Part shown: in pieces, positions 1 to 64,000 of the stretch | Layout: every line of letters starts with the position of its first letter | Position numbering within the stretch: the first letter of the stretch is position 1 | NCBI GenBank assembly: GCA_910589415.1 | Contig: OU342633.1 | Coordinates: forward strand, 13,182,858-13,246,857 | Reading direction: 5' to 3' | Length of the DNA: 64,000 nt | From: Malachius bipustulatus | Taxonomy: Eukaryota; Arthropoda; Insecta; Coleoptera; Melyridae | The notes under the pieces: model-generated | Seen by the model: the letters and a program-made list of their open reading frames with translations, nothing else | Database searches by the model: none | What the model was told of the DNA's origin: nothing | Position numbers and translations under genes: made by a program

Positions 1-9
1 CCATGGTGT

Positions 10-2321
10 CCCTCGTGCAGGCCAAGTGTATTATAAATGATACACCAAGTAGTCCTATTTTCATAACGTCGTTGTATCGAAACGAATACACGTATATGTA
101 CATTTACACGCTAAAACGACAGGCCTGGCCTGGGAATGGACATTGTACTGCGAGTTTTGGCCTCCTGTCTATTTAAATTTTGTTATTTGTATTCATTACC
201 TTGCAAGTACCTTTGGAAATACATTATGTATTTCCGAAGCTGTGACTGTGTGTTTGCTTACTTAGAAAGTCGGGACTAAAGATATATAGGAAGAGTTCGT
301 TTAGTAAATTTTATTGTATTATATAGGTAATCAACCGGTAAATGAAACAAAAAAAAAAAAATTCTAATGCATTTTGTTGAAGCAATCTCTGCAGACGAAA
401 GGAGTTCCATCGCAAGTGTCGCAAACAGTACCAACTTGTGATGGCATCTTCTTTCGGCCATCTACGATTTTACCATGTTTACCATATTTCCGGTAACATT
501 CTGAACATCGGCCTCTCTTTTTCTGAGGATGAGCTATAAGATGATGAGGCTTTCTTTTAGTCGAAGCAATGTTTTCCTTTTTAGGGGAGAGTAGAGATTG
601 TACTATTTTCTCTCTAAAGTCTGTTATTGTCAGCTTTGTTGGATTTACCGTATTTTTTGAGTACAAATAGTAAGCATTTACGACTGCAGTGCCCCATATA
701 ATTTCTATCATAAGCTTTCTGTACCACTTAGTACATCTACGTAACGATGTATTATATGACGCTAGCTGGTCACTGACGTCAACAGAAAACTTGCCATCAT
801 CATAATCTAAAACACATACTGGTTTTGTTACCTCCCTAGCAAATTTTGTCGTTATTGTTTTTGTTTCAGAGCCATGATGACAAGTTGTAAGCATGAATAC
901 TTCTCGCTTGTCTTTCCATTTTAAAATTGTAATTCCTTCTTCAGATTCTTTGGCTATTATTCCACCCTTTTGAAGTCTGGCAGTTTTTATTTCATGCGGA
1001 ATAAATTTCTTATTTTTCCGCATTGTCCCAACTACATGCGTATTTGTCGAAAGTAGCCTTAGAGCTAAAGGTACACTGGTATAGAAGTTATCTATGTATA
1101 GAGTTCTCCCTTTATTTACTAAGTCCTTTATCAATTTCATCACAATATTTTCTGAAGCTGAATACTGGCCATCGGTTGAATCTTTGCCAATATAAACAGA
1201 CATGTTCCATGTGTAACCTTTACCTGTGCAGAGTTTGTACAATTTAATGCCGTATCGGTGTCGCTTTGTGGGTATGTACTGGCGGAAGCTCAGTCTTCCT
1301 CGCCAAGGGATCATTGTTTCGTCTATACATATTTTTTGTCCTGGCGTATAAGCACTTTGGAAGTTATTTATGAACTTTTGTAGAACATTTTCTATTTTAT
1401 GGAGACGATTTCCAGGGACAACTTCGTCATTATTGTTGAAATGCCAGAATTTTAGAAGGAGTTCAAACCTGTTCCGAGGCATTACATCTTTGGGAAGAGA
1501 AAAGGAATATAATTCATTGCGATTCCAATAATCGCTCAGCTTTGGAACTTTTACCAGTCCCATCCATCCGATCAAGCCAATAAAATATAATATTTCTTGT
1601 GGATCGGTAGGATTCCATTGATGCAGTCTTGAATTACCTGGCACATCACTTCTCTCTAAAATTTGTGTCGCATATAAATTAGTTTCATTGACCATGATAT
1701 TTATGATTTCTGGTGTAAGAAATAATTTGAAGTAGTCAATAGGCTCAGCCATTGCCAATATACCACTAACAGTTGGATCCATTCCACCAGTTCCCGAAAA
1801 CTGAAAATGCTGTTGGTTGCCAACAGGATCGGCCCATTTGACAACTGGATTGTTGGGACGTTGTCTTTGTGCTGGCTGCTGTGATGTTGAAGGTCTTGAG
1901 TCATCTGATGAACCCTGCATTGGTATTTCCACTTCTCTGGATGTTGATGAGATTGCATTTGATACTTCATCATTACTCTCGTCATTACTACTATCTTCAT
2001 CTTCAGTAGATTCATCTTGAATATAATTCGGATCAGCATAGGAATCGTCGAAGTCTTCCTCGTCGGCACTAAGATCTTCTTCTCCTTCAGATGGATAGTT
2101 ACCAGTCTCGTGCATTTTTTCTATTTCTGCGATGGAATAATATTTTTTTGACATGTCCACATTTGTTCACACAAACTTAACCTCATTATAGCGGTCTGTT
2201 TATACTGTTTACAATTCACACACACACAATAGACTACTATCTTGAACATATAAACAAAAAAGCCAATATAAATACAATAATTTTATAGTGTATCAGTTAT
2301 GATACACGTGGCCTGGGAGGG
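10..2321 (-). mobile_element. piggyBac-like DNA transposon, apparently near complete
   Basis: The element holds one intact transposase gene read on the minus strand. The right end reads ...GGCCTGGGAGGG directly against TTAA at 2322-2325, so on the minus strand it starts TTAA-CCCTCCCAGGCC, the usual piggyBac pattern of a CCC-start terminus on a TTAA target. A related sequence at positions 10-50 (CCCTCGTGCAGGCC, then a GATACAC repeat) is the likely other end, but GTGT stands where TTAA is expected. The left boundary is therefore less sure, or that target copy has mutated. Both ends carry the subterminal phrase AGGCCACGTGTATCA or a close variant. Length about 2.3 kb suits the family. Confidence 0.75.
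364..2160 (-). CDS. piggyBac-family transposase (PGBD-like), intact
   Basis: A 598-residue DDD transposase that would cut and paste its element at TTAA in the nucleus. An acidic, Ser-rich N-terminus (about residues 20-100) is followed by the DDE_Tnp_1_7 core. The catalytic aspartates are seen in CIDETMIPWRGRL (D280), LYIDNFYTS (D357) and FSVDVSDQL (D461, with D464 nearby). Their spacing (77 and 104) is close to the classic piggyBac spacing. The C-terminus ends in a cysteine-rich zinc-binding domain (from about residue 552: CSEC, CDTC, CRDC) like the end-binding domain of piggyBac. Length matches the family, and the start Met precedes a normal-looking N-terminus. No stop or frameshift is visible, unlike every other transposase in the window, so this copy may be recent or active. 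Activity itself cannot be judged from sequence. Confidence 0.93.
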   Translation of the reverse strand: MDMSKKYYSIAEIEKMHETGNYPSEGEEDLSADEEDFDDSYADPNYIQDESTEDEDSSNDESNDEVSNAISSTSREVEIPMQGSSDDSRPSTSQQPAQRQRPNNPVVKWADPVGNQQHFQFSGTGGMDPTVSGILAMAEPIDYFKLFLTPEIINIMVNETNLYATQILERSDVPGNSRLHQWNPTDPQEILYFIGLIGWMGLVKVPKLSDYWNRNELYSFSLPKDVMPRNRFELLLKFWHFNNNDEVVPGNRLHKIENVLQKFINNFQSAYTPGQKICIDETMIPWRGRLSFRQYIPTKRHRYGIKLYKLCTGKGYTWNMSVYIGKDSTDGQYSASENIVMKLIKDLVNKGRTLYIDNFYTSVPLALRLLSTNTHVVGTMRKNKKFIPHEIKTARLQKGGIIAKESEEGITILKWKDKREVFMLTTCHHGSETKTITTKFAREVTKPVCVLDYDDGKFSVDVSDQLASYNTSLRRCTKWYRKLMIEIIWGTAVVNAYYLYSKNTVNPTKLTITDFREKIVQSLLSPKKENIASTKRKPHHLIAHPQKKRGRCSECYRKYGKHGKIVDGRKKMPSQVGTVCDTCDGTPFVCRDCFNKMH

Positions 2322-2377
2322 TTAAACGTATGCCCAGGCCACGTGTATCATTTCTGATACACGCTATAAATATTTCC
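2283..2377. repeat. Inverted pair of piggyBac-type termini around a shared TTAA
   Basis: The right end of the intact piggyBac (GATACACGTGGCCTGGG) and a mirror copy (CCCAGGCCACGTGTATC) face each other across a 15-bp centre that contains TTAA (2322-2325). Outward from these, both arms also carry GTATCA/TGATAC repeats. The right-hand copy lacks the CCCT start of the left-hand one and has ACGTATG instead. It could be the terminus of a second, older element inserted at the same TTAA, or part of an extended palindrome. Confidence 0.6.
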
Positions 2378-3108
2378 AAAAAATACAGAAAAAAATTGCA
2401 GAAATTAAATTTATATTAAAAACCGCTATTTAAACATAACAGCTGAGACAAAAACACCCTTGGCCTGTGGGACCAAAAATTGTTTTTTCACTTTGGCAGT
2501 GAGAGTGTTAAGTAAAAAAAAAAACTAATAAAACATCACCTTAACAGTTTACACGTGAGGTTGTGTGGGGAAACTTACCTTTTTACTGAGATTAATTTCT
2601 TGACAATACAAGCTTACAGACTATATATACCTATTTTCGCAGAAACTTAGTTTTGTGCAGCATTTACAGTTACACACAATTTTTTAATAATAATTGTAAC
2701 AAATCATTGGCATTGATTGACACTACTTCACTTTACACTCCACAGTTGAACTTGCTGAAGCTGAACAGAGGTTAAGTTATGAGCATGAGGCAAATTATTA
2801 GAAAGTGACCGGCCTACTAGCGGCGTTGCCAGATGAACATCATCACGGCTTGTAAGTAGAGGTGGCAGTGACTGTAATAACCATTATGGACTAGTGGACT
2901 ACGAACTATTTGGTCAGGTTGTTATGTTTTCCAATCCATACAAGTGATTTTATGAATCTATATGATGATTTATACTTTCATCACTCATAGAAATGAGTTA
3001 GCAGTCATATAAATAGGTGTTACAACTTAGTTAAAATAAGATATATTAATTTCTTCAACTTACCCAGTTTTTAGGTGGGTAAATATGTTTTGGGTAAATT
3101 ATATTTAC
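2378..3108. other. Gap without a recognisable gene
   Basis: AT-rich sequence with no coding signal. A second TTAA flanked by a TTTGGCAGTGAGAGTG sequence lies at 2491-2511. It resembles the CCCTTTCACTGC end of the piggyBac at 3.1-5.05 kb in layout, but no matching partner was found. Short direct repeats of a GGGTAAAT-type motif occur at 3060-3130. Confidence 0.4.
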
Positions 3109-4791
3109 CTACCCACTGGGTAAATACCCAGATCCCATCACTAGGTCAAAAACATAAATTTTTTGATGGCCAGTTAGCCTAATTGGGCTTTCCGCAAGGG
3201 AAGGCCGCCCTCTTTTGATGGGCTCATTTACAGGTTTTGAGTATTTAGAAATCAACTGCCTTGTTAGCTCTAACTGAAATTTTGACAGAGAGATGTGTTT
3301 ACCCGTTTTGATTTTATACAAAGAATGAGCATTTACGGTCATTGGATCTACAAAGTGAAAGAATAATTTTTTGTACCACTTGGTTGACTTCCTGAGACAT
3401 TCGACTGAACTAAGCGGCATATCTATTTTCCACTGCACCCATATTTTCATTGGATTACTTCAACACAAGCTGGTTTCTTTTTCGGTTGTCCTGGTGCGTG
3501 ATCATGTATCCGTGTCAAAACTTGCTCATCTTCATGAACTGTAGTCCAAACATGTACAATTCGCTTGTCTAACCATTTTGTGACCATTACTCTCTCTGTA
3601 CATTTACTTTCAGAGTCCCCTTTCTGTAACTTTTTCGAAAATTTCGACATCCCTTTACGGTTCCCTCTTACAGTTCCACAATAGTTCGTCTGGAGACTGT
3701 GAAGATAGTATACCAATTATCAGTAAATAGTTGGTTGGACCAACACACAAATAGTGTGTGTCCTTTTCGCGCAAATAAGGTTCCACCATTGTAGTAACAA
3801 TTGATCCAGAAATTTCCAGTCTGTTATTCAGGTCAATTTTAGTAGTTTTCCCTGTATATGTAGTCGTGTCCTGAACATCTACCAAAACAAACATTTTTAT
3901 TCCAAAGCGGTGTTTGTTTGATTTTATATACTTACTGTTTGAATGACAGTCTGCCTTTGAAAAGAATTAGTGACTCGTCAATACAGAGGTTTTGAAAAAG
4001 AATCAATGAGTTTTGAGATATTTCTGTGAAATGATCGTTAACCATTCGTATTTTATGAAGAAGTCTATCATTCTTTTTGAATGTCAATTGGGCTGTTGAT
4101 TGTTGTTGTCACTAAAGTATAGCATTCGCAAAATTACGAGGTACCTATCCCTGCTCATAATTTTATGAAAAATCGGAGTATTTATTAGAATATCTGAAGA
4201 CCAGCATTCGCTTATAGTCAATTTCTTATTTCTGGATATAAGCAAAGTCACAGCCATAAATAAAAAAATTTCTTCTTCGTCAGTATCATGCCATTTGGAA
4301 AGCCTCGATTGACGCAGCAGATTTTGAGTTTCCGTATCGAAAACGAAGAACCTGTTTGTCTCTTCAGCTATTTTCCTAGCAAAATCATTTGAAAAAAATA
4401 GGAAACATAGGTAGAGTCTTCAGTTTCAGCTATAATTTATAGTACATCCAGACTGGCTGTTGTCAAACTCGTGCACGATAGGTACAAATTTTGAAGATTT
4501 ACATTCTGAAAAATTATTTTCTTTTCTTTGAGTTTCGTTATCTTCTTCTGAACTAGAATTCTCGCTATCGGAATCCTGGTGATTGGCAATATTTTCATGT
4601 GATGTAGAAACACGTGCAGTTTCATCCTCCACAACAGAAACATCATTTAATTCTTCTTCATTATTAGTCTGATTTTCATCATCAGTTGAGTCGTTCTCAA
4701 AATCTGATTCAACTTTGGACATAAGTTTCATATATTCACGAACTTCTTTATTACTCATCAGACCTACAAATCCAAATGACATTGTACGCAA
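3109..4791 (-). pseudogene. PGBD4-like piggyBac transposase, broken
   Basis: Four minus-strand pieces in different frames align in order to a piggyBac transposase. They are an acidic, Glu/Asp/Ser-rich N-terminus (4426-4791), the CIDESLILFKGRL block with the first catalytic Asp (about 3960-4000), a GKTTKI...MVEPYL to CGTVRGNRKGM stretch (3447-3894), and the C-terminal core SSVECLRKSTKWYKKLFFH (3109-3450). The second catalytic Asp block, normally YxDNxYTS, reads YLCVGPTNYL, so the Asp is lost. Several frameshifts separate the pieces. The family is different from the intact piggyBac at 364-2160. The gene is dead as a transposase source. Confidence 0.85.
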
Positions 4792-5049
4792 TTTTACACA
4801 AAATAATAAAGTTCTTACGCTTCCATATCTAAAACAGCATTTCCATATCTAAAACAGCACCTGGGATCATGTTTCAAACCAAATAAATAAATCACTGGAA
4901 GGAACAGAGGAAAAAAAATTACACCTGCTTGTAGTAGACGAATAACTCTATACGACTGCATAACTGCCAAACTCGTACTTATAAAGGTGAATACAGCCTG
5001 ATTTAATGAAGTCCTGCCATGTATATTTGCGGATAAAGCAGTGAAAGGG
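3109..5049 (-). mobile_element. Decayed piggyBac element with one visible terminus
   Basis: The region contains the broken PGBD4-like gene. The minus-strand 5' end reads CCCTTTCACTGC beside TTAA at 5050-5053 (a second TTAA sits at 5058-5061), which fits a piggyBac end. I could not find the matching left end between 2.4 and 3.1 kb. Confidence 0.65.
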
Positions 5050-5447
5050 TTAAAGGGTTAACAGCTACTCACATCTACCTGACCCCTCTCATCCATAGTT
5101 TGCACAACATATTCAGCGAGCTTAGATAAATTGGTAATCAATCGTAGATCTTTTACCTATGAAGTCATGTTGATTTTCGGATAACTAATATTTTACTTTG
5201 TTGTAAATATACTCATATACTTCAGTCTTGTGGATTTTCGGGTTACATGGCAGATATAACTAAGAATACTCTTTGCTAAATAGACTAGCAGCTATCGAAA
5301 ATGTTTTTCATCTTCAGGTCTAAAATAAAACAACGACATTATATTAATAATTAGCGCTAGAGAAGGAATAAAAAATTGCTTACCTTAGCGTGAGGTTATC
5401 TTCAAAAAGTTGTTACAATTTAAATTAAAAATCATTTTACATTACAC

Positions 5448-5960
5448 CTATGGACACATCTCTGCGTCACAATTACAAAAATCAAAAAGCAAATGTCTGT
5501 CTTTATCGAGAACTGGATGACAACTCGTTGTAAAACTGCCTTCCAATAATCTTTTTCTTGAGCAATCTCTTATGGGATTCTTATGGGAAACTCTTGTCCT
5601 TAGAGCAACTACAGATTTTTTATGATTTATAGACCATTCATGCTGTTCTACGCAGTGTTTAAGATTTTTCCAATCATTGAATCCTTCATCTGTGCCAAAA
5701 TGTGAACTCACTTTGGCTTTGGATAATAAATGACAAGGCCCACAGTAAATCGTCGGTTTGAAACTTCACCATTCTGAAGCTCTCTTTTGAAGATGGTTGA
5801 ACTCAGAAGACGTGTTTGATCTTTGTAGACTCGTCTTGAAGTCCCAAAAGCAGAATCTGCATTCTGAGAATAGCCATTTCGCGCAACATAATCTATGAGT
5901 TCATTATTTACAATCCGCTTTGCAGGGTCTTTGTTAAATTTAAAAGACGGAGAAGATAAT
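5448..5960 (-). pseudogene. TTF-type zinc finger piece of a hAT-like transposase
   Basis: Two overlapping minus-strand frames carry the N-terminal zinc-finger region typical of ZMYM/hAT-like transposases. These are KFNKDPAKRI and FKRELQNGE in the lower part of the frame ending at 5708, then GTDEGFNDWKNLKHCVEQHE and INHKKS (5448-5711). In the intact family these run together as NGE..R.WL.YS..., then GFNDWKNL..R..EHE.S..H. Here the join is frameshifted and the cysteines between the two parts are missing. No catalytic core follows on the left, so only the N-terminal fragment remains. Confidence 0.6.
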
Positions 5961-7640
5961 AGTTCGTCATGGTTTTCTGTATCAGTTGGTTGATCCTTCT
6001 TCTCTGCTCGTTTTTCTGCAGCATCTTCATTTTCACACGAGGCCGAAAGAACACTCGTATCCTCAGGATGACTGGGCAAATGAATCTCTTTATTTTTAGA
6101 GCACGTGCTATACAATTGTGGATACTGGTCGCATTCCATTTGCTTATGACCCATCTGTAGAAATTTTTGAGACAAAATAAAGTTCCTATTTTGGACTGTA
6201 CATCCATCTAAGTAAATTACAATTTTGGCAGTTTCTTCTTCCAAGTAATGAACTATAAAGGAAGCGTATGTTGAAGCTTGGCAATCTGCATTACTTTCAT
6301 CAAACCAATAGAATGTAACTTCTTTGCTAGCAGTAGCAAGGTCATAAACCGTGAAGTTATGACAGCAAAGTTTCCTTTTATAATACAAAGTGCTTGCTGG
6401 AATTTGTGGAGATAATTTGACTGCCTGAGCATCCATGGTGATTAGATGGCATTCTCCTTTTAGGGATTTCTCTTTTTCATCTTGCTTTGCCTTCCATGCT
6501 TGATCTTTTTCAATATGTGTAAATCATATTCATATTTATCTCTGTTTCCATTTTTGTACATAAAGCAAATGTCACACTGATCTTTACATGGAAGAAATTT
6601 TGATAATTTCATCTCTTCAGCCATGTTTCTCATGGTACGGAATACCAAGATGTTCTTATTTTCATTATTACGTTCATCTTTGTATACTTTGTACAAATCC
6701 ATCCAGGACTGAAAACTTCGTTCCAAGTATAACCTGTTGCTATCCTTTCGACAGTAGTGGGATGGAATCGTGTTTAATTTTGTTAGAAATTCGTTCATAA
6801 AAGCTTTATCTTCTGTAAATATATTTTGATATTATTTCTTGACTCCACTTCTACTTCTTGGCTTACATTCATACCATTTTCACCTTTCAATGCCCATGAT
6901 CGCACGCTCCACTCTCCCAAGCGTAGAGTACTCAAGTACATTGTCTTGCAGACCGGCTAATCACTTCTTTTCACTACGAGATTGTATTTCAAGGCGACAT
7001 TTCTTCGAGATTCATCATTCTTCGGTCTTTTCTTTTCATATATTTTCACCGTATTCGCGACATGTACTTTTCTCTGTTCCCAAGTCATATCTGACCAGAA
7101 CTTTTCAAATATCCTCTCTCTTTCTTCTTCTGATATTTGATATTTGAAAACATTTTGATGTTGGATTATTGGCTTTGCTGCTACAAGAACAGCGTGGTTT
7201 TATTTTCCTTTTTGCTATTTTTAGGCCGTGGAATGTATTTGTCTGATTCTTTGATTTTCTGAAGCCTAAGTATATTTGTCCGGACATTCTCAGTTTTTTG
7301 TTTAGCTTTCTCTTATTCTATCTGATTTTTCTTTTCTTGCAGTTTTTATTTTCAGTCACTTCCTCTTCAAAATCAACTCCATCAATATTACGCATTTCTC
7401 TAATCCCTTCTGTCTGAACTGAGGTAATTTCAATATTATTTCCTTTTTCAGAATCATGACCTGAAATGTTTTCCTCTTCATCATTACCGATTTCATTTAC
7501 GTTCTTAATAACATTTTCGTCGTCTTGAAATACTACTTCTGCACCACTTCCACCAATATTCCACCAATACTGGGCTAGAGCCACTTCTATTAATTTTTTA
7601 CTTCTACTTGACATTGCAGTAGCTCGTAAGTGCACCAATC
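5961..7640 (-). pseudogene. DDE-type transposase of a widespread arthropod family, broken
   Basis: Minus-strand pieces, in order: start MSSRSKKLIEVALAQ with an acidic region (7318-7638). Next comes a frameshifted basic part holding a WEQRK-like helix region and YLSTLRLGEWSV (about 6850-7290). A piece with SHYCRKDSNRLYLERSF and a zinc-binding CKDQCDIC (6460-6798) follows. Last is the catalytic part (from 6436 down) with LYYKRKL, FYWFDESNADCQAS, VIYLDGCTVQNRN and GHKQMECD. The phrase order equals a protein of about 600-700 residues found many times in insect genomes. I recognise the family by these phrases but cannot name its superfamily safely. At about residue 110 of the last piece the homology stops and the reading frame runs on into the TTF zinc-finger sequence at 5.9 kb, so the frame is a fusion. 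Confidence 0.65.
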
Positions 7641-8631
7641 AGTGTTACCAGTCACTGTATTTATTTAGTACTAGATGGATTTGTGATTTCGTACTAGATT
7701 TAAAAATTTCGTACTGGATTTGGGCGCGTTCAGAAATCATTAGGACACGCTAGCGGGAGGAAGGCTATTATACTGACTGAAACAGATTAGCATACTTGTA
7801 TTTTATTATGAGCCAGCCAAAGGTGAAAAAACAACTAATTAATTAATTTATTTAGGAACATGTAATCATGTAATCATGGAACATGTAAAAATTAATAAAC
7901 ACAGTGTTAATGAGATCAATAAAAAAACAGTGGTAAATTCTAATATAAAAATAATAAAAAAAGGTAAAGACAAAAAAATAGGTAAAATTCATACAAAACA
8001 GGTATAAGGGCGAAATCCAAAAAAATAAATTGCACACTCAATATAAAAAATTATATAAATATATTATATTTATATAATATATAATAATATTATATTTTAT
8101 ATCAATATAAATATACATAATATAATGACATTATTTATATATTTAATGTCCGGAAATTATGAGCAAAAAATTAAGGGGGTGATTCTACTTGATGAAATAT
8201 TGCCAGAAGTATCTATAATTTTTTTTCGAAAACTCACAAATAAGAAAGTTATAAGTCTTCAAAGTTGATTTTTTTTAAATCAATATTTTTTATAACTTTT
8301 TTTCTAGTGTACGGATTTTCTTAAAATTTGACACACTTGCCACTGATGTTGCTTTACATCCTTGGTCCAAATTAGACTTGAATCCCTCGAAATCAAAAGG
8401 CCTTAACTGCCCTTGACCTTCAAAAAAGGCCTATAACTTTTTTCGTAATATTTTTTTCTGAATTTTGAAGACTCACAATTGAAGAACATGAAGAAATATT
8501 CGGAAAAGGTCCTCTTTGTCTATCACGATAAAATGACCTGTTTCCGAGTAAAACTGTTTTAAAAATTTGCTTGCACTAAAATTGATCACCATAAACTATG
8601 ATCATTCTGCAACAATACCAAAGCATGCTTT
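7641..8631. other. AT-rich spacer, no gene
   Basis: The segment starts with CAGTGTTACCAGTC at 7640, which looks like a hAT terminus, followed by TAGTACTAGA-type repeats to about 7735. From 7850 to 8150 it is nearly pure A/T with TATA-rich stretches. 8160-8600 has the look of non-coding transposon filler. No frame longer than noise supports a gene. Confidence 0.5.
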
Positions 8632-9000
8632 GGAAACAGCTGCAGGGTTGCCTAGGAAACAAGACGTTTGCTTTGGATTTCATTTTGACAGCAATTTTTT
8701 TTTTATTAAAATTATTTTATTATTTTATTAAGAAAAAATATTAGAAAATTTTAAAATTTTTATCATTTCCAAGTCTATTTATATACGAATGTCTCTGTTT
8801 TGTACATAACTAGGCAACCGAGGGGTAAACCGCAGAAAAAATTTTGTACACTAATTCCCAAGATTCTTTCAAATTCCTCTAATTCCCTAGTAATTCCCTA
8901 GTAATTCCCCTAATTCCCTAGTAATTACCCTAATTCCCTACTAATTCCCCTAATTTCCTACTAATTCCCCTAATTCTTGCAGGCTATATTTTCCTATACT
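8632..9000 (+). repeat. Left arm of a distant inverted repeat with AATTCCC minisatellite
   Basis: The arm reads CTTTGGAAACAGCTGCAGGG, then GTTGCCTAG, then (after about 160 bp of extra sequence bounded by GGTTGCCTAG and CTAGGCAACC) GAGGGGTAAACCGCAG and TTTTGTACAC. A run of irregular 10-20 bp units built on CTAATTCCC follows (8877-8980). The same words occur inverted at 24.54-24.80 kb. Confidence 0.6.
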
Positions 9001-9429
9001 AATTCATTAACTGCTGATCTTGAAACGTTTTAGTGAATTTTTTTTAACTGTGTTAAATTAAAAATTTAAAAAATCGGGTGTTTGAAAGGTTACAGAAACG
9101 GGCTTGAATCTACCACCTCATACAGAATTCTGTAATATAATTTGGGATTTTCTAAGACCTACAATAGACAACAAATATAAATAAAACTAAGGATATGGAG
9201 GAAAATAAACTTTTTATTTTTATGAGTTTTATACAAAAATAACCTCGAAAATAACATAATTATGTCTCAAAAACCCATTATAAAATAAATTCAAAATAAA
9301 CACTATAATTTCTAACAAAGTCTAGAACCCATTCTAGAGTAATTCGAGGAGTAATTTCAAAGCAAAAACTAAAACAAACTAATTTCAAACAAAATCAATG
9401 TTTTTTGAAAGCCTTATATCCTCTCTTAA

Positions 9430-10125
9430 TATTAACCAGGTCTGACCTTTTCAAGTCAAATGGTCCGCCACCTATCAAATTGATAGGACCGTAGAAAATA
9501 AACTCTTTATGTACCTTCTCAACGTCTTCTTTTCGGGGCCAAATAAAACTGTTAGGAACTTTATTTTAAAGTGTTCGTTTCCGCAATCTTCTATTACCCT
9601 ACCAATAAACCACGCTTCGCGTAATATTTTTCTAAGTGTATCCCTACTTTTCCTGTTTCGGGTAAATTTTGTGAGTGCGGAACCAGAATCTTCTCCGAAC
9701 ACTCTTCCGAATCATCAGATTCGGCGAATTCCATTACGACCTCATCCGAACTAGTTTCGGAGTCGGTGCTTTTACCACAAGCTTGATCCCTGGGTCGTTT
9801 CTGTTTTGAAGTTTTCATAATTAAAGCCGGCTGCGAAATGTTTGATTGTCCTTTCCTTGTACTGCCTATAAATCTTTTCAAGCGGTCAGTAGGTACTTAC
9901 TCTACCGTTGGACTGATCTAAAAGCCAGCAGTACGATGACTTCCTTATAACTGAAGTTTTTTTTACTGTTATTTCGCTGTTATTTGTCATTTCGATATTT
10001 TGTGTTCGTCTTTTTAACGGAATGTGCATATATTTCCAGTCATTTTCTTTAGCATGGATTCCAAGTTGTTTCATGTCCTCTATCACATTTTGAAGCGCTT
10101 CTTCCACTATGGCTTTTATATCCAA
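9430..10125 (-). pseudogene. Fragment of a transposase-like protein C-terminus
   Basis: Minus-strand pieces: an acidic segment SDSETSSDEVVMEFAESDDS (9594-9881), then WFIGRVIEDCGNEHFKIKFL (about 9540-9620). After a frameshift come FIWPRKEDVEKVH and GPINLIGGGPF, continuing to about 9440. The pattern acidic linker, a W..G.V....(.)KFL strand, and a final F.WP..EDI...-type tail resembles the C-terminal part of pogo/Jerky-like insect transposases, but the catalytic core is absent. 9886-10125 holds a further frame (LIKE helical, Lys-rich) of unknown relation. Weak identification. Confidence 0.35.
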
Positions 10126-10434
10126 ATAGCTAATTTCTTCTTCACTTGGGATTTTTTTCTTTTTTTAGCTTTTCTTTCAATCTTTTGTCCTCCCTTGGGA
10201 ATTTAAAAGTCCCTCTGAGATCATTGATGGTATCATTTGTTGTCTTAATTCGCTCAACTCGGTTAAGCATGTCGGTGGGCATTCATCTCAATGCAAAGAA
10301 ACCTTCTTGCGCATCAATCGCAGAAATAGTGTATTTTTATGCGATTCAATAATAAATATTTTCTTCCTATTTTTTTTTTATAATGAATATAATGAAAAAA
10401 TAATCTGATTTTTTTTGGGAAAACTCCACCTACC

Positions 10435-10570
10435 TACCAAAAAAAAAAGAATTATACCATCTCGTGGTTTCGAACCCACACCAACAGTTTACTAAACATC
10501 GGTGTAATGAACTGAACAACAGTGGGTTTCGAGTTTGTAGTGTTGATCGCGTAGATAGGTATATGTAGTA
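10435..10570 (-). repeat. Possible tRNA-derived SINE remnant
   Basis: On the minus strand GGGTTCGAAACCACGAG matches the internal promoter B box and T arm of a tRNA. The preceding 40 bases (TTCAGTTCATTACACCGATG and onward) have the order of an A-box-like D arm and an anticodon-like hairpin. An A/T-rich tail follows. A full cloverleaf does not form, so this is a tRNA-like relic and not a tRNA gene. Confidence 0.35.
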
Positions 10571-11295
10571 CGTCAGGTACCTATTACACACCTACAAATT
10601 TTATTTTTTAAACTGGTCGTATCTTTGTTATTAAAAAACCAATTTGAATACTTTTTTCACCTGCATGTAGGTGATTTAATTGTTGTTGCGTTTGCTCTTC
10701 TAATTTTCAGAACCATTCATAATTGAATGTGGAAAAAAATAAAAAAGAAATTGCGAACCCTTTCATTGATTTAATAATTTTATATAAGTGTAAGCTAATT
10801 TTGCACAAGCGAAAAACTTTTTTGTTTTTCGTTTAAAGTGCTACATTAATCGAGGCGAATTGAAGCTAAGACATCAAATTATATGTTAAAGCAAAAAAAA
10901 AGGAAAATTTCGGTTCAACTTCTTCAAAAATGGACTCATAAACGGTTATAGAATTGACACATTTTCACCCTTTTTCCTACCCACGACACTGGCTTATTAA
11001 TGGAAAATATGCTAATTTTATTGAATTAACTCAAATTTCCAATAATTTTCTTCAAATCCTGTTAATTTTATTTCAAAGTTTTTTTGCCATCTTGCTCATA
11101 CAGGGATTCAAAAATAGTCAATTTTCCAAAAAATTAAAATAGCCGCCATTTTGAAACGGCTCGGCGGATTTTGCTCAAGTGCAATACCAGACCACTCCTT
11201 GTGGACATCTTACTCTCACAAAAATTTCAGCCCCCTAAATTGAAAACTGTGGCCAGAAACCGTGCCTCAAAGTCCGGATGTATGGAATTTTGAAA

Positions 11296-11303
11296 GGACA
11301 CCC
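11296..11303. repeat. Solo CAGGGTG-type MITE terminus
   Basis: ACACCCTG followed by TA is the right-hand terminus seen in several other elements here (37.97, 43.2, 44.7, 54.55 kb). The 120 bp before it look like element interior, but no left terminus was found between 10.4 and 11.2 kb. Confidence 0.4.
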
Positions 11304-11455
11304 TGTAGAAGTAACGTGACTTTTGGAAATTTTTTCAACGAAAATCTAAAGTCATTCCAAAGCTTTACAAGAATCCAAAATTTCGTTCACTAATCTTGAA
11401 AGATAAAGCTACAGGAGCGTTTTGAAAATCGAAAAATCGTGATTTTGGAGAAATA

Positions 11456-11507
11456 AATAAATATATATATAAATATATATATATATAAATATATATATAT
11501 ATAGAGA
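11456..11507. repeat. (TA)n-rich microsatellite
   Basis: Alternating AT runs with AAATA interruptions lie directly beside the left GAGATC-rich inverted repeat. A similar TA run (24069-24083) lies beside the right one. Confidence 0.85.
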
Positions 11508-11800
11508 TGTTTTTGTATCAAGGTGAGATCTTTTGGTTACATTTTGTAGACAAGCTGAGATCCATTTTTACAAGACGAGATCCTTTTCGGATCTCGACTT
11601 GTATCTATGTGTATATCAACTTTTTTCACATAGGAGGGGTCAGGGGGGGGGTGGTGGCAAATTTTCGTCTGGATCTCATTTTGACCATTTTTTATCAATT
11701 TTTATACAGAAATAGTTCAACTGTTCACGCTTAAGAGGGCGCTAGAGTTGTGGTCGTGTATATTATTATTTCTGTACAACTCGAGATCCGGTAAATGTGG
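11508..11800 (+). repeat. Left GAGATC-rich terminal repeat of a candidate large element
   Basis: Starts TGTTTTTGTATCAAGGTGAG and carries several copies of GAGATC(C) in both orientations (TGAGATCTTTTGG, GCTGAGATCC, ACGAGATCC, GGATCTCGAC, CGAGATCCGG). The inverse of its first 25 bp lies at 24043-24067. A second inverted match, covering AAGCTGAGATCC through GATCTCGACTTG, lies at 22975-23060. Clustered short repeats near both ends are typical transposase-binding regions of DNA transposons. No transposase is visible inside. Two short frames here come from the repeat and are not genes. Confidence 0.5.
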
Positions 11801-12330
11801 CACTACTGCAAAGCAGATCAGGTTACATTTGGCACTTAAATTGATGGTTATCTCGACTGTAGAATAAAATTCGTATTCCTAACTCTTGCCTTGCCGCTTT
11901 GAGATAGCTCCCTCACGGAAATGCATTAAAAAACAATTGAACATGGGTCCCTAATAAATTTTCTAAAGAAACATCAAAGTTAATTAGCAAATCCATATTA
12001 TTATTGCCGTACCTATTTGTGTTAAATTAACTGCATTTTTATCAATAAGATAATTGAAGATTGAATAATTGAAGATTCAAATGAAATCCAATGATGTAGG
12101 TACATACAGTGAGCGCCAAAAGTAAGAAATAAATTCGATAAAACGGAAAACGTTGTTTTTTTTATGAAATAAAAAACAGGCCGATTTTTCTTTTAAGCTG
12201 TTCAACTTTTGAAATAATATTCGGGTATACAAGCTGATACGTGAAAAAATTGTGACGTCATCGGCATTTTTTTTTTTAAATAGAAAACCCTTACTTTTTA
12301 TTCCATTTTTTGATACTTTATTCTATTGCC

Positions 12331-12871
12331 AATACGGTGATGTAATCAATTTGTAACCTTAAATGAGCAAATTTTTGAGAAAATGAACTTAACTTAGACA
12401 GATTTAATAGATTAATTTAATTTAATTTAACAGATTTAATCCAATAGACTTACAGTAGATATTATAAAGGCTCATTAGGTTAACGTACAGATTTCGGGGG
12501 CCGTTTCTAGAAAATATGTATCGACTCTGGGTGGAAAATATAGCAATTCAGTGATTCTTGGCCGGACAGGGATTACAAAAATGTTAATAAAAGTAATTTG
12601 ACGTCGATATTCACTTTGAAAACGGTCACAAAAATCTGCCCGTTAACTTAATTGGCCTTTATAATACCCACTGTTAATTTAATAGACAGATCTTATAAAA
12701 TTGCCATGGAAACTGTTATTTTTGTTTGATATGGTTTTAATTTTTTTCGTTAATGTTCCGATTTTCACATCACTAACAAAAAGTGCACACTCTCGACTTC
12801 ACAAGCTGTTTTCTCAGAAATTTCCTTATATTTAAGGTTATAAATTGATTACATTACCATAATAACATTGT
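12331..12871. mobile_element. Foldback (MITE-like) element
   Basis: Left arm words GTAATGTAATCAATTT-like (GATGTAATCAATTTGTAACC), ATTATAAAGGC and GTTAACG recur inverted in the right half (GGTTATAAATTGATTACATT, GCCTTTATAAT, CGTTAAC). Arms are roughly 190 bp with interruptions around a centre near 12.55 kb. No coding capacity. The left arm holds a small tandem TTTAATTTAA repeat (12410-12440). Confidence 0.6.
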
Positions 12872-13117
12872 ACTTATGTTCTAAACTCATTAAATTTAAT
12901 AGTTTTATCCGAATCACCCGGAAAATGCGTCTTCTTATCTGCATCGCGCTTCTCTTTATCAATTTTTTGCTCGAAATTGAGCGTTCAATAAAACATTTAT
13001 TATATATGTACAGGGTGCGGCGCGAGAACCTTAGGGCATTTTTATATGGAGAAGTCCAAGGAGTAGAAGTCTAAAAATTTGTACGTGTATAATTTTGGTT
13101 TTGACGAGCTGTAAAAT

Positions 13118-13745
13118 ATTCACAACCCCTCACCATTTCCGGTTATACCGAAGTAGCCATCAACTATCTTATTTTAAACGGGACAAGTTGTATATTATTA
13201 CATTTTCAGATTGCCTGAAAAAATATAATAAAAATGGTGTTTGTAGTTCAAAATTGGAACGAGTGGTTTATGAGTTATAAACAAATGAAAATCGCAATTT
13301 TTCATTTTCAAAGCAGCTTAGATCGAAAACGGGTCAAGATAGATGAAAACGGCTTACATGTCCCTATCTTAACTTTTCACGTAGTATCCTATGGTGCTGA
13401 TGAAATTTGTATACAAAGTGATGAAAAATCAGCGTTTTCAAAAAGAAAATTAATAAAAAATATTTTTTTTTTTAGGTACTCCAGCATAATAGTATACAAA
13501 AAGTTAGGATAGGGACATGTAAGCCGTTTTCCGATATCTTGACCCGTTTTCAAGCTAAGCTGCTTTGAAATGGAAAATTGCAATTTTAATTTGTTTATAA
13601 CTCATTAATTGGTCGTTACAAATTTGAACTGTAAACATCATTTTTATTACTGTTTTTCAGGCAATCTGAAAATGTAATAATATACAGGGTGTACCATTAA
13701 AAAAAAAAGAAAAATATGGCAACTTCCGGTGTAACCGGAAGGGCT
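13118..13745. mobile_element. Foldback MITE, CAGGGTG-linked family
   Basis: Two arms, about 13125-13390 and 13500-13740, mirror each other. TTCCGGTTATACC pairs with GGTGTAACCGGAA, ATTATTACATTTTCAGATT with its inverse, and ATGTCCCTATCTTAACTTTT with AGTTAGGATAGGGACAT. The centre of about 110 bp is unpaired. CAGGGTG words occur at 13012 and 13684. A relative lies at 54550-55060. Frames across the arms are repeat sequence, not genes. Confidence 0.7.
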
Positions 13746-14340
13746 GACCAAGGGCTGACAAAAGTTACAGGCCTTTGAATCTCAGATTTGTGATATTTTT
13801 TCACGAGTAAGAGCTTCGCAAAATATTTTTTTCTCCGTCACCGGTTGACATTGGGGACTCTAGTTTTGTTTTTCCATTATATTTATGATTAGTGAACGAA
13901 ATGACGTATTTAAAATGCAAGAAGTTTGTTCAATTTTTTAAAATATTCAGTGTTTTTGTCCGATTAATCACACAGTTTCTGCAAAGTTCCGACTTTGAAC
14001 ACCTTTAATTTTTTTTCACGATATCGATTTCAGTTTTTTTGTTACCATCTGATAAAATGAAGTTTTGTGAACATTTTATTCCGCATAACATATAGTCGCG
14101 TTTCAAAAATAAACTTTCTAGAGCCGTTGATATGAAATCCTGAAGTTGACCAGATATGTTTAGCATAGAACGGACAGAGTGCGTGTTATAGCGCGGCGAC
14201 GGCTGTTGAACAAGGAACGGCTGAGAATTAGATTGTTACTGTTATGTAACCTATTCAATAATAATTTAGGGACGTTTATTTAATGTAATATTGTTTAAAT
14301 AAGGATTTGATATTTTGGAAATATTCATATGTTCAATTAC
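13746..14340 (+). repeat. Extra copy of the long terminal repeat of the 14.75-17.49 kb element
   Basis: About 580 bp, from GCTGACAAAAGTTACAG to TAATATTGTTTAAATAAGG, closely match 14885-15470 in the same direction and 16785-17360 inverted. Most differences are single bases and small indels. It looks like a partial older copy or a leftover of a tandem insertion. Confidence 0.8.
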
Positions 14341-14754
14341 ATAAGTACATAGGTTAAAAAACTATATTTTATACATAATAGGTATACTTACATAATCTCA
14401 ATAATATCATCATTATGCATGTGAGATACTTACTCGCAGGCTTACGCTCATTAATACAGCAACTCTTTTACTTCTTCTTCCTCGGAAAAATTGCTGTTTA
14501 GTTTGTCTTCAAAAATATTTTCAGTGATTGCAAAAATCTGATACAGCTGATGATTTAGACAACATTTCCACATCTAGGCATAATCTTTAAATTGACTGCA
14601 TTTGAAACTATTTTTCTAGTATTCTCACCAGTGCCTGTGCTAATAGAAATGAGTTTCTTCTTTTTTTTTCTGCCATCTTTGTTGCAAATGAAGCACATCT
14701 TTCTAATATCAAAATTTATTTTGATTCGTCCCTTATTTGCAGTGCGCTCATTAT
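14341..14754. other. Spacer, no gene
   Basis: AT-rich sequence between two direct copies of a long repeat. No coding signal or terminus was recognised. Confidence 0.4.
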
Positions 14755-17489
14755 AGTGGAGCGGAAAGAGCCCGCTATCTCGCTTATTTCAGGTAGAAAA
14801 ATTTTTCGGAGTAGAAAGATATGGGACCGGTACCATCATATTAAGGGATCTTTGGGGCACTAGAATCTCCTTTTACGACAAGCTCCCTTGGTGCTGACAA
14901 AAGTTACAGCCCTTTGAATCTCAGATTTGTGATTTTTTTTCACAAGTAAAAGCTTCGCAAAGTATTTTTTTTCTCCGTCACCGGTTGACATTGGGGACTC
15001 TAGTTTTGTTTTTCCTTTATAGTTATGATCAGTAAACGAAATGACGTATTTGAAATGCAAGAAGTTTGTTCAATTTTCAAAATATTCAGTGTTTTTGACC
15101 GATTAAACACACAATTTCTGCAAAGTTCCGACTTTGAACACCTTTAAATTTTTTTTTCACGATATCGATTTCAGTTTTTTTGTTACCATCTGATAAAATG
15201 AAGCTTAGTGAACATTTTATTTCGTATAACATGTAGTCGCGTTTCAAAAATAAACTTTCTAGAGCCGTTTATATGAAACCCTGAAGTTGAACAGATATGT
15301 TTAGCATAGAACGGACGGAGTGCGAGTTATAGCGCGGCGACGGCTGTTGAACAAGGAACGGCTGAGGATAAGATTGTTACTGCGAGTGTTACTGTTATGT
15401 TACCTATTCAATAATAATTTAGGGACGTTTATTTATTGCAATATTGTTTAAATAAGGCTTTGTTATTTATTAAATATTTTAACACGCTTGAAATTTATTC
15501 ACCTAAAGGGCAATAGAAAGCAAGGTATGGTCTCAGTCTTAACATGATGGTACCGGTCCCATATCTTTCTACTCCGAAAAATTTTTTGTGCATATTTTCA
15601 GCCTCTTTCCGCTCCACTATTATTTTGGGATTTGCTTTGTATCTGCCGTTGGTATTCGGTATTTTGGTAACTAGTATAACGCTTGTAACATTCGTGATGA
15701 TACTTATAATCATACTTCATTGATTCCAAAACTTTTTTGTGAGGTTCGAGTCTTGTCCAAAGATTGTCATGTCTTTTTTCTGACGCGTTAAGAATGGCTG
15801 AGATTCCTCTACTCGTGGGTCGTGGGCGTCTGAATAACTGTTCTTGACAAATCATCGAGACTTCCGTCACAAATTATGCAATGATTCAAATTCATGTTAC
15901 TTTTTCTCCTGTTGAGGAGGAATAAATATTGAATTATTGGTCATAATATACATACAATATCGGGGTGTATATTTTTCATTATTATAAAATCTGAACTTGA
16001 AATGAAAGAAAGAAAAAAAAAAAATTAATGAAAAATAAATTTTTTAATAAAACTTTGACCTCTTTTCTAAAATTATCTTTCTTGAAAATTATGCAAATAA
16101 CGACACATGCTTATTTGAGTATTTTCTACTAAGAAATAAAAGGAATCGCCATTCTAATTTAAAGTCACCACTTTGTTACACCCTCTATACCTAATACAAT
16201 AACTGTGTGTAAGTTGTAAAATTTCTCTAGCAAATTCGACTGTATTAGACTAATTATTAGAAAATATATTCAAAATCCTTCCTTACCTGAATTTCACGTT
16301 GGCATCAAAATTAAACATTGTTGAGTGTTGATACTAACACTATCAATGTTGATTAAAATTAATACTAATGACACAATTATTAAACATATGATATTAAACA
16401 CCGCCTATATAGATAAGAAATAAACCTCGCACGCGTGTGTTCGGCTTACACCCTTAAACTGAAATTATTTTGTATATTATCGCATTTCACCAGGGCTTTA
16501 AACTACAGCCACACGATGATATTTATTTATTGATGATGAATAAAACATTAATGTTTTAAAAATATTTATTTATTTTTTACCAGTTCATCACAACCCCAAG
16601 AAATTGCAGTTGAAGGAAATACCTACTAAGGTACAATAATTGTACTTCATTTCTAGGTAAATAGGTGTAACCGCGTGTAGATAAGATATTATACCTTAAA
16701 TACCTTGCTTCCTATTGCCCTTAGGTAGGTATATTAACCAATTGAAAATATGAATATTTTCAATGAATTTCAAGCATGTTAAAATATTTAATAAATAACA
16801 AAGCCTTATTTAAACAATATTACATTAAATAAACGTCCCTAAATTATTATTGAATAGGTACCTACATAACAGTAACAATCTTATTCGCAGCCGTTCCTTG
16901 TTCAACAGCCGTCGCCGCTCTATAACTCGCACTCCGTCCGTTCTATGCTAAACATATCTAGTCAACTTCAGGGTTTCATATCAACGGCTCTAGAAAGTTT
17001 ATTTTTCAAACGCGACTATATGTTATGTGAAATGAAATATTCGCAAAACTTCATTTTTATCAGATGGTAACAAAAAAACTGAAATCGATATCGTGAAAAA
17101 AAAATTAAAGGTGTTCAAAGTCGGAACTTTACAGAAATTGTGTGATTAATCGGACAAAAACACTGAATATTTTGAAAATTGAACCAACTTCTTGCATTTT
17201 AAGTACGTCATCTCGTTCACTAATCATAACTATAATGGAAAAACAAAACTACAGTCCCCAATGTCAACTGGTGACGGAGAAAAAAAAAATTTGCGAAGCA
17301 TTTACTCGTGAAAAAAATCACAAATCTGATATTCAAAGGGCTGTAACTTTTGTCAGCACCAAGGGAGCTTGTCGTAAAACGAGATTCTAGTGCCCCAAAG
17401 ATCCCTTAATATGATGGTACTGGTCCCATATCTTTCTACTCCGAAAAATTTTTTGTGCATATTTTCAGCCTCTTTCCGCTCCACTAATA
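14755..17489. mobile_element. DNA transposon with long (about 740-800 bp) terminal inverted repeats
   Basis: The left end starts AGTGGAGCGGAAAGAG. The right end is its inverse (CTCTTTCCGCTCCACT at 17471-17486). The arms run to about 15522 and from about 16690 with only scattered differences and include shared words such as GATATGGGACCGGTACCATC and AAGGGATCTTTGGGGC. The interior (15.5-16.7 kb) holds one broken coding fragment and AT-rich filler. The interior also carries another copy of the right terminus (15540-15625), which suggests nested insertion of the same family. Target duplication not resolved. Confidence 0.75.
15598..15870 (-). pseudogene. Fragment of an unidentified repeat-associated protein
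   Basis: About 80 residues with RLEPHKKVLESMKYDY and YHHECYKRYTS. Short repeat-linked frames ending in a YH..CYK.YT pattern are common in arthropod genomes, which fits a gene carried by the host element. The Cys and His are spaced like a metal site. Downstream the frame runs into the terminal-repeat-like sequence at 15.6 kb and ends, so it is a piece only. Function unknown. Confidence 0.4.
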
Positions 17490-19129
17490 GGTACATACCT
17501 ACCGCTCTAGTGGAGCGAAATTCGTTATAAAAGTCGCTCCGTTATCGATTTTTTTTGACGTATAACCAGGTCAGATCGAATAAGTTTTGTTCATTGCATA
17601 ATTTTGCATTCAAAACGGCTCTTTACAACCTTTTTGGGTAGGTGGGACTTTTATATTTGAAAAAACCATAAAAATTTATGATTTTTAAAAATTGTACTTT
17701 TGAACATTTACATGAATATATCTTAAAAAGTAATCAAGATATAAAAATGATTTTCTCATTAAATTAAAGCAGACAAATGGGCGCTTCTAATCGTGTATCT
17801 TACTGCCCTCAAGTATATAGTATAGCTGATTTGCAAAAATAATACAAACGGTGCATGTTGCAAAACGTGTATTGATATTTTCACTAAGCGACAAACTTTT
17901 TTAGTTATGAAAATTTTTGTACACATGAAGTGAACAAAATGAAGCCAAGATATAGTAGAAGTTTTTGTATAAAAATTATTCTTTGTAGCGATTGCCGTTT
18001 GGTAGCTATGACCTTTTTTTCAAGTGATGTCGCGCCAATATCGTGCGCTAGCCCTTACATAGAGAGCGTCGAGTCAAATGCAAGGCCTACATTAATCCAA
18101 ATATAGGAACAAGGTATAATATAAGCTATAAAACATATTTTGTTTCAGTCTTATACACAAGCTATATAGTCCCACTTTACCTGTCAGGTAAACATTTAAG
18201 GTATTACCTTCAATTATTGTAGGAAATAATTATTGCCCTGGACACGTGTCCTTGGACCAGGTTTCTGGTCAGTATGACCAGCAAATACAGCAAATACACG
18301 TGAAGTTCTCAAACGTTCCCAAAAAAGCATACTAAATTTTTTTAATATTTGGGCTTCAAGAACTAATTAAATTTAAAGTAGAACGTAGGTATTATTATTG
18401 TAGGTATAATAATAATAATTGTACGTTAATGTTAATAATTATTGTTATTGGACATCAAAATGAATATGTAATCCAAATTATGTTTATATAAATTATATAA
18501 ACAAACTATATAACTAAATGTTTAAATGTTTTTTCTTCATCTAAAGTCAATATATCGATCTGTAATCAAAAGTATAAAATATCAACAGGTCGTTTTGAAA
18601 ATTGTAGAAGAACAAAAATAAAATAAAAATTCTGATTTAATTTTGAAGCTAAATTTTATTTCAATAACATTTAGTTTATAATAATTATTGTTTGCGTAGC
18701 GCACCCTGAAAAGTAACTTATAAAAATAAGAGGTAGGTACATGAATTATCTAGAAAGAGCTTGTGCATATTATGGAATTTTATTATGTATTTTTATAAAT
18801 TTTGAAAACTTTGTAGGTTTCTTTAATCACCTACCAACCCACCAAACTTATAAATTACAGTAGCTAACTACAAAGAATTACGTGAGCAACTCTTATAGTT
18901 ATCACCAAATTATATTTAATTAAGTATGATCTTGTGGTCAGTATGAGGAAGTCTGCAGTAAGCAAGGTAGGTAGTACATGCACCTATTTAATGGTAACTG
19001 TATACCGAATAATAAACTTCGAAAAAATATGTGAAATAAAACAAAAAATACGAACTAAGTACATCAATACCTGAATTGATATAAATAGCCAATAAAAAAT
19101 ATGGGATGGGACGTCTTTATAGGGAGATA
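17490..19129. other. No gene seen
   Basis: AT-rich sequence. 17560-18110 has somewhat higher GC at its end (GATGTCGCGCCAATATCGTG) but no frame. 18380-18500 contains short TAATAATAAT-type runs. Nothing further can be supported. Confidence 0.4.
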
Positions 19130-19672
19130 CTTTTTTCGACTGTGTATTATAATTCATCAAGGCAAACAACTTTTTCAAATAACTTTTCTTAATTAAAAAA
19201 CTCAAAAAGAAACGAGATACAGCCTTTAGAAGGTAAAAAAAATTAAAGTCCAGACCTACCATAGTAAATTCAACTACTGACTTTGCCAAACTGATTTTGC
19301 TCAACAAAAAAAAAATTGAATACGTAACAAAACCAAAATAACAGGAAATAAAAATGAAATAAAATGAAAATTTCCAGCCTTTGTTTTTCATTTAAATTAC
19401 CTAAACATTACCTACTTCAGTTATTTTCGTTTGCTTCCTGTTAGTTTTCGTTTTGTTTCCCAGGTAACCTTATGTGTTGGAAGTGCTTTTCTGATTGTTG
19501 ATTGAAATCAGTTTTCAGTTTAGTTACATTAATTTACCACAGGGCTGAACTTTAATTTTTTTTTAACTTACAAAGGCTGTAATCTCATTTATTTTTTACT
19601 TTTTTAGGAAAACTTATTTGAAAAAGTTATTTGCCTTGATCAATTTTATAAACAGTCAAAAAAAGCATATCC
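19130..19672. mobile_element. Foldback element
   Basis: 19130-19265 and 19545-19672 are inverted copies (shared words: TTATTTGAAAAAGTT, TGCCTTGAT, AAAGGCTGTA, CTTTAATTTTTTTT). The loop is about 280 bp. A 135-residue minus frame over 18984-19391 crosses the left arm, is rich in Phe/Ile from A/T-rich codons, and is not considered a gene. Confidence 0.55.
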
Positions 19673-21440
19673 TTAATAAAAAAACTCCCAGTGGAATTAG
19701 GTTCTGAAAATGTTTAACTGGTTAGTTTTGGACCATGCAATTACACATATTTTTATCCTTTTAGAGTTTTATTCAACAACGTGTGTTCAATGATTTTTTT
19801 GTAAAAAAGCTATGAGTGTTGAAGACAAAACAGTTGTACAAAAACCAAGAATATCTACAAGGTATGTTGTCATTAATAATTATATTACCTACTTACTTGC
19901 TTGTGGGGAAAAACGGCAAGCTGAATGCGGAAAGCGAATTATGTTAAAAAAAGAAAGCATTTTAAGTGGAAAGTTGTTACCTAACTATATATCATAGGGA
20001 ATGCTATGATATATAAAATAAAAAGCTATAAAAGTAATAAAAATATTTCTTCTCAGCCCGATGATACTACAAAAATACTAGAGAGGCAAGCGACCCGTGC
20101 GTAATAAGCTTAGCGTTCAGCCATTGCGCGAATTAGATCACAATTAAAAATTCATAATTCAATAATTACCAAACATGCGACAAAAATTTATCTTTTAAAA
20201 ACTTTCTTAATACTTTGGCTCCAATTTCTTCGCTGCATGTGTAAAGAATTTTTTTTAAATAAAAAAGTTTCTCGCTGACTAAAAATATCAATACATTTTT
20301 GCGTAAAGTTTCAATTACCTTTTGATTTCACAATCAAATATAAAAGTCCTAAAAACAAGATTACCTACCGCCAAAAGAAGCGCTGATGTATGCACTTCAA
20401 TTAAAAAAAAATAGATTCGTCAATAGCTCAATTAGTTTTAAAAGATATGACAATTTACATTTTTAAAAAGCAATTTTTCCGAATTACTAATTTTTCAATT
20501 TTTTCGAATTTAAAAAGTGGTGATCTACGGAAAAAGGTCGTAAAAGTCCATTTCTTGTTGGAAGTAGTCAAATACACCATACGTATAAGTGGCAGCTGGT
20601 TATACGCCGAAAAAAAAACAACACATTTTTCGTCTCATTTCGCTCCACTACACGTATATTAACTAACGTGTCTGCGCACTAACCAGTTCTGGCCAAGCTC
20701 TCGCCTTACTATAAAATTTATACCGGACCATTATTATTGTACTTCCTTATTTCAAGAGTTACCGATTAGGTTAAATTAGCAAAGTTGTGCAAAATTTTGC
20801 TAATACTTTTTAAGAATTTGAAACAAAATTTAGGATAACTTCAGTCGTTGCTGAAATATCCTGAAAAAAACTGAAAACTCGAGATTTATTTATTTTAAAA
20901 ATATCTCTATAATATCTAGAATATCATTTTTATCATCGAAAGTAAGTTAACAATTTTTTGTAGGTTCATAAAAGTCGTTAAGAGCTGGGTGAGGCGAAAG
21001 AAAGATTCGGTGGAAATATTTTCTTCTTTTCTTAAAACAAAAAGAAATAAAATTTTCACAAATAAAGTATTTAAATTTATTTTATTTTTTAAATATTTAG
21101 TAAATTGATTTTTTTATATCGAATGACATTCAAAAACAGTACGGCGATCATAAGAAAACCAAAAGTTGACTATGAAAACTCTAGGATCTAGTAGGATTTG
21201 AAAGTTCTTAAATCAGTCAGAGCTCATGACGATTTATGAACCTAAAAAAATTAATTAATTCAATATCGAAAAAGATATTATTTCTAAAATAAATAAATCG
21301 ATTTTTTGTTTTTTTCTGCATATTCCAACAATATACACAGCTGCCCTAATTTTTTTTGCAAGATTCTGGAATAAGTATTCTGTACAACTTCGACAATTTA
21401 GCCAATCTGTAACTCTTAAAATAACAAAGTTTTCAATGCA
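19673..21440. other. No gene seen; diverged repeats
   Basis: AT-rich. Segments near 20830-20960 share words with 22265-22400 (CCTGAAAAAAACTGAAAA, AGAGATTT) and, inverted, with 21140-21300. These are old copies of one non-coding repeat. No frame supports a protein. Confidence 0.4.
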
Positions 21441-21446
21441 ACAATA

Positions 21447-21635
21447 GTAGACTAATATCACCTATACATTAGTATGGAAAATGTGTACAGTAACTGACAG
21501 TACTAAAAAAGCAATTTCGGAGAAGCGGCAAGCGGAAAAATTTTCTCGCAACGAAAGTTTCTGCTTACTGCTTCTCTGAAATTACTTTGTTGGAAATGTC
21601 AGTTACTGCACACAATTTCCGTACCGATGTATAGT
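21447..21635. mobile_element. Short hairpin MITE
   Basis: About 85-bp arms pair around a centre at 21541 (TCTCGCAACGAAAG). Paired words are ATACATTAGTATGGAAA with its inverse TTTCCGTACCGATGTAT, CAGTAACTGACA with TGTCAGTTACTG, and GGAGAAGC with GCTTCTC. Total about 190 bp. Confidence 0.7.
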
Positions 21636-21780
21636 CCTAATCATTATAAATGATTAGAACAAAATACAAAGTTTTTTTTAAGCAGAGATTTTTTGCTCTC
21701 AAAAGTTTTTTTTTTACAAATCAAAAATAAAGACTTTTCATTAGAAAATTGTATATATTGAAACAATTGCCGACGAAGTA

Positions 21781-22075
21781 TATTATTATTTAGATTATTA
21801 TAGGTTTTAGATTCCGACTTGATAGTTTTAAAGTTATTAATCGAAAGTTTCAACGTTTCGGGACTGATTAGTGATTAGTCCCTTGATCATATTTCATATA
21901 ATTATGTATTTTATATTTGAATCTTTATCTTACTGTATAATTTTTTTATTCGTACCAACTTAATAAATGTGATCTACGCTACGGACTAATCAGTCCCAAA
22001 ACGTTGAAACTTTTGATTAATAACTTAAAACTATCAAGCCAGAATCTAAAACCTATAATAATCTAAATAATAATA
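21781..22075. mobile_element. Hairpin MITE with about 92-bp arms
   Basis: The left arm (TATTATTATTTAGATTATTA to CGGGACTGATTAGT) recurs inverted at 21984-22075 with few changes. The centre of about 110 bp is A/T-rich. A short frame across the left arm is not a gene. Confidence 0.75.
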
Positions 22076-24030
22076 AAGATTTTTCTTTCTCATAATATTC
22101 TGATAATATTCTCATAATATTCTCATAATATTATGATGTACTGGTATACACACAGTGTCCAGTTTAAATGACAGTACCTACATGGGGGTCTTAACAACGG
22201 TAAGATATACCTATACGAAATCGGTTAGAGATAAAACTGCACAATTTTCTGCTCAGTAAGAAACTGAAAAAATTTAGAATATTTTCATTGGATTCTGAAA
22301 AATCCTGGAAAAACTGAAAATTAGAGATTTCTTATTTTAGCCATATCTTTTTTATTATTGAGAATGTATTACCTAATTATTTTTTGTTGGTTTACATAAG
22401 CCGTCATAAGCTACCGATTTGACATTTCAAAAATTTTCAAAGTCGACTAGATCCCAGAGTTTTCAAAGTCAACTTTTTTCTTAAGGCCGCCATATTATTT
22501 TTTTATGTCGTTTGGTCAACAAAAAAAGTGAAAACCTAAACTTTAACAAAACAAAACAACTTCTTTCACCGAATTACGTGAAAATATAAAGTCATATTAC
22601 TGGTCTTAGTTGACTCAACGATGAAAATTGTATAGGCAGCAGAATGTCATTTGATAATCTAAAATCAAATTATTGTTTCCGAATTTTTTTCAAGCATGCA
22701 CAGTTACTGAAATAATGAACTTAGTAGTTCATTAGAACAAGTAGAATCTCGCTGTTCTACGCTGTACGATATGGGGGCAAGTTGTGTATTTTTGTGCTGA
22801 TTAGTAATCTGAAAAAAAATCTTGGCTCTGATCATTAGTTGTCAAAATATTGGAAAAATATACGAAATTACTTTTTTTTATCTAACGACGAATCAAGCTA
22901 GCCGTTTCTAATCGAAACATTAGGACACTTTTTTACAATTTTTTTTTGTAATCACTTTTAGATGACGAAAAAACAAGTCGAGGTGCGAGAAGGATCTCGT
23001 CTTTTAAAAATGGATCTCAACTTATTTACAAAATATCATCAAAAGATTTCGCCGCGTGATACGCAAACATATCAGCTCTAGTTGCTTATATCTATATTTT
23101 CAGTGAACTGAGAAGTAAGTAATATGCGAGGTACCTAATATGAAAAAAAAATTATATAAAAAACAATATGGCTATAAAAAAATTAAAGAAGAAAATGAAA
23201 ATCGTAGAATCGACTTTGAAAAATCTTGAAATGTCATATGGATTTTTACTAATGGTCATTACTAATTTTCTGTAATAAAAAAAGTTTTGTCTAAATAAAA
23301 TAAGAAATCTCGAATTTCATATTTTAGCATCTGGCTTAAATTCCATTTCAGATTACAAATTGGGACAAAAATACGCTAATTTCACCCTTAACCTACTTTC
23401 TTTAATTTCCTAATAAAAAAACCGAGATCCCAAACATTTTTTAAATTTTTTATAATAATTTTTTTATTTTTTTCTTATAATGAACTTTTTATCTTTTATA
23501 ATACAATAAAGTTTCTGATGCTCGACAAAGATTTCATAAGAACTAGTAAGTATCGACACCCACAATTATTATTAATCGATTTTTATACTTCGGTACTTAT
23601 AAATTTCTCGTTCGCACACAATACGCAATAAGAGTAAAGAAAGATTCTGGTCAATCTGAAATCCTGAAGGGCTGGCAGGTGTTTATTTAATAATTTTATG
23701 TGACTTTACATCCGGTCTGCGTGTAACGATCCTGTAAATCACTACTATTCACCCCAACATACCCAAACCGACCTGACAACAATGTCGGATCTGATCTTAT
23801 AGATAAATTATAAACATATACATATCAAACATCGACATATACAACTTCAGATCTCGGCTTGATTAGTTTATATCACCGGATCTCGTTTAGTCTAAGTTTT
23901 TTGAAGAAAAATTTAAATTTAAAAATTGTTTCCCCTCTCTTGAATTTTATATTGCTAATATAATTTATTAACTATTTGTAAAAAATATACTTCAAAAAGT
24001 CTGCTCCTTCTGGTGGATCTCGGGTTGTCC
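22076..24030. other. AT-rich repeats; right GAGATC cluster
   Basis: 22083-22135 has a tandem CATAATATTCT repeat. 22970-23060, 23845-23890 and 24015-24060 hold GGATCTCG/CGAGATCC words that mirror the cluster at 11.5 kb. No frame supports a gene. Confidence 0.5.
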
Positions 24031-24042
24031 TCGATTTAAAAC

Positions 24043-24083
24043 GGATCTCAACTTGGTACAAAAACGTGTATATATATATATAT
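24043..24083 (-). repeat. Right GAGATC-rich terminal repeat of the candidate large element
   Basis: Read on the minus strand: CGTTTTTGTACCAAGTTGAG then ATCC, matching the left terminus at 11508 with three or four changes. It is flanked by a TA run, as on the left. The two ends enclose about 12.5 kb. Confidence 0.5.
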
Positions 24084-24539
24084 CGTGGGCAGGTGAATTT
24101 TGGAAAACCACTTTTTCGTAATCTGGGGGTCATGATCGGTGGACATTTGATGAGTTTGGGTGATTTTTGGAAAGTGATGTCGTCCTCAATAGTGTATTTT
24201 TTGTTAAAAAATACACTAATAACAGTTACTAGTCAAAAAAATTTCTGTTGTTTTATGCTCTTCTTTTCGCTTAATCCAGGCTCTCCAGATTCTATTGAAA
24301 AATACAACATACTAGATGTGATGTAGTCTAATACGCAACTAACTGGTGAAGTAACTACAACGCATTTTTAGCAAACCAAAATGACACACCTCTAAGCCCC
24401 AAGAATGTAAAAACAAGTGAAAACGCGCAGGTACTAGGAGATAAGGAAGGGAACACAGGAAAATGAAGAGCAGGCGGCAGACGGGTGCATTTCTATGTAA
24501 CACCACGTTGTGCAACGTTACGCAATATATCACTTTCTC

Positions 24540-24800
24540 ACGCTGATTCCCTCCTTGTTTCTTCTAATTCCCTTCTTGGTATTTCTAATTCCTCACTAAT
24601 TCCCACATTTTTTGCCAATTCCCCGTATTTTACAAGTAATTCCCAATAATTCCTCTAATTCCCCTAATTCCCCACTAATTCCCCTAATTCCCCACTAATT
24701 CCCCACTAATTCCCTACTAATTCCTGAAGTGTGTACACTAAAATTCCCCTGCGGTTTACCCCTCGTAGGCAACCCTGCAGCAGTTTCCAAAGTCTGCTGG
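24540..24800 (-). repeat. Right arm of the distant inverted repeat with AATTCCC minisatellite
   Basis: Contains irregular CTAATTCCCC units (24600-24725), then the inverse of the left arm: CTGCGGTTTACCCCTC, TAGGCAACCCTGCAG, GTTTCCAAAG. Unlike the left arm it lacks the 160-bp insert between the last two blocks. The arm cuts into the end of a hAT transposase frame. Confidence 0.6.
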
Positions 24801-26160
24801 TAACCGCCACTCTGCATTCAGATGCTCAATTTTATCCTCATCAACTAACTGAGGGAAAAATTTCAAAGAATCACTGACGATACCTGATATTTCTCCAGAC
24901 AGTGCTACTTTTGGATTAAATGAGATACAAAATTTAAAACTGGACTGTTAAATGTGAAGCGATTCTTAATTTTAGTGCTCAACTGAATATAAAAATCCAA
25001 TGCTCGCAGTTTGAAATTTTTCACCTCTTGAGCGTCAATATTTGCACTTGTGAGTAGAAGTTCGACCTTTGCACCAAAATAACAACTACTATCAATGTCA
25101 ATAAAATTACGGGGGTTCGATACATCAATGCTATTTAATACAACAGAATCAATGTAGTCTCTTTTTATAAAATTTCTTAGTATTGTTTTGAATAATTCAG
25201 ATGTTCTTGTCAATAGTAAATGTATTTTTGGTTTTTCGCTCTGAAATTCCAAATTAAGCCAAAACCAAGTTTGACTTGGTTTGAGGATTTTATGTGGCTT
25301 TTCATTCAAAAATACTTGGCACTCTTTCAGCATGTCAGTTCTCTTAGCACTATTTGAAAAGTAATTATAAATACTTCTGGCAAACTCTTCTATCGATTTT
25401 GGGAGTTTGTTTGCTGCCGCCGAAGAACACAAGTGAAATGAGTGACAAACGCACCCCAAAACAAATAGATTTGGAATGCCCCTTTTAAATAATGTCTGAA
25501 CCCCGCCAATATTACCCATCATAACACTAGCATTATCAGCTGCTAGACCAATAGGTTTTTTAATTGGTAGATCGTTCTGATTTAAATGATCTACAATTGC
25601 TTCATATATAAACTAACAGCCAATGCAGACTTTACTTCCACCAAACCAAAAAACATATCTTTAACTTAATGGCCATTGTGATACCGTAACAAAATAGCCA
25701 GTGATTTTTTAGTGCTGATATCAGTCGGTTCATCAATTATTATTAAAGAGTACCCATGCAGAGACATCAGCAATGTCTTCTTGAATAATTTGTAACGCTT
25801 CTGCAAGAAATTCTGCGAAGATTGCGCAATTTCTGAGTCCGAACAAACAGACTCAATTAACTTTGGCAAGTGGTCCATGAGTAAAAAGGGCAAATTATGT
25901 TCATGTAGAAACATAACCAGCTTTGACTCTCCTTCCTGAATCTTTTTTTGTAGCCTAGATTGAGGATTTTGAGACACCCTTGGACGCTTTTAATCTTTCG
26001 GTGTGCAATCTTGTTAGCTGATGCCTTTCAATGTGTGATTTTCCACCTGTTATAAATTTCTCACATGCATTGCAATATGTTTTTCCATTTTTTGATACTA
26101 GCCAATTACCAAATTCAACTGTCCACTCATGTTTGAAATCGTGCTTGTAAATCTTAATTT
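24800..26160 (-). pseudogene. hAT-like transposase (ZMYM/SCAND3-like), broken and 3'-truncated
   Basis: Minus-strand pieces in order: a BED-like zinc finger with CNACEKF and HIERHQ (about 26000-26150), then FLHEHNLPFLLMDHLPKL and SLIIIDEPTDISTKKSLAIL (25666-25977), which holds the first catalytic Asp of the hAT RNase-H fold. NIGGVQTLFKRGIPNLFVLG and CVCHSFHLC follow (24905-25522). The frame is extended by PKVALSGEISGIV and HLNAEWRLPADFG down to about 24800. There the homology stops at the inverted repeat, and the C-terminal dimerisation domain is missing. Frameshifts and stops lie at about 25530-25660 and 25980. Dead copy. An acidic frame at 26098-26301 (PENSDTDDDQ) may be the N-terminal extension. 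Confidence 0.8.
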
Positions 26161-26987
26161 TTTGGTGTTGAGATGGAACTGATACCGATTCTTCTGTGTT
26201 GCTGTTATAGTGATCAATTGATCATCATCAGTATCACTGTTTTCCGGCTCAATATCCTGATTTCCTCTTTTTCTTTTAGTAGTTACTGAAACTGATTCCA
26301 TTGTTTCAATCTCCTCCTCATGATCAGTATCACTTTTTGTTTTATCCTCAGTTGTTGGTGTTGGTTCTGCAGTTTTGAGTTTCCTTGTAATAAATCTAGA
26401 ACAACAAGAAAATGTTGATTCATAGGGAAAATTGTTATTGTCTGAGGCTTAAACCACTTACTTGTCCATCCTTGACCACTATTAACAATAACACAGTACA
26501 CAAAACAATGAGTGATAAAAAAAAATATTTGCTGTTGCAATGGACAATAAACAACGCTTTGCTTTGGAATTTGCTTTGTTCTGGGCTCTGGCCTGGAATA
26601 ATTTTTATCATATTTTATTAGCATTTATTTATTTGAAAACAGACTGGAAAAGGTAATAAGAATTCGTTACGTCAAGTCACTCACGTCATGAATCATTATG
26701 TCTTATGTCATTGATCAATCATTACGATTTACGATATTGATACATATTTGGTGATGGCGAACAATGTTACTAAAGCTCTACAGTCTACAGCGAATCGCAA
26801 AAAATATGATTGTACTTAATTCATTTGATATATTTTTTTAGCAGTAGTGCATGGAAAAATGCGTCACAATCGGTAATATTTAAAAACGTACTAGATTTTG
26901 ATTAGATTCTATTACGGCGGATTGTCGTACTAGAATGTAATATTTAGTACTAGATCTAGTACGAACGTACTAGGACTGGCAACACTG
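24800..26987 (-). mobile_element. hAT element remnant with one clear terminus
   Basis: The right end reads GACTGGCAACACTG at 26974-26987. On the minus strand this is CAGTGTTGCCAGTC, a standard hAT-type start, followed by TAGTACGTTCGTAC-type repeats. A very similar end (CAGTGTTACCAGTC) lies at 7640 in the opposite direction. The 8 bases flanking the two ends do not match, so the pair is not proven to be one element. Confidence 0.65.
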
Positions 26988-27349
26988 TGCAATGCGCAAC
27001 ATGGTAACCCTATCAATAGAGGTCGTTATGAGTTCTTTGGGATTTGAATCTTTTTATATTAACTACTAATGGGGGTTCCTATTTAAATCTTCAAGTCACC
27101 CCCACCCCTATGCAGGAGGTGAGGGTGGGGGGGGTTCTTGTGTGCAAACGATGTCTCCCTCAAAAACAAACAACTTTTGTCCCAAACTTTTTTTCAGAGA
27201 ATGTTTCTCCTCTCCAATAATTCCGAAAATAGATTAAAAGGGATCACTTAGTATAATGTATAAACTTCATCTTATTATGAGACAATGATTTAATGACATG
27301 TTATCATGTATCTGGATTATTAATTGAATTTAGATAAATAACTGTAGCA
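26988..27349. other. No gene; G-rich tract
   Basis: 27112-27140 is a G-rich strand (GGAGGTGAGGGTGGGGGGGG) that could form a quadruplex. Nothing else is recognisable. Confidence 0.4.
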
Positions 27350-27351
27350 TT

Positions 27352-27585
27352 GGCCGGAGTAACGTTGTAACTTACATTTTTATAGGAGGCGAAAAAAATT
27401 AAGCTTGCATCGTTATTGATGGATAGTTTTCATTTAGCGATTCTTAAAACATTATTTAAATATTTAAAGGGTTAAAGGGAACTCATGCAACACTTCTTGT
27501 ATTGGCGGAAGCATTCTGTCTATTTACTACTGAAGCGAAAAAATCACTCCAAAAAATGATGTAAGTTACAACGTTACTCCGGCCA
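27352..27585. mobile_element. MITE with 27-28 bp perfect terminal inverted repeats
   Basis: TTGGCCGGAGTAACGTTGTA and the next 8 bases at the left end recur exactly inverted at the right end (about 27557-27585), about 180 bp apart. The interior is A/T-rich and non-coding. Target duplication is not clear. Confidence 0.7.
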
Positions 27586-28449
27586 AGGTTACAATTAGTG
27601 TCGGGATTTATTATTCTTACTTCTCAACCACACCATCGAGATATGTTTGTAATTAGTTTATCTCATTCTATTTTGTCTTTTTCAGGAATTCTTAGCGGTT
27701 ATATTATGTGCCTACATAATATTCGGAAATGCTTCAATTAAAATGATCGAAACAATTAAGAAGGTCGAAGAAAATTGAGAAAATCGAAGATTCCCCTCCC
27801 CCTGCAAACTTGTAAATTATTTAGCTGAACAAATTGTTCATTTTGGTTCTTCGTTCATTGATGTTGATTCATGAGACTGTGGGAGAGTGAAATAAAATTG
27901 AGTATGGGAAGGATTTTTCCCCTTAGCAACCTACATCAGTTACGTGGTATAAAGTTATGTGACAGGTTGCGTGTTAGATTTTATCTAACATAACAGCACA
28001 AAATAGTGAGTAAAAATAAAAAACAGTAAAATTAGTGAGTCCCAGTTAATATGAAAAATTAAATTTAAAAAATAAAAATACGAAAACTCTAAAATTACAG
28101 TTTAAATTAATAATTTGAATATCGGAGGTTCTAAATTTCAGCATTACACCTTATTAAAAAATAACTATTTAAAAAAACTGAATACTTACAAGTGATTTTT
28201 GAACAATTGGAAAAACCGCTTTCTCAGGATTTGACCCAAATTTGGAAAGTTCAATGAATATCAATTATAATAAATAACGAATTATACGAGTAATAAATTC
28301 CGCTATCCTTTCCTTATTATAAAAGGAAATAAAATCTATAAACCTGGCAACAATAAGTCACTAATAATTCCAAGAGTCTACTAAATAAACATTTCAGCAC
28401 CTCTAAATGTAAACAAATTTCGCAATACTCGAAAATTATTATTTTTGTT
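27586..28449. other. No gene seen
   Basis: AT-rich sequence without coding frames, termini or repeats that I can identify. Confidence 0.4.
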
Positions 28450-28813
28450 GTGACTTTTACCTTTGATAATACAATCATCTCCGGCATAGATCAGATGATG
28501 TACGAGATGATTACAAACTTGCCGCATAAAACAAAAGAATTTCTTACAAAAATCTATCACGATGTCTGGTTACGCAACGAGGTTATCGACGCATGGAAAA
28601 ACATCATTGTAGTTCCCATTCCCAAATCCGGGAAAGATCTGTCTAATGCTGATTCGTATTGGCCGATCACTGCTCTCTTGCATTGTCAAGACATTCGAAC
28701 TCATTGTCAAACACTGATTGGAATATTTTCTGCAGGTCAACAAAACGCTGCCTCGAAACTAGTTCGGCATCAGGAAGGGCCTGAGCACTACTGCCGCAGC
28801 CTCACTTTTATTT
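28450..28813 (+). pseudogene. Non-LTR retrotransposon reverse transcriptase fragment
   Basis: About 60 residues match the N-terminal RT blocks of insect LINEs: GIDQMMYEMITNLP, then WKNIIVVPIPKSGKDLSNAD and SYWPITALL (the usual form is SYRPI.LL). After LL a frameshift occurs, and further RT sequence is seen in another frame (for example RKGLSTT) before the homology ends at the array boundary at 28814. The YxDD active site is absent, and so are the other ends of the element. The break against the array shows that the array or a rearrangement cut into it. Confidence 0.75.
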
Positions 28814-29349
28814 ACGTTTTCACTCTTGAATCCTGAACAGTAAATGGGAAGGTCATTATGGAGATGAGCGGCATTGGTATAGGGCGATTTGGCTTATGCT
28901 ATCGGATAGCTTGCGTCTCTAGGAGTATCAAGGTACCATTGAATTTTTGCGCCGGCAAGTAATAGTCGAGAAATAAGGCCTCAAAGTTTCATCCTTGCCC
29001 TAATACGCGTATATTCGTACATAATACGTTCGAACAGGAAGCCGCACTCCGTCGGACACACGACTCTGAGTGCGTGCTTCCCGTCGAGCGTATATGTACA
29101 AACACACGTAATGACACTTTAAGGCCTTATTTCTCGACTATTACTTGCCGGCGCAAAAATTCAATGGTACCTTGATACTCCTAGAGACACAAGCTATCCG
29201 ATAGTATAAGCCATTTCGCCCTATATCCATGCCGCTCATCTCCATAATTACCAATGGGAATGTTTTCATGTACTCCCTTTCCCAAATTATATCAGGCAAT
29301 AAGTTTTTCGCTGTAAGTTCATTTTTTTCTTCATTTTCGAACGGTGATG
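28814..29349 (-). pseudogene. V0: truncated viral module, interrupted by a MITE
   Basis: Only the part that codes for the N-terminal region of the RdRp fragment is present (about 125 bp without the insertion). It is cut at 28814 against the LINE fragment and split by the 402-bp MITE at 28851-29252. It marks the left edge of the array. Confidence 0.75.
28851..29252. mobile_element. hAT-type MITE with 8-bp target duplication
   Basis: 402 bp with arms of about 150 bp. The ends are GGTCATTATGGAGATGAGCG on the left and the inverse of GGTAATTATGGAGATGAGCG on the right. Flanks are AATGGGAA at 28843-28850 and AATGGGAA at 29253-29260, an exact 8-bp duplication. All eight full V copies show the empty site with a single AATGGGAA, which proves the insertion and its borders. 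An 8-bp duplication fits hAT. The interior has GC-rich loops (AAGCCGCACTCCGTCGGAC) and no gene. Confidence 0.9.
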
Positions 29350-29836
29350 AACAAATGGTTTCTGGCTAAATGGGCTAGCAATGTCCGATGGCAAAAAATA
29401 ATAGTCAGAGTAAAGGGTGAAAATAATGAATTAAAAAAATTTCTTCACAGCAGCTCACCAAGTCTCTCTGCTGAGATGAAAATTACAAATTGCTAACGGG
29501 TTTGGGTTTGGGTCATTGAAATATGGATTGGAAAAAGGTATAATTTTTTATTGATTTATATATTCACACATCTTCCTTTATAGATCCAACTCCTCCAGGA
29601 CAAAAGCGCTACTAATGGTAGGTGCTGACTAAGTTTTACAAGAGGCTCATTCAGAGCCACTAGCCTATAGGCTAGATTAACAAATGGTCTCTGGCTAAAT
29701 GGGCAAGCAATGTCCGATGGCAAAAAAAAAATAGCTAGAGTAAAGGGTGAAAATAATGAATTAAAAAATCTCTTCACAGCAGCTCACCAAGTCTCTCTGT
29801 CAGCAAACGGGTTTGGGTCATTAAAATATGGATTGG
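29350..29836. repeat. S-A-S satellite run between V0 and V1 (1 A module)
   Basis: One A module near 29.57 kb. The second S is the short form (159 bp), lacking the GCTGAGATGAAAATTACAAG part. A minus frame of 73 codons across S and A recurs in several monomers and is a product of the repeat. Confidence 0.85.
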
Positions 29837-30867
29837 GGTGCACATCAATCTGACGATCAGTAGCGACAAGCGAGTCGTCCCCAAGTACTAAATGATCACA
29901 TACATTGACTCCCATCTTTCGTACGCAATACTGGGTAACAATCCAGTTTACGATGGAATCAATGAGCTGGGTAAAGTAACTTCCGCTTGCAACTCCTTTT
30001 CTTTTTCGATACCTTTCACCGTTGCACATGCGAATCGGAGTACAAATGAAATACTCAACGATCTTCTTCCACGCTCTGTACAACTTGTGGGTATCAGGAA
30101 TACCATAATCTTGATAGGCCGTCAGGTCAATATTACTGAGTAGCACGTCAAAAGCTACCCGCACCAGCCAAGCTGGATGATGGTTTTATCAAAACGACTC
30201 TAGTCAGAAGACATGAAACTTTTATATTTCGCAAAACGCAGAAATATCTTCCTACATCCTCTGCGTGCAGTCTCAAATCCGTAAGCAAGTGGCGTATTAG
30301 CTTCCTTGAATGCTTGAATTGGTGGTAACGCAAAACATGCTTCCTGAAATGAAACAGTGCAGGGGTATCCCCACACCGCACGAACTTTTTTCTGTCCCTT
30401 CTCGACGAGATGTGGTCGTACGTATGCTGCGCAGTCTGGTAGACTGACTCGTTTTCCTTCTTTTATCAAGTGTCAAACCGTTCGAATGCTCCTAAATGTG
30501 TCCGGGTCCATAGCAACTTCCTTCTTACTTGAATAGCCATACTCCTTCCATGGTAGACCTGGTGATGAACCCCAATTATCGAGAGTCTTAAGGGGAAGGT
30601 CATTAATTTCAACTGGATCAGTAGCTGTCCAATTATGCAAACGAGACTTGGGTCCAAGTCGGCCCTAATTTATAATTTACATCTTCTGTTATAAACAGAT
30701 CAAAAAATCCCAGGGAGTTTTATCAATCATGTTAAAAATTGACGTTTTCACTCTTGAATCCTGAACAGTAAATGGGAATGTTTTCATGTACTCCCTTTCC
30801 CTAATTATATCAGGCAATAAGTTTTTCGCTGTAAGTTCATTTTTTTCTTCATTTTCGAACGGTGATG
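29837..30867 (-). pseudogene. V1: endogenous partitivirus-like RdRp fragment
   Basis: Viral RNA-dependent RNA polymerase sequence, minus strand, without N- and C-termini. Recognisable in order: a SSPGLPW block near 30560, KVRAVWGYP (30370-30400), the motif A core SRFDKTI (near 30190), motif B SGSYFTQLIDSIVN (about 29945-29990) and motif C LGDDS (29868-29885). This set and spacing are those of partitivirus-like RdRps. Breaks: TGA at 30473-30475, TAG at 30200-30202 just before motif A, a frameshift just after motif A at about 30170, and several stops in the part above 30660. The homology ends soon after the GDD, where satellite S begins. No capsid gene or second genome segment is present. The longer 63- and 83-codon frames in other phases are shadows. 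Type: motif B starts GVASG. Confidence 0.85.
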
Positions 30868-31355
30868 AACAAATGGTTTCTGGCTAAATGGGCTAGCAAT
30901 GTCCGATGGCAAAAAAAATAGCTAGAGTAAAGGGTGAAAATAATGAATTAAAAAAATTTCTTCACAGCAGCTCACCAAGTCTCTCTGCTGAGATGAAAAT
31001 TACAAGATTGCTAACGGGTTTGGGTTTGGGTCATTGAAATATGGATTGGAAAAAGGTATAATTTTTTATTGATTTATATATTCACACATCTTCCTTTATA
31101 GATCCAACTCCTCCAGGACAAAAGCGCTACTAATGGTAGGTGCTGACTAAGTTTTACAAGAGGCTCATTCAGAGCCACTAGCCTATAGGCTAGATTAACA
31201 AATGGTCTCTGGCTAAATGGGCAAGCAATGTCCGATGGCAAAAAAAAAAATAGCTAGAGTAAAGGGTGAAAATAATGAATTAAAAAATCTCTTCACAGCA
31301 GCTCACCAAGTCTCTCTGTCAGCAAACGGGTTTGGGTCATTAAAATATGGATTGG
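30868..31355. repeat. S-A-S satellite run between V1 and V2 (1 A module)
   Basis: S 30868-31049, A 31050-31196, short S 31197-31355. These borders were used to define the modules. Confidence 0.85.
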
Positions 31356-32386
31356 GGTGCACATCAATCTGACGATCAGTAGCGACAAGCGAGTCGTCCC
31401 CAAGTACTAAATGATCACATACATTGACTCCCATCTTTCGTACGCAATACTGGGTAACAATCCAGTTTACGATGGAATCAATGAGCTGGGTAAAGTAACT
31501 TCCGCTTGCAACTCCTTTTCTTTTTCGATACCTTTCACCGTTGCACATGCGAATCGGAGTACAAATGAAATACTCAACGATCTTCTTCCACGCTCTGTAC
31601 AACTTGTGGGTATCAGGAATACCATAATCTTGATAGGCCGTCAGGTCAATATTACTGAGTAGCACGTCAAAAGCTACCCGCACCAGCCAAGCTGGATGAT
31701 GGTTTTATCAAAACGACTCTAGTCAGAAGACATGAAACTTTTATATTTCGCAAAACGCAGAAATATCTTCCTACATCCTCCGCGTGCAGTCTCAAATCCG
31801 TAAGCAAGTGGCGTATTAGCTTCCTTGAATGCTTGAATTGGTGGTAACGCAAAACATGCTTCCTGAAATGAAACAGTGCAGGGGTATCCCCACACCGCAC
31901 GAACTTTTTTCTGTCCCTTCTCGACGAGATGTGGTCGTACGTATGCTGCGCAGTCTGGTAGACTGACTCGTTTTCCTTCTTTTATCAAGTGTCAAACCGT
32001 TCGAATGCTCCTAAATGTGTCCGGGTCCATAGCAACTTCCTTCTTACTTGAATAGCCATACTCCTTCCATGGTAGACCTGGTGATGAACCCCAATTATCG
32101 AGAGTCTTAAGGGGAAGGTCATTAATTTCAACTGGATCAGTAGCTGTCCAATTATGCAAACGAGACTTGGGTCCAAGTCGGCCCTAATTTATAATTTACA
32201 TCTTCTGTTATAAACAGATCAAAAAATCCCAGGGAGTTTTATCAATCATGTTAAAAATTGACGTTTTCACTCTTGAATCCTGAACAGTAAATGGGAATGT
32301 TTTCATGTACTCCCTTTCCCTAATTATATCAGGCAATAAGTTTTTCGCTGTAAGTTCATTTTTTTCTTCATTTTCGAACGGTGATG
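31356..32386 (-). pseudogene. V2: endogenous partitivirus-like RdRp fragment
   Basis: Same extent and same breaks as V1 (TGA near 31992, TAG at 31719-31721, frameshift after motif A). It belongs to the GVASG type with V1 and V5. One difference from V1 is CCTCCGCGTG instead of CCTCTGCGTG, changing one residue of the AR(R/G)GCRK segment. Confidence 0.85.
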
Positions 32387-33878
32387 AACAAATGGTTTCT
32401 GGCTAAATGGGCTAGCAATGTCCGATGGCAAAAAAAATAGCTAGAGTAAAGGGTGAAAATAATGAATTAAAAAAATTTCTTCACAGCAGCTCACCAAGTC
32501 TCTCTGCTGAGATGAAAATTACAAGATTGCTAACGGGTTTGGGTTTGGGTCATTGAAATATGGATTGGAAAAAGATATAATTTTTTATTGATATATATAT
32601 ATATATTCACACATCTTCCTTTATAGATCCAACTCCTCCAGGACAAAAGCGCTACTAATAGTAGGTGCTGACTAAGTTTTACAAGAGGCTCATTCAGAGC
32701 CACTAGCCTATAGGCTAGATTAACAAATGGTCTCTGGCTAAATGGGCAAGCAATGTCCGATGGCAAAAAAATAGCTAGAGTAAAGGGTGAAAATAATGAA
32801 TTAAAAAAATTTATTCACAGCAGCTCACCAAGTCTCTCTGCTGAGATGAAAATTACAAATTGCTAACGGGTTTGGGTTTGGGTCATTGAAATATGGATTG
32901 GAAAAAGATATAATTTTTTATTGATTTATATATTCACACATCTTCCTTTATAGATCCAACTCCTCCAGGACAAAAGCGCTACTAATAGTAGGTGCTGACT
33001 AAGTTTTACAAGAGGCTCATTCAGAGCCGCTAGCCTATAGGCTAGATTAACAAATGGTCTCTGGCTAAATGGGCAAGCAATGTCCGATGGCAAAAAAAAT
33101 AGCTAGAGTAAAGGGTGAAAATAATGAATTAAAAAAATTTCTTCACAGCAGCTCACCAAGTCTCTCTGCTGAGATGAAAATTACAAGATTGCTAACGGGT
33201 TTGGGTTTGGGTCATTGAAATATGGATTGGAAAAAGATAATTTTTTATTGATTTATATATTCACACATCTTCCTTTATAGATCCAACTCCTCCAGGACAA
33301 AGCGCTACTAATAGTAGGTGCTGACTAACTTTTACAAGAGGCTCATTCAGAGCCACTAGCCTATAAGCTAGATTAACAAATGGTCTCTGGCTAAATGGGC
33401 AAGCAATGTCCGATGGCAAAAAAATAGCTAGAGTAAAGGGTGAAAATAATGAATTAAAAAAATTTCTTCACAGCAGCTCACCAAGTCTCTCTGCTGAGAT
33501 GAAAATTACAAGATTGCTAACGGGTTTGGGTTTGGGTCATTGAAATATGGATTGGAAAAAGATATAATTTTTTATTGATTTATATATTCACACATCTTCC
33601 TTTATAGATCCAACTCCTCCAGGACAAAAGCGCTACTAATAGTAGGTGCTGACTAAGTTTTACAAGAGGCTCATTCAGAGCCACTAGCCTATAGGCTAGA
33701 TTAACAAATGGTCTCTGGCTAAATGGGCAAGCAATGTCCGATGGCAAAAAATAATAGCTAGAGTAAAGGGTGAAAATAATGAATTAAAAAATCTCTTCAC
33801 AGCAGCTCACCAAGTCTCTCTGCTGAGATAAAAAATACAAGATTGCTAACGGGTTTGGGTCATTAAAATATGGATTGG
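32387..33878. repeat. Satellite run between V2 and V3 (4 A modules)
   Basis: Four S-A monomers of 325-330 bp. The first A has an expanded TATATATATA stretch (32590). The third carries three linked markers: ACAAAGCGC (one A lost), CTAACTTTTAC, and CCTATAAGCT. These markers tag the block copied to 36.1 and 41.3 kb. Confidence 0.85.
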
Positions 33879-34909
33879 GGTGCACATCAATCTGACGATC
33901 AGTAGCGACAAGCGAGTCGTCCCCAAGTACTAAATGATCACATACATTGACTCCCATCTTTCGTACGCAATACTGGGTAACAATCCAGTTTACGATGGAA
34001 TCAATGAGCTGGGTAAAGTAACTTCCGCTTGTAACTCCTTTTCTTTTTCGAGACATTTCACCGTTGCACATGCGAATCGGAGTACAAATGAAATACTCAA
34101 CGATCTTCTTCCACGCTCTGTACAACTTGTGGGTATCAGGAATACCATAATCTTGATAGGCCGTCAGGTCAATATTACTGAGTAGCACGTCAAAAGCTAC
34201 CCGCACCAGCCAAGCTGGATGATGGTTTTATCAAAACGACTCTAGTCAGAAGACATGAAACTTTTATATTTCGCAAAACGCAGAAATATCTTCCTACATC
34301 CTCTGCGTGCAGTCTCAAATCCGTAAGCAAGTGGCGTATTAGCTTCCTTGAATGCTTGAATTGGTGGTAACGCAAAACATGCTTCCTGAAATGAAACAGT
34401 GCAGGGGTATCCCCACACCGCACGAACTTTTTTCTGTCCCTTCTCGACGAGATGTGGTCGTACGTATGCTGCGCAGTCTGGTAGACTGACTCGTTTTCCT
34501 TCTTTTATCAAGTGTCAAACCGTTCGAATGCTCCTAAATGTGTCCGGGTCCATAGCAACTTCCTTCTTACTTGAATAGCCATACTCCTTCCATGGTAGAC
34601 CTGGTGATGAACCCCAATTATCGAGAGTCTTAAGGGGAAGGTCATTAATTTCAACTGGATCAGTAGCTGTCCAATTATGCAAACGAGACTTGGGTCCAAG
34701 TCGGCCCTAATTTATAATTTACATCTTCTGTTATAAACAGATCAAAAAATCCCAGGGAGTTTTATCAATCATGTTAAAAATTGACGTTTTCACTCTTGAA
34801 TCCTGAACAGTAAATGGGAATGTTTTCATGTACTCCCTTTCCCTAATTATATCAGGCAATAAGTTTTTCGCTGTAAGTTCATTTTTTTCTTCATTTTCGA
34901 ACGGTGATG
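33879..34909 (-). pseudogene. V3: endogenous partitivirus-like RdRp fragment
   Basis: Same breaks as V1 (TGA near 34515, TAG at 34242-34244, frameshift after motif A). It belongs to a second type with V4 and V6: CNGEMSRKRKGVTSG before motif B. The GDD is kept. The run-on past the RdRp into S encodes a different tail because the long S form follows. Confidence 0.85.
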
Positions 34910-36723
34910 AACAAATGGTTTCTGGCTAAATGGGCTAGCAATGTCCGATGGCAAAAAAAATAGCTAGAGTAAAGGGTGAAAATAATGAATTAAAAAAATT
35001 TCTTCACAGCAGCTCACCAAGTCTCTCTGCTGAGATGAAAATTACAAATTGCTAACGGGTTTGGGTTTGGGTCATTGAAATATGAATTGGAAAAAGATAT
35101 AATTTTTTATTGATTTATATATTCACACATCTTCCTTTATAGATCCAACTCCTCCAGGACAAAAGCGCTACTAATAGTAGGTGCTGACTAAGTTTTACAA
35201 GAGGCTCATTCAGAGCCGCTAGCCTAATGCTAGATTAACAAATGGTCTCTGGCTAAATGGGCAAGCAATGTCCGATGGCAAAAAAAATAGCTAGAGTAAA
35301 GGGTGAAAATAATGAATTAAAAAAATTTCTTCACAGCAGCTCACCAAGTCTCTCTGCTGAGATGAAAATTACAAATTGCTAACGGGTTTGGGTTTGGGTC
35401 ATTGAAATATGAATTGGAAAAAGATATAATTTTTTATTGATTTATATATTCACACATCTTCCTTTATAGATCCAACTCCTCCAGGACAAAAGCGCTACTA
35501 ATAGTAGGTGCTGACTAAGTTTTACAAGAGGCTCATTCAGAGCCGCTAGCCTATAGGCTAGATTAACAAATGGTCTCTGGCTAAATGGGCAAGCAATGTC
35601 CGATGGCAAAAAAAATAGCTAGAGTAAAGGGTGAAAATAATGAATTAAAAAAATTTCTTCACAGCAGCTCACCAAGTCTCTCTGCTGAGATGAAAATTAC
35701 AAGATTGCTAACGGGTTTGGGTTTGGGTCATTGAAATATGAATTGGAAAAAGATATAATTTTTTATTGATTAATATATTCACACATCTTCCTTTATAGAT
35801 CCAACTCCTCCAGGACAAAAGCGCTACTAATAGTAGGTGCTGACTAAGTTTTACAAGAGGCTCATTCAGAGCCGCTAGCCTATAGGCTAGATTAACAAAT
35901 GGTCTCTGGCTAAATGGGCAAGCAATGTCCGATGGCAAAAAAAATAGCTAGAGTAAAGGGTGAAAATAATGAATTAAAAAAATTTCTTCACAGCAGCTCA
36001 CCAAGTCTCTCTGCTGAGATGAAAATTACAAGATTGCTAACGGGTTTGGGTTTGGGTCATTGAAATATGGATTGGAAAAAGATAATTTTTTATTGATTTA
36101 TATATTCACACATCTTCCTTTATAGATCCAACTCCTCCAGGACAAAGCGCTACTAATAGTAGGTGCTGACTAACTTTTACAAGAGGCTCATTCAGAGCCA
36201 CTAGCCTATAAGCTAGATTAACAAATGGTCTCTGGCTAAATGGGCAAGCAATGTCCGATGGCAAAAAAATAGCTAGAGTAAAGGGTGAAAATAATGAATT
36301 AAAAAAATTTCTTCACAGCAGCTCACCAAGTCTCTCTGCTGAGATGAAAATTACAAGATTGCTAACGGGTTTGGGTTTGGGTCATTGAAATATGGATTGG
36401 AAAAAGATATAATTTTTTATTGATTTATATATTCACACATCTTCCTTTATAGATCCAACTCCTCCAGGACAAAAGCGCTACTAATAGTAGGTGCTGACTA
36501 AGTTTTACAAGAGGCTCATTCAGAGCCACTAGCCTATAGGCTAGATTAACAAATGGTCTCTGGCTAAATGGGCAAGCAATGTCCGATGGCAAAAAATAAT
36601 AGCTAGAGTAAAGGGTGAAAATAATGAATTAAAAAATCTCTTCACAGCAGCTCACCAAGTCTCTCTGCTGAGATAAAAAATACAAGATTGCTAACGGGTT
36701 TGGGTCATTAAAATATGGATTGG
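34910..36723. repeat. Satellite run between V3 and V4 (5 A modules)
   Basis: Five S-A monomers. The first three have TATGAATTGG instead of TATGGATTGG in S. The second A-bearing unit has a deletion in CCTATAGGCT. The fourth carries the ACAAAGCGC/CTAAC/CCTATAAGCT marker set, 2,845 bp to the right of its first occurrence. Confidence 0.85.
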
Positions 36724-37754
36724 GGTGCACATCAATCTGACGATCAGTAGCGACAAGCGAGTCGTCCCCAAGTACTAAATGATCACATACATTGACTCCC
36801 ATCTTTCGTACGCAATACTGGGTAACAATCCAGTTTACAATGGAATCAATGAGCTGGGTAAAGTAACTTCCGCTTGTAACTCCTTTTCTTTTTCGAGACA
36901 TTTCACCGTTGCACATGCGAATCGGAGTACAAATGAAATACTCAACGATCTTCTTCCACGCTCTGTACAACTTGTGGGTATCAGGAATACCATAATCTTG
37001 ATAGGCCGTCAGGTCAATATTACTGAGTAGCACGTCAAAAGCTACCCGCACCAGCCAAGCTGGATGATGGTTTTATCAAAACGACTCTAGTCAGAAGACA
37101 TGAAACTTTTATATTTCGCAAAACGCAGAAATATCTTCCTACATCCTCTGCGTGCAGTCTCAAATCCGTAAGCAAGTGGCGTATTAGCTTCCTTGAATGC
37201 TTGAATTGGTGGTAACGCAAAACATGCTTCCTGAAATGAAACAGTGCAGGGGTATCCCCACACCGCACGAACTTTTTTCTGTCCCTTCTCGACGAGATGT
37301 GGTCGTACGTATGCTGCGCAGTCTGGTAGACTGACTCGTTTTCCTTCTTTTATCAAGTGTCAAACCGTTCGAATGCTCCTAAATGTGTCCGGGTCCATAG
37401 CAACTTCCTTCTTACTTGAATAGCCATACTCCTTCCATGGTAGACCTGGTGATGAACCCCAATTATCGAGAGTCTTAAGGGGAAGGTCATTAATTTCAAC
37501 TGGATCAGTAGCTGTCCAATTATGCAAACGAGACTTGGGTCCAAGTCGGCCCTTATTTATAATTTACATCTTCTGTTATAAACAGATCAAAAAATCCCAG
37601 GGAGTTTTATCAATCATGTTAAAAATTGACGTTTTCACTCTTGAATCCTGAACAGTAAATGGGAATGTTTTCATGTACTCCCTTTCCCAAATTATATCAG
37701 GCAATAAGTTTTTCGCTTTAAGTTCATTTTTTTCTTCATTTTCGAACGGTGATG
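36724..37754 (-). pseudogene. V4: endogenous partitivirus-like RdRp fragment
   Basis: Type GVTSG with EMS, like V3. TGA near 37360, TAG at 37087-37089. Lies exactly 2,845 bp from V3 and 5,239 bp from V6 in matching positions. Its right part reads CCCAAATTATATC and CGCTTTAAG, which it shares with V6. Confidence 0.85.
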
Positions 37755-39442
37755 AACAAATGGTTTCTGGCTAAATGGGCTAGCAATGTCCGATGGCAAG
37801 AAATAATAGTCAGAGTAAAGGGTGAAAATAATGAATTAAAAAAATTTCTTCACAGCAGCTCACCAAGTCTCTCTGCTGAGATGAAAATTACAAATTGCTA
37901 ACGGGTTTGGGTTTGGGTCATTGAAATATGGATTGGAAAAAGATATAATTTTTTATTGATTTATACAGGGTATCCCATAATATGTGGGCAATCTCCCGGA
38001 TTTGGGTAAATTTCGTAAAAATAAATGAAAAAATAGCTATAAAATTAATTCCTCAGAGACACCCCTACAAAGATATTAGCTGTTGAAGTTGAGTGTTGAA
38101 AATAAATTTTTTGCAATAACTTTTTTATTTCTTGACCGATTTTGATAATTTTTGGTTTTATTTTGTATTATTTTGGACTGTTTAGAATAGTGTTTCATAA
38201 TCTTTGGTAGCACATACATAGACCTCGGGATGGCATAACCCCTCATTCACTTGAAAGAAAACAATAAAAATAATAATTTTACAGTTTTTTAAGGTTAATT
38301 TTCTTTTTATTTGACATTTTTTACATAAAAAATGTCTCTTTATTTATTTCGATAGAGCGAACCGTTATCGAGATAAACGTCCTTCTAATAGGTGATGCGC
38401 CACAGGAACTTTTTAAATTTCAAGTAAATTTTAACAAGATGGCTGACCTTTGACAATAAATTGAGCAGGAAACAAAACAATAACTTAATTACATACACGT
38501 CAAATAGTGTCGAAGATTTCGTTTCATGCAGATTCAATTCTAACTGATTTTAAAATGACTTACACAAACGCTGAATACGCAGAAAATCAGTTAGAATTGA
38601 ATCTGCATGAAATTAAATCTTTGACAGTGACGTGTATTTAATTGAGTTATTGTTTTGTTTCCTGCTCAATTTACTGTCAAAGGTCAGCCATCTTGTTAAA
38701 ATTTACTTGAAATTTAAAAAGTTCCTGTGGCGCATCACCTATTAGAAGGACGTTTATCTCGATAACGGTTCGCTCTATCGAAATAAATAAAGATACATTT
38801 TTTATGTAGAAAATGTCAAATAAAAAGAAAATTAACCTTAAAAAACTATAAAATTATTATTTTAATTGTTTTCTTTCAAGTGAATGAGGGGATTATGCCA
38901 TCCCGAGGTCTATGTATGTTCTATCAAAGATTATGAAACACTATTCTAAACAGTCCAAAATAATACAAAATAAAACCAAAAATTATCAAAATCGGTCAAG
39001 ATATAAAAAAGTTATTGCAAAAAATTTATTTTCAACCCTCAACTTCAACAGCTAATATCTTTGTAGGGGTCTCTGAGGAATTAATTTTATAGATATTTTT
39101 TCATTTATTTTTACGAAATTTACCCAAATCCGGGAGATTGCCCACATATTATGGGACACCCTGTATATTCACACATCTTCCTTTATAGATCCAACTCCTC
39201 CAGGACAAAAGCGCTACTAATGGTAGGTGCTGACTAAGTTTTACAAGAGGCTCATTCAGAGCCACTAGCCTATAGGCTAGATTAACAAATGGTCTCTGGC
39301 TAAATGGGCAAGCAATGTCCGATGGCAAAAAAAAAAATAGCTAGAGTAAAGGGTGAAAATAATGAATTAAAAAATCTCTTCACAGCAGCTCACCAAGTCT
39401 CTCTGTCAGCAAACGGGTTTGGGTCATTAAAATATGGATTGG
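37755..39442. repeat. S-A-S run between V4 and V5, split by a palindromic MITE
   Basis: One A module, interrupted after GATTTATA by the element at 37966-39163. The second S is the short form, as before V1 and V2. Confidence 0.85.
37966..39163. mobile_element. 1.2-kb near-perfect palindromic MITE (mariner-type, TA target), copy 1
   Basis: Ends CAGGGTATCCCATAAT and ATTATGGGACACCCTG. TA flanks both sides, and the empty monomer has a single TA there. Arms of about 570 bp pair almost fully, leaving a centre of about 40 bp at 38555-38600. In the centre a plus-strand ATG opens a frame reading MTYTNAEYAEN, which resembles the first residues of DUF4817-bearing insect mariner-like transposases. The element thus looks like a double copy of the 5' end of such a transposon. 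No complete gene. Confidence 0.9.
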
Positions 39443-40474
39443 GGTGCCACATCAATCTGACGATCAGTAGCGACAAGCGAGTCGTCCCCAAGTACTAAAT
39501 GATCACATACATTGACTCCCATCTTTCGTACGCAATACTGGGTAACAATCCAGTTTACGATGGAATCAATGAGCTGGGTAAAGTAACTTCCGCTTGCAAC
39601 TCCTTTTCTTTTTCGATACCTTTCACCGTTGCACATGCGAATCGGAGTACAAATGAAATACTCAACGATCTTCTTCCACGCTCTGTACAACTTGTGGGTA
39701 TCAGGAATACCATAATCTTGATAGGCCGTCAGGTCAATATTACTGAGTAGCACGTCAAAAGCTACCCGCACCAGCCAAGCTGGATGATGGTTTTATCAAA
39801 ACGACTCTAGTCAGAAGACATGAAACTTTTATATTTCGCAAAACGCAGAAATATCTTCCTACATCCTCCGCGTGCAGTCTCAAATCCGTAAGCAAGTGGC
39901 GTATTAGCTTCCTTGAATGCTTGAATTGGTGGTAACGCAAAACATGCTTCCTGAAATGAAACAGTGCAGGGGTATCCCCACACCGCACGAACTTTTTTCT
40001 GTCCCTTCTCGACGAGATGTGGTCGTACGTATGCTGCGCAGTCTGGTAGACTGACTCGTTTTCCTTCTTTTATCAAGTGTCAAACCGTTCGAATGCTCCT
40101 AAATGTGTCCGGGTCCATAGCAACTTCCTTCTTACTTGAATAGCCATACTCCTTCCATGGTAGACCTGGTGATGAACCCCAATTATCGAGAGTCTTAAGG
40201 GGAAGGTCATTAATTTCAACTGGATCAGTAGCTGTCCAATTATGCAAACGAGACTTGGGTCCAAGTCGGCCCTAATTTATAATTTACATCTTCTGTTATA
40301 AACAGATCAAAAAATCCCAGGGAGTTTTATCAATCATGTTAAAAATTGACGTTTTCACTCTTGAATCCTGAACAGTAAATGGGAATGTTTTCATGTACTC
40401 CCTTTCCCTAATTATATCAGGCAATAAGTTTTTCGCTGTAAGTTCATTTTTTTCTTCATTTTCGAACGGTGATG
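39443..40474 (-). pseudogene. V5: endogenous partitivirus-like RdRp fragment
   Basis: Type GVASG, like V1 and V2. It has the shared breaks (TGA near 40080, TAG at 39807-39809) plus its own one-base insertion (GGGGTGCCACATC near 39445), which changes the tail after motif C. Confidence 0.85.
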
Positions 40475-41962
40475 AACAAATGGTTTCTGGCTAAATGGGC
40501 TAGCAATGTCCGATGGCAAAAAAAATAGCTAGAGTAAAGGGTGAAAATAATGAATTAAAAAAATTTCTTCACAGCAGCTCACCAAGTCTCTCTGCTGAGA
40601 TGAAAATTACAAGATTGCTAACGGGTTTGGGTTTGGGTCATTGAAATATGGATTGGAAAAAGATATAATTTTTTATTGATATATATATATTCACACATCT
40701 TCCTTTATAGATCCAACTCCTCCAGGACAAAAGCGCTACTAATAGTAGGTGCTGACTAAGTTTTACAAGAGGCTCATTCAGAGCCACTAGCCTATAGGCT
40801 AGATTAACAAATGGTCTCTGGCTAAATGGGCAAGCAATGTCCGATGGCAAAAAAATAGCTAGAGTAAAGGGTGAAAATAATGAATTAAAAAAATTTATTC
40901 ACAGCAGCTCACCAAGTCTCTCTGCTGAGATGAAAATTACAAATTGCTAACGGGTTTGGGTTTGGGTCATTGAAATATGAATTGGAAAAAGATATAATTT
41001 TTTATTGATTTATATATTCACACATCTTCCTTTATAGATCCAACTCCTCCAGGACAAAAGCGCTACTAATAGTAGGTGCTGACTAAGTTTTACAAGAGGC
41101 TCATTCAGAGCCGCTAGCCTATAGGCTAGATTAACAAATGGTCTCTGGCTAAATGGGCAAGCAATGTCCGATGGCAAAAAAAATAGCTAGAGTAAAGGGT
41201 GAAAATAATGAATTAAAAAAATTTCTTCACAGCAGCTCACCAAGTCTCTCTGCTGAGATGAAAATTACAAGATTGCTAACGGGTTTGGGTTTGGGTCATT
41301 GAAATATGGATTGGAAAAAGATAATTTTTTATTGATTTATATATTCACACATCTTCCTTTATAGATCCAACTCCTCCAGGACAAAGCGCTACTAATAGTA
41401 GGTGCTGACTAACTTTTACAAGAGGCTCATTCAGAGCCACTAGCCTATAAGCTAGATTAACAAATGGTCTCTGGCTAAATGGGCAAGCAATGTCCGATGG
41501 CAAAAAAATAGCTAGAGTAAAGGGTGAAAATAATGAATTAAAAAAATTTCTTCACAGCAGCTCACCAAGTCTCTCTGCTGAGATGAAAATTACAAGATTG
41601 CTAACGGGTTTGGGTTTGGGTCATTGAAATATGGATTGGAAAAAGATATAATTTTTTATTGATTTATATATTCACACATCTTCCTTTATAGATCCAACTC
41701 CTCCAGGACAAAAGCGCTACTAATAGTAGGTGCTGACTAAGTTTTACAAGAGGCTCATTCAGAGCCACTAGCCTATAGGCTAGATTAACAAATGGTCTCT
41801 GGCTAAATGGGCAAGCAATGTCCGATGGCAAAAAATAATAGCTAGAGTAAAGGGTGAAAATAATGTTTTAAAAAATCTCTTCACAGCAGCTCACCAAGTC
41901 TCTCTGCTGAGATAAAAAATACAAGATTGCTAACGGGTTTGGGTCATTAAAATATGGATTGG
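40475..41962. repeat. Satellite run between V5 and V6 (4 A modules)
   Basis: Four S-A monomers. The first A has the expanded TATATATAT stretch, as after V2, and the third carries the ACAAAGCGC/CTAAC/CCTATAAGCT marker set. The run therefore combines the start of the V2 run with the end of the V4 run. One S has TAATGTTTTAAAA instead of TAATGAATTAAAA (41864). Confidence 0.85.
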
Positions 41963-42993
41963 GGTGCACATCAATCTGACGATCAGTAGCGACAAGCGAG
42001 TCGTCCCCAAGTACTAAATGATCACATACATTGACTCCCATCTTTCGTACGCAATACTGGGTAACAATCCAGTTTACGATGGAATCAATGAGCTGGGTAA
42101 AGTAACTTCCGCTTGTAACTCCTTTTCTTTTTCGAGACATTTCACCGTTGCACATGCGAATCGGAGTACAAATGAAATACTCAACGATCTTCTTCCACGC
42201 TCTGTACAACTTGTGGGTATCAGGAATACCATAATCTTGATAGGCCGTCAGGTCAATATTACTGAGTAGCACGTCAAAAGCTACCCGCACCAGCCAAGCT
42301 GGATGATGGTTTTATCAAAACGACTCTAGTCAGAAGACATGAAACTTTTATATTTCGCAAAACGCAGAAATATCTTCCTACATCCTCTGCGTGCAGTCTC
42401 AAATCCGTAAGCAAGTGGCGTATTAGCTTCCTTGAATGCTTGAATTGGTGGTAACGCAAAACATGCTTCCTGAAATGAAACAGTGCAGGGGTATCCCCAC
42501 ACCGCACGAACTTTTTTCTGTCCCTTCTCGACGAGATGTGGTCGTACGTATGCTGCGCAGTCTGGTAGACTGACTCGTTTTCCTTCTTTTATCAAGTGTC
42601 AAACCGTTCGAATGCTCCTAAATGTGTCCGGGTCCATAGCAACTTCCTTCTTACTTGAATAGCCATACTCCTTCCATGGTAGACCTGGTGATGAACCCCA
42701 ATTATCGAGAGTCTTAAGGGGAAGGTCATTAATTTCAACTGGATCAGTAGCTGTCCAATTATGCAAACGAGACTTGGGTCCAAGTCGGCCCTTATTTATA
42801 ATTTACATCTTCTGTTATAAACAGATCAAAAAATCCCAGGGAGTTTTATCAATCATGTTAAAAATTGACGTTTTCACTCTTGAATCCTGAACAGTAAATG
42901 GGAATGTTTTCATGTACTCCCTTTCCCAAATTATATCAGGCAATAAGTTTTTCGCTTTAAGTTCATTTTTTTCTTCATTTTCGAACGGTGATG
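41963..42993 (-). pseudogene. V6: endogenous partitivirus-like RdRp fragment
   Basis: Type EMS/GVTSG, nearly identical to V4 and 5,239 bp from it. TGA near 42599, TAG at 42326-42328. Confidence 0.85.
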
Positions 42994-43204
42994 AACAAAT
43001 GGTTTCTGGCTAAATGGGCTAGCAATGTCCGATGGCAAGAAATAATAGTCAGAGTAAAGGGTGAAAATAATGAATTAAAAAAATTTCTTCACAGCAGCTC
43101 ACCAAGTCTCTCTGCTGAGATGAAAATTACAAATTGCTAACGGGTTTGGGTTTGGGTCATTGAAATATGGATTGGAAAAAGATATAATTTTTTATTGATT
43201 TATA

Positions 43205-44404
43205 CAGGGTATCCCATAATATGTGGGCAATCTCCCGGATTTGGGTAAATTTCGTAAAAATAAATGAAAAAATAGCTATAAAATTAATTCCTCAGAGACA
43301 CCCCTACAAAGATATTAGCTGTTGAAGTTGAGTGTTGAAAATAAATTTTTTGCAATAACTTTTTTATTTCTTGACCGATTTTGATAATTTTTGGTTTTAT
43401 TTTGTATTATTTTGGACTGTTTAGAATAGTGTTTCATAATCTTTGGTAGCACATACATAGACCTCGGGATGGCATAACCCCTCATTCACTTGAAAGAAAA
43501 CAATAAAAATAATAATTTTACAGTTTTTTAAGGTTAATTTTCTTTTTATTTGACATTTTTTACATAAAAAATGTCTCTTTATTTATTTCGATAGAGCGAA
43601 CCGTTATCGAGATAAACGTCCTTCTAATAGGTGATGCGCCACAGGAACTTTTTAAATTTCAAGTAAATTTTAACAAGATGGCTGACCTTTGACAATAAAT
43701 TGAGCAGGAAACAAAACAATAACTTAATTACATACACGTCAAATAGTGTCGAAGATTTCGTTTCATGCAGATTCAATTCTAACTGATTTTAAAATGACTT
43801 ACACAAACGCTGAATACGCAGAAAATCAGTTAGAATTGAATCTGCATGAAATTAAATCTTTGACAGTGACGTGTATTTAATTGAGTTATTGTTTTGTTTC
43901 CTGCTCAATTTACTGTCAAAGGTCAGCCATCTTGTTAAAATTTACTTGAAATTTAAAAAGTTCCTGTGGCGCATCACCTATTAGAAGGACGTTTATCTCG
44001 ATAACGGTTCGCTCTATCGAAATAAATAAAGATACATTTTTTATGTAGAAAATGTCAAATAAAAAGAAAATTAACCTTAAAAAACTATAAAATTATTATT
44101 TTAATTGTTTTCTTTCAAGTGAATGAGGGGATTATGCCATCCCGAGGTCTATGTATGTTCTATCAAAGATTATGAAACACTATTCTAAACAGTCCAAAAT
44201 AATACAAAATAAAACCAAAAATTATCAAAATCGGTCAAGATATAAAAAAGTTATTGCAAAAAATTTATTTTCAACCCTCAACTTCAACAGCTAATATCTT
44301 TGTAGGGGTGTCTCTGAGGAATTAATTTTATAGATATTTTTTCATTTATTTTTACGAAATTTACCCAAATCCGGGAGATTGCCCACATATTATGGGACAC
44401 CCTG
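43205..44404. mobile_element. 1.2-kb palindromic MITE, copy 2
   Basis: Almost identical to the copy at 37966-39163 and in the same monomer position, 5,239 bp away. It differs by a 2-bp TG insertion near 44310 (GGGGTGTCTCTGAGG). It was copied with its flanking satellite and did not insert independently. Confidence 0.9.
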
Positions 44405-44734
44405 TATATTCACACATCTTCCTTTATAGATCCAACTCCTCCAGGACAAAAGCGCTACTAATAGTAGGTGCTGACTAAGTTTTACAAGAGGCTCATTCAG
44501 AGCCACTAGCCTATAGGCTAGATTAACAAATGGTCTCTGGCTAAATGGGCAAGCAATGTCCGATGGCAAAAAAATAGCTAGAGTAAAGGGTGAAAATAAT
44601 GAATTAAAAAAATTTCTTCACAGCAGCTCACCAAGTCTCTCTGCTGAGATGAAAATTACAAGATTGCTAACGGGTTTGGGTTTGGGTCATTGAAATATGG
44701 ATTGGAAAAAGATATAATTTTTTATTGATTTATA

Positions 44735-46904
44735 CAGGGTGATTCATGAGTGACCTTACATAGACCAATGGTGATAAGCGGACTTCAAGGCGGGTCGAAA
44801 ACCACAAACGAAATTTTTTTTGTGTGATTGGTTAAGAAGTTACAGGGTGTTTTATGTCTCAGGTACAAAACTTTGATAGGCGATATTTCTGAAACGGCTG
44901 GAGATATTTTGTAGAAATTTACTAGGAATGGTGCATTCCGGAAACTCATCAAAACGGCATTCTGAGTTAATTAAAAATCCAGGACCGGACTTGAAAATTT
45001 TTGCCCCCATGGTCTTTGTTGAAAAAGTTTATTTTCTGACCGTGCTACTGAAAAACTGTCACCGAATTTGAAAAAATAGGAAAAAAGTCTATAGAAATCA
45101 TTCCTCAAATTGAACGGCACACCCAAACCGTCTCGAAAAAAAAATGTCAAAGTAAAACTTCTCAGTAAATTATCGTTTTCGAGCAGACATATTTTACTTA
45201 ATGTTCGTCTGAATTCCTTCAAATTTATTTTTTGACTTGTTTCTGTGGGAAAAATGTCAGTGTAAATTAAATGTTATCAATATTAATGTTATAAACGGTT
45301 CTCAAAATGTCCTTTACCAACTTCAATACATTTCCTGCAGCGTTTCCATAAATTTTGGTTTGCTTTTTGAATTATTTGCCTGTTGTTTCTAATTTCATCA
45401 GCAACTACCAGTATTCGCGTCCTGAGCTCCTCTCTGGTACTTATTTCCGTTTTTTAGACTTTCTGCTTCATATGGCCCCATGGGTAATAGTCTAAAACAG
45501 TGAGGTTGGGGGACCTAGGTGGTCAGGAATGAGGGCCACCGCGCCCGAACCAACGATTGGGGTACTCATTGTGGAGATGCTCTCTGACTTGTCGAGAAAA
45601 ATGCGGTGGTGCTCCATCTTGCTGGAAGGAAAGAGCATGCCTGTTCACGTTCGCCTCTGCAAGCAAGCCGGGCAAAATGACTTGTAGGAAAAGTAAATAA
45701 ATTTCCCCCCTGAGCCGCCCAGCAAAAAATGGGGTCCTATTAGGGTATCATTTGCAATGCCACACTGCACATTTATAGAAAATCTGTTGCGAGTTCTTCT
45801 GAACAACAGAGCGCGGATTTTCATATGCCCATAGGTGGGAGTTTTTTTTATTCGTTACACCATCCCGCGTGAACTGAGCTTCTATCAGTACACAAAATTC
45901 TACGCAGTCCATTCAATGGAACTTCATTGAATGGTTGAAGCCTCTGTACGCTTTGTACGTGACAGGGATGGCATCCGCTCTTCTTTTTTTCAAAGTTCGC
46001 CATACTCTTGATTGAGAAATGCCCAGTGCTTGCCCAATTCTTCGCGTAGTTGTACTTGGATTTACTGTCACCATCTCCACGATGTTTTGATGGCTCAGAT
46101 TTTCCAATTGAGGTTCAGCATTCCTTTGAACTCAGGGAAATATGCCGTGGTTTCGAGAAAATTGGAAAACAGACGCGAAACGTTACATGGGCCGGTGTTC
46201 TTCGATTGTGATCTTCTATGGTATTCTCTCGCAGCTGCTCTTGAATTTCCATTGCAGAAACCATACACAAACATAATGTCTGGTATTCGTTATTAGTGAA
46301 ATGATTTGTGATTATTAGTGAAATCTGAAAATTTTGTAGTTGACACCTGATTTCCCAGTAATAAAGCTTGGCCTTCTGTCAAACATTTTTCCCACAGAAA
46401 CAAGTCAAAAAATTAATTTGAAGGAATTCAGACGAAAATTAAGTAAAGTATGTCTGCTCGAAAACGATAATTTACTGAGAAGTTTTACTTTGACATTTTT
46501 TTTTCGAGACGGTTTGGGTGTGCCGTTCAAATTGAGGAATGATTTCTATAGACTTTTTTCTTATCTTTTCAAATTCGATGACAGTTTTTCAGTAGCACGG
46601 TCAGAAAATAAACTTTTTCAACAAAGACCATGGGGGCAAAAATTTTCAAGTCCGGTCCTGGATTTTTAATTAACTCAGAATGCGGTTTTGATGAGTCTCC
46701 GGAATGCACCATTCCTAGTAAATTTCTACAAAATATCTCCAGCCGTTTCAGAAATATCGCCTATCAAAGTTTTGTACCTGAGACATAAAACTCCCTGTAA
46801 CTTCTTAACCAATCACACAAAAAAATTTCTTTTGTGGTTTTCGACCCGCCTTGAAGCCCGCTTATCACCATTGGTCTATGTAAGGTCACTCATGAATCAC
46901 CCTG
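44735..46904 (-). mobile_element. Mariner-like transposon with about 530-bp terminal inverted repeats
   Basis: Ends CAGGGTGATTCATGAGTGAC and its inverse, flanked by TA on both sides, with the empty satellite site known. The arms run from 44735 to about 45270 and from about 46370, and share CCCCCATGGTCTTTGTTG among other words. The centre holds a broken transposase on the minus strand. The frames in the arms (44971-45222, 46340-46669) are mirror images of each other and not genes. Confidence 0.9.
45300..46140 (-). pseudogene. Mariner-like (DUF4817-type) transposase, broken
   Basis: Minus strand. A helix-turn-helix NPSTTTRRIGQALGISQSRV (about 46010-46075) is followed by linker residues QRLQPFN, then in shifted frames a CTD block with QFTRDGVTN-like residues (first catalytic Asp, about 45860-45890). 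Next are SHLWAYENPRS (about 45800-45830), QQDGAPPHFSRQVREHL (second Asp, about 45580-45640) and PRSPNLTVLDYYPWGHMK (third catalytic residue Asp, about 45470-45520). A C-terminal helix runs to about 45310. At least three frameshifts or stops separate these pieces. The gene is not functional. The family matches the fragment at 63.6-64.0 kb. Confidence 0.8.
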
Positions 46905-47205
46905 TATATTCACACATCTTCCTTTATAGATCCAACTCCTCCAGGACAAAAGCGCTACTAATAGTAGGTGCTGACTAAGTTTTACAAGAGGCTCATTCAG
47001 AGCCACTAGCCTATAGGCTAGATTAACAAATGGTCTTTGGCTAAATGGGCAAGCAATGTCCGATGGCAAAAAAAATAGCTAGAGTAAAGGGTGAAAATAA
47101 TGAATTAAAAAATCTCTTCACAGCAGCTCACCAAGTCTCTCTGCTGAGATGAAAAATACAAGATTGCTAACGGGTTTGGGTTTGGGTCATTAAAATATGG
47201 ATTGG

Positions 47206-48238
47206 GGTGCACATCAATCTGACGATCAGTAGCGACAATCGAGTCGTCCCCAAGTACTAAATGATCACATACATTGACTCCCATCTTTCGTACGCAATAC
47301 TGGGTAACAATCCAGTTTACGATGGAATCAATGAGCTGGGTAAAGTAACTTCCGCTTGTAACTCCTTTTCTTTTTCGATACATTTCACCGTTGCACATGC
47401 GAATCGGAGTACAAATGAAATACTCAACGATCTTCTTCCACGCTCTGTACAACTTGTGGGTATCAGGAATACCATAATCTTGATAGGCCGTCAGGTCAAT
47501 ATTACTGAGTAGCACGTCAAAAGCTACCCGCACCAGCCAAGCTGGATGATGGTTTTATCAAAACGACTCTAGTCAGAAGACATGAAACTTTTATATTTCG
47601 CAAAACGCAGAAATATCTTCCTACATCCTCCGCGTGCAGTCTCAAATCCGTAAGCAAGTGGCGTATTAGCTTCCTTGAATGCTTGAATTGGTGGTAACGC
47701 AAAACATGCTTCCTGAAATGAAACAGTGCAGGGGTATCCCCACACCGCACGAACTTTTTTCTGTCCCTTCTCGACGAGATGTGGTCGTACGTATGCTGCG
47801 CAGTCTGGTAGACTGACTCGTTTTCCTTCTTTTATCAAGTGTCAAACCGTTCGAATGCTCCTAAATGTGTCCGGGTCCATAGCAACTTCCTTCTTACTTG
47901 AATAGCCATACTCCTTCCATGGTAGACCTGGTGATGAACCCCAATTATCGAGAGTCTTAAGGGGAAGGTCATTAATTTCAACTGGATCAGTAGCTGTCCA
48001 ATTATGCAAACGAGACTTGGGTCCAAGTCGGCCCTTATTTATAATTTACATCTTCTGTTATAAACAGATCAAAAAATCCCAGGGAGTTTTATCAATCATG
48101 TTAAAAATTGACGTTTTCACTCTTGAATCCCCTGAACAGTAAATGGGAATGTTTTCATGTACTCCCTTTCCCAAATTATATCAGGCAATAAGTTTTTCGC
48201 TGTAAGTTCATTTTTTTCTTCATTTTCGAACGGTGATG
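47206..48238 (-). pseudogene. V7: endogenous partitivirus-like RdRp fragment
   Basis: Third type, shared with V8: CNGEMYRKRKGVTSG. Shared breaks at about 47842 (TGA) and 47569-47571 (TAG). A 2-bp CC insertion (GAATCCCCTGAAC near 48130) is also shared with V8. The residue after GDDS is I instead of L. Confidence 0.85.
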
Positions 48239-49697
48239 AACAAATGGTTTCTGGCTAAATGGGCTAGCAATGTCCGATGGCAAAAAAAATAGCTAGAGTA
48301 AAGGGTGAAAATAATGAATTAAAAAAATTTCTTCACAGCAGCTCACCAAGTCTCTCTGCTGAGATGAAAATTACAAATTGCTAACGGGTTTGGGTTTGGG
48401 TCATTGAAATATGGATTGGAAAAAGATATAATTTTTTATTGATTTATATATTCACACATCTTCCTTTATAGATCCAACTCCTCCAGGACAAAAGCGCTAC
48501 TAATAGTAGGTGCTGACTAAGTTTTACAAGAGGCTCATTCAGAGCCACTAGCCTATAGGCTAGATTAACAAATGGTCTCTGGCTAAATGGGCAAGCAATG
48601 TCCGATGGCAAAAAAAATAGCTAGAGTAAAGGGTGAAAATAATGAATTAAAAAAATTTCTTCACAGCAGCTCACCAAGTCTCTCTGCTGAGATGAAAATT
48701 ACAAGATTGCTAACGGGTTTGGGTTTGGGTCATTGAAATATGGATTGGAAAAAGATATAATTTTTTATTGATTTATATATTCACATATCTTCCTTTATAG
48801 ATCCAACTCCTCCAGGACAAAAGCGCTACTAATAGTAGGTGCTGACTAAGTTTTACAAGAGGCTCATTCAGAGCCACTAGCCTATAGGCTAGATTAACAA
48901 ATGGTCTCTGGCTAAATGGGCAAGCAATGTCCGATGGCAAAAAAATAGCTAGAGTAAAGGGTGAAAATAATGAATTAAAAAATCTCTTCACAGCAGCTCA
49001 CCAAGTCTCTGCTGAGATGAAAAATACAAGATTGCTAACGGGTTTGGGTTTGGGTCATTGAAATATGGATTGGAAAAAGATATAATTTTTTATTGATATA
49101 TATTCACACATCTTCCTTTATAGATCCAACTCCTCCAGGACAAAAGCGCTACTAATAGTAGGTGCTGACTAAGTTTTACAAGAGGCTCATTCAGAGCCGC
49201 TAGCCTTGGCTAAATGGGCAAGCAATGTCCGATGGCAAAAAATAATAGCTAGAGTAAAGGGTGAAAATAATGAATTAAAAAATCTCTTCACAGCAGCTCA
49301 CCAAGTCTCTCTGCTGAGATGAAAATTACAAATTGCTAACGGGTTTGGGTTTGGGTCATTGAAATATGGATTGGAAAAAGATATAATTTTTTATTGATTT
49401 ATATATTCACACATCTTCCTTTATAGATCCAACTCCTCCAGGACAAAAGCGCTACTAATAGTAGGTGCTGACTAAGTTTTACAAGAGGCTCATTCAGAGC
49501 CGCTAGCCTATAGGCTAGATTAACAAATGGTCTCTGGCTAAATGGGCAAGCAATGTCCGATGGCAAAAAAAATAGCTAGAATAAAGGGTGAAAATAATGA
49601 ATTGAAAAAATTTCTTCACAGCAGCTCACCAAGTCTCTCTGCTGAGATGAAAATTACAAGATTGCTAACGGGTTTGGGTCATTAAAATATGGATTGG
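48239..49697. repeat. Satellite run between V7 and V8 (4 A modules)
   Basis: Four S-A monomers. The third A is fused to S by a deletion (GCCGCTAGCCTTGGCTAAATGG at 49195-49215 lacks the ACAAATGGTCTC part). Confidence 0.85.
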
Positions 49698-50730
49698 GGT
49701 GCACATCAATCTGACGATCAGTAGCGACAAGCGAGTCGTCCCCAAGTACTAAATGATCACATACATTGACTCCCATCTTTCGTACGCAATACTGGGTAAC
49801 AATCCAGTTTAGGATGGAATCAATGAGCTGGGTAAAGTAACTTCCGCTTGTAACTCCTTTTCTTTTTCGATACATTTCACCGTTGCACATGCGAATCGGA
49901 GTACAAATGAAATACTCAACGATCTTCTTCCACGCTCTGTACAACTTGTGGGTATCAGGAATACCATAATCTTGATAGGCCGTCAGGTCAATATTACTGA
50001 GTAGCACGTCAAAAGCTACCCGCACCAGCCAAGCTGGATGATGGTTTTATCAAAACGACTCTAGTCAGAAGACATGAAACTTTTATATTTCGCAAAACGT
50101 AGAAATATCTTCCTACATCCTCCGCGTGCAGTCTCAAATCCGTAAGCAAGTGGCGTATTAGCTTCCTTGAATGCTTGAATTGGTGGTAACGCAAAACATG
50201 CTTCCTGAAATGAAACAGTGCAGGGGTATCCCCACACCGCACGAACTTTTTTCTGTCCATTCTCGACGAGATGTGGTCGTACGTATGCTGCGCAGTCTGG
50301 TAGACTGACTCGTTTTCCTTCTTTTATCAAGTGTCAAACCGTTCGAATGCTCCTAAATGTGTCCGGGTCCATAGCAACTTCCTTCTTACTTGAATAGCCA
50401 TACTCCTTCCATGGTAGACCTGGTGATGAACCCCAATTATCGAGAGTCTTAAGGGGAAGGTCATTAATTTCAACTGGATCAGTAGCTGTCCAATTATGCA
50501 AACGAGACTTGGGTCCAAGTCGGCCCTAATTTATAATTTACATCTTCTGTTATAAACAGATCAAAAAATCCCAGGGAGTTTTATCAATCATGTTAAAAAT
50601 TGACGTTTTCACTCTTGAATCCCCTGAACAGTAAATGGGAATGTTTTCATGTACTCCCTTTCCCAAATTATATCAGGCAATAAGTTTTTCGCTGTAAGTT
50701 CATTTTTTTCTTCATTTTAGAACGGTGATG
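49698..50730 (-). pseudogene. V8: endogenous partitivirus-like RdRp fragment
   Basis: Same type as V7. TGA near 50334, TAG at 50061-50063. Single-base differences change SIVNW to SILNW in motif B and FCVLR to FYVLR near motif A. Another base change removes a shadow Met. Confidence 0.85.
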
Positions 50731-52935
50731 AACAAATGGTTTCTGGCTAAATGGGCTAGCAATGTCCGATGGCAAAAAAAATAGCTAGAGTAAAGGGTGA
50801 AAATAATGAATTAAAAAAATTTCTTCACAGCAGCTCACCAAGTCTCTCTGCTGAGATGAAAATTACAAGATTGCTAACGGGTTTGGGTTTGGGTCATTGA
50901 AATATTGATTGGAAAAAGATATAATTTTTTATTGATTTATATATTCACACATCTTCCTTTATAGATCCAACTCCTCCAGGACAAAAGCGCTACTAATAGT
51001 AGGTGCTGACTAAGTTTTACAAGAGGCTCATTCAGAGCCACTAGCCTATAGGCTAGATTAACAAATGGTCTCTGGCTAAATGGGCAAGCAATGTCCGATG
51101 GCAAAAAATTAGCTATAGTAAAGGGTGAAAATAATGAATTAAAAAAATTTCTTCACAGCAGCTCACCAAGTCTCTCTGCTGAGATGAAAATTACAAGATT
51201 GTTAACGGGTTTGGGTTTGGGTCATTGAAGTATGGATTGGAAAAAGATATAATTTTTTATTGATTTATATATTCACACATCTTCCTTTATAGATCCAACT
51301 CCTCCAGGACAAAAGCGCTACTAATAGTAGGTGCTGACTAAGTTTTACAAGAGGCTCATTCAGAGCCACTAGCCTATAGGCTAGATTAACAAATGGTCTC
51401 TGGCTAAATGGACAAGCAATGTCCGATGGCAAAAAAAAATAGCTAGAGTAAAGGGTGAAAATAATGAATTAAAAAATCTCTTCACAGCAGCTCACCAAGT
51501 CTCTCTGCTGAGATGAAAAATACAAGATTGCTAACGGGTTTGGGTTTGGGTCATTGAAATATGGATTGGAAAAAGATATAATTTTTTATTGATTTATATA
51601 TTCACACATCTTCCTTTATAGATCCAACTCCTCCAGGACAAAAGCGCTACTAATAGTAGGTGCTGACTAAGTTTTACAAGAGGCTCATTCAGAGCCACTA
51701 GCCTATAGGCTAGATTAACAAATGGTCTCTGGCTAAATGGACAAGCAATGTCCGATGGCAAAAAAAATAGCTAGAGTAAAGGGTGAAAATAATGAATTAA
51801 AAAAATTTCTTCACAGCAGCTCACCAAGTCTCTCTGCTGAGATGAAAAATACAAGATTGCTAACGGGTTTGGGTTTGGGTCATTGAAATATGGATTGGAA
51901 AAAGATATAATTTTTTATTGATTTATATATTCACACATCTTCCTTTATAGATCCAACTCCTCCAGGACAAAAGCGCTACTAATAGTAGGTGCTGACTAAG
52001 TTTTACAAGAGGCTCATTCAGAGCCACTAGCCTATAGGCTAGATTAACAAATGGTCTCTGGCTAAATGGGCAAGCAATGTCCGATGGCAAAAAAATAGCT
52101 ATAGTAAAGGGTGAAAATAATGAATTAAAAAAATTTCTTCACAGCAGCTCACCAAGTCTCTCTGCTGAGATGAAAATTACAAGATTGTTAACGGGTTTGG
52201 GTTTGGGTCATTGAAGTATGGATTGGAAAAAGATATAATTTTTTATTGATTTATATATTCACACATCTTCCTTTATAGATCCAACTCCTCCAGTACAAAA
52301 GCGCTACTAATAGTAGGTGCTGACTAAGTTTTACAAGAGGCTCATTCAGAGCCACTAGCCTATAGGCTAGATTAACAAATGGTCTCTGGCTAAATGGACA
52401 AGCAATGTCCGATGGCAAAAAAAATAGCTAGAGTAAAGGGTGAAAATAATGAATTAAAAAAAATTTCTTCACAGCAGCTCACCAAGTCTCTCTGCTGAGA
52501 TGAAAATTACAAGATTGTTGACGGGTTTGGGTTTGGGTCATTGAAGTATGGATTGGAAAAAGATATAATTTTTTATTGATTTATATATTCACACATCTTC
52601 CTTTATAGATCCAACTCCTCCAGGACAAAAGCGCTACTAATAGTAGGTGCTGACTAAGTTTTACAAGAGGCTGCTAGCCAGAGTAAAAAGTGAAAATAAT
52701 GAATTAAAAAATCTCTTCACAGCAGCTCACCAAGCTCCCTGCTGAGGTGAAAGATACATGATTGCTAACGGGTTTGGGCCATTGAAATATGGATTGGAAA
52801 AGGATATAATATTTTATTTATATATTCACACATCTACCTTTATAGATCCAACTCCTCTAGGACAAAAGCGCTACTAATAGTAAGTGCTGACTAAGTTTTA
52901 CAAGAGGCTCATCTAGGACCGCTAGGCTATAGGCT
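50731..52935. repeat. Right-hand satellite run (7 A modules) and array edge
   Basis: Monomers from 51.1 to 52.55 kb show an alternating pattern of variants (TTAGCTATAG, GATTGTTAACGGG, GAAGTATGG), which indicates a two-monomer higher-order repeat. From 52.67 kb the copies lose blocks and diverge (GCTCCCTGCTGAGGTG), and the array stops in TAGGCTAGAAG near 52935. Confidence 0.85.
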
Positions 52936-53307
52936 AGAAGAAGAAATAGTTGTATTAAATAGCTCATTAGCTTCATTTAGATTGTTTCTAGCATATGGCT
53001 TCATCAGGTTTTTCAATAAAGAATACGCTTCATCGCCTATGAATACAAAAGGAGCCCTAGTATTGGAATTTGGAAGGGATTTATCATCTGGGATATTCCT
53101 TTTCTTCATTTCCATTAATCTGTAGAGTTGTGAATTTCTAAATGTTCCTCCATCGCTTCGTTTTCCGTATGCTCCAACTTCAATACAGATAAATTTACAA
53201 TTGGCATCGCTGACTGCTTGCAACACAATTGAAAAAAAATGTTTGTATGTTAATAATACAGTTCCAGCAACGCCGTCTTTTTCTGCACAACAAGAAGTAA
53301 CTTTCAT
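52927..53307 (-). pseudogene. Harbinger-type nuclease fragment (HARBI1-like)
   Basis: About 120 residues of a DDE_Tnp_4 nuclease: HFFSIVLQAVSDANCKFICI, EVGAYGKRSDGGTFRNSQLY (contains the second catalytic Asp of the family) and FVFIGDEAYSLLKNLMKPYA. The N-terminal domain and first Asp block are missing, and the C-terminus is cut where the satellite array begins. The upstream side reaches MKVTSCCAEKDGVAG with no further homology. It might be the far half of the Harbinger N-terminal piece at 56.8-57.1 kb. Confidence 0.75.
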
Positions 53308-54549
53308 GACAATAAATATCTTATACGGTTATGCAATCAAATAATTTGTTTGACTATAATTATTAGGAAAACATAATAATATATTAATTTGTACATGTTG
53401 TAGCTCTCGTCTGATTTTTAATCGTAGACTGCTCGTAAAACAGGTGCCGACTTACCTTCATTGGGTCGAAGCACTGTTTAATGCTACCAAAATCTCACTC
53501 AGATTTTGTGGGACGGTAGTAACATTACCTACGTAAAGCGGTATGGTTTAATTACCTCTAAGATAAAAGATAAAGGATGCCAGATGACCTTATAATTTAG
53601 ATTAATTGACCTAAAGTAACCTGGGCTATAAAGGCATAAAAATTCGCTCAGGACGTAAAATGATTGTAATTTCTAACTACTGTAACTATCTACTGAATAA
53701 TAAAATTGACTTTTTTAATAAAGAATGTATTTATGAAATCATTTACAAATTGATGATGAATTGAAATTCTATGGTAACAAAATACTAATTAATTGATCAA
53801 GTAGTTCATTGTAATTATCTCATTTAACAGTTTAAATGTTTAAGAATATAGATATCTATTTCCTTTCACAAGATGATCGACATTTGCGTCGTAAATGTAA
53901 CTTGAATAATAACGGTAATAATGATAGATAGATCAAATATCTTAAAATTATGAATATGAATTTTCAGGTATAAAATAGTATTAGTCTCTTAACAAGATAC
54001 GGTAATAAATATGCGTAAAATTCCTAACTTGGCTTCATTGATATCACTGAGAGCAAAGGGGTTATGTGATATTTGCTTACTGAACGACTTTTCTCTTCCC
54101 CGAAAAGTCGAGTCGCACCTGAAGGAGCGGGGCCCTGGATGAGATCACAAGAGAGGAGGTCATTATCTCCCTCTGAGATGGCAAAAGACAGGTGTGTGGT
54201 CTCGTGGAGACACGTGCTGGACGCCGGTCAGCGGTCTCACCCTTTGGGGTTGGTTGAAACTAAAAAATATCGGGCTCCGGATGTTAAGGTCCAGTATTCA
54301 GGGGCAGGCAGCAGCAAAACCCTCAGATAATAGAAGCGATTCCTTCCATAAAAGCGGATATCGAAGCGTGGAGATACAGGAATCAAGATGGCGTCGGTAA
54401 AGATAAGTGAAGTTCTACTTCGTAGATAGGTGTTACGATAAGATAAGGTAATACCCGGATTGATAGGGTAGATAAAAAGAACTAGAACAAGATATAGGTT
54501 CTATTAGAGAAAGTTTTAGATAATTTGGTTGATTTACTTACCCAATATA
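53308..54549. other. No identified gene; GC-rich patch
   Basis: Mostly AT-rich. 54075-54400 is distinctly GC-richer and open in two plus-strand frames (85 and 68 codons; for example WSRGDTCWTPVSG in one). It looks like an old coding or structured element, but I do not recognise it. A strong splice donor context (AAGGTAAGTCGG, minus strand, near 53453) has no identifiable exon. Confidence 0.35.
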
Positions 54550-55060
54550 CCGGGTGTCCCATTAGTGCGGGATTCTTCTCTGGCAGCTTCACTTTTGAAG
54601 CTATAAAAAAAGATGAGGGAGAAAAATTGTATGGTTTGAAGAGACCTTCAACCTAAAATAATTTTCAGCTATACAGGATGGCCCAATATCGCTGTACGCC
54701 TTACAACTTTGTTATTTTAAATAGGACACCCTATATATTATTACATTTTCAGATTATCTGAAAAAAATCATTAAGAATGGTTTTCACAGTTTCAGTATAA
54801 TGTGAATAGTTTTTGAGTTATAAACAAGTGAAAATTGCCATTTTCCATTTTCGAAGCAGCTTACAATGAAAACGGCTCAAGACAGCAGAAAAAGGTTTAC
54901 ATGTCCCTATCTTAACTTTTTACAAGGTATCCTATGATGTGGATGAAATTGTTATACAGGGTGATGAAAATTTTCAGATTTTTCATCACCCTGTATAAAA
55001 ATTTCATCCACATCATACCACACCTTGTAAAAAGAATATATAAGAATATACCACACCCGG
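54550..55060. mobile_element. Foldback MITE, TA target, related to the 13.1-kb element
   Basis: Ends CCGGGTGTCCC and CCACACCCGG with TA on both sides. The interior carries GGACACCCTATATATT and ATTATTACATTTTCAGATT, as in the 13.1-kb element, then a 50-bp-arm palindrome with two head-to-head CAGGGTGATGAAAA words (54953-55000). Confidence 0.75.
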
Positions 55061-56815
55061 TATATTGGTTCTTTAGGTAAAAGAAGATAGGGGAGCGAGC
55101 GCGTGTTCACCGCTTGATGACCGGGTCAGAAATGGCGTAGCCTGTTCAGAAATGCCTTAGGACTCTTTTGCTGCGCAACTCAAGATGGTTGCTGCATTTT
55201 AAAAATTCATGAAACTAATCACTAGGGACATCTATGTTTCTTGTTAACGGAAAGAAGATAGGACAGAAACTATCCCGATGGATCTGTAGTTTGTACTGAA
55301 GTACAGGTACCTTGAACTTGCCAAGTTTGGCTAGTTCTACCACTCTGTAACAGATGGCGATGCGAGCTCAAAACTTAGTATTTTTGGTTGTATTGTAGGA
55401 ACGTTAGATATTTTAAAATAGACCTAATAAAAGGAAAAAACTTTAACAAACGTTACACATCTCTCTTTACCGGGGTAAAGAAAGACGTAAAGATAAACCA
55501 ACTAGAAAAAGCAAAGGCGTATTTCAAGTTGTTACTATACCCGAAGAAGGGTATGTTTGCAGGGACAACTAGATGACGATAAGTTTAGGGACTATGATTC
55601 AAAAATCATGTTCGCAAATAGTGTTGTGTTCATTTCGAGGAAATAAGATAATGATTCTGAATGAGCAACTTGTCAACGAAATCGTTCAACTGCTTCATTG
55701 AATGAATAAAATTTCTCTCATATATGCTTACTAAGATAACATGCAACTTTTCAAAGGAAATAGCATTAGGTTTACTAAAATTACATGCAACTTAAATAAT
55801 AAGCACTAATTGTTCTTACTGAACAATGTAAAAAAAAACAAGAGAATAATTTCTAGATAATAAGATACGATAATACGATAAGGTATGGTTAGATACGATA
55901 ATATAATGGGTAGATACAATAAGATAAGATAATATAATATATTAAGATAAACAAAATCCAAATACTGTAGGATATCACAGTGGTGAATATTCTAAAATAA
56001 AAAATAGAATTTCTAAGAAGAAAGATCTCCTGAGGTGGGCACGATTACTTCCCTTGCTGTTGAACGATGCTTCCCCGACCAACGACAACCTCGCATTCCG
56101 CGTTGAAGCATGCACCGCCACTGAGACAGTGGCGGGCGGAAAAGTCGGAAGCAGGACCATCGTGGTCAAGTGGCGGGTTCAGCTAGCAGAAAGGAAGATT
56201 ACTCGATCCTCAAGGGGGTCGATGCTGTTGAGAACTTGAGCATCGGAAAATTAAGACAAAGATAACCTTAGGTGAAGATAAAACAAGGAAATCTAAACTT
56301 CCCAAACGAGTTTGATTGCGAGAAAGGGAGACATCAAGACGAGCATCTCTTCCTAGAGATATCTCGAGGAATGAAAGCGGTTAGGATGGTTTCTTGGAAA
56401 CCATAAAAAACTAGTAAAATCTTCTTCGGGTTCCCTATTCAGGACACCGAAGTGAGATTCGAACCTTCTCCACATTTGTCCATCGTTTACCAGGCGTACT
56501 AAAAGTTGTCCCAGCACAATCCAGTGCTCTTGTCCCACGGGTGTAGGCACAAGAATGTCTGCGAGAGTGATTATCTGATTTGCGCTAATGTCCATCAACG
56601 GGGAAAATTTGGGGAAACTTTCTCGCCACGGAGGGAAGATATCTTTGTCCCTAGGGGAACAGGAAGAATTTTTGATCAAATGGCCAAATATAAGAGCTGT
56701 CACGAAAAGATTATTTTTGATGATTTGATAAGTGCGAAGTTGGAAAACACACCTATTTTTGAAAATCTCCGGAAGGGGAAATTTTGAGTCTAAAAAGAGA
56801 GGTAAAATTAGATGT
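55061..56815. other. No identified gene
   Basis: Contains many GATAAG-type short repeats (54410-54480, 55855-55950) and a GC-richer patch at 56030-56240. Frames of 60-116 codons occur on both strands over 56.35-56.79 kb without recognisable domains. Together with 54.07-54.40 kb this may be one decayed element, but no terminus or motif proves it. Confidence 0.35.
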
Positions 56816-57115
56816 TTAAAAGGATGTCGGCGTCTCGCATGGTGGATATCGGGCGTAATGTCGCGAGGGTAAGGTGCAAGATGTAATTAAACTTGACTGA
56901 GTCATTCGTAAATATTCGTAATATCGATCAGGATATTCTTTAAGTTGCGGGTACAAATGATAGAATTCACCAAAACTAGTCCGATTTTGATTTACTGGAT
57001 GCACATTCCATCTCCGGTTTCCTTTTTTGGGCAGTAATACCCACCATTTCAAAGCATTTGAAGAATTGTCACTGTCACTATCACTATCTGTATCTGTGAA
57101 CATTTTAACAACCAC
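56816..57115 (-). pseudogene. Harbinger-type nuclease N-terminal fragment
   Basis: An acidic start (MFTDTDSDSDSDNSS) is followed by RRWNVHPVNQNRTSFGEFYH and LKEYPDRYYEYLRMTQSS, the standard N-terminal block of insect HARBI1-like nucleases. At about 56890 the frame shifts (FNYILHL continues in another frame) and the homology fades by 56820. The catalytic part is not adjacent. Confidence 0.75.
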
Positions 57116-57259
57116 TTTAATACAATGAAAACGAACGACTGACTAAAGATCAACGGCGATGTGAACTTGCTCATTATGTTTGTCGGCTACGAATGCTGAT
57201 GCGTGGCAATCTGCGTGGCGAGATGCGCGGCGATGTGCGAGGCGAGATGAACTGCTCCA

Positions 57260-57558
57260 CTATGTTTTTACACTTGCTGTTTCTCCAAAAGTCCAAGTGG
57301 TGTCATGGACTGTCACCTGATTATTATTTTCAAAAACAGGCTCATTATTCACCGGTTCTTTATCGTTTGTGATAGTATTCGGAAACAGTTCGTCACTTAC
57401 TTGGTCGTCTGAATTGAGATCTGATGAAGAGGAATCAGAGTCACTCGAACCAGAAGAAGAACCTCGTGTTGACTTTCCATCTGCAAGTCTTGGCTTTTTT
57501 CTTGGAGAAGAATTTTCTTCAACGCCTTGATAAGTAAGACTATTTGATTCAGGAGAGT
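57260..57558 (-). CDS. Putative terminal exon of an unidentified host gene
   Basis: An open 3' exon of about 99 codons with an acceptor at 57559-57560 (AAATATTTTTAG on the minus strand) and a TAG stop at 57260-57262. It codes for a polar, low-complexity tail: EENSSPRKKPRLADGKS with a nuclear-localisation-like KKPRL, then a Ser/Asp run (GSSSGSSDSDSSSSDLNSDD). The phase joins exactly with the exon at 57867-58005 through a GTGAGT donor. Composition suggests a nuclear protein. No domain is recognised. Confidence 0.5.
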
Positions 57559-57866
57559 CTAAAAATATTTTGAATTTTTTTTAAAATGATTATCAAAAAC
57601 CTTGTTATTTTATTTTCAAACAATAATAATAATAATAGCAATAATATAATAATGTATTTATTTCCAACAGGTGCAGACGCACCCAATTACAGGAAACATA
57701 TAAAAAAGAAACACATGCGATAACTTCCTTTTAAAGTACCTACCTACATCACTGACCATGAAACCAAAAAAAAAATTATTTATAATTATAATTATTTATA
57801 AATAAGTAAAGATAAATTAGAAAATAAAAAAGCGCTTCGGGTATAAAACCACGAGCATTCACTCAC

Positions 57867-58005
57867 CTTCAATTAGAATGGCATTGCAGCTTATCTTAGT
57901 TACCTTGCCATCGATATCCCATTGAACAACGGCAATATTTTTGCATCTAAGAACTTTTTTATTGTCCCTAAGTACTTGGCAGTTTTCCAGCTATCCCCAA
58001 ATTGG
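57867..58005 (-). CDS. Putative internal exon of the same host gene
   Basis: Codes NKKVLRCKNIAVVQWDIDGK and VTKISCNAILIE, a short beta-rich segment with VVQWD..GK that looks like a chromo/Tudor-like or MADF-adjacent strand pair; this is only an impression. It ends at a GAAG-GTGAGT donor (57861-57866, minus strand) in phase 1, matching the next exon. The upstream edge is uncertain: TAG lies in frame just above, so an acceptor near 57990 is likely. No start codon or promoter was identified. The intron would be 306 bp. Confidence 0.45.
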
Positions 58006-58032
58006 GAAATACTCCAGGAGTGATCATTTTTC

Positions 58033-58807
58033 GTGTCAAAATTTGGTGCCGCCGTAGAAACACGTCTGCCGGGCTGCATGATTGTATGTAACTATGTTAA
58101 AATGCGTCTTCTTGGCGTCTTCTGCGATAGACAAGAAGAATCCCGCGTAAAATGGAAACTAATGCAGATATCGACTGCAAACAAAAATGTGCTAGTAGAG
58201 AATTTCATTGACTTTTAAACTGTATGCGAATTGGTACTACCAGCAGGACCCAAAAGGCTAATATACAATAATTTCTAGCGCACTCAAATGAGTCGGTTCC
58301 GTCCTGCTGGAAGGCCACTGTAGATTCTATCATTAAAACTCTATATCCGAATAGATACCTGTAATTCGATGTTGAGACTTTATACTCGCATATATCAATT
58401 TTTATTTCGTTTTGCTATTCACCAATGGATATCAGTAATATAAAGTATTGAAAATTTACCATATGTCCCAAGCCATATTTACTGTCCCAAGTCACCTCGT
58501 TTCACGGTATGTTCCAGAAGATTATTATTGTCCTAACAGCGAAGAAACAATGAATTTATCATGGCAATAGCTGTGCATTAAAAGTACTGGCTGAATTCAC
58601 CACTGGATCAGGCCTAATTATTATTTTTACTACTCTCCGCACTCTAACCTTACAAAGTTCCCAAATCACGATATTATTGTAATTTGTCTAATTATTAGAG
58701 AGATATTGTGGACACAAATAACGTCCGGCAGTATTAAAGTTAACGTTATTTTGACATCAGAGCATGCGTAGATGTACTTTACGATAAAGGAAACCATAAT
58801 AAGGTTA
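58033..58807. other. No assigned gene
   Basis: A 61-codon plus frame (58033-58218) includes ESRVKWKLMQISTANK, which vaguely resembles the W.LMQ..V...K block of the Myb-like protein at 59.6 kb, but has no flanking homology. The rest is AT-rich. Confidence 0.3.
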
Positions 58808-59425
58808 AGCTACGTTTTCCTAACTGCGTCAAACGCGAGCGCGAAACGCCTGCGGTACACGCAGGGCGATTCACGCAGTGTGGGTTGCGTGAACAGTGTT
58901 TTCCAACTTGCGGAAATCAGTTCGAATTAAAACGTATTATTTATTTTGGTAATAATATTATGAGAAAAGGAGTTCTTCTAGATCTCACTACGATGAAGAA
59001 GAAGTATTTATAATTCCTTGTTATAAAGAACTTTGTTGAAAAAATACGAACCTAGCGAATTTAATTCGATTTTGTGTCTTTTAAACCCTTATTTTTGTAG
59101 CCTTTTAATTTTACATCGTATATTATGAGTAATCCAGCCACCAGTTCAAACAACAGTTCATCTTCAGCTGCAGAAAATATTGGTTGAGGTTCTTTGCCTG
59201 ATGTATTCAATATTATAAAATCAAAAAACCAATAACTTACGCACTGCGTCGCGTGATTGACTGCTCTCGAGGCACAGCCGACGTTTCACGCGAGCGCACA
59301 CCGTCCAATGCTGCGGAACACGCACTGTAGGAAAACGGTCTGATTTAAACCATACAAGAGCAGTGTTGGGCGTGTTACGCGTGCGTCGTACGCAGTGCGA
59401 TATACGCAGCTAGGAAAACGTAGCT
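58808..59425. mobile_element. Harbinger-type MITE with TTA target duplication
   Basis: Ends AGCTACGTTTTCCTAACTGC and the inverse of AGCTACGTTTTCCTAGCTGC, both flanked by TTA (58805-58807 and 59426-59428), the target pattern of PIF/Harbinger. Both subterminal regions are GC-rich with many CGCAG and GCGAGCGC words, while the centre is A/T-rich. A short ATG frame in the centre (MSNPATSSNNSSSSAAENIG, ending in TGA) may be a captured N-terminus. Confidence 0.85.
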
Positions 59426-59611
59426 TTAGTGCCAAACGTTATTAGCACAGCGTTTAGGGAGAGCATTATCTGTACCTTATTTCGTGCTCGTGCTGTATTC
59501 GTCGACGGTCGTTAATATTCGTAGAACCTCCTAACCTTCTTTGAGATTTTATGTGAAGTGAATTGAAAATTGAATAGAGTTGTAGTAGTCACAAAAGTTA
59601 CTTACTACTAG

Positions 59612-60076
59612 TTGAAAATTAATTTTATCATGGAGAAGGGGGAAAATCGAAGATTAAGATTTATATATGAGGTAGACGTAATTATGTTACGGGAAGTTGT
59701 AGCTCAAAATCCAATGGTACATCCTGAGAAATGGGAGCTTATGCAGATGAACGTGGAGAGGAAAAGTGGTAAAAGTTTTCAGATTAGGACAATCAAACAA
59801 CATCTGTGATTACTGCTAGAGCTATTTTTGAAAAAAGGTTGTGTAACAGTAAAAAAGTAGGTATATAGGTATTTCCCTAGTAAACTCAGGGAAAAACAGC
59901 TGCAGTCAGAGGAGCGAAGGCTGTTGACAGAAGAAAAAAAAGTAAACATTGAGGAACGAAAAATGTCGATACAAGAAAGAAATCATGAATTTGAAATGGC
60001 CGAAAGAGTGCAAAGGATGGAATTAGAAAACGAAAGGCTTCAGTTAGAACTGCATGAAAGAAAAATGACTACCTAA
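59612..60076 (+). pseudogene. Myb/SANT-like accessory protein of a Harbinger transposon, broken
   Basis: FIYEVDVIMLREVVAQNPMV, EKWELMQMNV and FQIRTIKQHL match the helical N-terminal block of Myb/SANT-like proteins common in arthropod repeats. After HL a TGA (59807-59809) interrupts, and the next codons LLLELFLKKG continue the homology, so it is a nonsense change. Further frame loss follows. The C-terminal coiled coil (KLREKQLQSEERRLLTEEKK to LELHERKMTT, 59895-60073) is open and ends at TAA. In Harbinger elements such a DNA-binding protein helps the nuclease. Here it lies tail to tail with the nuclease pseudogene, 370 bp away. Confidence 0.7.
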
Positions 60077-60444
60077 TAAGTTACTGGAGTCACAACAAAT
60101 AATTATTATAGATTCCTTGCTCAGTTAATTGCAATAATGTCTAGCCAATTAATTTTTTATGATCTATTGTTTGTCATTCTAGTTTGGCTATTTTTAAGGT
60201 ATAAATAAAAGATAGTGTTATACAAAAAGGTTTTTATTTTTGTTGAAATAAATATAGAAAGGTGTAGTAACCATATAACCATATAATGGTGGAACTGTGT
60301 TAAAATACATAACTGTTTGAGATCCATATAAACAGATATGACAGTTTGTCAAAATTACGGTGGCTTTGTACATCGCTTCCAAATCTTGAAGCAATAATTT
60401 CTGATTCTTCCGATAGTTTACAAATGCAAATTCTGAAACGACTT

Positions 60445-61449
60445 TTAGGAAGCCCCACTACCGCTACCTGTAAAGTTTTCGTGTTCTATATTAAACTGAT
60501 GTTGGTGCGGTTCCAAATTTCGTCCTTGAAAAGGCGACATGAGGAATTCCACGATGCCATACGCTTGATCTCCATACAACACATACTTCTAATCATCATT
60601 TATAACTGCCTTCATTTCCAATTCATTATATAGTTGAGACGCTCTAAAAATCCCAGCATCATGCCTTCTTCCTAGAAACGCCCCTTTAAGGCTTACACTA
60701 ATTCCATCTGGACATAGAACTGATTGGTATTTCAAGCAATGATATCTCTTGTGTCCCGAGTAATATTCTTCTTGATTTACAGTAGGCCTACAAATTTGCC
60801 TCGTAGTACCGTCTATAAAACCCCAACAGTTTGGAATAGCACCCCCTTTATTGAGTATTGCCTAAAATGCTATTAAGTAAACTATTATGTTGATTGGTTA
60901 CACTATTGGAGACCTACCTCAGCATAGTATTGTAATTTTTCACGATGAAGCCATTCCAATGCATTCAGATTATTTAGCAAGTGTCCTCGATTTTCAACAA
61001 TTATTTCCACTGTTCTATTAATAATTTTAGACAAAGACTGGGGGGACAAACCAAACAAGCTGCATTGCTGCATATATCTGTCAGACGATTTGGATAAGCC
61101 AAGCGCTTGAGTACCATAGAGAGACCAATTAACCCTACAAAAATAAAACATTCGTCCCAATTGTAATTAAAAAAAAAAAAAAAATAGAAATGGAAACTAT
61201 AAATACAACAAAATTTGCAGTGAGACATTTTATATGCATATATTTAACTTTATTACGAGAATTTCTTCTGATTTCATTAGGTAATCCTAAAACTTGTACC
61301 AGTCTTAAAATATCATCACGATTGAAACGAAATTGTATTATGATTTCATCATCGGATAGGTCATCTAAATTAAAATTTATACCATTATTTACACGTGGGT
61401 TCCTTATTATTAAAATATTCTGTATTATAATCCTTTCAATTTCTTCCAT
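60445..61449 (-). pseudogene. Harbinger-type nuclease (HARBI1-like) with a conserved intron, broken
   Basis: Minus strand. The N-terminal block is DEIIIQFRFNRDDILRLVQV (61300-61390), then KRLAYPNRLTD (about 61085-61120) and LFGLSPQSLSKIINR, EWLHREKLQYYAE (60903-61060). A 56-bp intron follows (60862-60917, GTAGGT...TTTTAG) that joins AE to AILNKG in frame. Exon 3 carries NCWGFIDGTTRQICRP (first Asp), LGRRHDAGIFRASQLYNE (second Asp) and YGDQAYGIVEFLMSPFQ. Breaks: a 114-bp gap at 61135-61248 that may be an intron but does not fit in phase, a frameshift near 61075, and TAG at 60589-60591. TAA at 60445-60447 is taken as the natural end. The order of catalytic blocks is complete except for a clear final Glu. 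Confidence 0.75.
60862..60917 (-). other. Short intron within the Harbinger nuclease
   Basis: GCTGAG-GTAGGT donor and CATTTTAG-GCAATA acceptor. Removing it restores the continuous family sequence across ...YYAE and AILNKG... . A 56-bp intron is typical for insects. Confidence 0.75.
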
Positions 61450-62949
61450 TAATTTTCTTTCCCGTCAAACAAAACCACAATTATTACTCTTCTCTAATAA
61501 AATATCTTATGATTCCACAGTTTGTTGAGGCTTTGAGATCACGATTACATTAAAAATTAAAATTTTAAAATACTAATTAGGCAAATTCAAAAACTCAGGT
61601 TAGGTAAATTTTCACAAGTTATGCGCGTGGCTGATGAAGTAACTGCAATATCTTAAGAAACCAATAGATTTGGTGAAAGATAGCGGGAGTTTTAAACATC
61701 AACGCTGAATAGAAAAGCTCTTAAAATTAATTAGAAGGAATAGACGGAGGAAATTTGGACGAATTAATACAACAATAAACAACAACGTTTTCAATATGTT
61801 TATTACCTATATTAACAATAATTAACTATGTACTATTATTATTACACACAATATTATTAATATCTTTAGGTAGGTATATTTCAAAAAGATTGAATCGCTA
61901 TATACCTAAGTGTAAGCCTTTTATTTGCCGCAATTCCAATAATGTGCTTCCTTGCAGTTTTAAAGGTCTATTATTTGCTGGATTAACAAAATGATCCATC
62001 TCTTCGAAATGATCAGTACAAAATAATGTGGTGAGAAATCGGCTTCGACACTCCACACTTTTTCAAAACTTCGTCTTTCATCGATGTTATCATAACCTAT
62101 TGCTTGTTCCTATTTCCATCAGCATAGTTATAAAATATTAATAAGTTTATTTACGCGGCTTCTAAAGTTAACTTTATACATAATTCTTTATTCCTGCTTG
62201 GAACACCGTGGAAAGATCTGAACATGCTTAACAATCCATAGTTGGAGCAACCGCACACAGCACACAGCACATATTTTCCAGACATAATAATAATAATATG
62301 TTCACTTTAATACAGCGGTACATTATAAATGCCTGTTTAACTGGTACGCAACAAAATTATCCGCTGATATAATGCTTTGAGAGTAACTTTAAATTGAAAT
62401 TATACTTGAAACTAAAACGTTCAATTACTAATGACAAATTATTAATAATTATGATTGACTGCAGCTGTCAAAAATCGTGAAAAGTTACCTAACTTTGAAT
62501 TTAAAAACAGCTTAGTGGCCCCAGTTCCTGCATGAGGGCGCTGTAAAAATGGACGGAGGTTTTGAGAGGAAGTGTCCCGTATTAATATTTTAAGGTATTT
62601 GGTTCTATGCTAGCAAAAATAGGAAAACTTCAAGAAGACTTACCTAACTATTAAGGGTTCCCCTTACCGAATTACAAAATCACAACAACTAAAATCGCCA
62701 ATCTAACCAGGAACTACTGCCAATATTATTATTATTATGGGCCCTTTGTGGAAATTTCCTAGACAAAACTTCCTGAATGCAATTTGGAAAAAAAGAAAAA
62801 TGCAATTTTCAACTCCTCAAGCTGGCTACCTTCTCCTGCCTTATCAGCACAACCAACAAAAAAACTTCCAGCTTATCAAAGTTCCATTCATAAAATTTCA
62901 ACTCTAGTGCCATACAGGGGGATAAACTCATGAATGTGGATGAATAATT
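61450..62949. other. No gene seen
   Basis: AT-rich spacer. The left part may include the far end of the Harbinger element (no terminus found). 62515-62575 is slightly GC-richer (AGGGCGCTGTAAAAATGGACG) without a frame. Confidence 0.4.
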
Positions 62950-63029
62950 AATTATTAACAACAATTAGAATAACACTATCTAGCAAGTGGAGATTGTCCA
63001 TGTCTGAAAATCTGAAGTTAAATTGACCA

Positions 63030-63420
63030 CGTTGTTAGTGACTTGTCACTTGAAAAATTGTTCGGAAAACCTTTTTATTATGACGAATTGTTGCACACGC
63101 CAATGTGTTCTCCAATTTCAATTTTTCTAGCAGACGCAAAGACGAGAAGTAATTATCAAAATATGTCATACGATATTTTTTATTGTATTACTGCTCTGTA
63201 AGATCTAACACCACACGTTCGCCAAGTCCAAAGTCTTTATATTTTTGATTTTCTGCTCCCTGCTTGCCTTGATAGATTTCAAACTTCACTATATAGCCAC
63301 ACTGATCAGAGAGACGCCATAATTTGTAGCCTCTTTTGATCGGCTTCATCGGATTATACTGCTTCAGAGAACTGCGTCCTTTGCAAACAATCATTGATTC
63401 ATAATTTGTACAATTTGTCA
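63030..63420 (-). pseudogene. piggyBac (PGBD2/3-like) transposase fragment
   Basis: GRSSLKQYNPMKPIKRGYKL, CGYIVKFEIYQGK and GLGERVVLDLTEQ (63188-63394) are the central block of PGBD-type transposases. The first catalytic Asp block, normally DESM, reads YESM, so Asp is lost. After a stop at about 63190, YFDNYFSSLRLLEKL (second Asp) follows in another frame (63085-63175). Both ends are missing. Confidence 0.75.
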
Positions 63421-63597
63421 GTTCAGATGAAAATTGCTGAGTATAGCATCAAATCGACCCCTAGTTATAGCAGATGATACTATTGGCGTCTTCAAGTCTT
63501 CACTCGTAGATCAGTAATGTCTCCAGTTAGGCAGCCTGTGGTAGCCCATAAACATATTGAGTCCCAAAAATGTTAAAAATTCTTCCTTTTTTTAGAT

Positions 63598-64000
63598 TTA
63601 AATTTTTGTGCCTTTGGGTAGCGTATAAATTTGTTTGATACACTCCTTTTTTTTGGTTGGAAAAGTTAAGTCAGGCGACCTTGGTGGCCACTGTAGCGGG
63701 GTAGCTTGCTGTCTTCTTATCCACTTTCCGGGAAATCGCTGATTAAGCCATCGTCTGACAGTTAAACTGAAATGCGGGGGTGCCCCGTCGTGTATGAACC
63801 ACATTTTTGTTGACGAATATCGAGTGGTAAATCTTCTAAAAATTCAAATAAATTATTTTGTAAAAAGTCAAGATACTCATTACCACCAAGACGTCTTGGA
63901 AGAACAAAAGGTCCAATTAATCGACCTCCTATTATTCCTGCCCATACATTAATGGAAAATTTATGTTGAAAACCTCCCGTCCTCTGACAATGTGGATTTT
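63598..64000 (-). pseudogene. Mariner-like (DUF4817-type) transposase fragment, runs off the window
   Basis: FSINVWAGIIGGRLIGPFVL and GNEYLDFLQNNLFEFLEDLP (63830-63960), a frameshift near 63800, then FIHDGAPPHFSLTVRRWLNQ (second Asp) and WPPRSPDLT (third Asp block). The tail diverges after PDLT. The same family as the element inside the satellite array at 44.7-46.9 kb, but a different copy. The N-terminal part lies beyond position 64000. Confidence 0.8.

What the first reader, a model, noticed from the sequence alone, without database searches (positions are those of the whole stretch)
28814..52935. An endogenous partitivirus-like polymerase fragment has become part of a satellite array
Eight full and one cut copy of a 1,031-bp RdRp fragment (motifs A, B and C visible) are interspersed with 29 copies of a 325-330 bp satellite monomer over 24 kb. 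Seen directly: module order, near identity of copies, RdRp motifs. Known: partitivirus-like sequences are found integrated in arthropod genomes. Inferred: amplification of a viral insert as higher-order satellite DNA, which I do not know to be described for this virus group.
Basis: partly seen in the sequence, partly recalled or inferred. Interest (0 to 1): 0.92.

Follow-up and report, generated by a model that had tools for sequence, protein, structure and literature searches.

The report
Virus polymerase fragment in satellite array
A dead piece of an RNA virus's copying enzyme landed once inside a repetitive stretch of a host genome, probably an arthropod's, and now sits there in nine copies, showing that RNA-virus fossils can be multiplied by satellite-DNA turnover.

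Summary
Between 28,810 and 52,938 lie 29 copies of a ~329-bp monomer and eight full plus one cut copy of a 1,029-1,031-bp minus-strand RdRp fragment. Its longest open piece matches Pfam RdRP_1 at 1e-22. In a library of viral structures its best match is Wenling partiti-like virus 2, 61% identical over 112 columns. The frame is broken; all eight full copies share nearly all stops. The copies share both junctions, and diagnostic bases in neighbouring monomers split perfectly: 9 of 9 against 0 of 26 after the fragment, 8 of 8 against 0 of 29 before it. So it inserted once, replacing about 143 bp of one monomer, and spread by block duplication that continued after a transposon landed beside it. 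It is a local array of irregular order, not a regular higher-order repeat. Endogenous partitivirus RdRps in insects are in print (PMC12027680); ten searches showed me no paper on a non-retroviral RNA-virus fragment amplified inside satellite DNA. Most likely it has no function; a small-RNA role is untested. The genome search did not complete, so host, copies elsewhere and assembly are unchecked.

The parts
28810..29345 (-). Cut RdRp copy (28810-28850 and 29253-29345), split by a 402-bp palindromic element (28851-29252); left edge of the array
29837..30865 (-). RdRp fragment copy 1, broken frame; its left half monomer is 29675-29836
31356..32384 (-). RdRp fragment copy 2
33879..34907 (-). RdRp fragment copy 3
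36724..37752 (-). RdRp fragment copy 4
39443..40472 (-). RdRp fragment copy 5 (one extra base just inside the left junction)
41963..42991 (-). RdRp fragment copy 6
47206..48236 (-). RdRp fragment copy 7
49698..50728 (-). RdRp fragment copy 8
29346..52938 (+). 29 monomers of about 329 bp (reference 33045-33373) and 8 half monomers before RdRp copies; last monomer (52675-52938) truncated and more diverged
37966..39163 (.). T1: 1.2-kb palindromic transposon-like insert at a TA (monomer position 212/213) of a monomer that follows an RdRp copy
43205..44404 (.). T1, second copy, carried by duplication of a block of about 4.2 kb
44735..46904 (.). T2: 2.2-kb insert with long inverted ends (446 nt found ungapped) at the same TA of another monomer

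Best explanation
A DNA copy of part of a partiti-like virus RdRp RNA was captured once inside one monomer of an existing tandem array of a host genome (probably an arthropod), replacing about 143 bp of that monomer (positions 187-329). The chimeric monomer then spread within the array by duplication of kilobase blocks (unequal exchange or gene conversion), together with its flanking monomers and later with a transposon that had landed beside it. The polymerase is dead and shows no sign of being kept for a product; it hitchhikes as satellite DNA. Shown: viral affinity, shared junctions, linkage of diagnostic bases, shared lesions, block duplications. Inferred: capture during repair of a DNA break (no target duplication or poly(A) seen), an arthropod host, lack of function.
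For: Pfam RdRP_1 1.1e-22 and 5.1e-4 for two of four pieces, in profile order; named viral relatives at 40-61% identity in the six best-ranked of 238 matches, three of them with E <= 0.001; six database relatives without an informative name at 46-68%. Junctions: 8 of 8 full copies share the left junction (copy 5 has one extra base just inside it) and 9 of 9 copies share the right one (copy 8 has one substitution near it). Diagnostic bases: 9 of 9 monomers after an RdRp copy against 0 of 26 other monomer starts (2 of 29 monomers lack a start and are not counted); 8 of 8 half monomers before an RdRp copy against 0 of 29 monomers. The grouping of RdRp copies (1,2,5; 3,4,6; 7; 8) matches the subtype of the half monomer before them. 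RdRp copies differ by 0.51% on average (28 pairs), full monomers by 1.49% (231 pairs of 22), as expected if the fragment joined an older array. Blocks of 4.0-4.2 kb at two different offsets are 99.4-99.6% identical; one pair carries T1 and an RdRp copy.
Against: Within each class (after an RdRp copy or not) monomers differ by only 1.0-1.1%, so the evidence that the array is older is moderate. The half monomers before RdRp copies differ by 3.2% on average, partly through a rearranged stretch of about 25 bp in three of eight, so conversion has blurred some blocks. The empty site is seen only as the intact monomer, not in another individual or species. Assembly of near-identical repeats was not checked against reads.
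Confidence: 0.82

Rival explanations
1. The array is a small-RNA source: transcription of the plus strand gives RNA antisense to the viral polymerase message, processed into piRNAs or siRNAs against a related virus, and copy number was selected.
For: All nine copies, the cut one included, have one orientation. Mosquito EVEs are enriched in piRNA clusters (138 of 456, PMC7448346, passages), satellite arrays can be major piRNA sources (PMC7919454, passages), and Chaoborus EVEs give abundant piRNAs (PMC8963322, passages).
Against: No expression data here. One orientation is expected from tandem duplication alone. The monomers, in which no viral match was found, were amplified too.
Confidence: 0.1
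2. The viral insert came first and the satellite grew out of its flanks by tandem duplication.
For: The array's left edge lies inside an RdRp copy, and within one class monomers are only about twice as diverse as RdRp copies (1.0-1.1% against 0.51%).
Against: Over all pairs monomers are three times as diverse as RdRp copies (1.49% against 0.51%); the fragment interrupts the monomer and the repeat resumes at position 1, which presupposes a repeat.
Confidence: 0.1
3. Assembly artefact: a collapsed or chained repeat multiplied one insertion on paper.
For: Near-identical repeats of 0.3-5 kb are hard to assemble; several pairs of blocks are over 99% identical, and RdRp copies 2 and 5 differ by a single inserted base. 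No reads are at hand.
Against: No two full copies are identical, transposon-like inserts interrupt the array, spacing is irregular, and both flanks are non-array sequence.
Confidence: 0.06
4. The fragment is a cellular or retroelement polymerase, not viral.
For: None found.
Against: Pfam gives only viral RdRp families for the 133-aa piece (5 families at E <= 1, two above their cut-offs); all 27 PDB matches at E <= 1 are viral RdRps, though weak; the best-ranked structure-library match is a partiti-like virus at 61% identity (that library holds viral proteins only).
Confidence: 0.01

Closest known systems
Endogenous partitivirus RdRp-like genes in insects (PMC12027680, abstract passage and section 2.5 read; PMC6955108, passages)
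   Same: Partitivirus-type RdRp sequence in cellular genomes; 52 cases listed, over half in insects; Machilis has an endogenous partiti-like RdRp.
   Different: No tandem arrays in what I read ('tandem' and 'copies' occur 0 times in the main text of PMC12027680). Here the fragment is a unit of a satellite array.
Jumbled IHHNV (parvovirus, class recalled) element of Penaeus monodon (PMC8982415, passages)
   Different: DNA virus; the repeat unit is viral itself, with inverted fragments; embedding in a host satellite is not described in the passages seen.
Rearranged or duplicated nrEVE clusters of Aedes albopictus (PMC7448346, passages)
   Same: Non-retroviral RNA-virus insertions in clusters with duplication; probe signal at the centromeres.
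   Different: Mostly flavivirus- and rhabdovirus-like insertions less than 10 kb apart; satellite membership not described in the passages seen.
Intragenomically amplified EVEs of vertebrates (PMC11089739, passages)
   Same: One germline insertion gives many EVE copies; circovirus copies in carnivores are linked to LINE1 activity.
   Different: Vertebrates, amplified in association with transposons; no satellite array in the passages seen.
Co-amplified tandem repeats and transposable elements, rye pSc200/pSc250 (PMC4857426, abstract)
   Same: Mobile elements and tandem monomers expand together by recombination.
   Different: Transposons beside arrays in a plant, not a viral fragment inside a monomer.
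Wenling partiti-like virus 2 RdRp (BFVD A0A1L3KLU9)
   Same: 61% identity over 112 columns.
   Different: The library names it as a virus protein; the window holds only a broken fragment in host DNA.

Membership tests
Partitiviridae-like RdRp (PF00680 RdRP_1) | Profile match to viral RdRp with motifs B and C | tested here: met
   PF00680 80.8 bits, cut-off 23.9, profile 240-350; motif labels recalled
Partitiviridae-like RdRp (PF00680 RdRP_1) | Closest named relatives are partiti-like viruses | tested here: met
   Ranks 1, 6 and 13 are named partiti-like; rank 2 is Gremmeniella abietina RNA virus MS1, recalled as a gammapartitivirus; toti-like names follow from rank 8. Only ranks 1-3 have E <= 0.001; TM is low (0.36), so identity carries it
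Partitiviridae-like RdRp (PF00680 RdRP_1) | Place inside one genus by phylogeny | not tested
   Only a broken fragment and six unnamed pieces were at hand
Endogenous viral element | Viral sequence joined to host DNA at defined junctions | tested here: met
   8 of 8 left and 9 of 9 right junctions with the monomer, one small change near each in one copy
Endogenous viral element | Broken reading frame shared by copies | tested here: met
   Nearly all stops shared by 8 of 8 full copies
LINE-mediated (TPRT) insertion | Target-site duplication and poly(A) tail | tested here: not met
   Neither seen at the junctions (read); about 143 bp of monomer replaced; later loss not excluded
Satellite DNA | Head-to-tail tandem array of non-coding monomers | tested here: met
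   29 monomers, periods 327-329; a 75-aa open frame in the monomer has no Pfam match
Satellite DNA | Large heterochromatic, genome-wide arrays | not tested
   Local 24-kb array here; own-genome search unanswered in 13 tries
Higher-order repeat | Regular multi-monomer period | tested here: not met
   Spacing 1,1,4,5,1,4,2,4 monomers; only some blocks recur
piRNA cluster | Small RNAs mapping to the locus | not testable with these tools
   No RNA data

The most novel reading that the evidence does not exclude
A satellite array has become an amplified antiviral memory: turnover of the array multiplies a viral insert in antisense orientation and so raises the dose of small RNAs against a partiti-like virus, with selection on copy number.
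Probability: 0.1. Interest if true: 0.88.

Novelty: new variant of a known kind. Interest (0 to 1): 0.58.

Why it matters
Satellites derived from retrotransposons and rDNA are in print (PMC3648361, PMC2679016, seen in a search listing with abstract starts). Two recent satellite reviews have no word beginning with 'virus' or 'viral' in the main text (PMC12692304, PMC10048060; words such as 'retrovirus' would not be counted). A non-retroviral RNA-virus fragment amplified inside a satellite shows another way, beside association with transposons (PMC11089739, passages), for virus fossils to gain copies. It also warns that EVE copy numbers need not count integrations: nine copies here trace to one. 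If the locus makes small RNAs, copy number could be a heritable dose of antiviral sequence, which a small-RNA library would test directly.

Tried and rejected
Own-genome search (genome search) was sent 13 times in the same form and never answered, so other copies, array size and host are open. Scans of viral contigs with RdRp piece 29787-30185, alignment A1 and RdRp piece 30203-30472 and of genome contigs with A1 matched 0, 124, 27 and 43 pattern stretches, none confirmed as a relative; a monomer pattern had 0 exact matches in viral contigs. A protein search with the 90-aa piece found nothing. Rfam found no family at gathering score in the window; two weak matches to a Pseudomonas sRNA (E 0.8, 19.2 bits against 36) were rejected as chance. 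PDB sequence search gave 27 weak matches (E 0.096 and up), picornavirus 3D and HCV NS5B-type polymerases. A TPRT origin was rejected for lack of a target duplication and poly(A). A single-letter shuffle of the fragment gives an open stretch of its length (116 aa) in 14 of 1000 cases, so openness alone is weak evidence; the profile match carries the claim. The fold of the 133-aa piece is mediocre (pLDDT 72, pTM 0.61) and its matches have low TM, so only their identity was used. The check for array sequence in the rest of the window (no match) was repeated with a positive control and a more sensitive setting: the control was found, and only two T1 matches of 28 and 55 columns at E 0.005 appeared, taken as chance.

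Full report
Observation. A self-comparison and a repeat finder show a tandem array of ~329-bp monomers from 29,346 to 52,938. Interspersed are eight full copies of a 1,029-1,031-bp fragment (starts 29,837; 31,356; 33,879; 36,724; 39,443; 41,963; 47,206; 49,698) and one cut copy at the left edge (28,810-28,850 and 29,253-29,345), split by a 402-bp palindrome. There are 29 monomers: 22 uninterrupted and full, 3 split by transposon-like inserts, 4 truncated. A further 8 half monomers (positions 1-186) stand directly before the full RdRp copies. Between the nine successive RdRp copies lie 1, 1, 4, 5, 1, 4, 2 and 4 monomers, with 7 after the last, so the order is irregular.

What the fragment is. 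On the minus strand the longest open piece (133 aa, 29,787-30,185; its last residues belong to the monomer) matches Pfam RdRP_1 at 1.1e-22. The 90-aa piece before it matches the same profile at an earlier position (5.1e-4, below the curated cut-off); two further pieces match nothing at E <= 1. A protein search with the 133-aa piece found six relatives among eight candidates, all on contigs of 3.1 kb or less and none with an informative name, at 46-68% identity. A model of that piece (pLDDT 72) compared with BFVD ranks Wenling partiti-like virus 2 first (61% identity over 112 columns, E 1.8e-7), Gremmeniella abietina RNA virus MS1 second (43%; a gammapartitivirus as I recall), then an unclassified Riboviria, Netjeret virus, another Riboviria and Vespa velutina associated partiti-like virus 4. 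Three of 238 matches reach E <= 0.001, and toti-like and other RdRps follow from rank 8. TM-scores are low, so this is evidence by sequence identity, not by fold.

State of the gene. The frame carries stops and at least one shift, which falls inside motif A, while motifs B and C remain in an open stretch (motif names recalled). Nearly all stops are common to 8 of 8 full copies; copies 7 and 8 carry two extra bases. The fragment was therefore most likely broken before it was multiplied. It ends shortly after motif C, with no poly(A) at its 3' side.

One insertion. The left junction is shared by 8 of 8 full copies, copy 5 having one extra base just inside it; the right junction is shared by 9 of 9, copy 8 having one substitution near it. 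Compared with an intact monomer, positions 187-329 are missing and the repeat resumes at position 1; no target-site duplication is visible. The neighbouring monomers carry linked diagnostic bases. Three differences near the start of the monomer are found in 9 of 9 monomers after an RdRp copy and in 0 of 26 other starts (18 monomers and 8 half monomers; two of the 29 monomers lack a start). One difference near position 173 is found in 8 of 8 half monomers before an RdRp copy and in 0 of 29 monomers. Independent insertions would not be expected to share these.

Amplification. RdRp copies differ by 0.51% on average (28 pairs, maximum 0.87%), the 22 full monomers by 1.49% (231 pairs). Within each monomer class the value is 1.0-1.1%, so the age difference is moderate. 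The half monomers before RdRp copies differ by 3.2% on average, partly through a rearranged stretch in three of eight. RdRp copies group as 1, 2, 5 / 3, 4, 6 / 7 / 8, and the half monomers before them fall into the same groups. Blocks of 4.0-4.2 kb recur at two different offsets with 99.4-99.6% identity. One pair contains T1, which sits in a monomer bearing the after-RdRp bases. The order is thus most simply: array, RdRp insertion, spread, T1 insertion, further block duplication. T1 and a second insert, T2, sit at the same TA dinucleotide of the monomer and share the end ACAGGGT.

Surroundings. Of ten stretches scanned with Pfam, a piggyBac-type transposase (367-2166, E 2.1e-89) and two DDE_Tnp_4 (Harbinger-type, name recalled) pieces exceed their cut-offs; one of these (52,930-53,328) overlaps the right edge of the array by a few bases. 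A DDE_3 piece (63,601-63,843) and an FWWh match (24,908-25,612) are below cut-off, and five stretches, T2 and a monomer frame among them, match nothing. No monomer, RdRp, T2 or palindrome match was found in the rest of the window; T1 has two marginal ones. The host is probably an arthropod: this is inferred from the transposons and from where partiti-like relatives and their EVEs are known. The own-genome search did not complete (13 calls).

How it most likely works. It is a hitchhiker. A DNA copy of a viral RNA fragment was caught in the array, most simply during repair of a break, and then followed the ordinary turnover of tandem repeats. A small-RNA role is possible because all nine copies lie on one strand and because both EVEs and satellites can feed piRNA pathways (PMC7448346, PMC8963322, PMC7919454, passages). 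Nothing here tests it, and one orientation is expected from tandem duplication.

What is known. Partitivirus RdRp-like sequences in insects are documented (PMC12027680, section 2.5 read: 52 sequences, over half in insects; PMC6955108, passages). Repeated EVE units exist for a shrimp DNA virus (PMC8982415, passages), clustered and duplicated nrEVEs in Aedes (PMC7448346, passages), and transposon-associated EVE amplification in vertebrates (PMC11089739, passages). Passages of PMC10235124 and PMC6938034 gave no counterpart. Ten searches of the open-licence library listed no paper that I could recognise, from titles, abstract starts and the passages read, as describing a non-retroviral RNA-virus fragment inside satellite DNA. 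Two of these lists were capped (25 of 255 shown, 20 of 67), and subscription journals are largely not held, so novelty is provisional. I rate it a new variant of a known kind.

Noticed in passing
367-2166 (-): 600-aa open reading frame of a piggyBac-type transposase (DDE_Tnp_1_7, E 2.1e-89); further broken piggyBac-like pieces at about 3112-4848 (judged by eye, not scanned).
   Followed up: partly
37966-39163, 43205-44404, 44735-46904: Two different palindromic or long-inverted-repeat inserts with the same end (ACAGGGT) hit the same TA dinucleotide in different monomers: a possible insertion hotspot.
   Followed up: partly
28851-29252: 402-bp palindromic element in the leftmost RdRp copy, flanked by what looks like a 7-8-bp target duplication (AATGGGA).
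   Followed up: partly
33045-33373 (monomer end): A perfect 16-base palindrome CTAGCCTATAGGCTAG closes the monomer; 22 exact copies in the array. Its role is unknown.
   Followed up: no
5711-6523 (-): 271-aa open frame with no Pfam match.
   Followed up: no
8872-8976 and 24637-24724: Two short arrays of a TAATTCCCC-type repeat, about 16 kb apart.
   Followed up: no
12-18 kb: Several inverted pairs of 139-197 nt (for example 14960-15156 and 17096-17292, 92% complementary).
   Followed up: no
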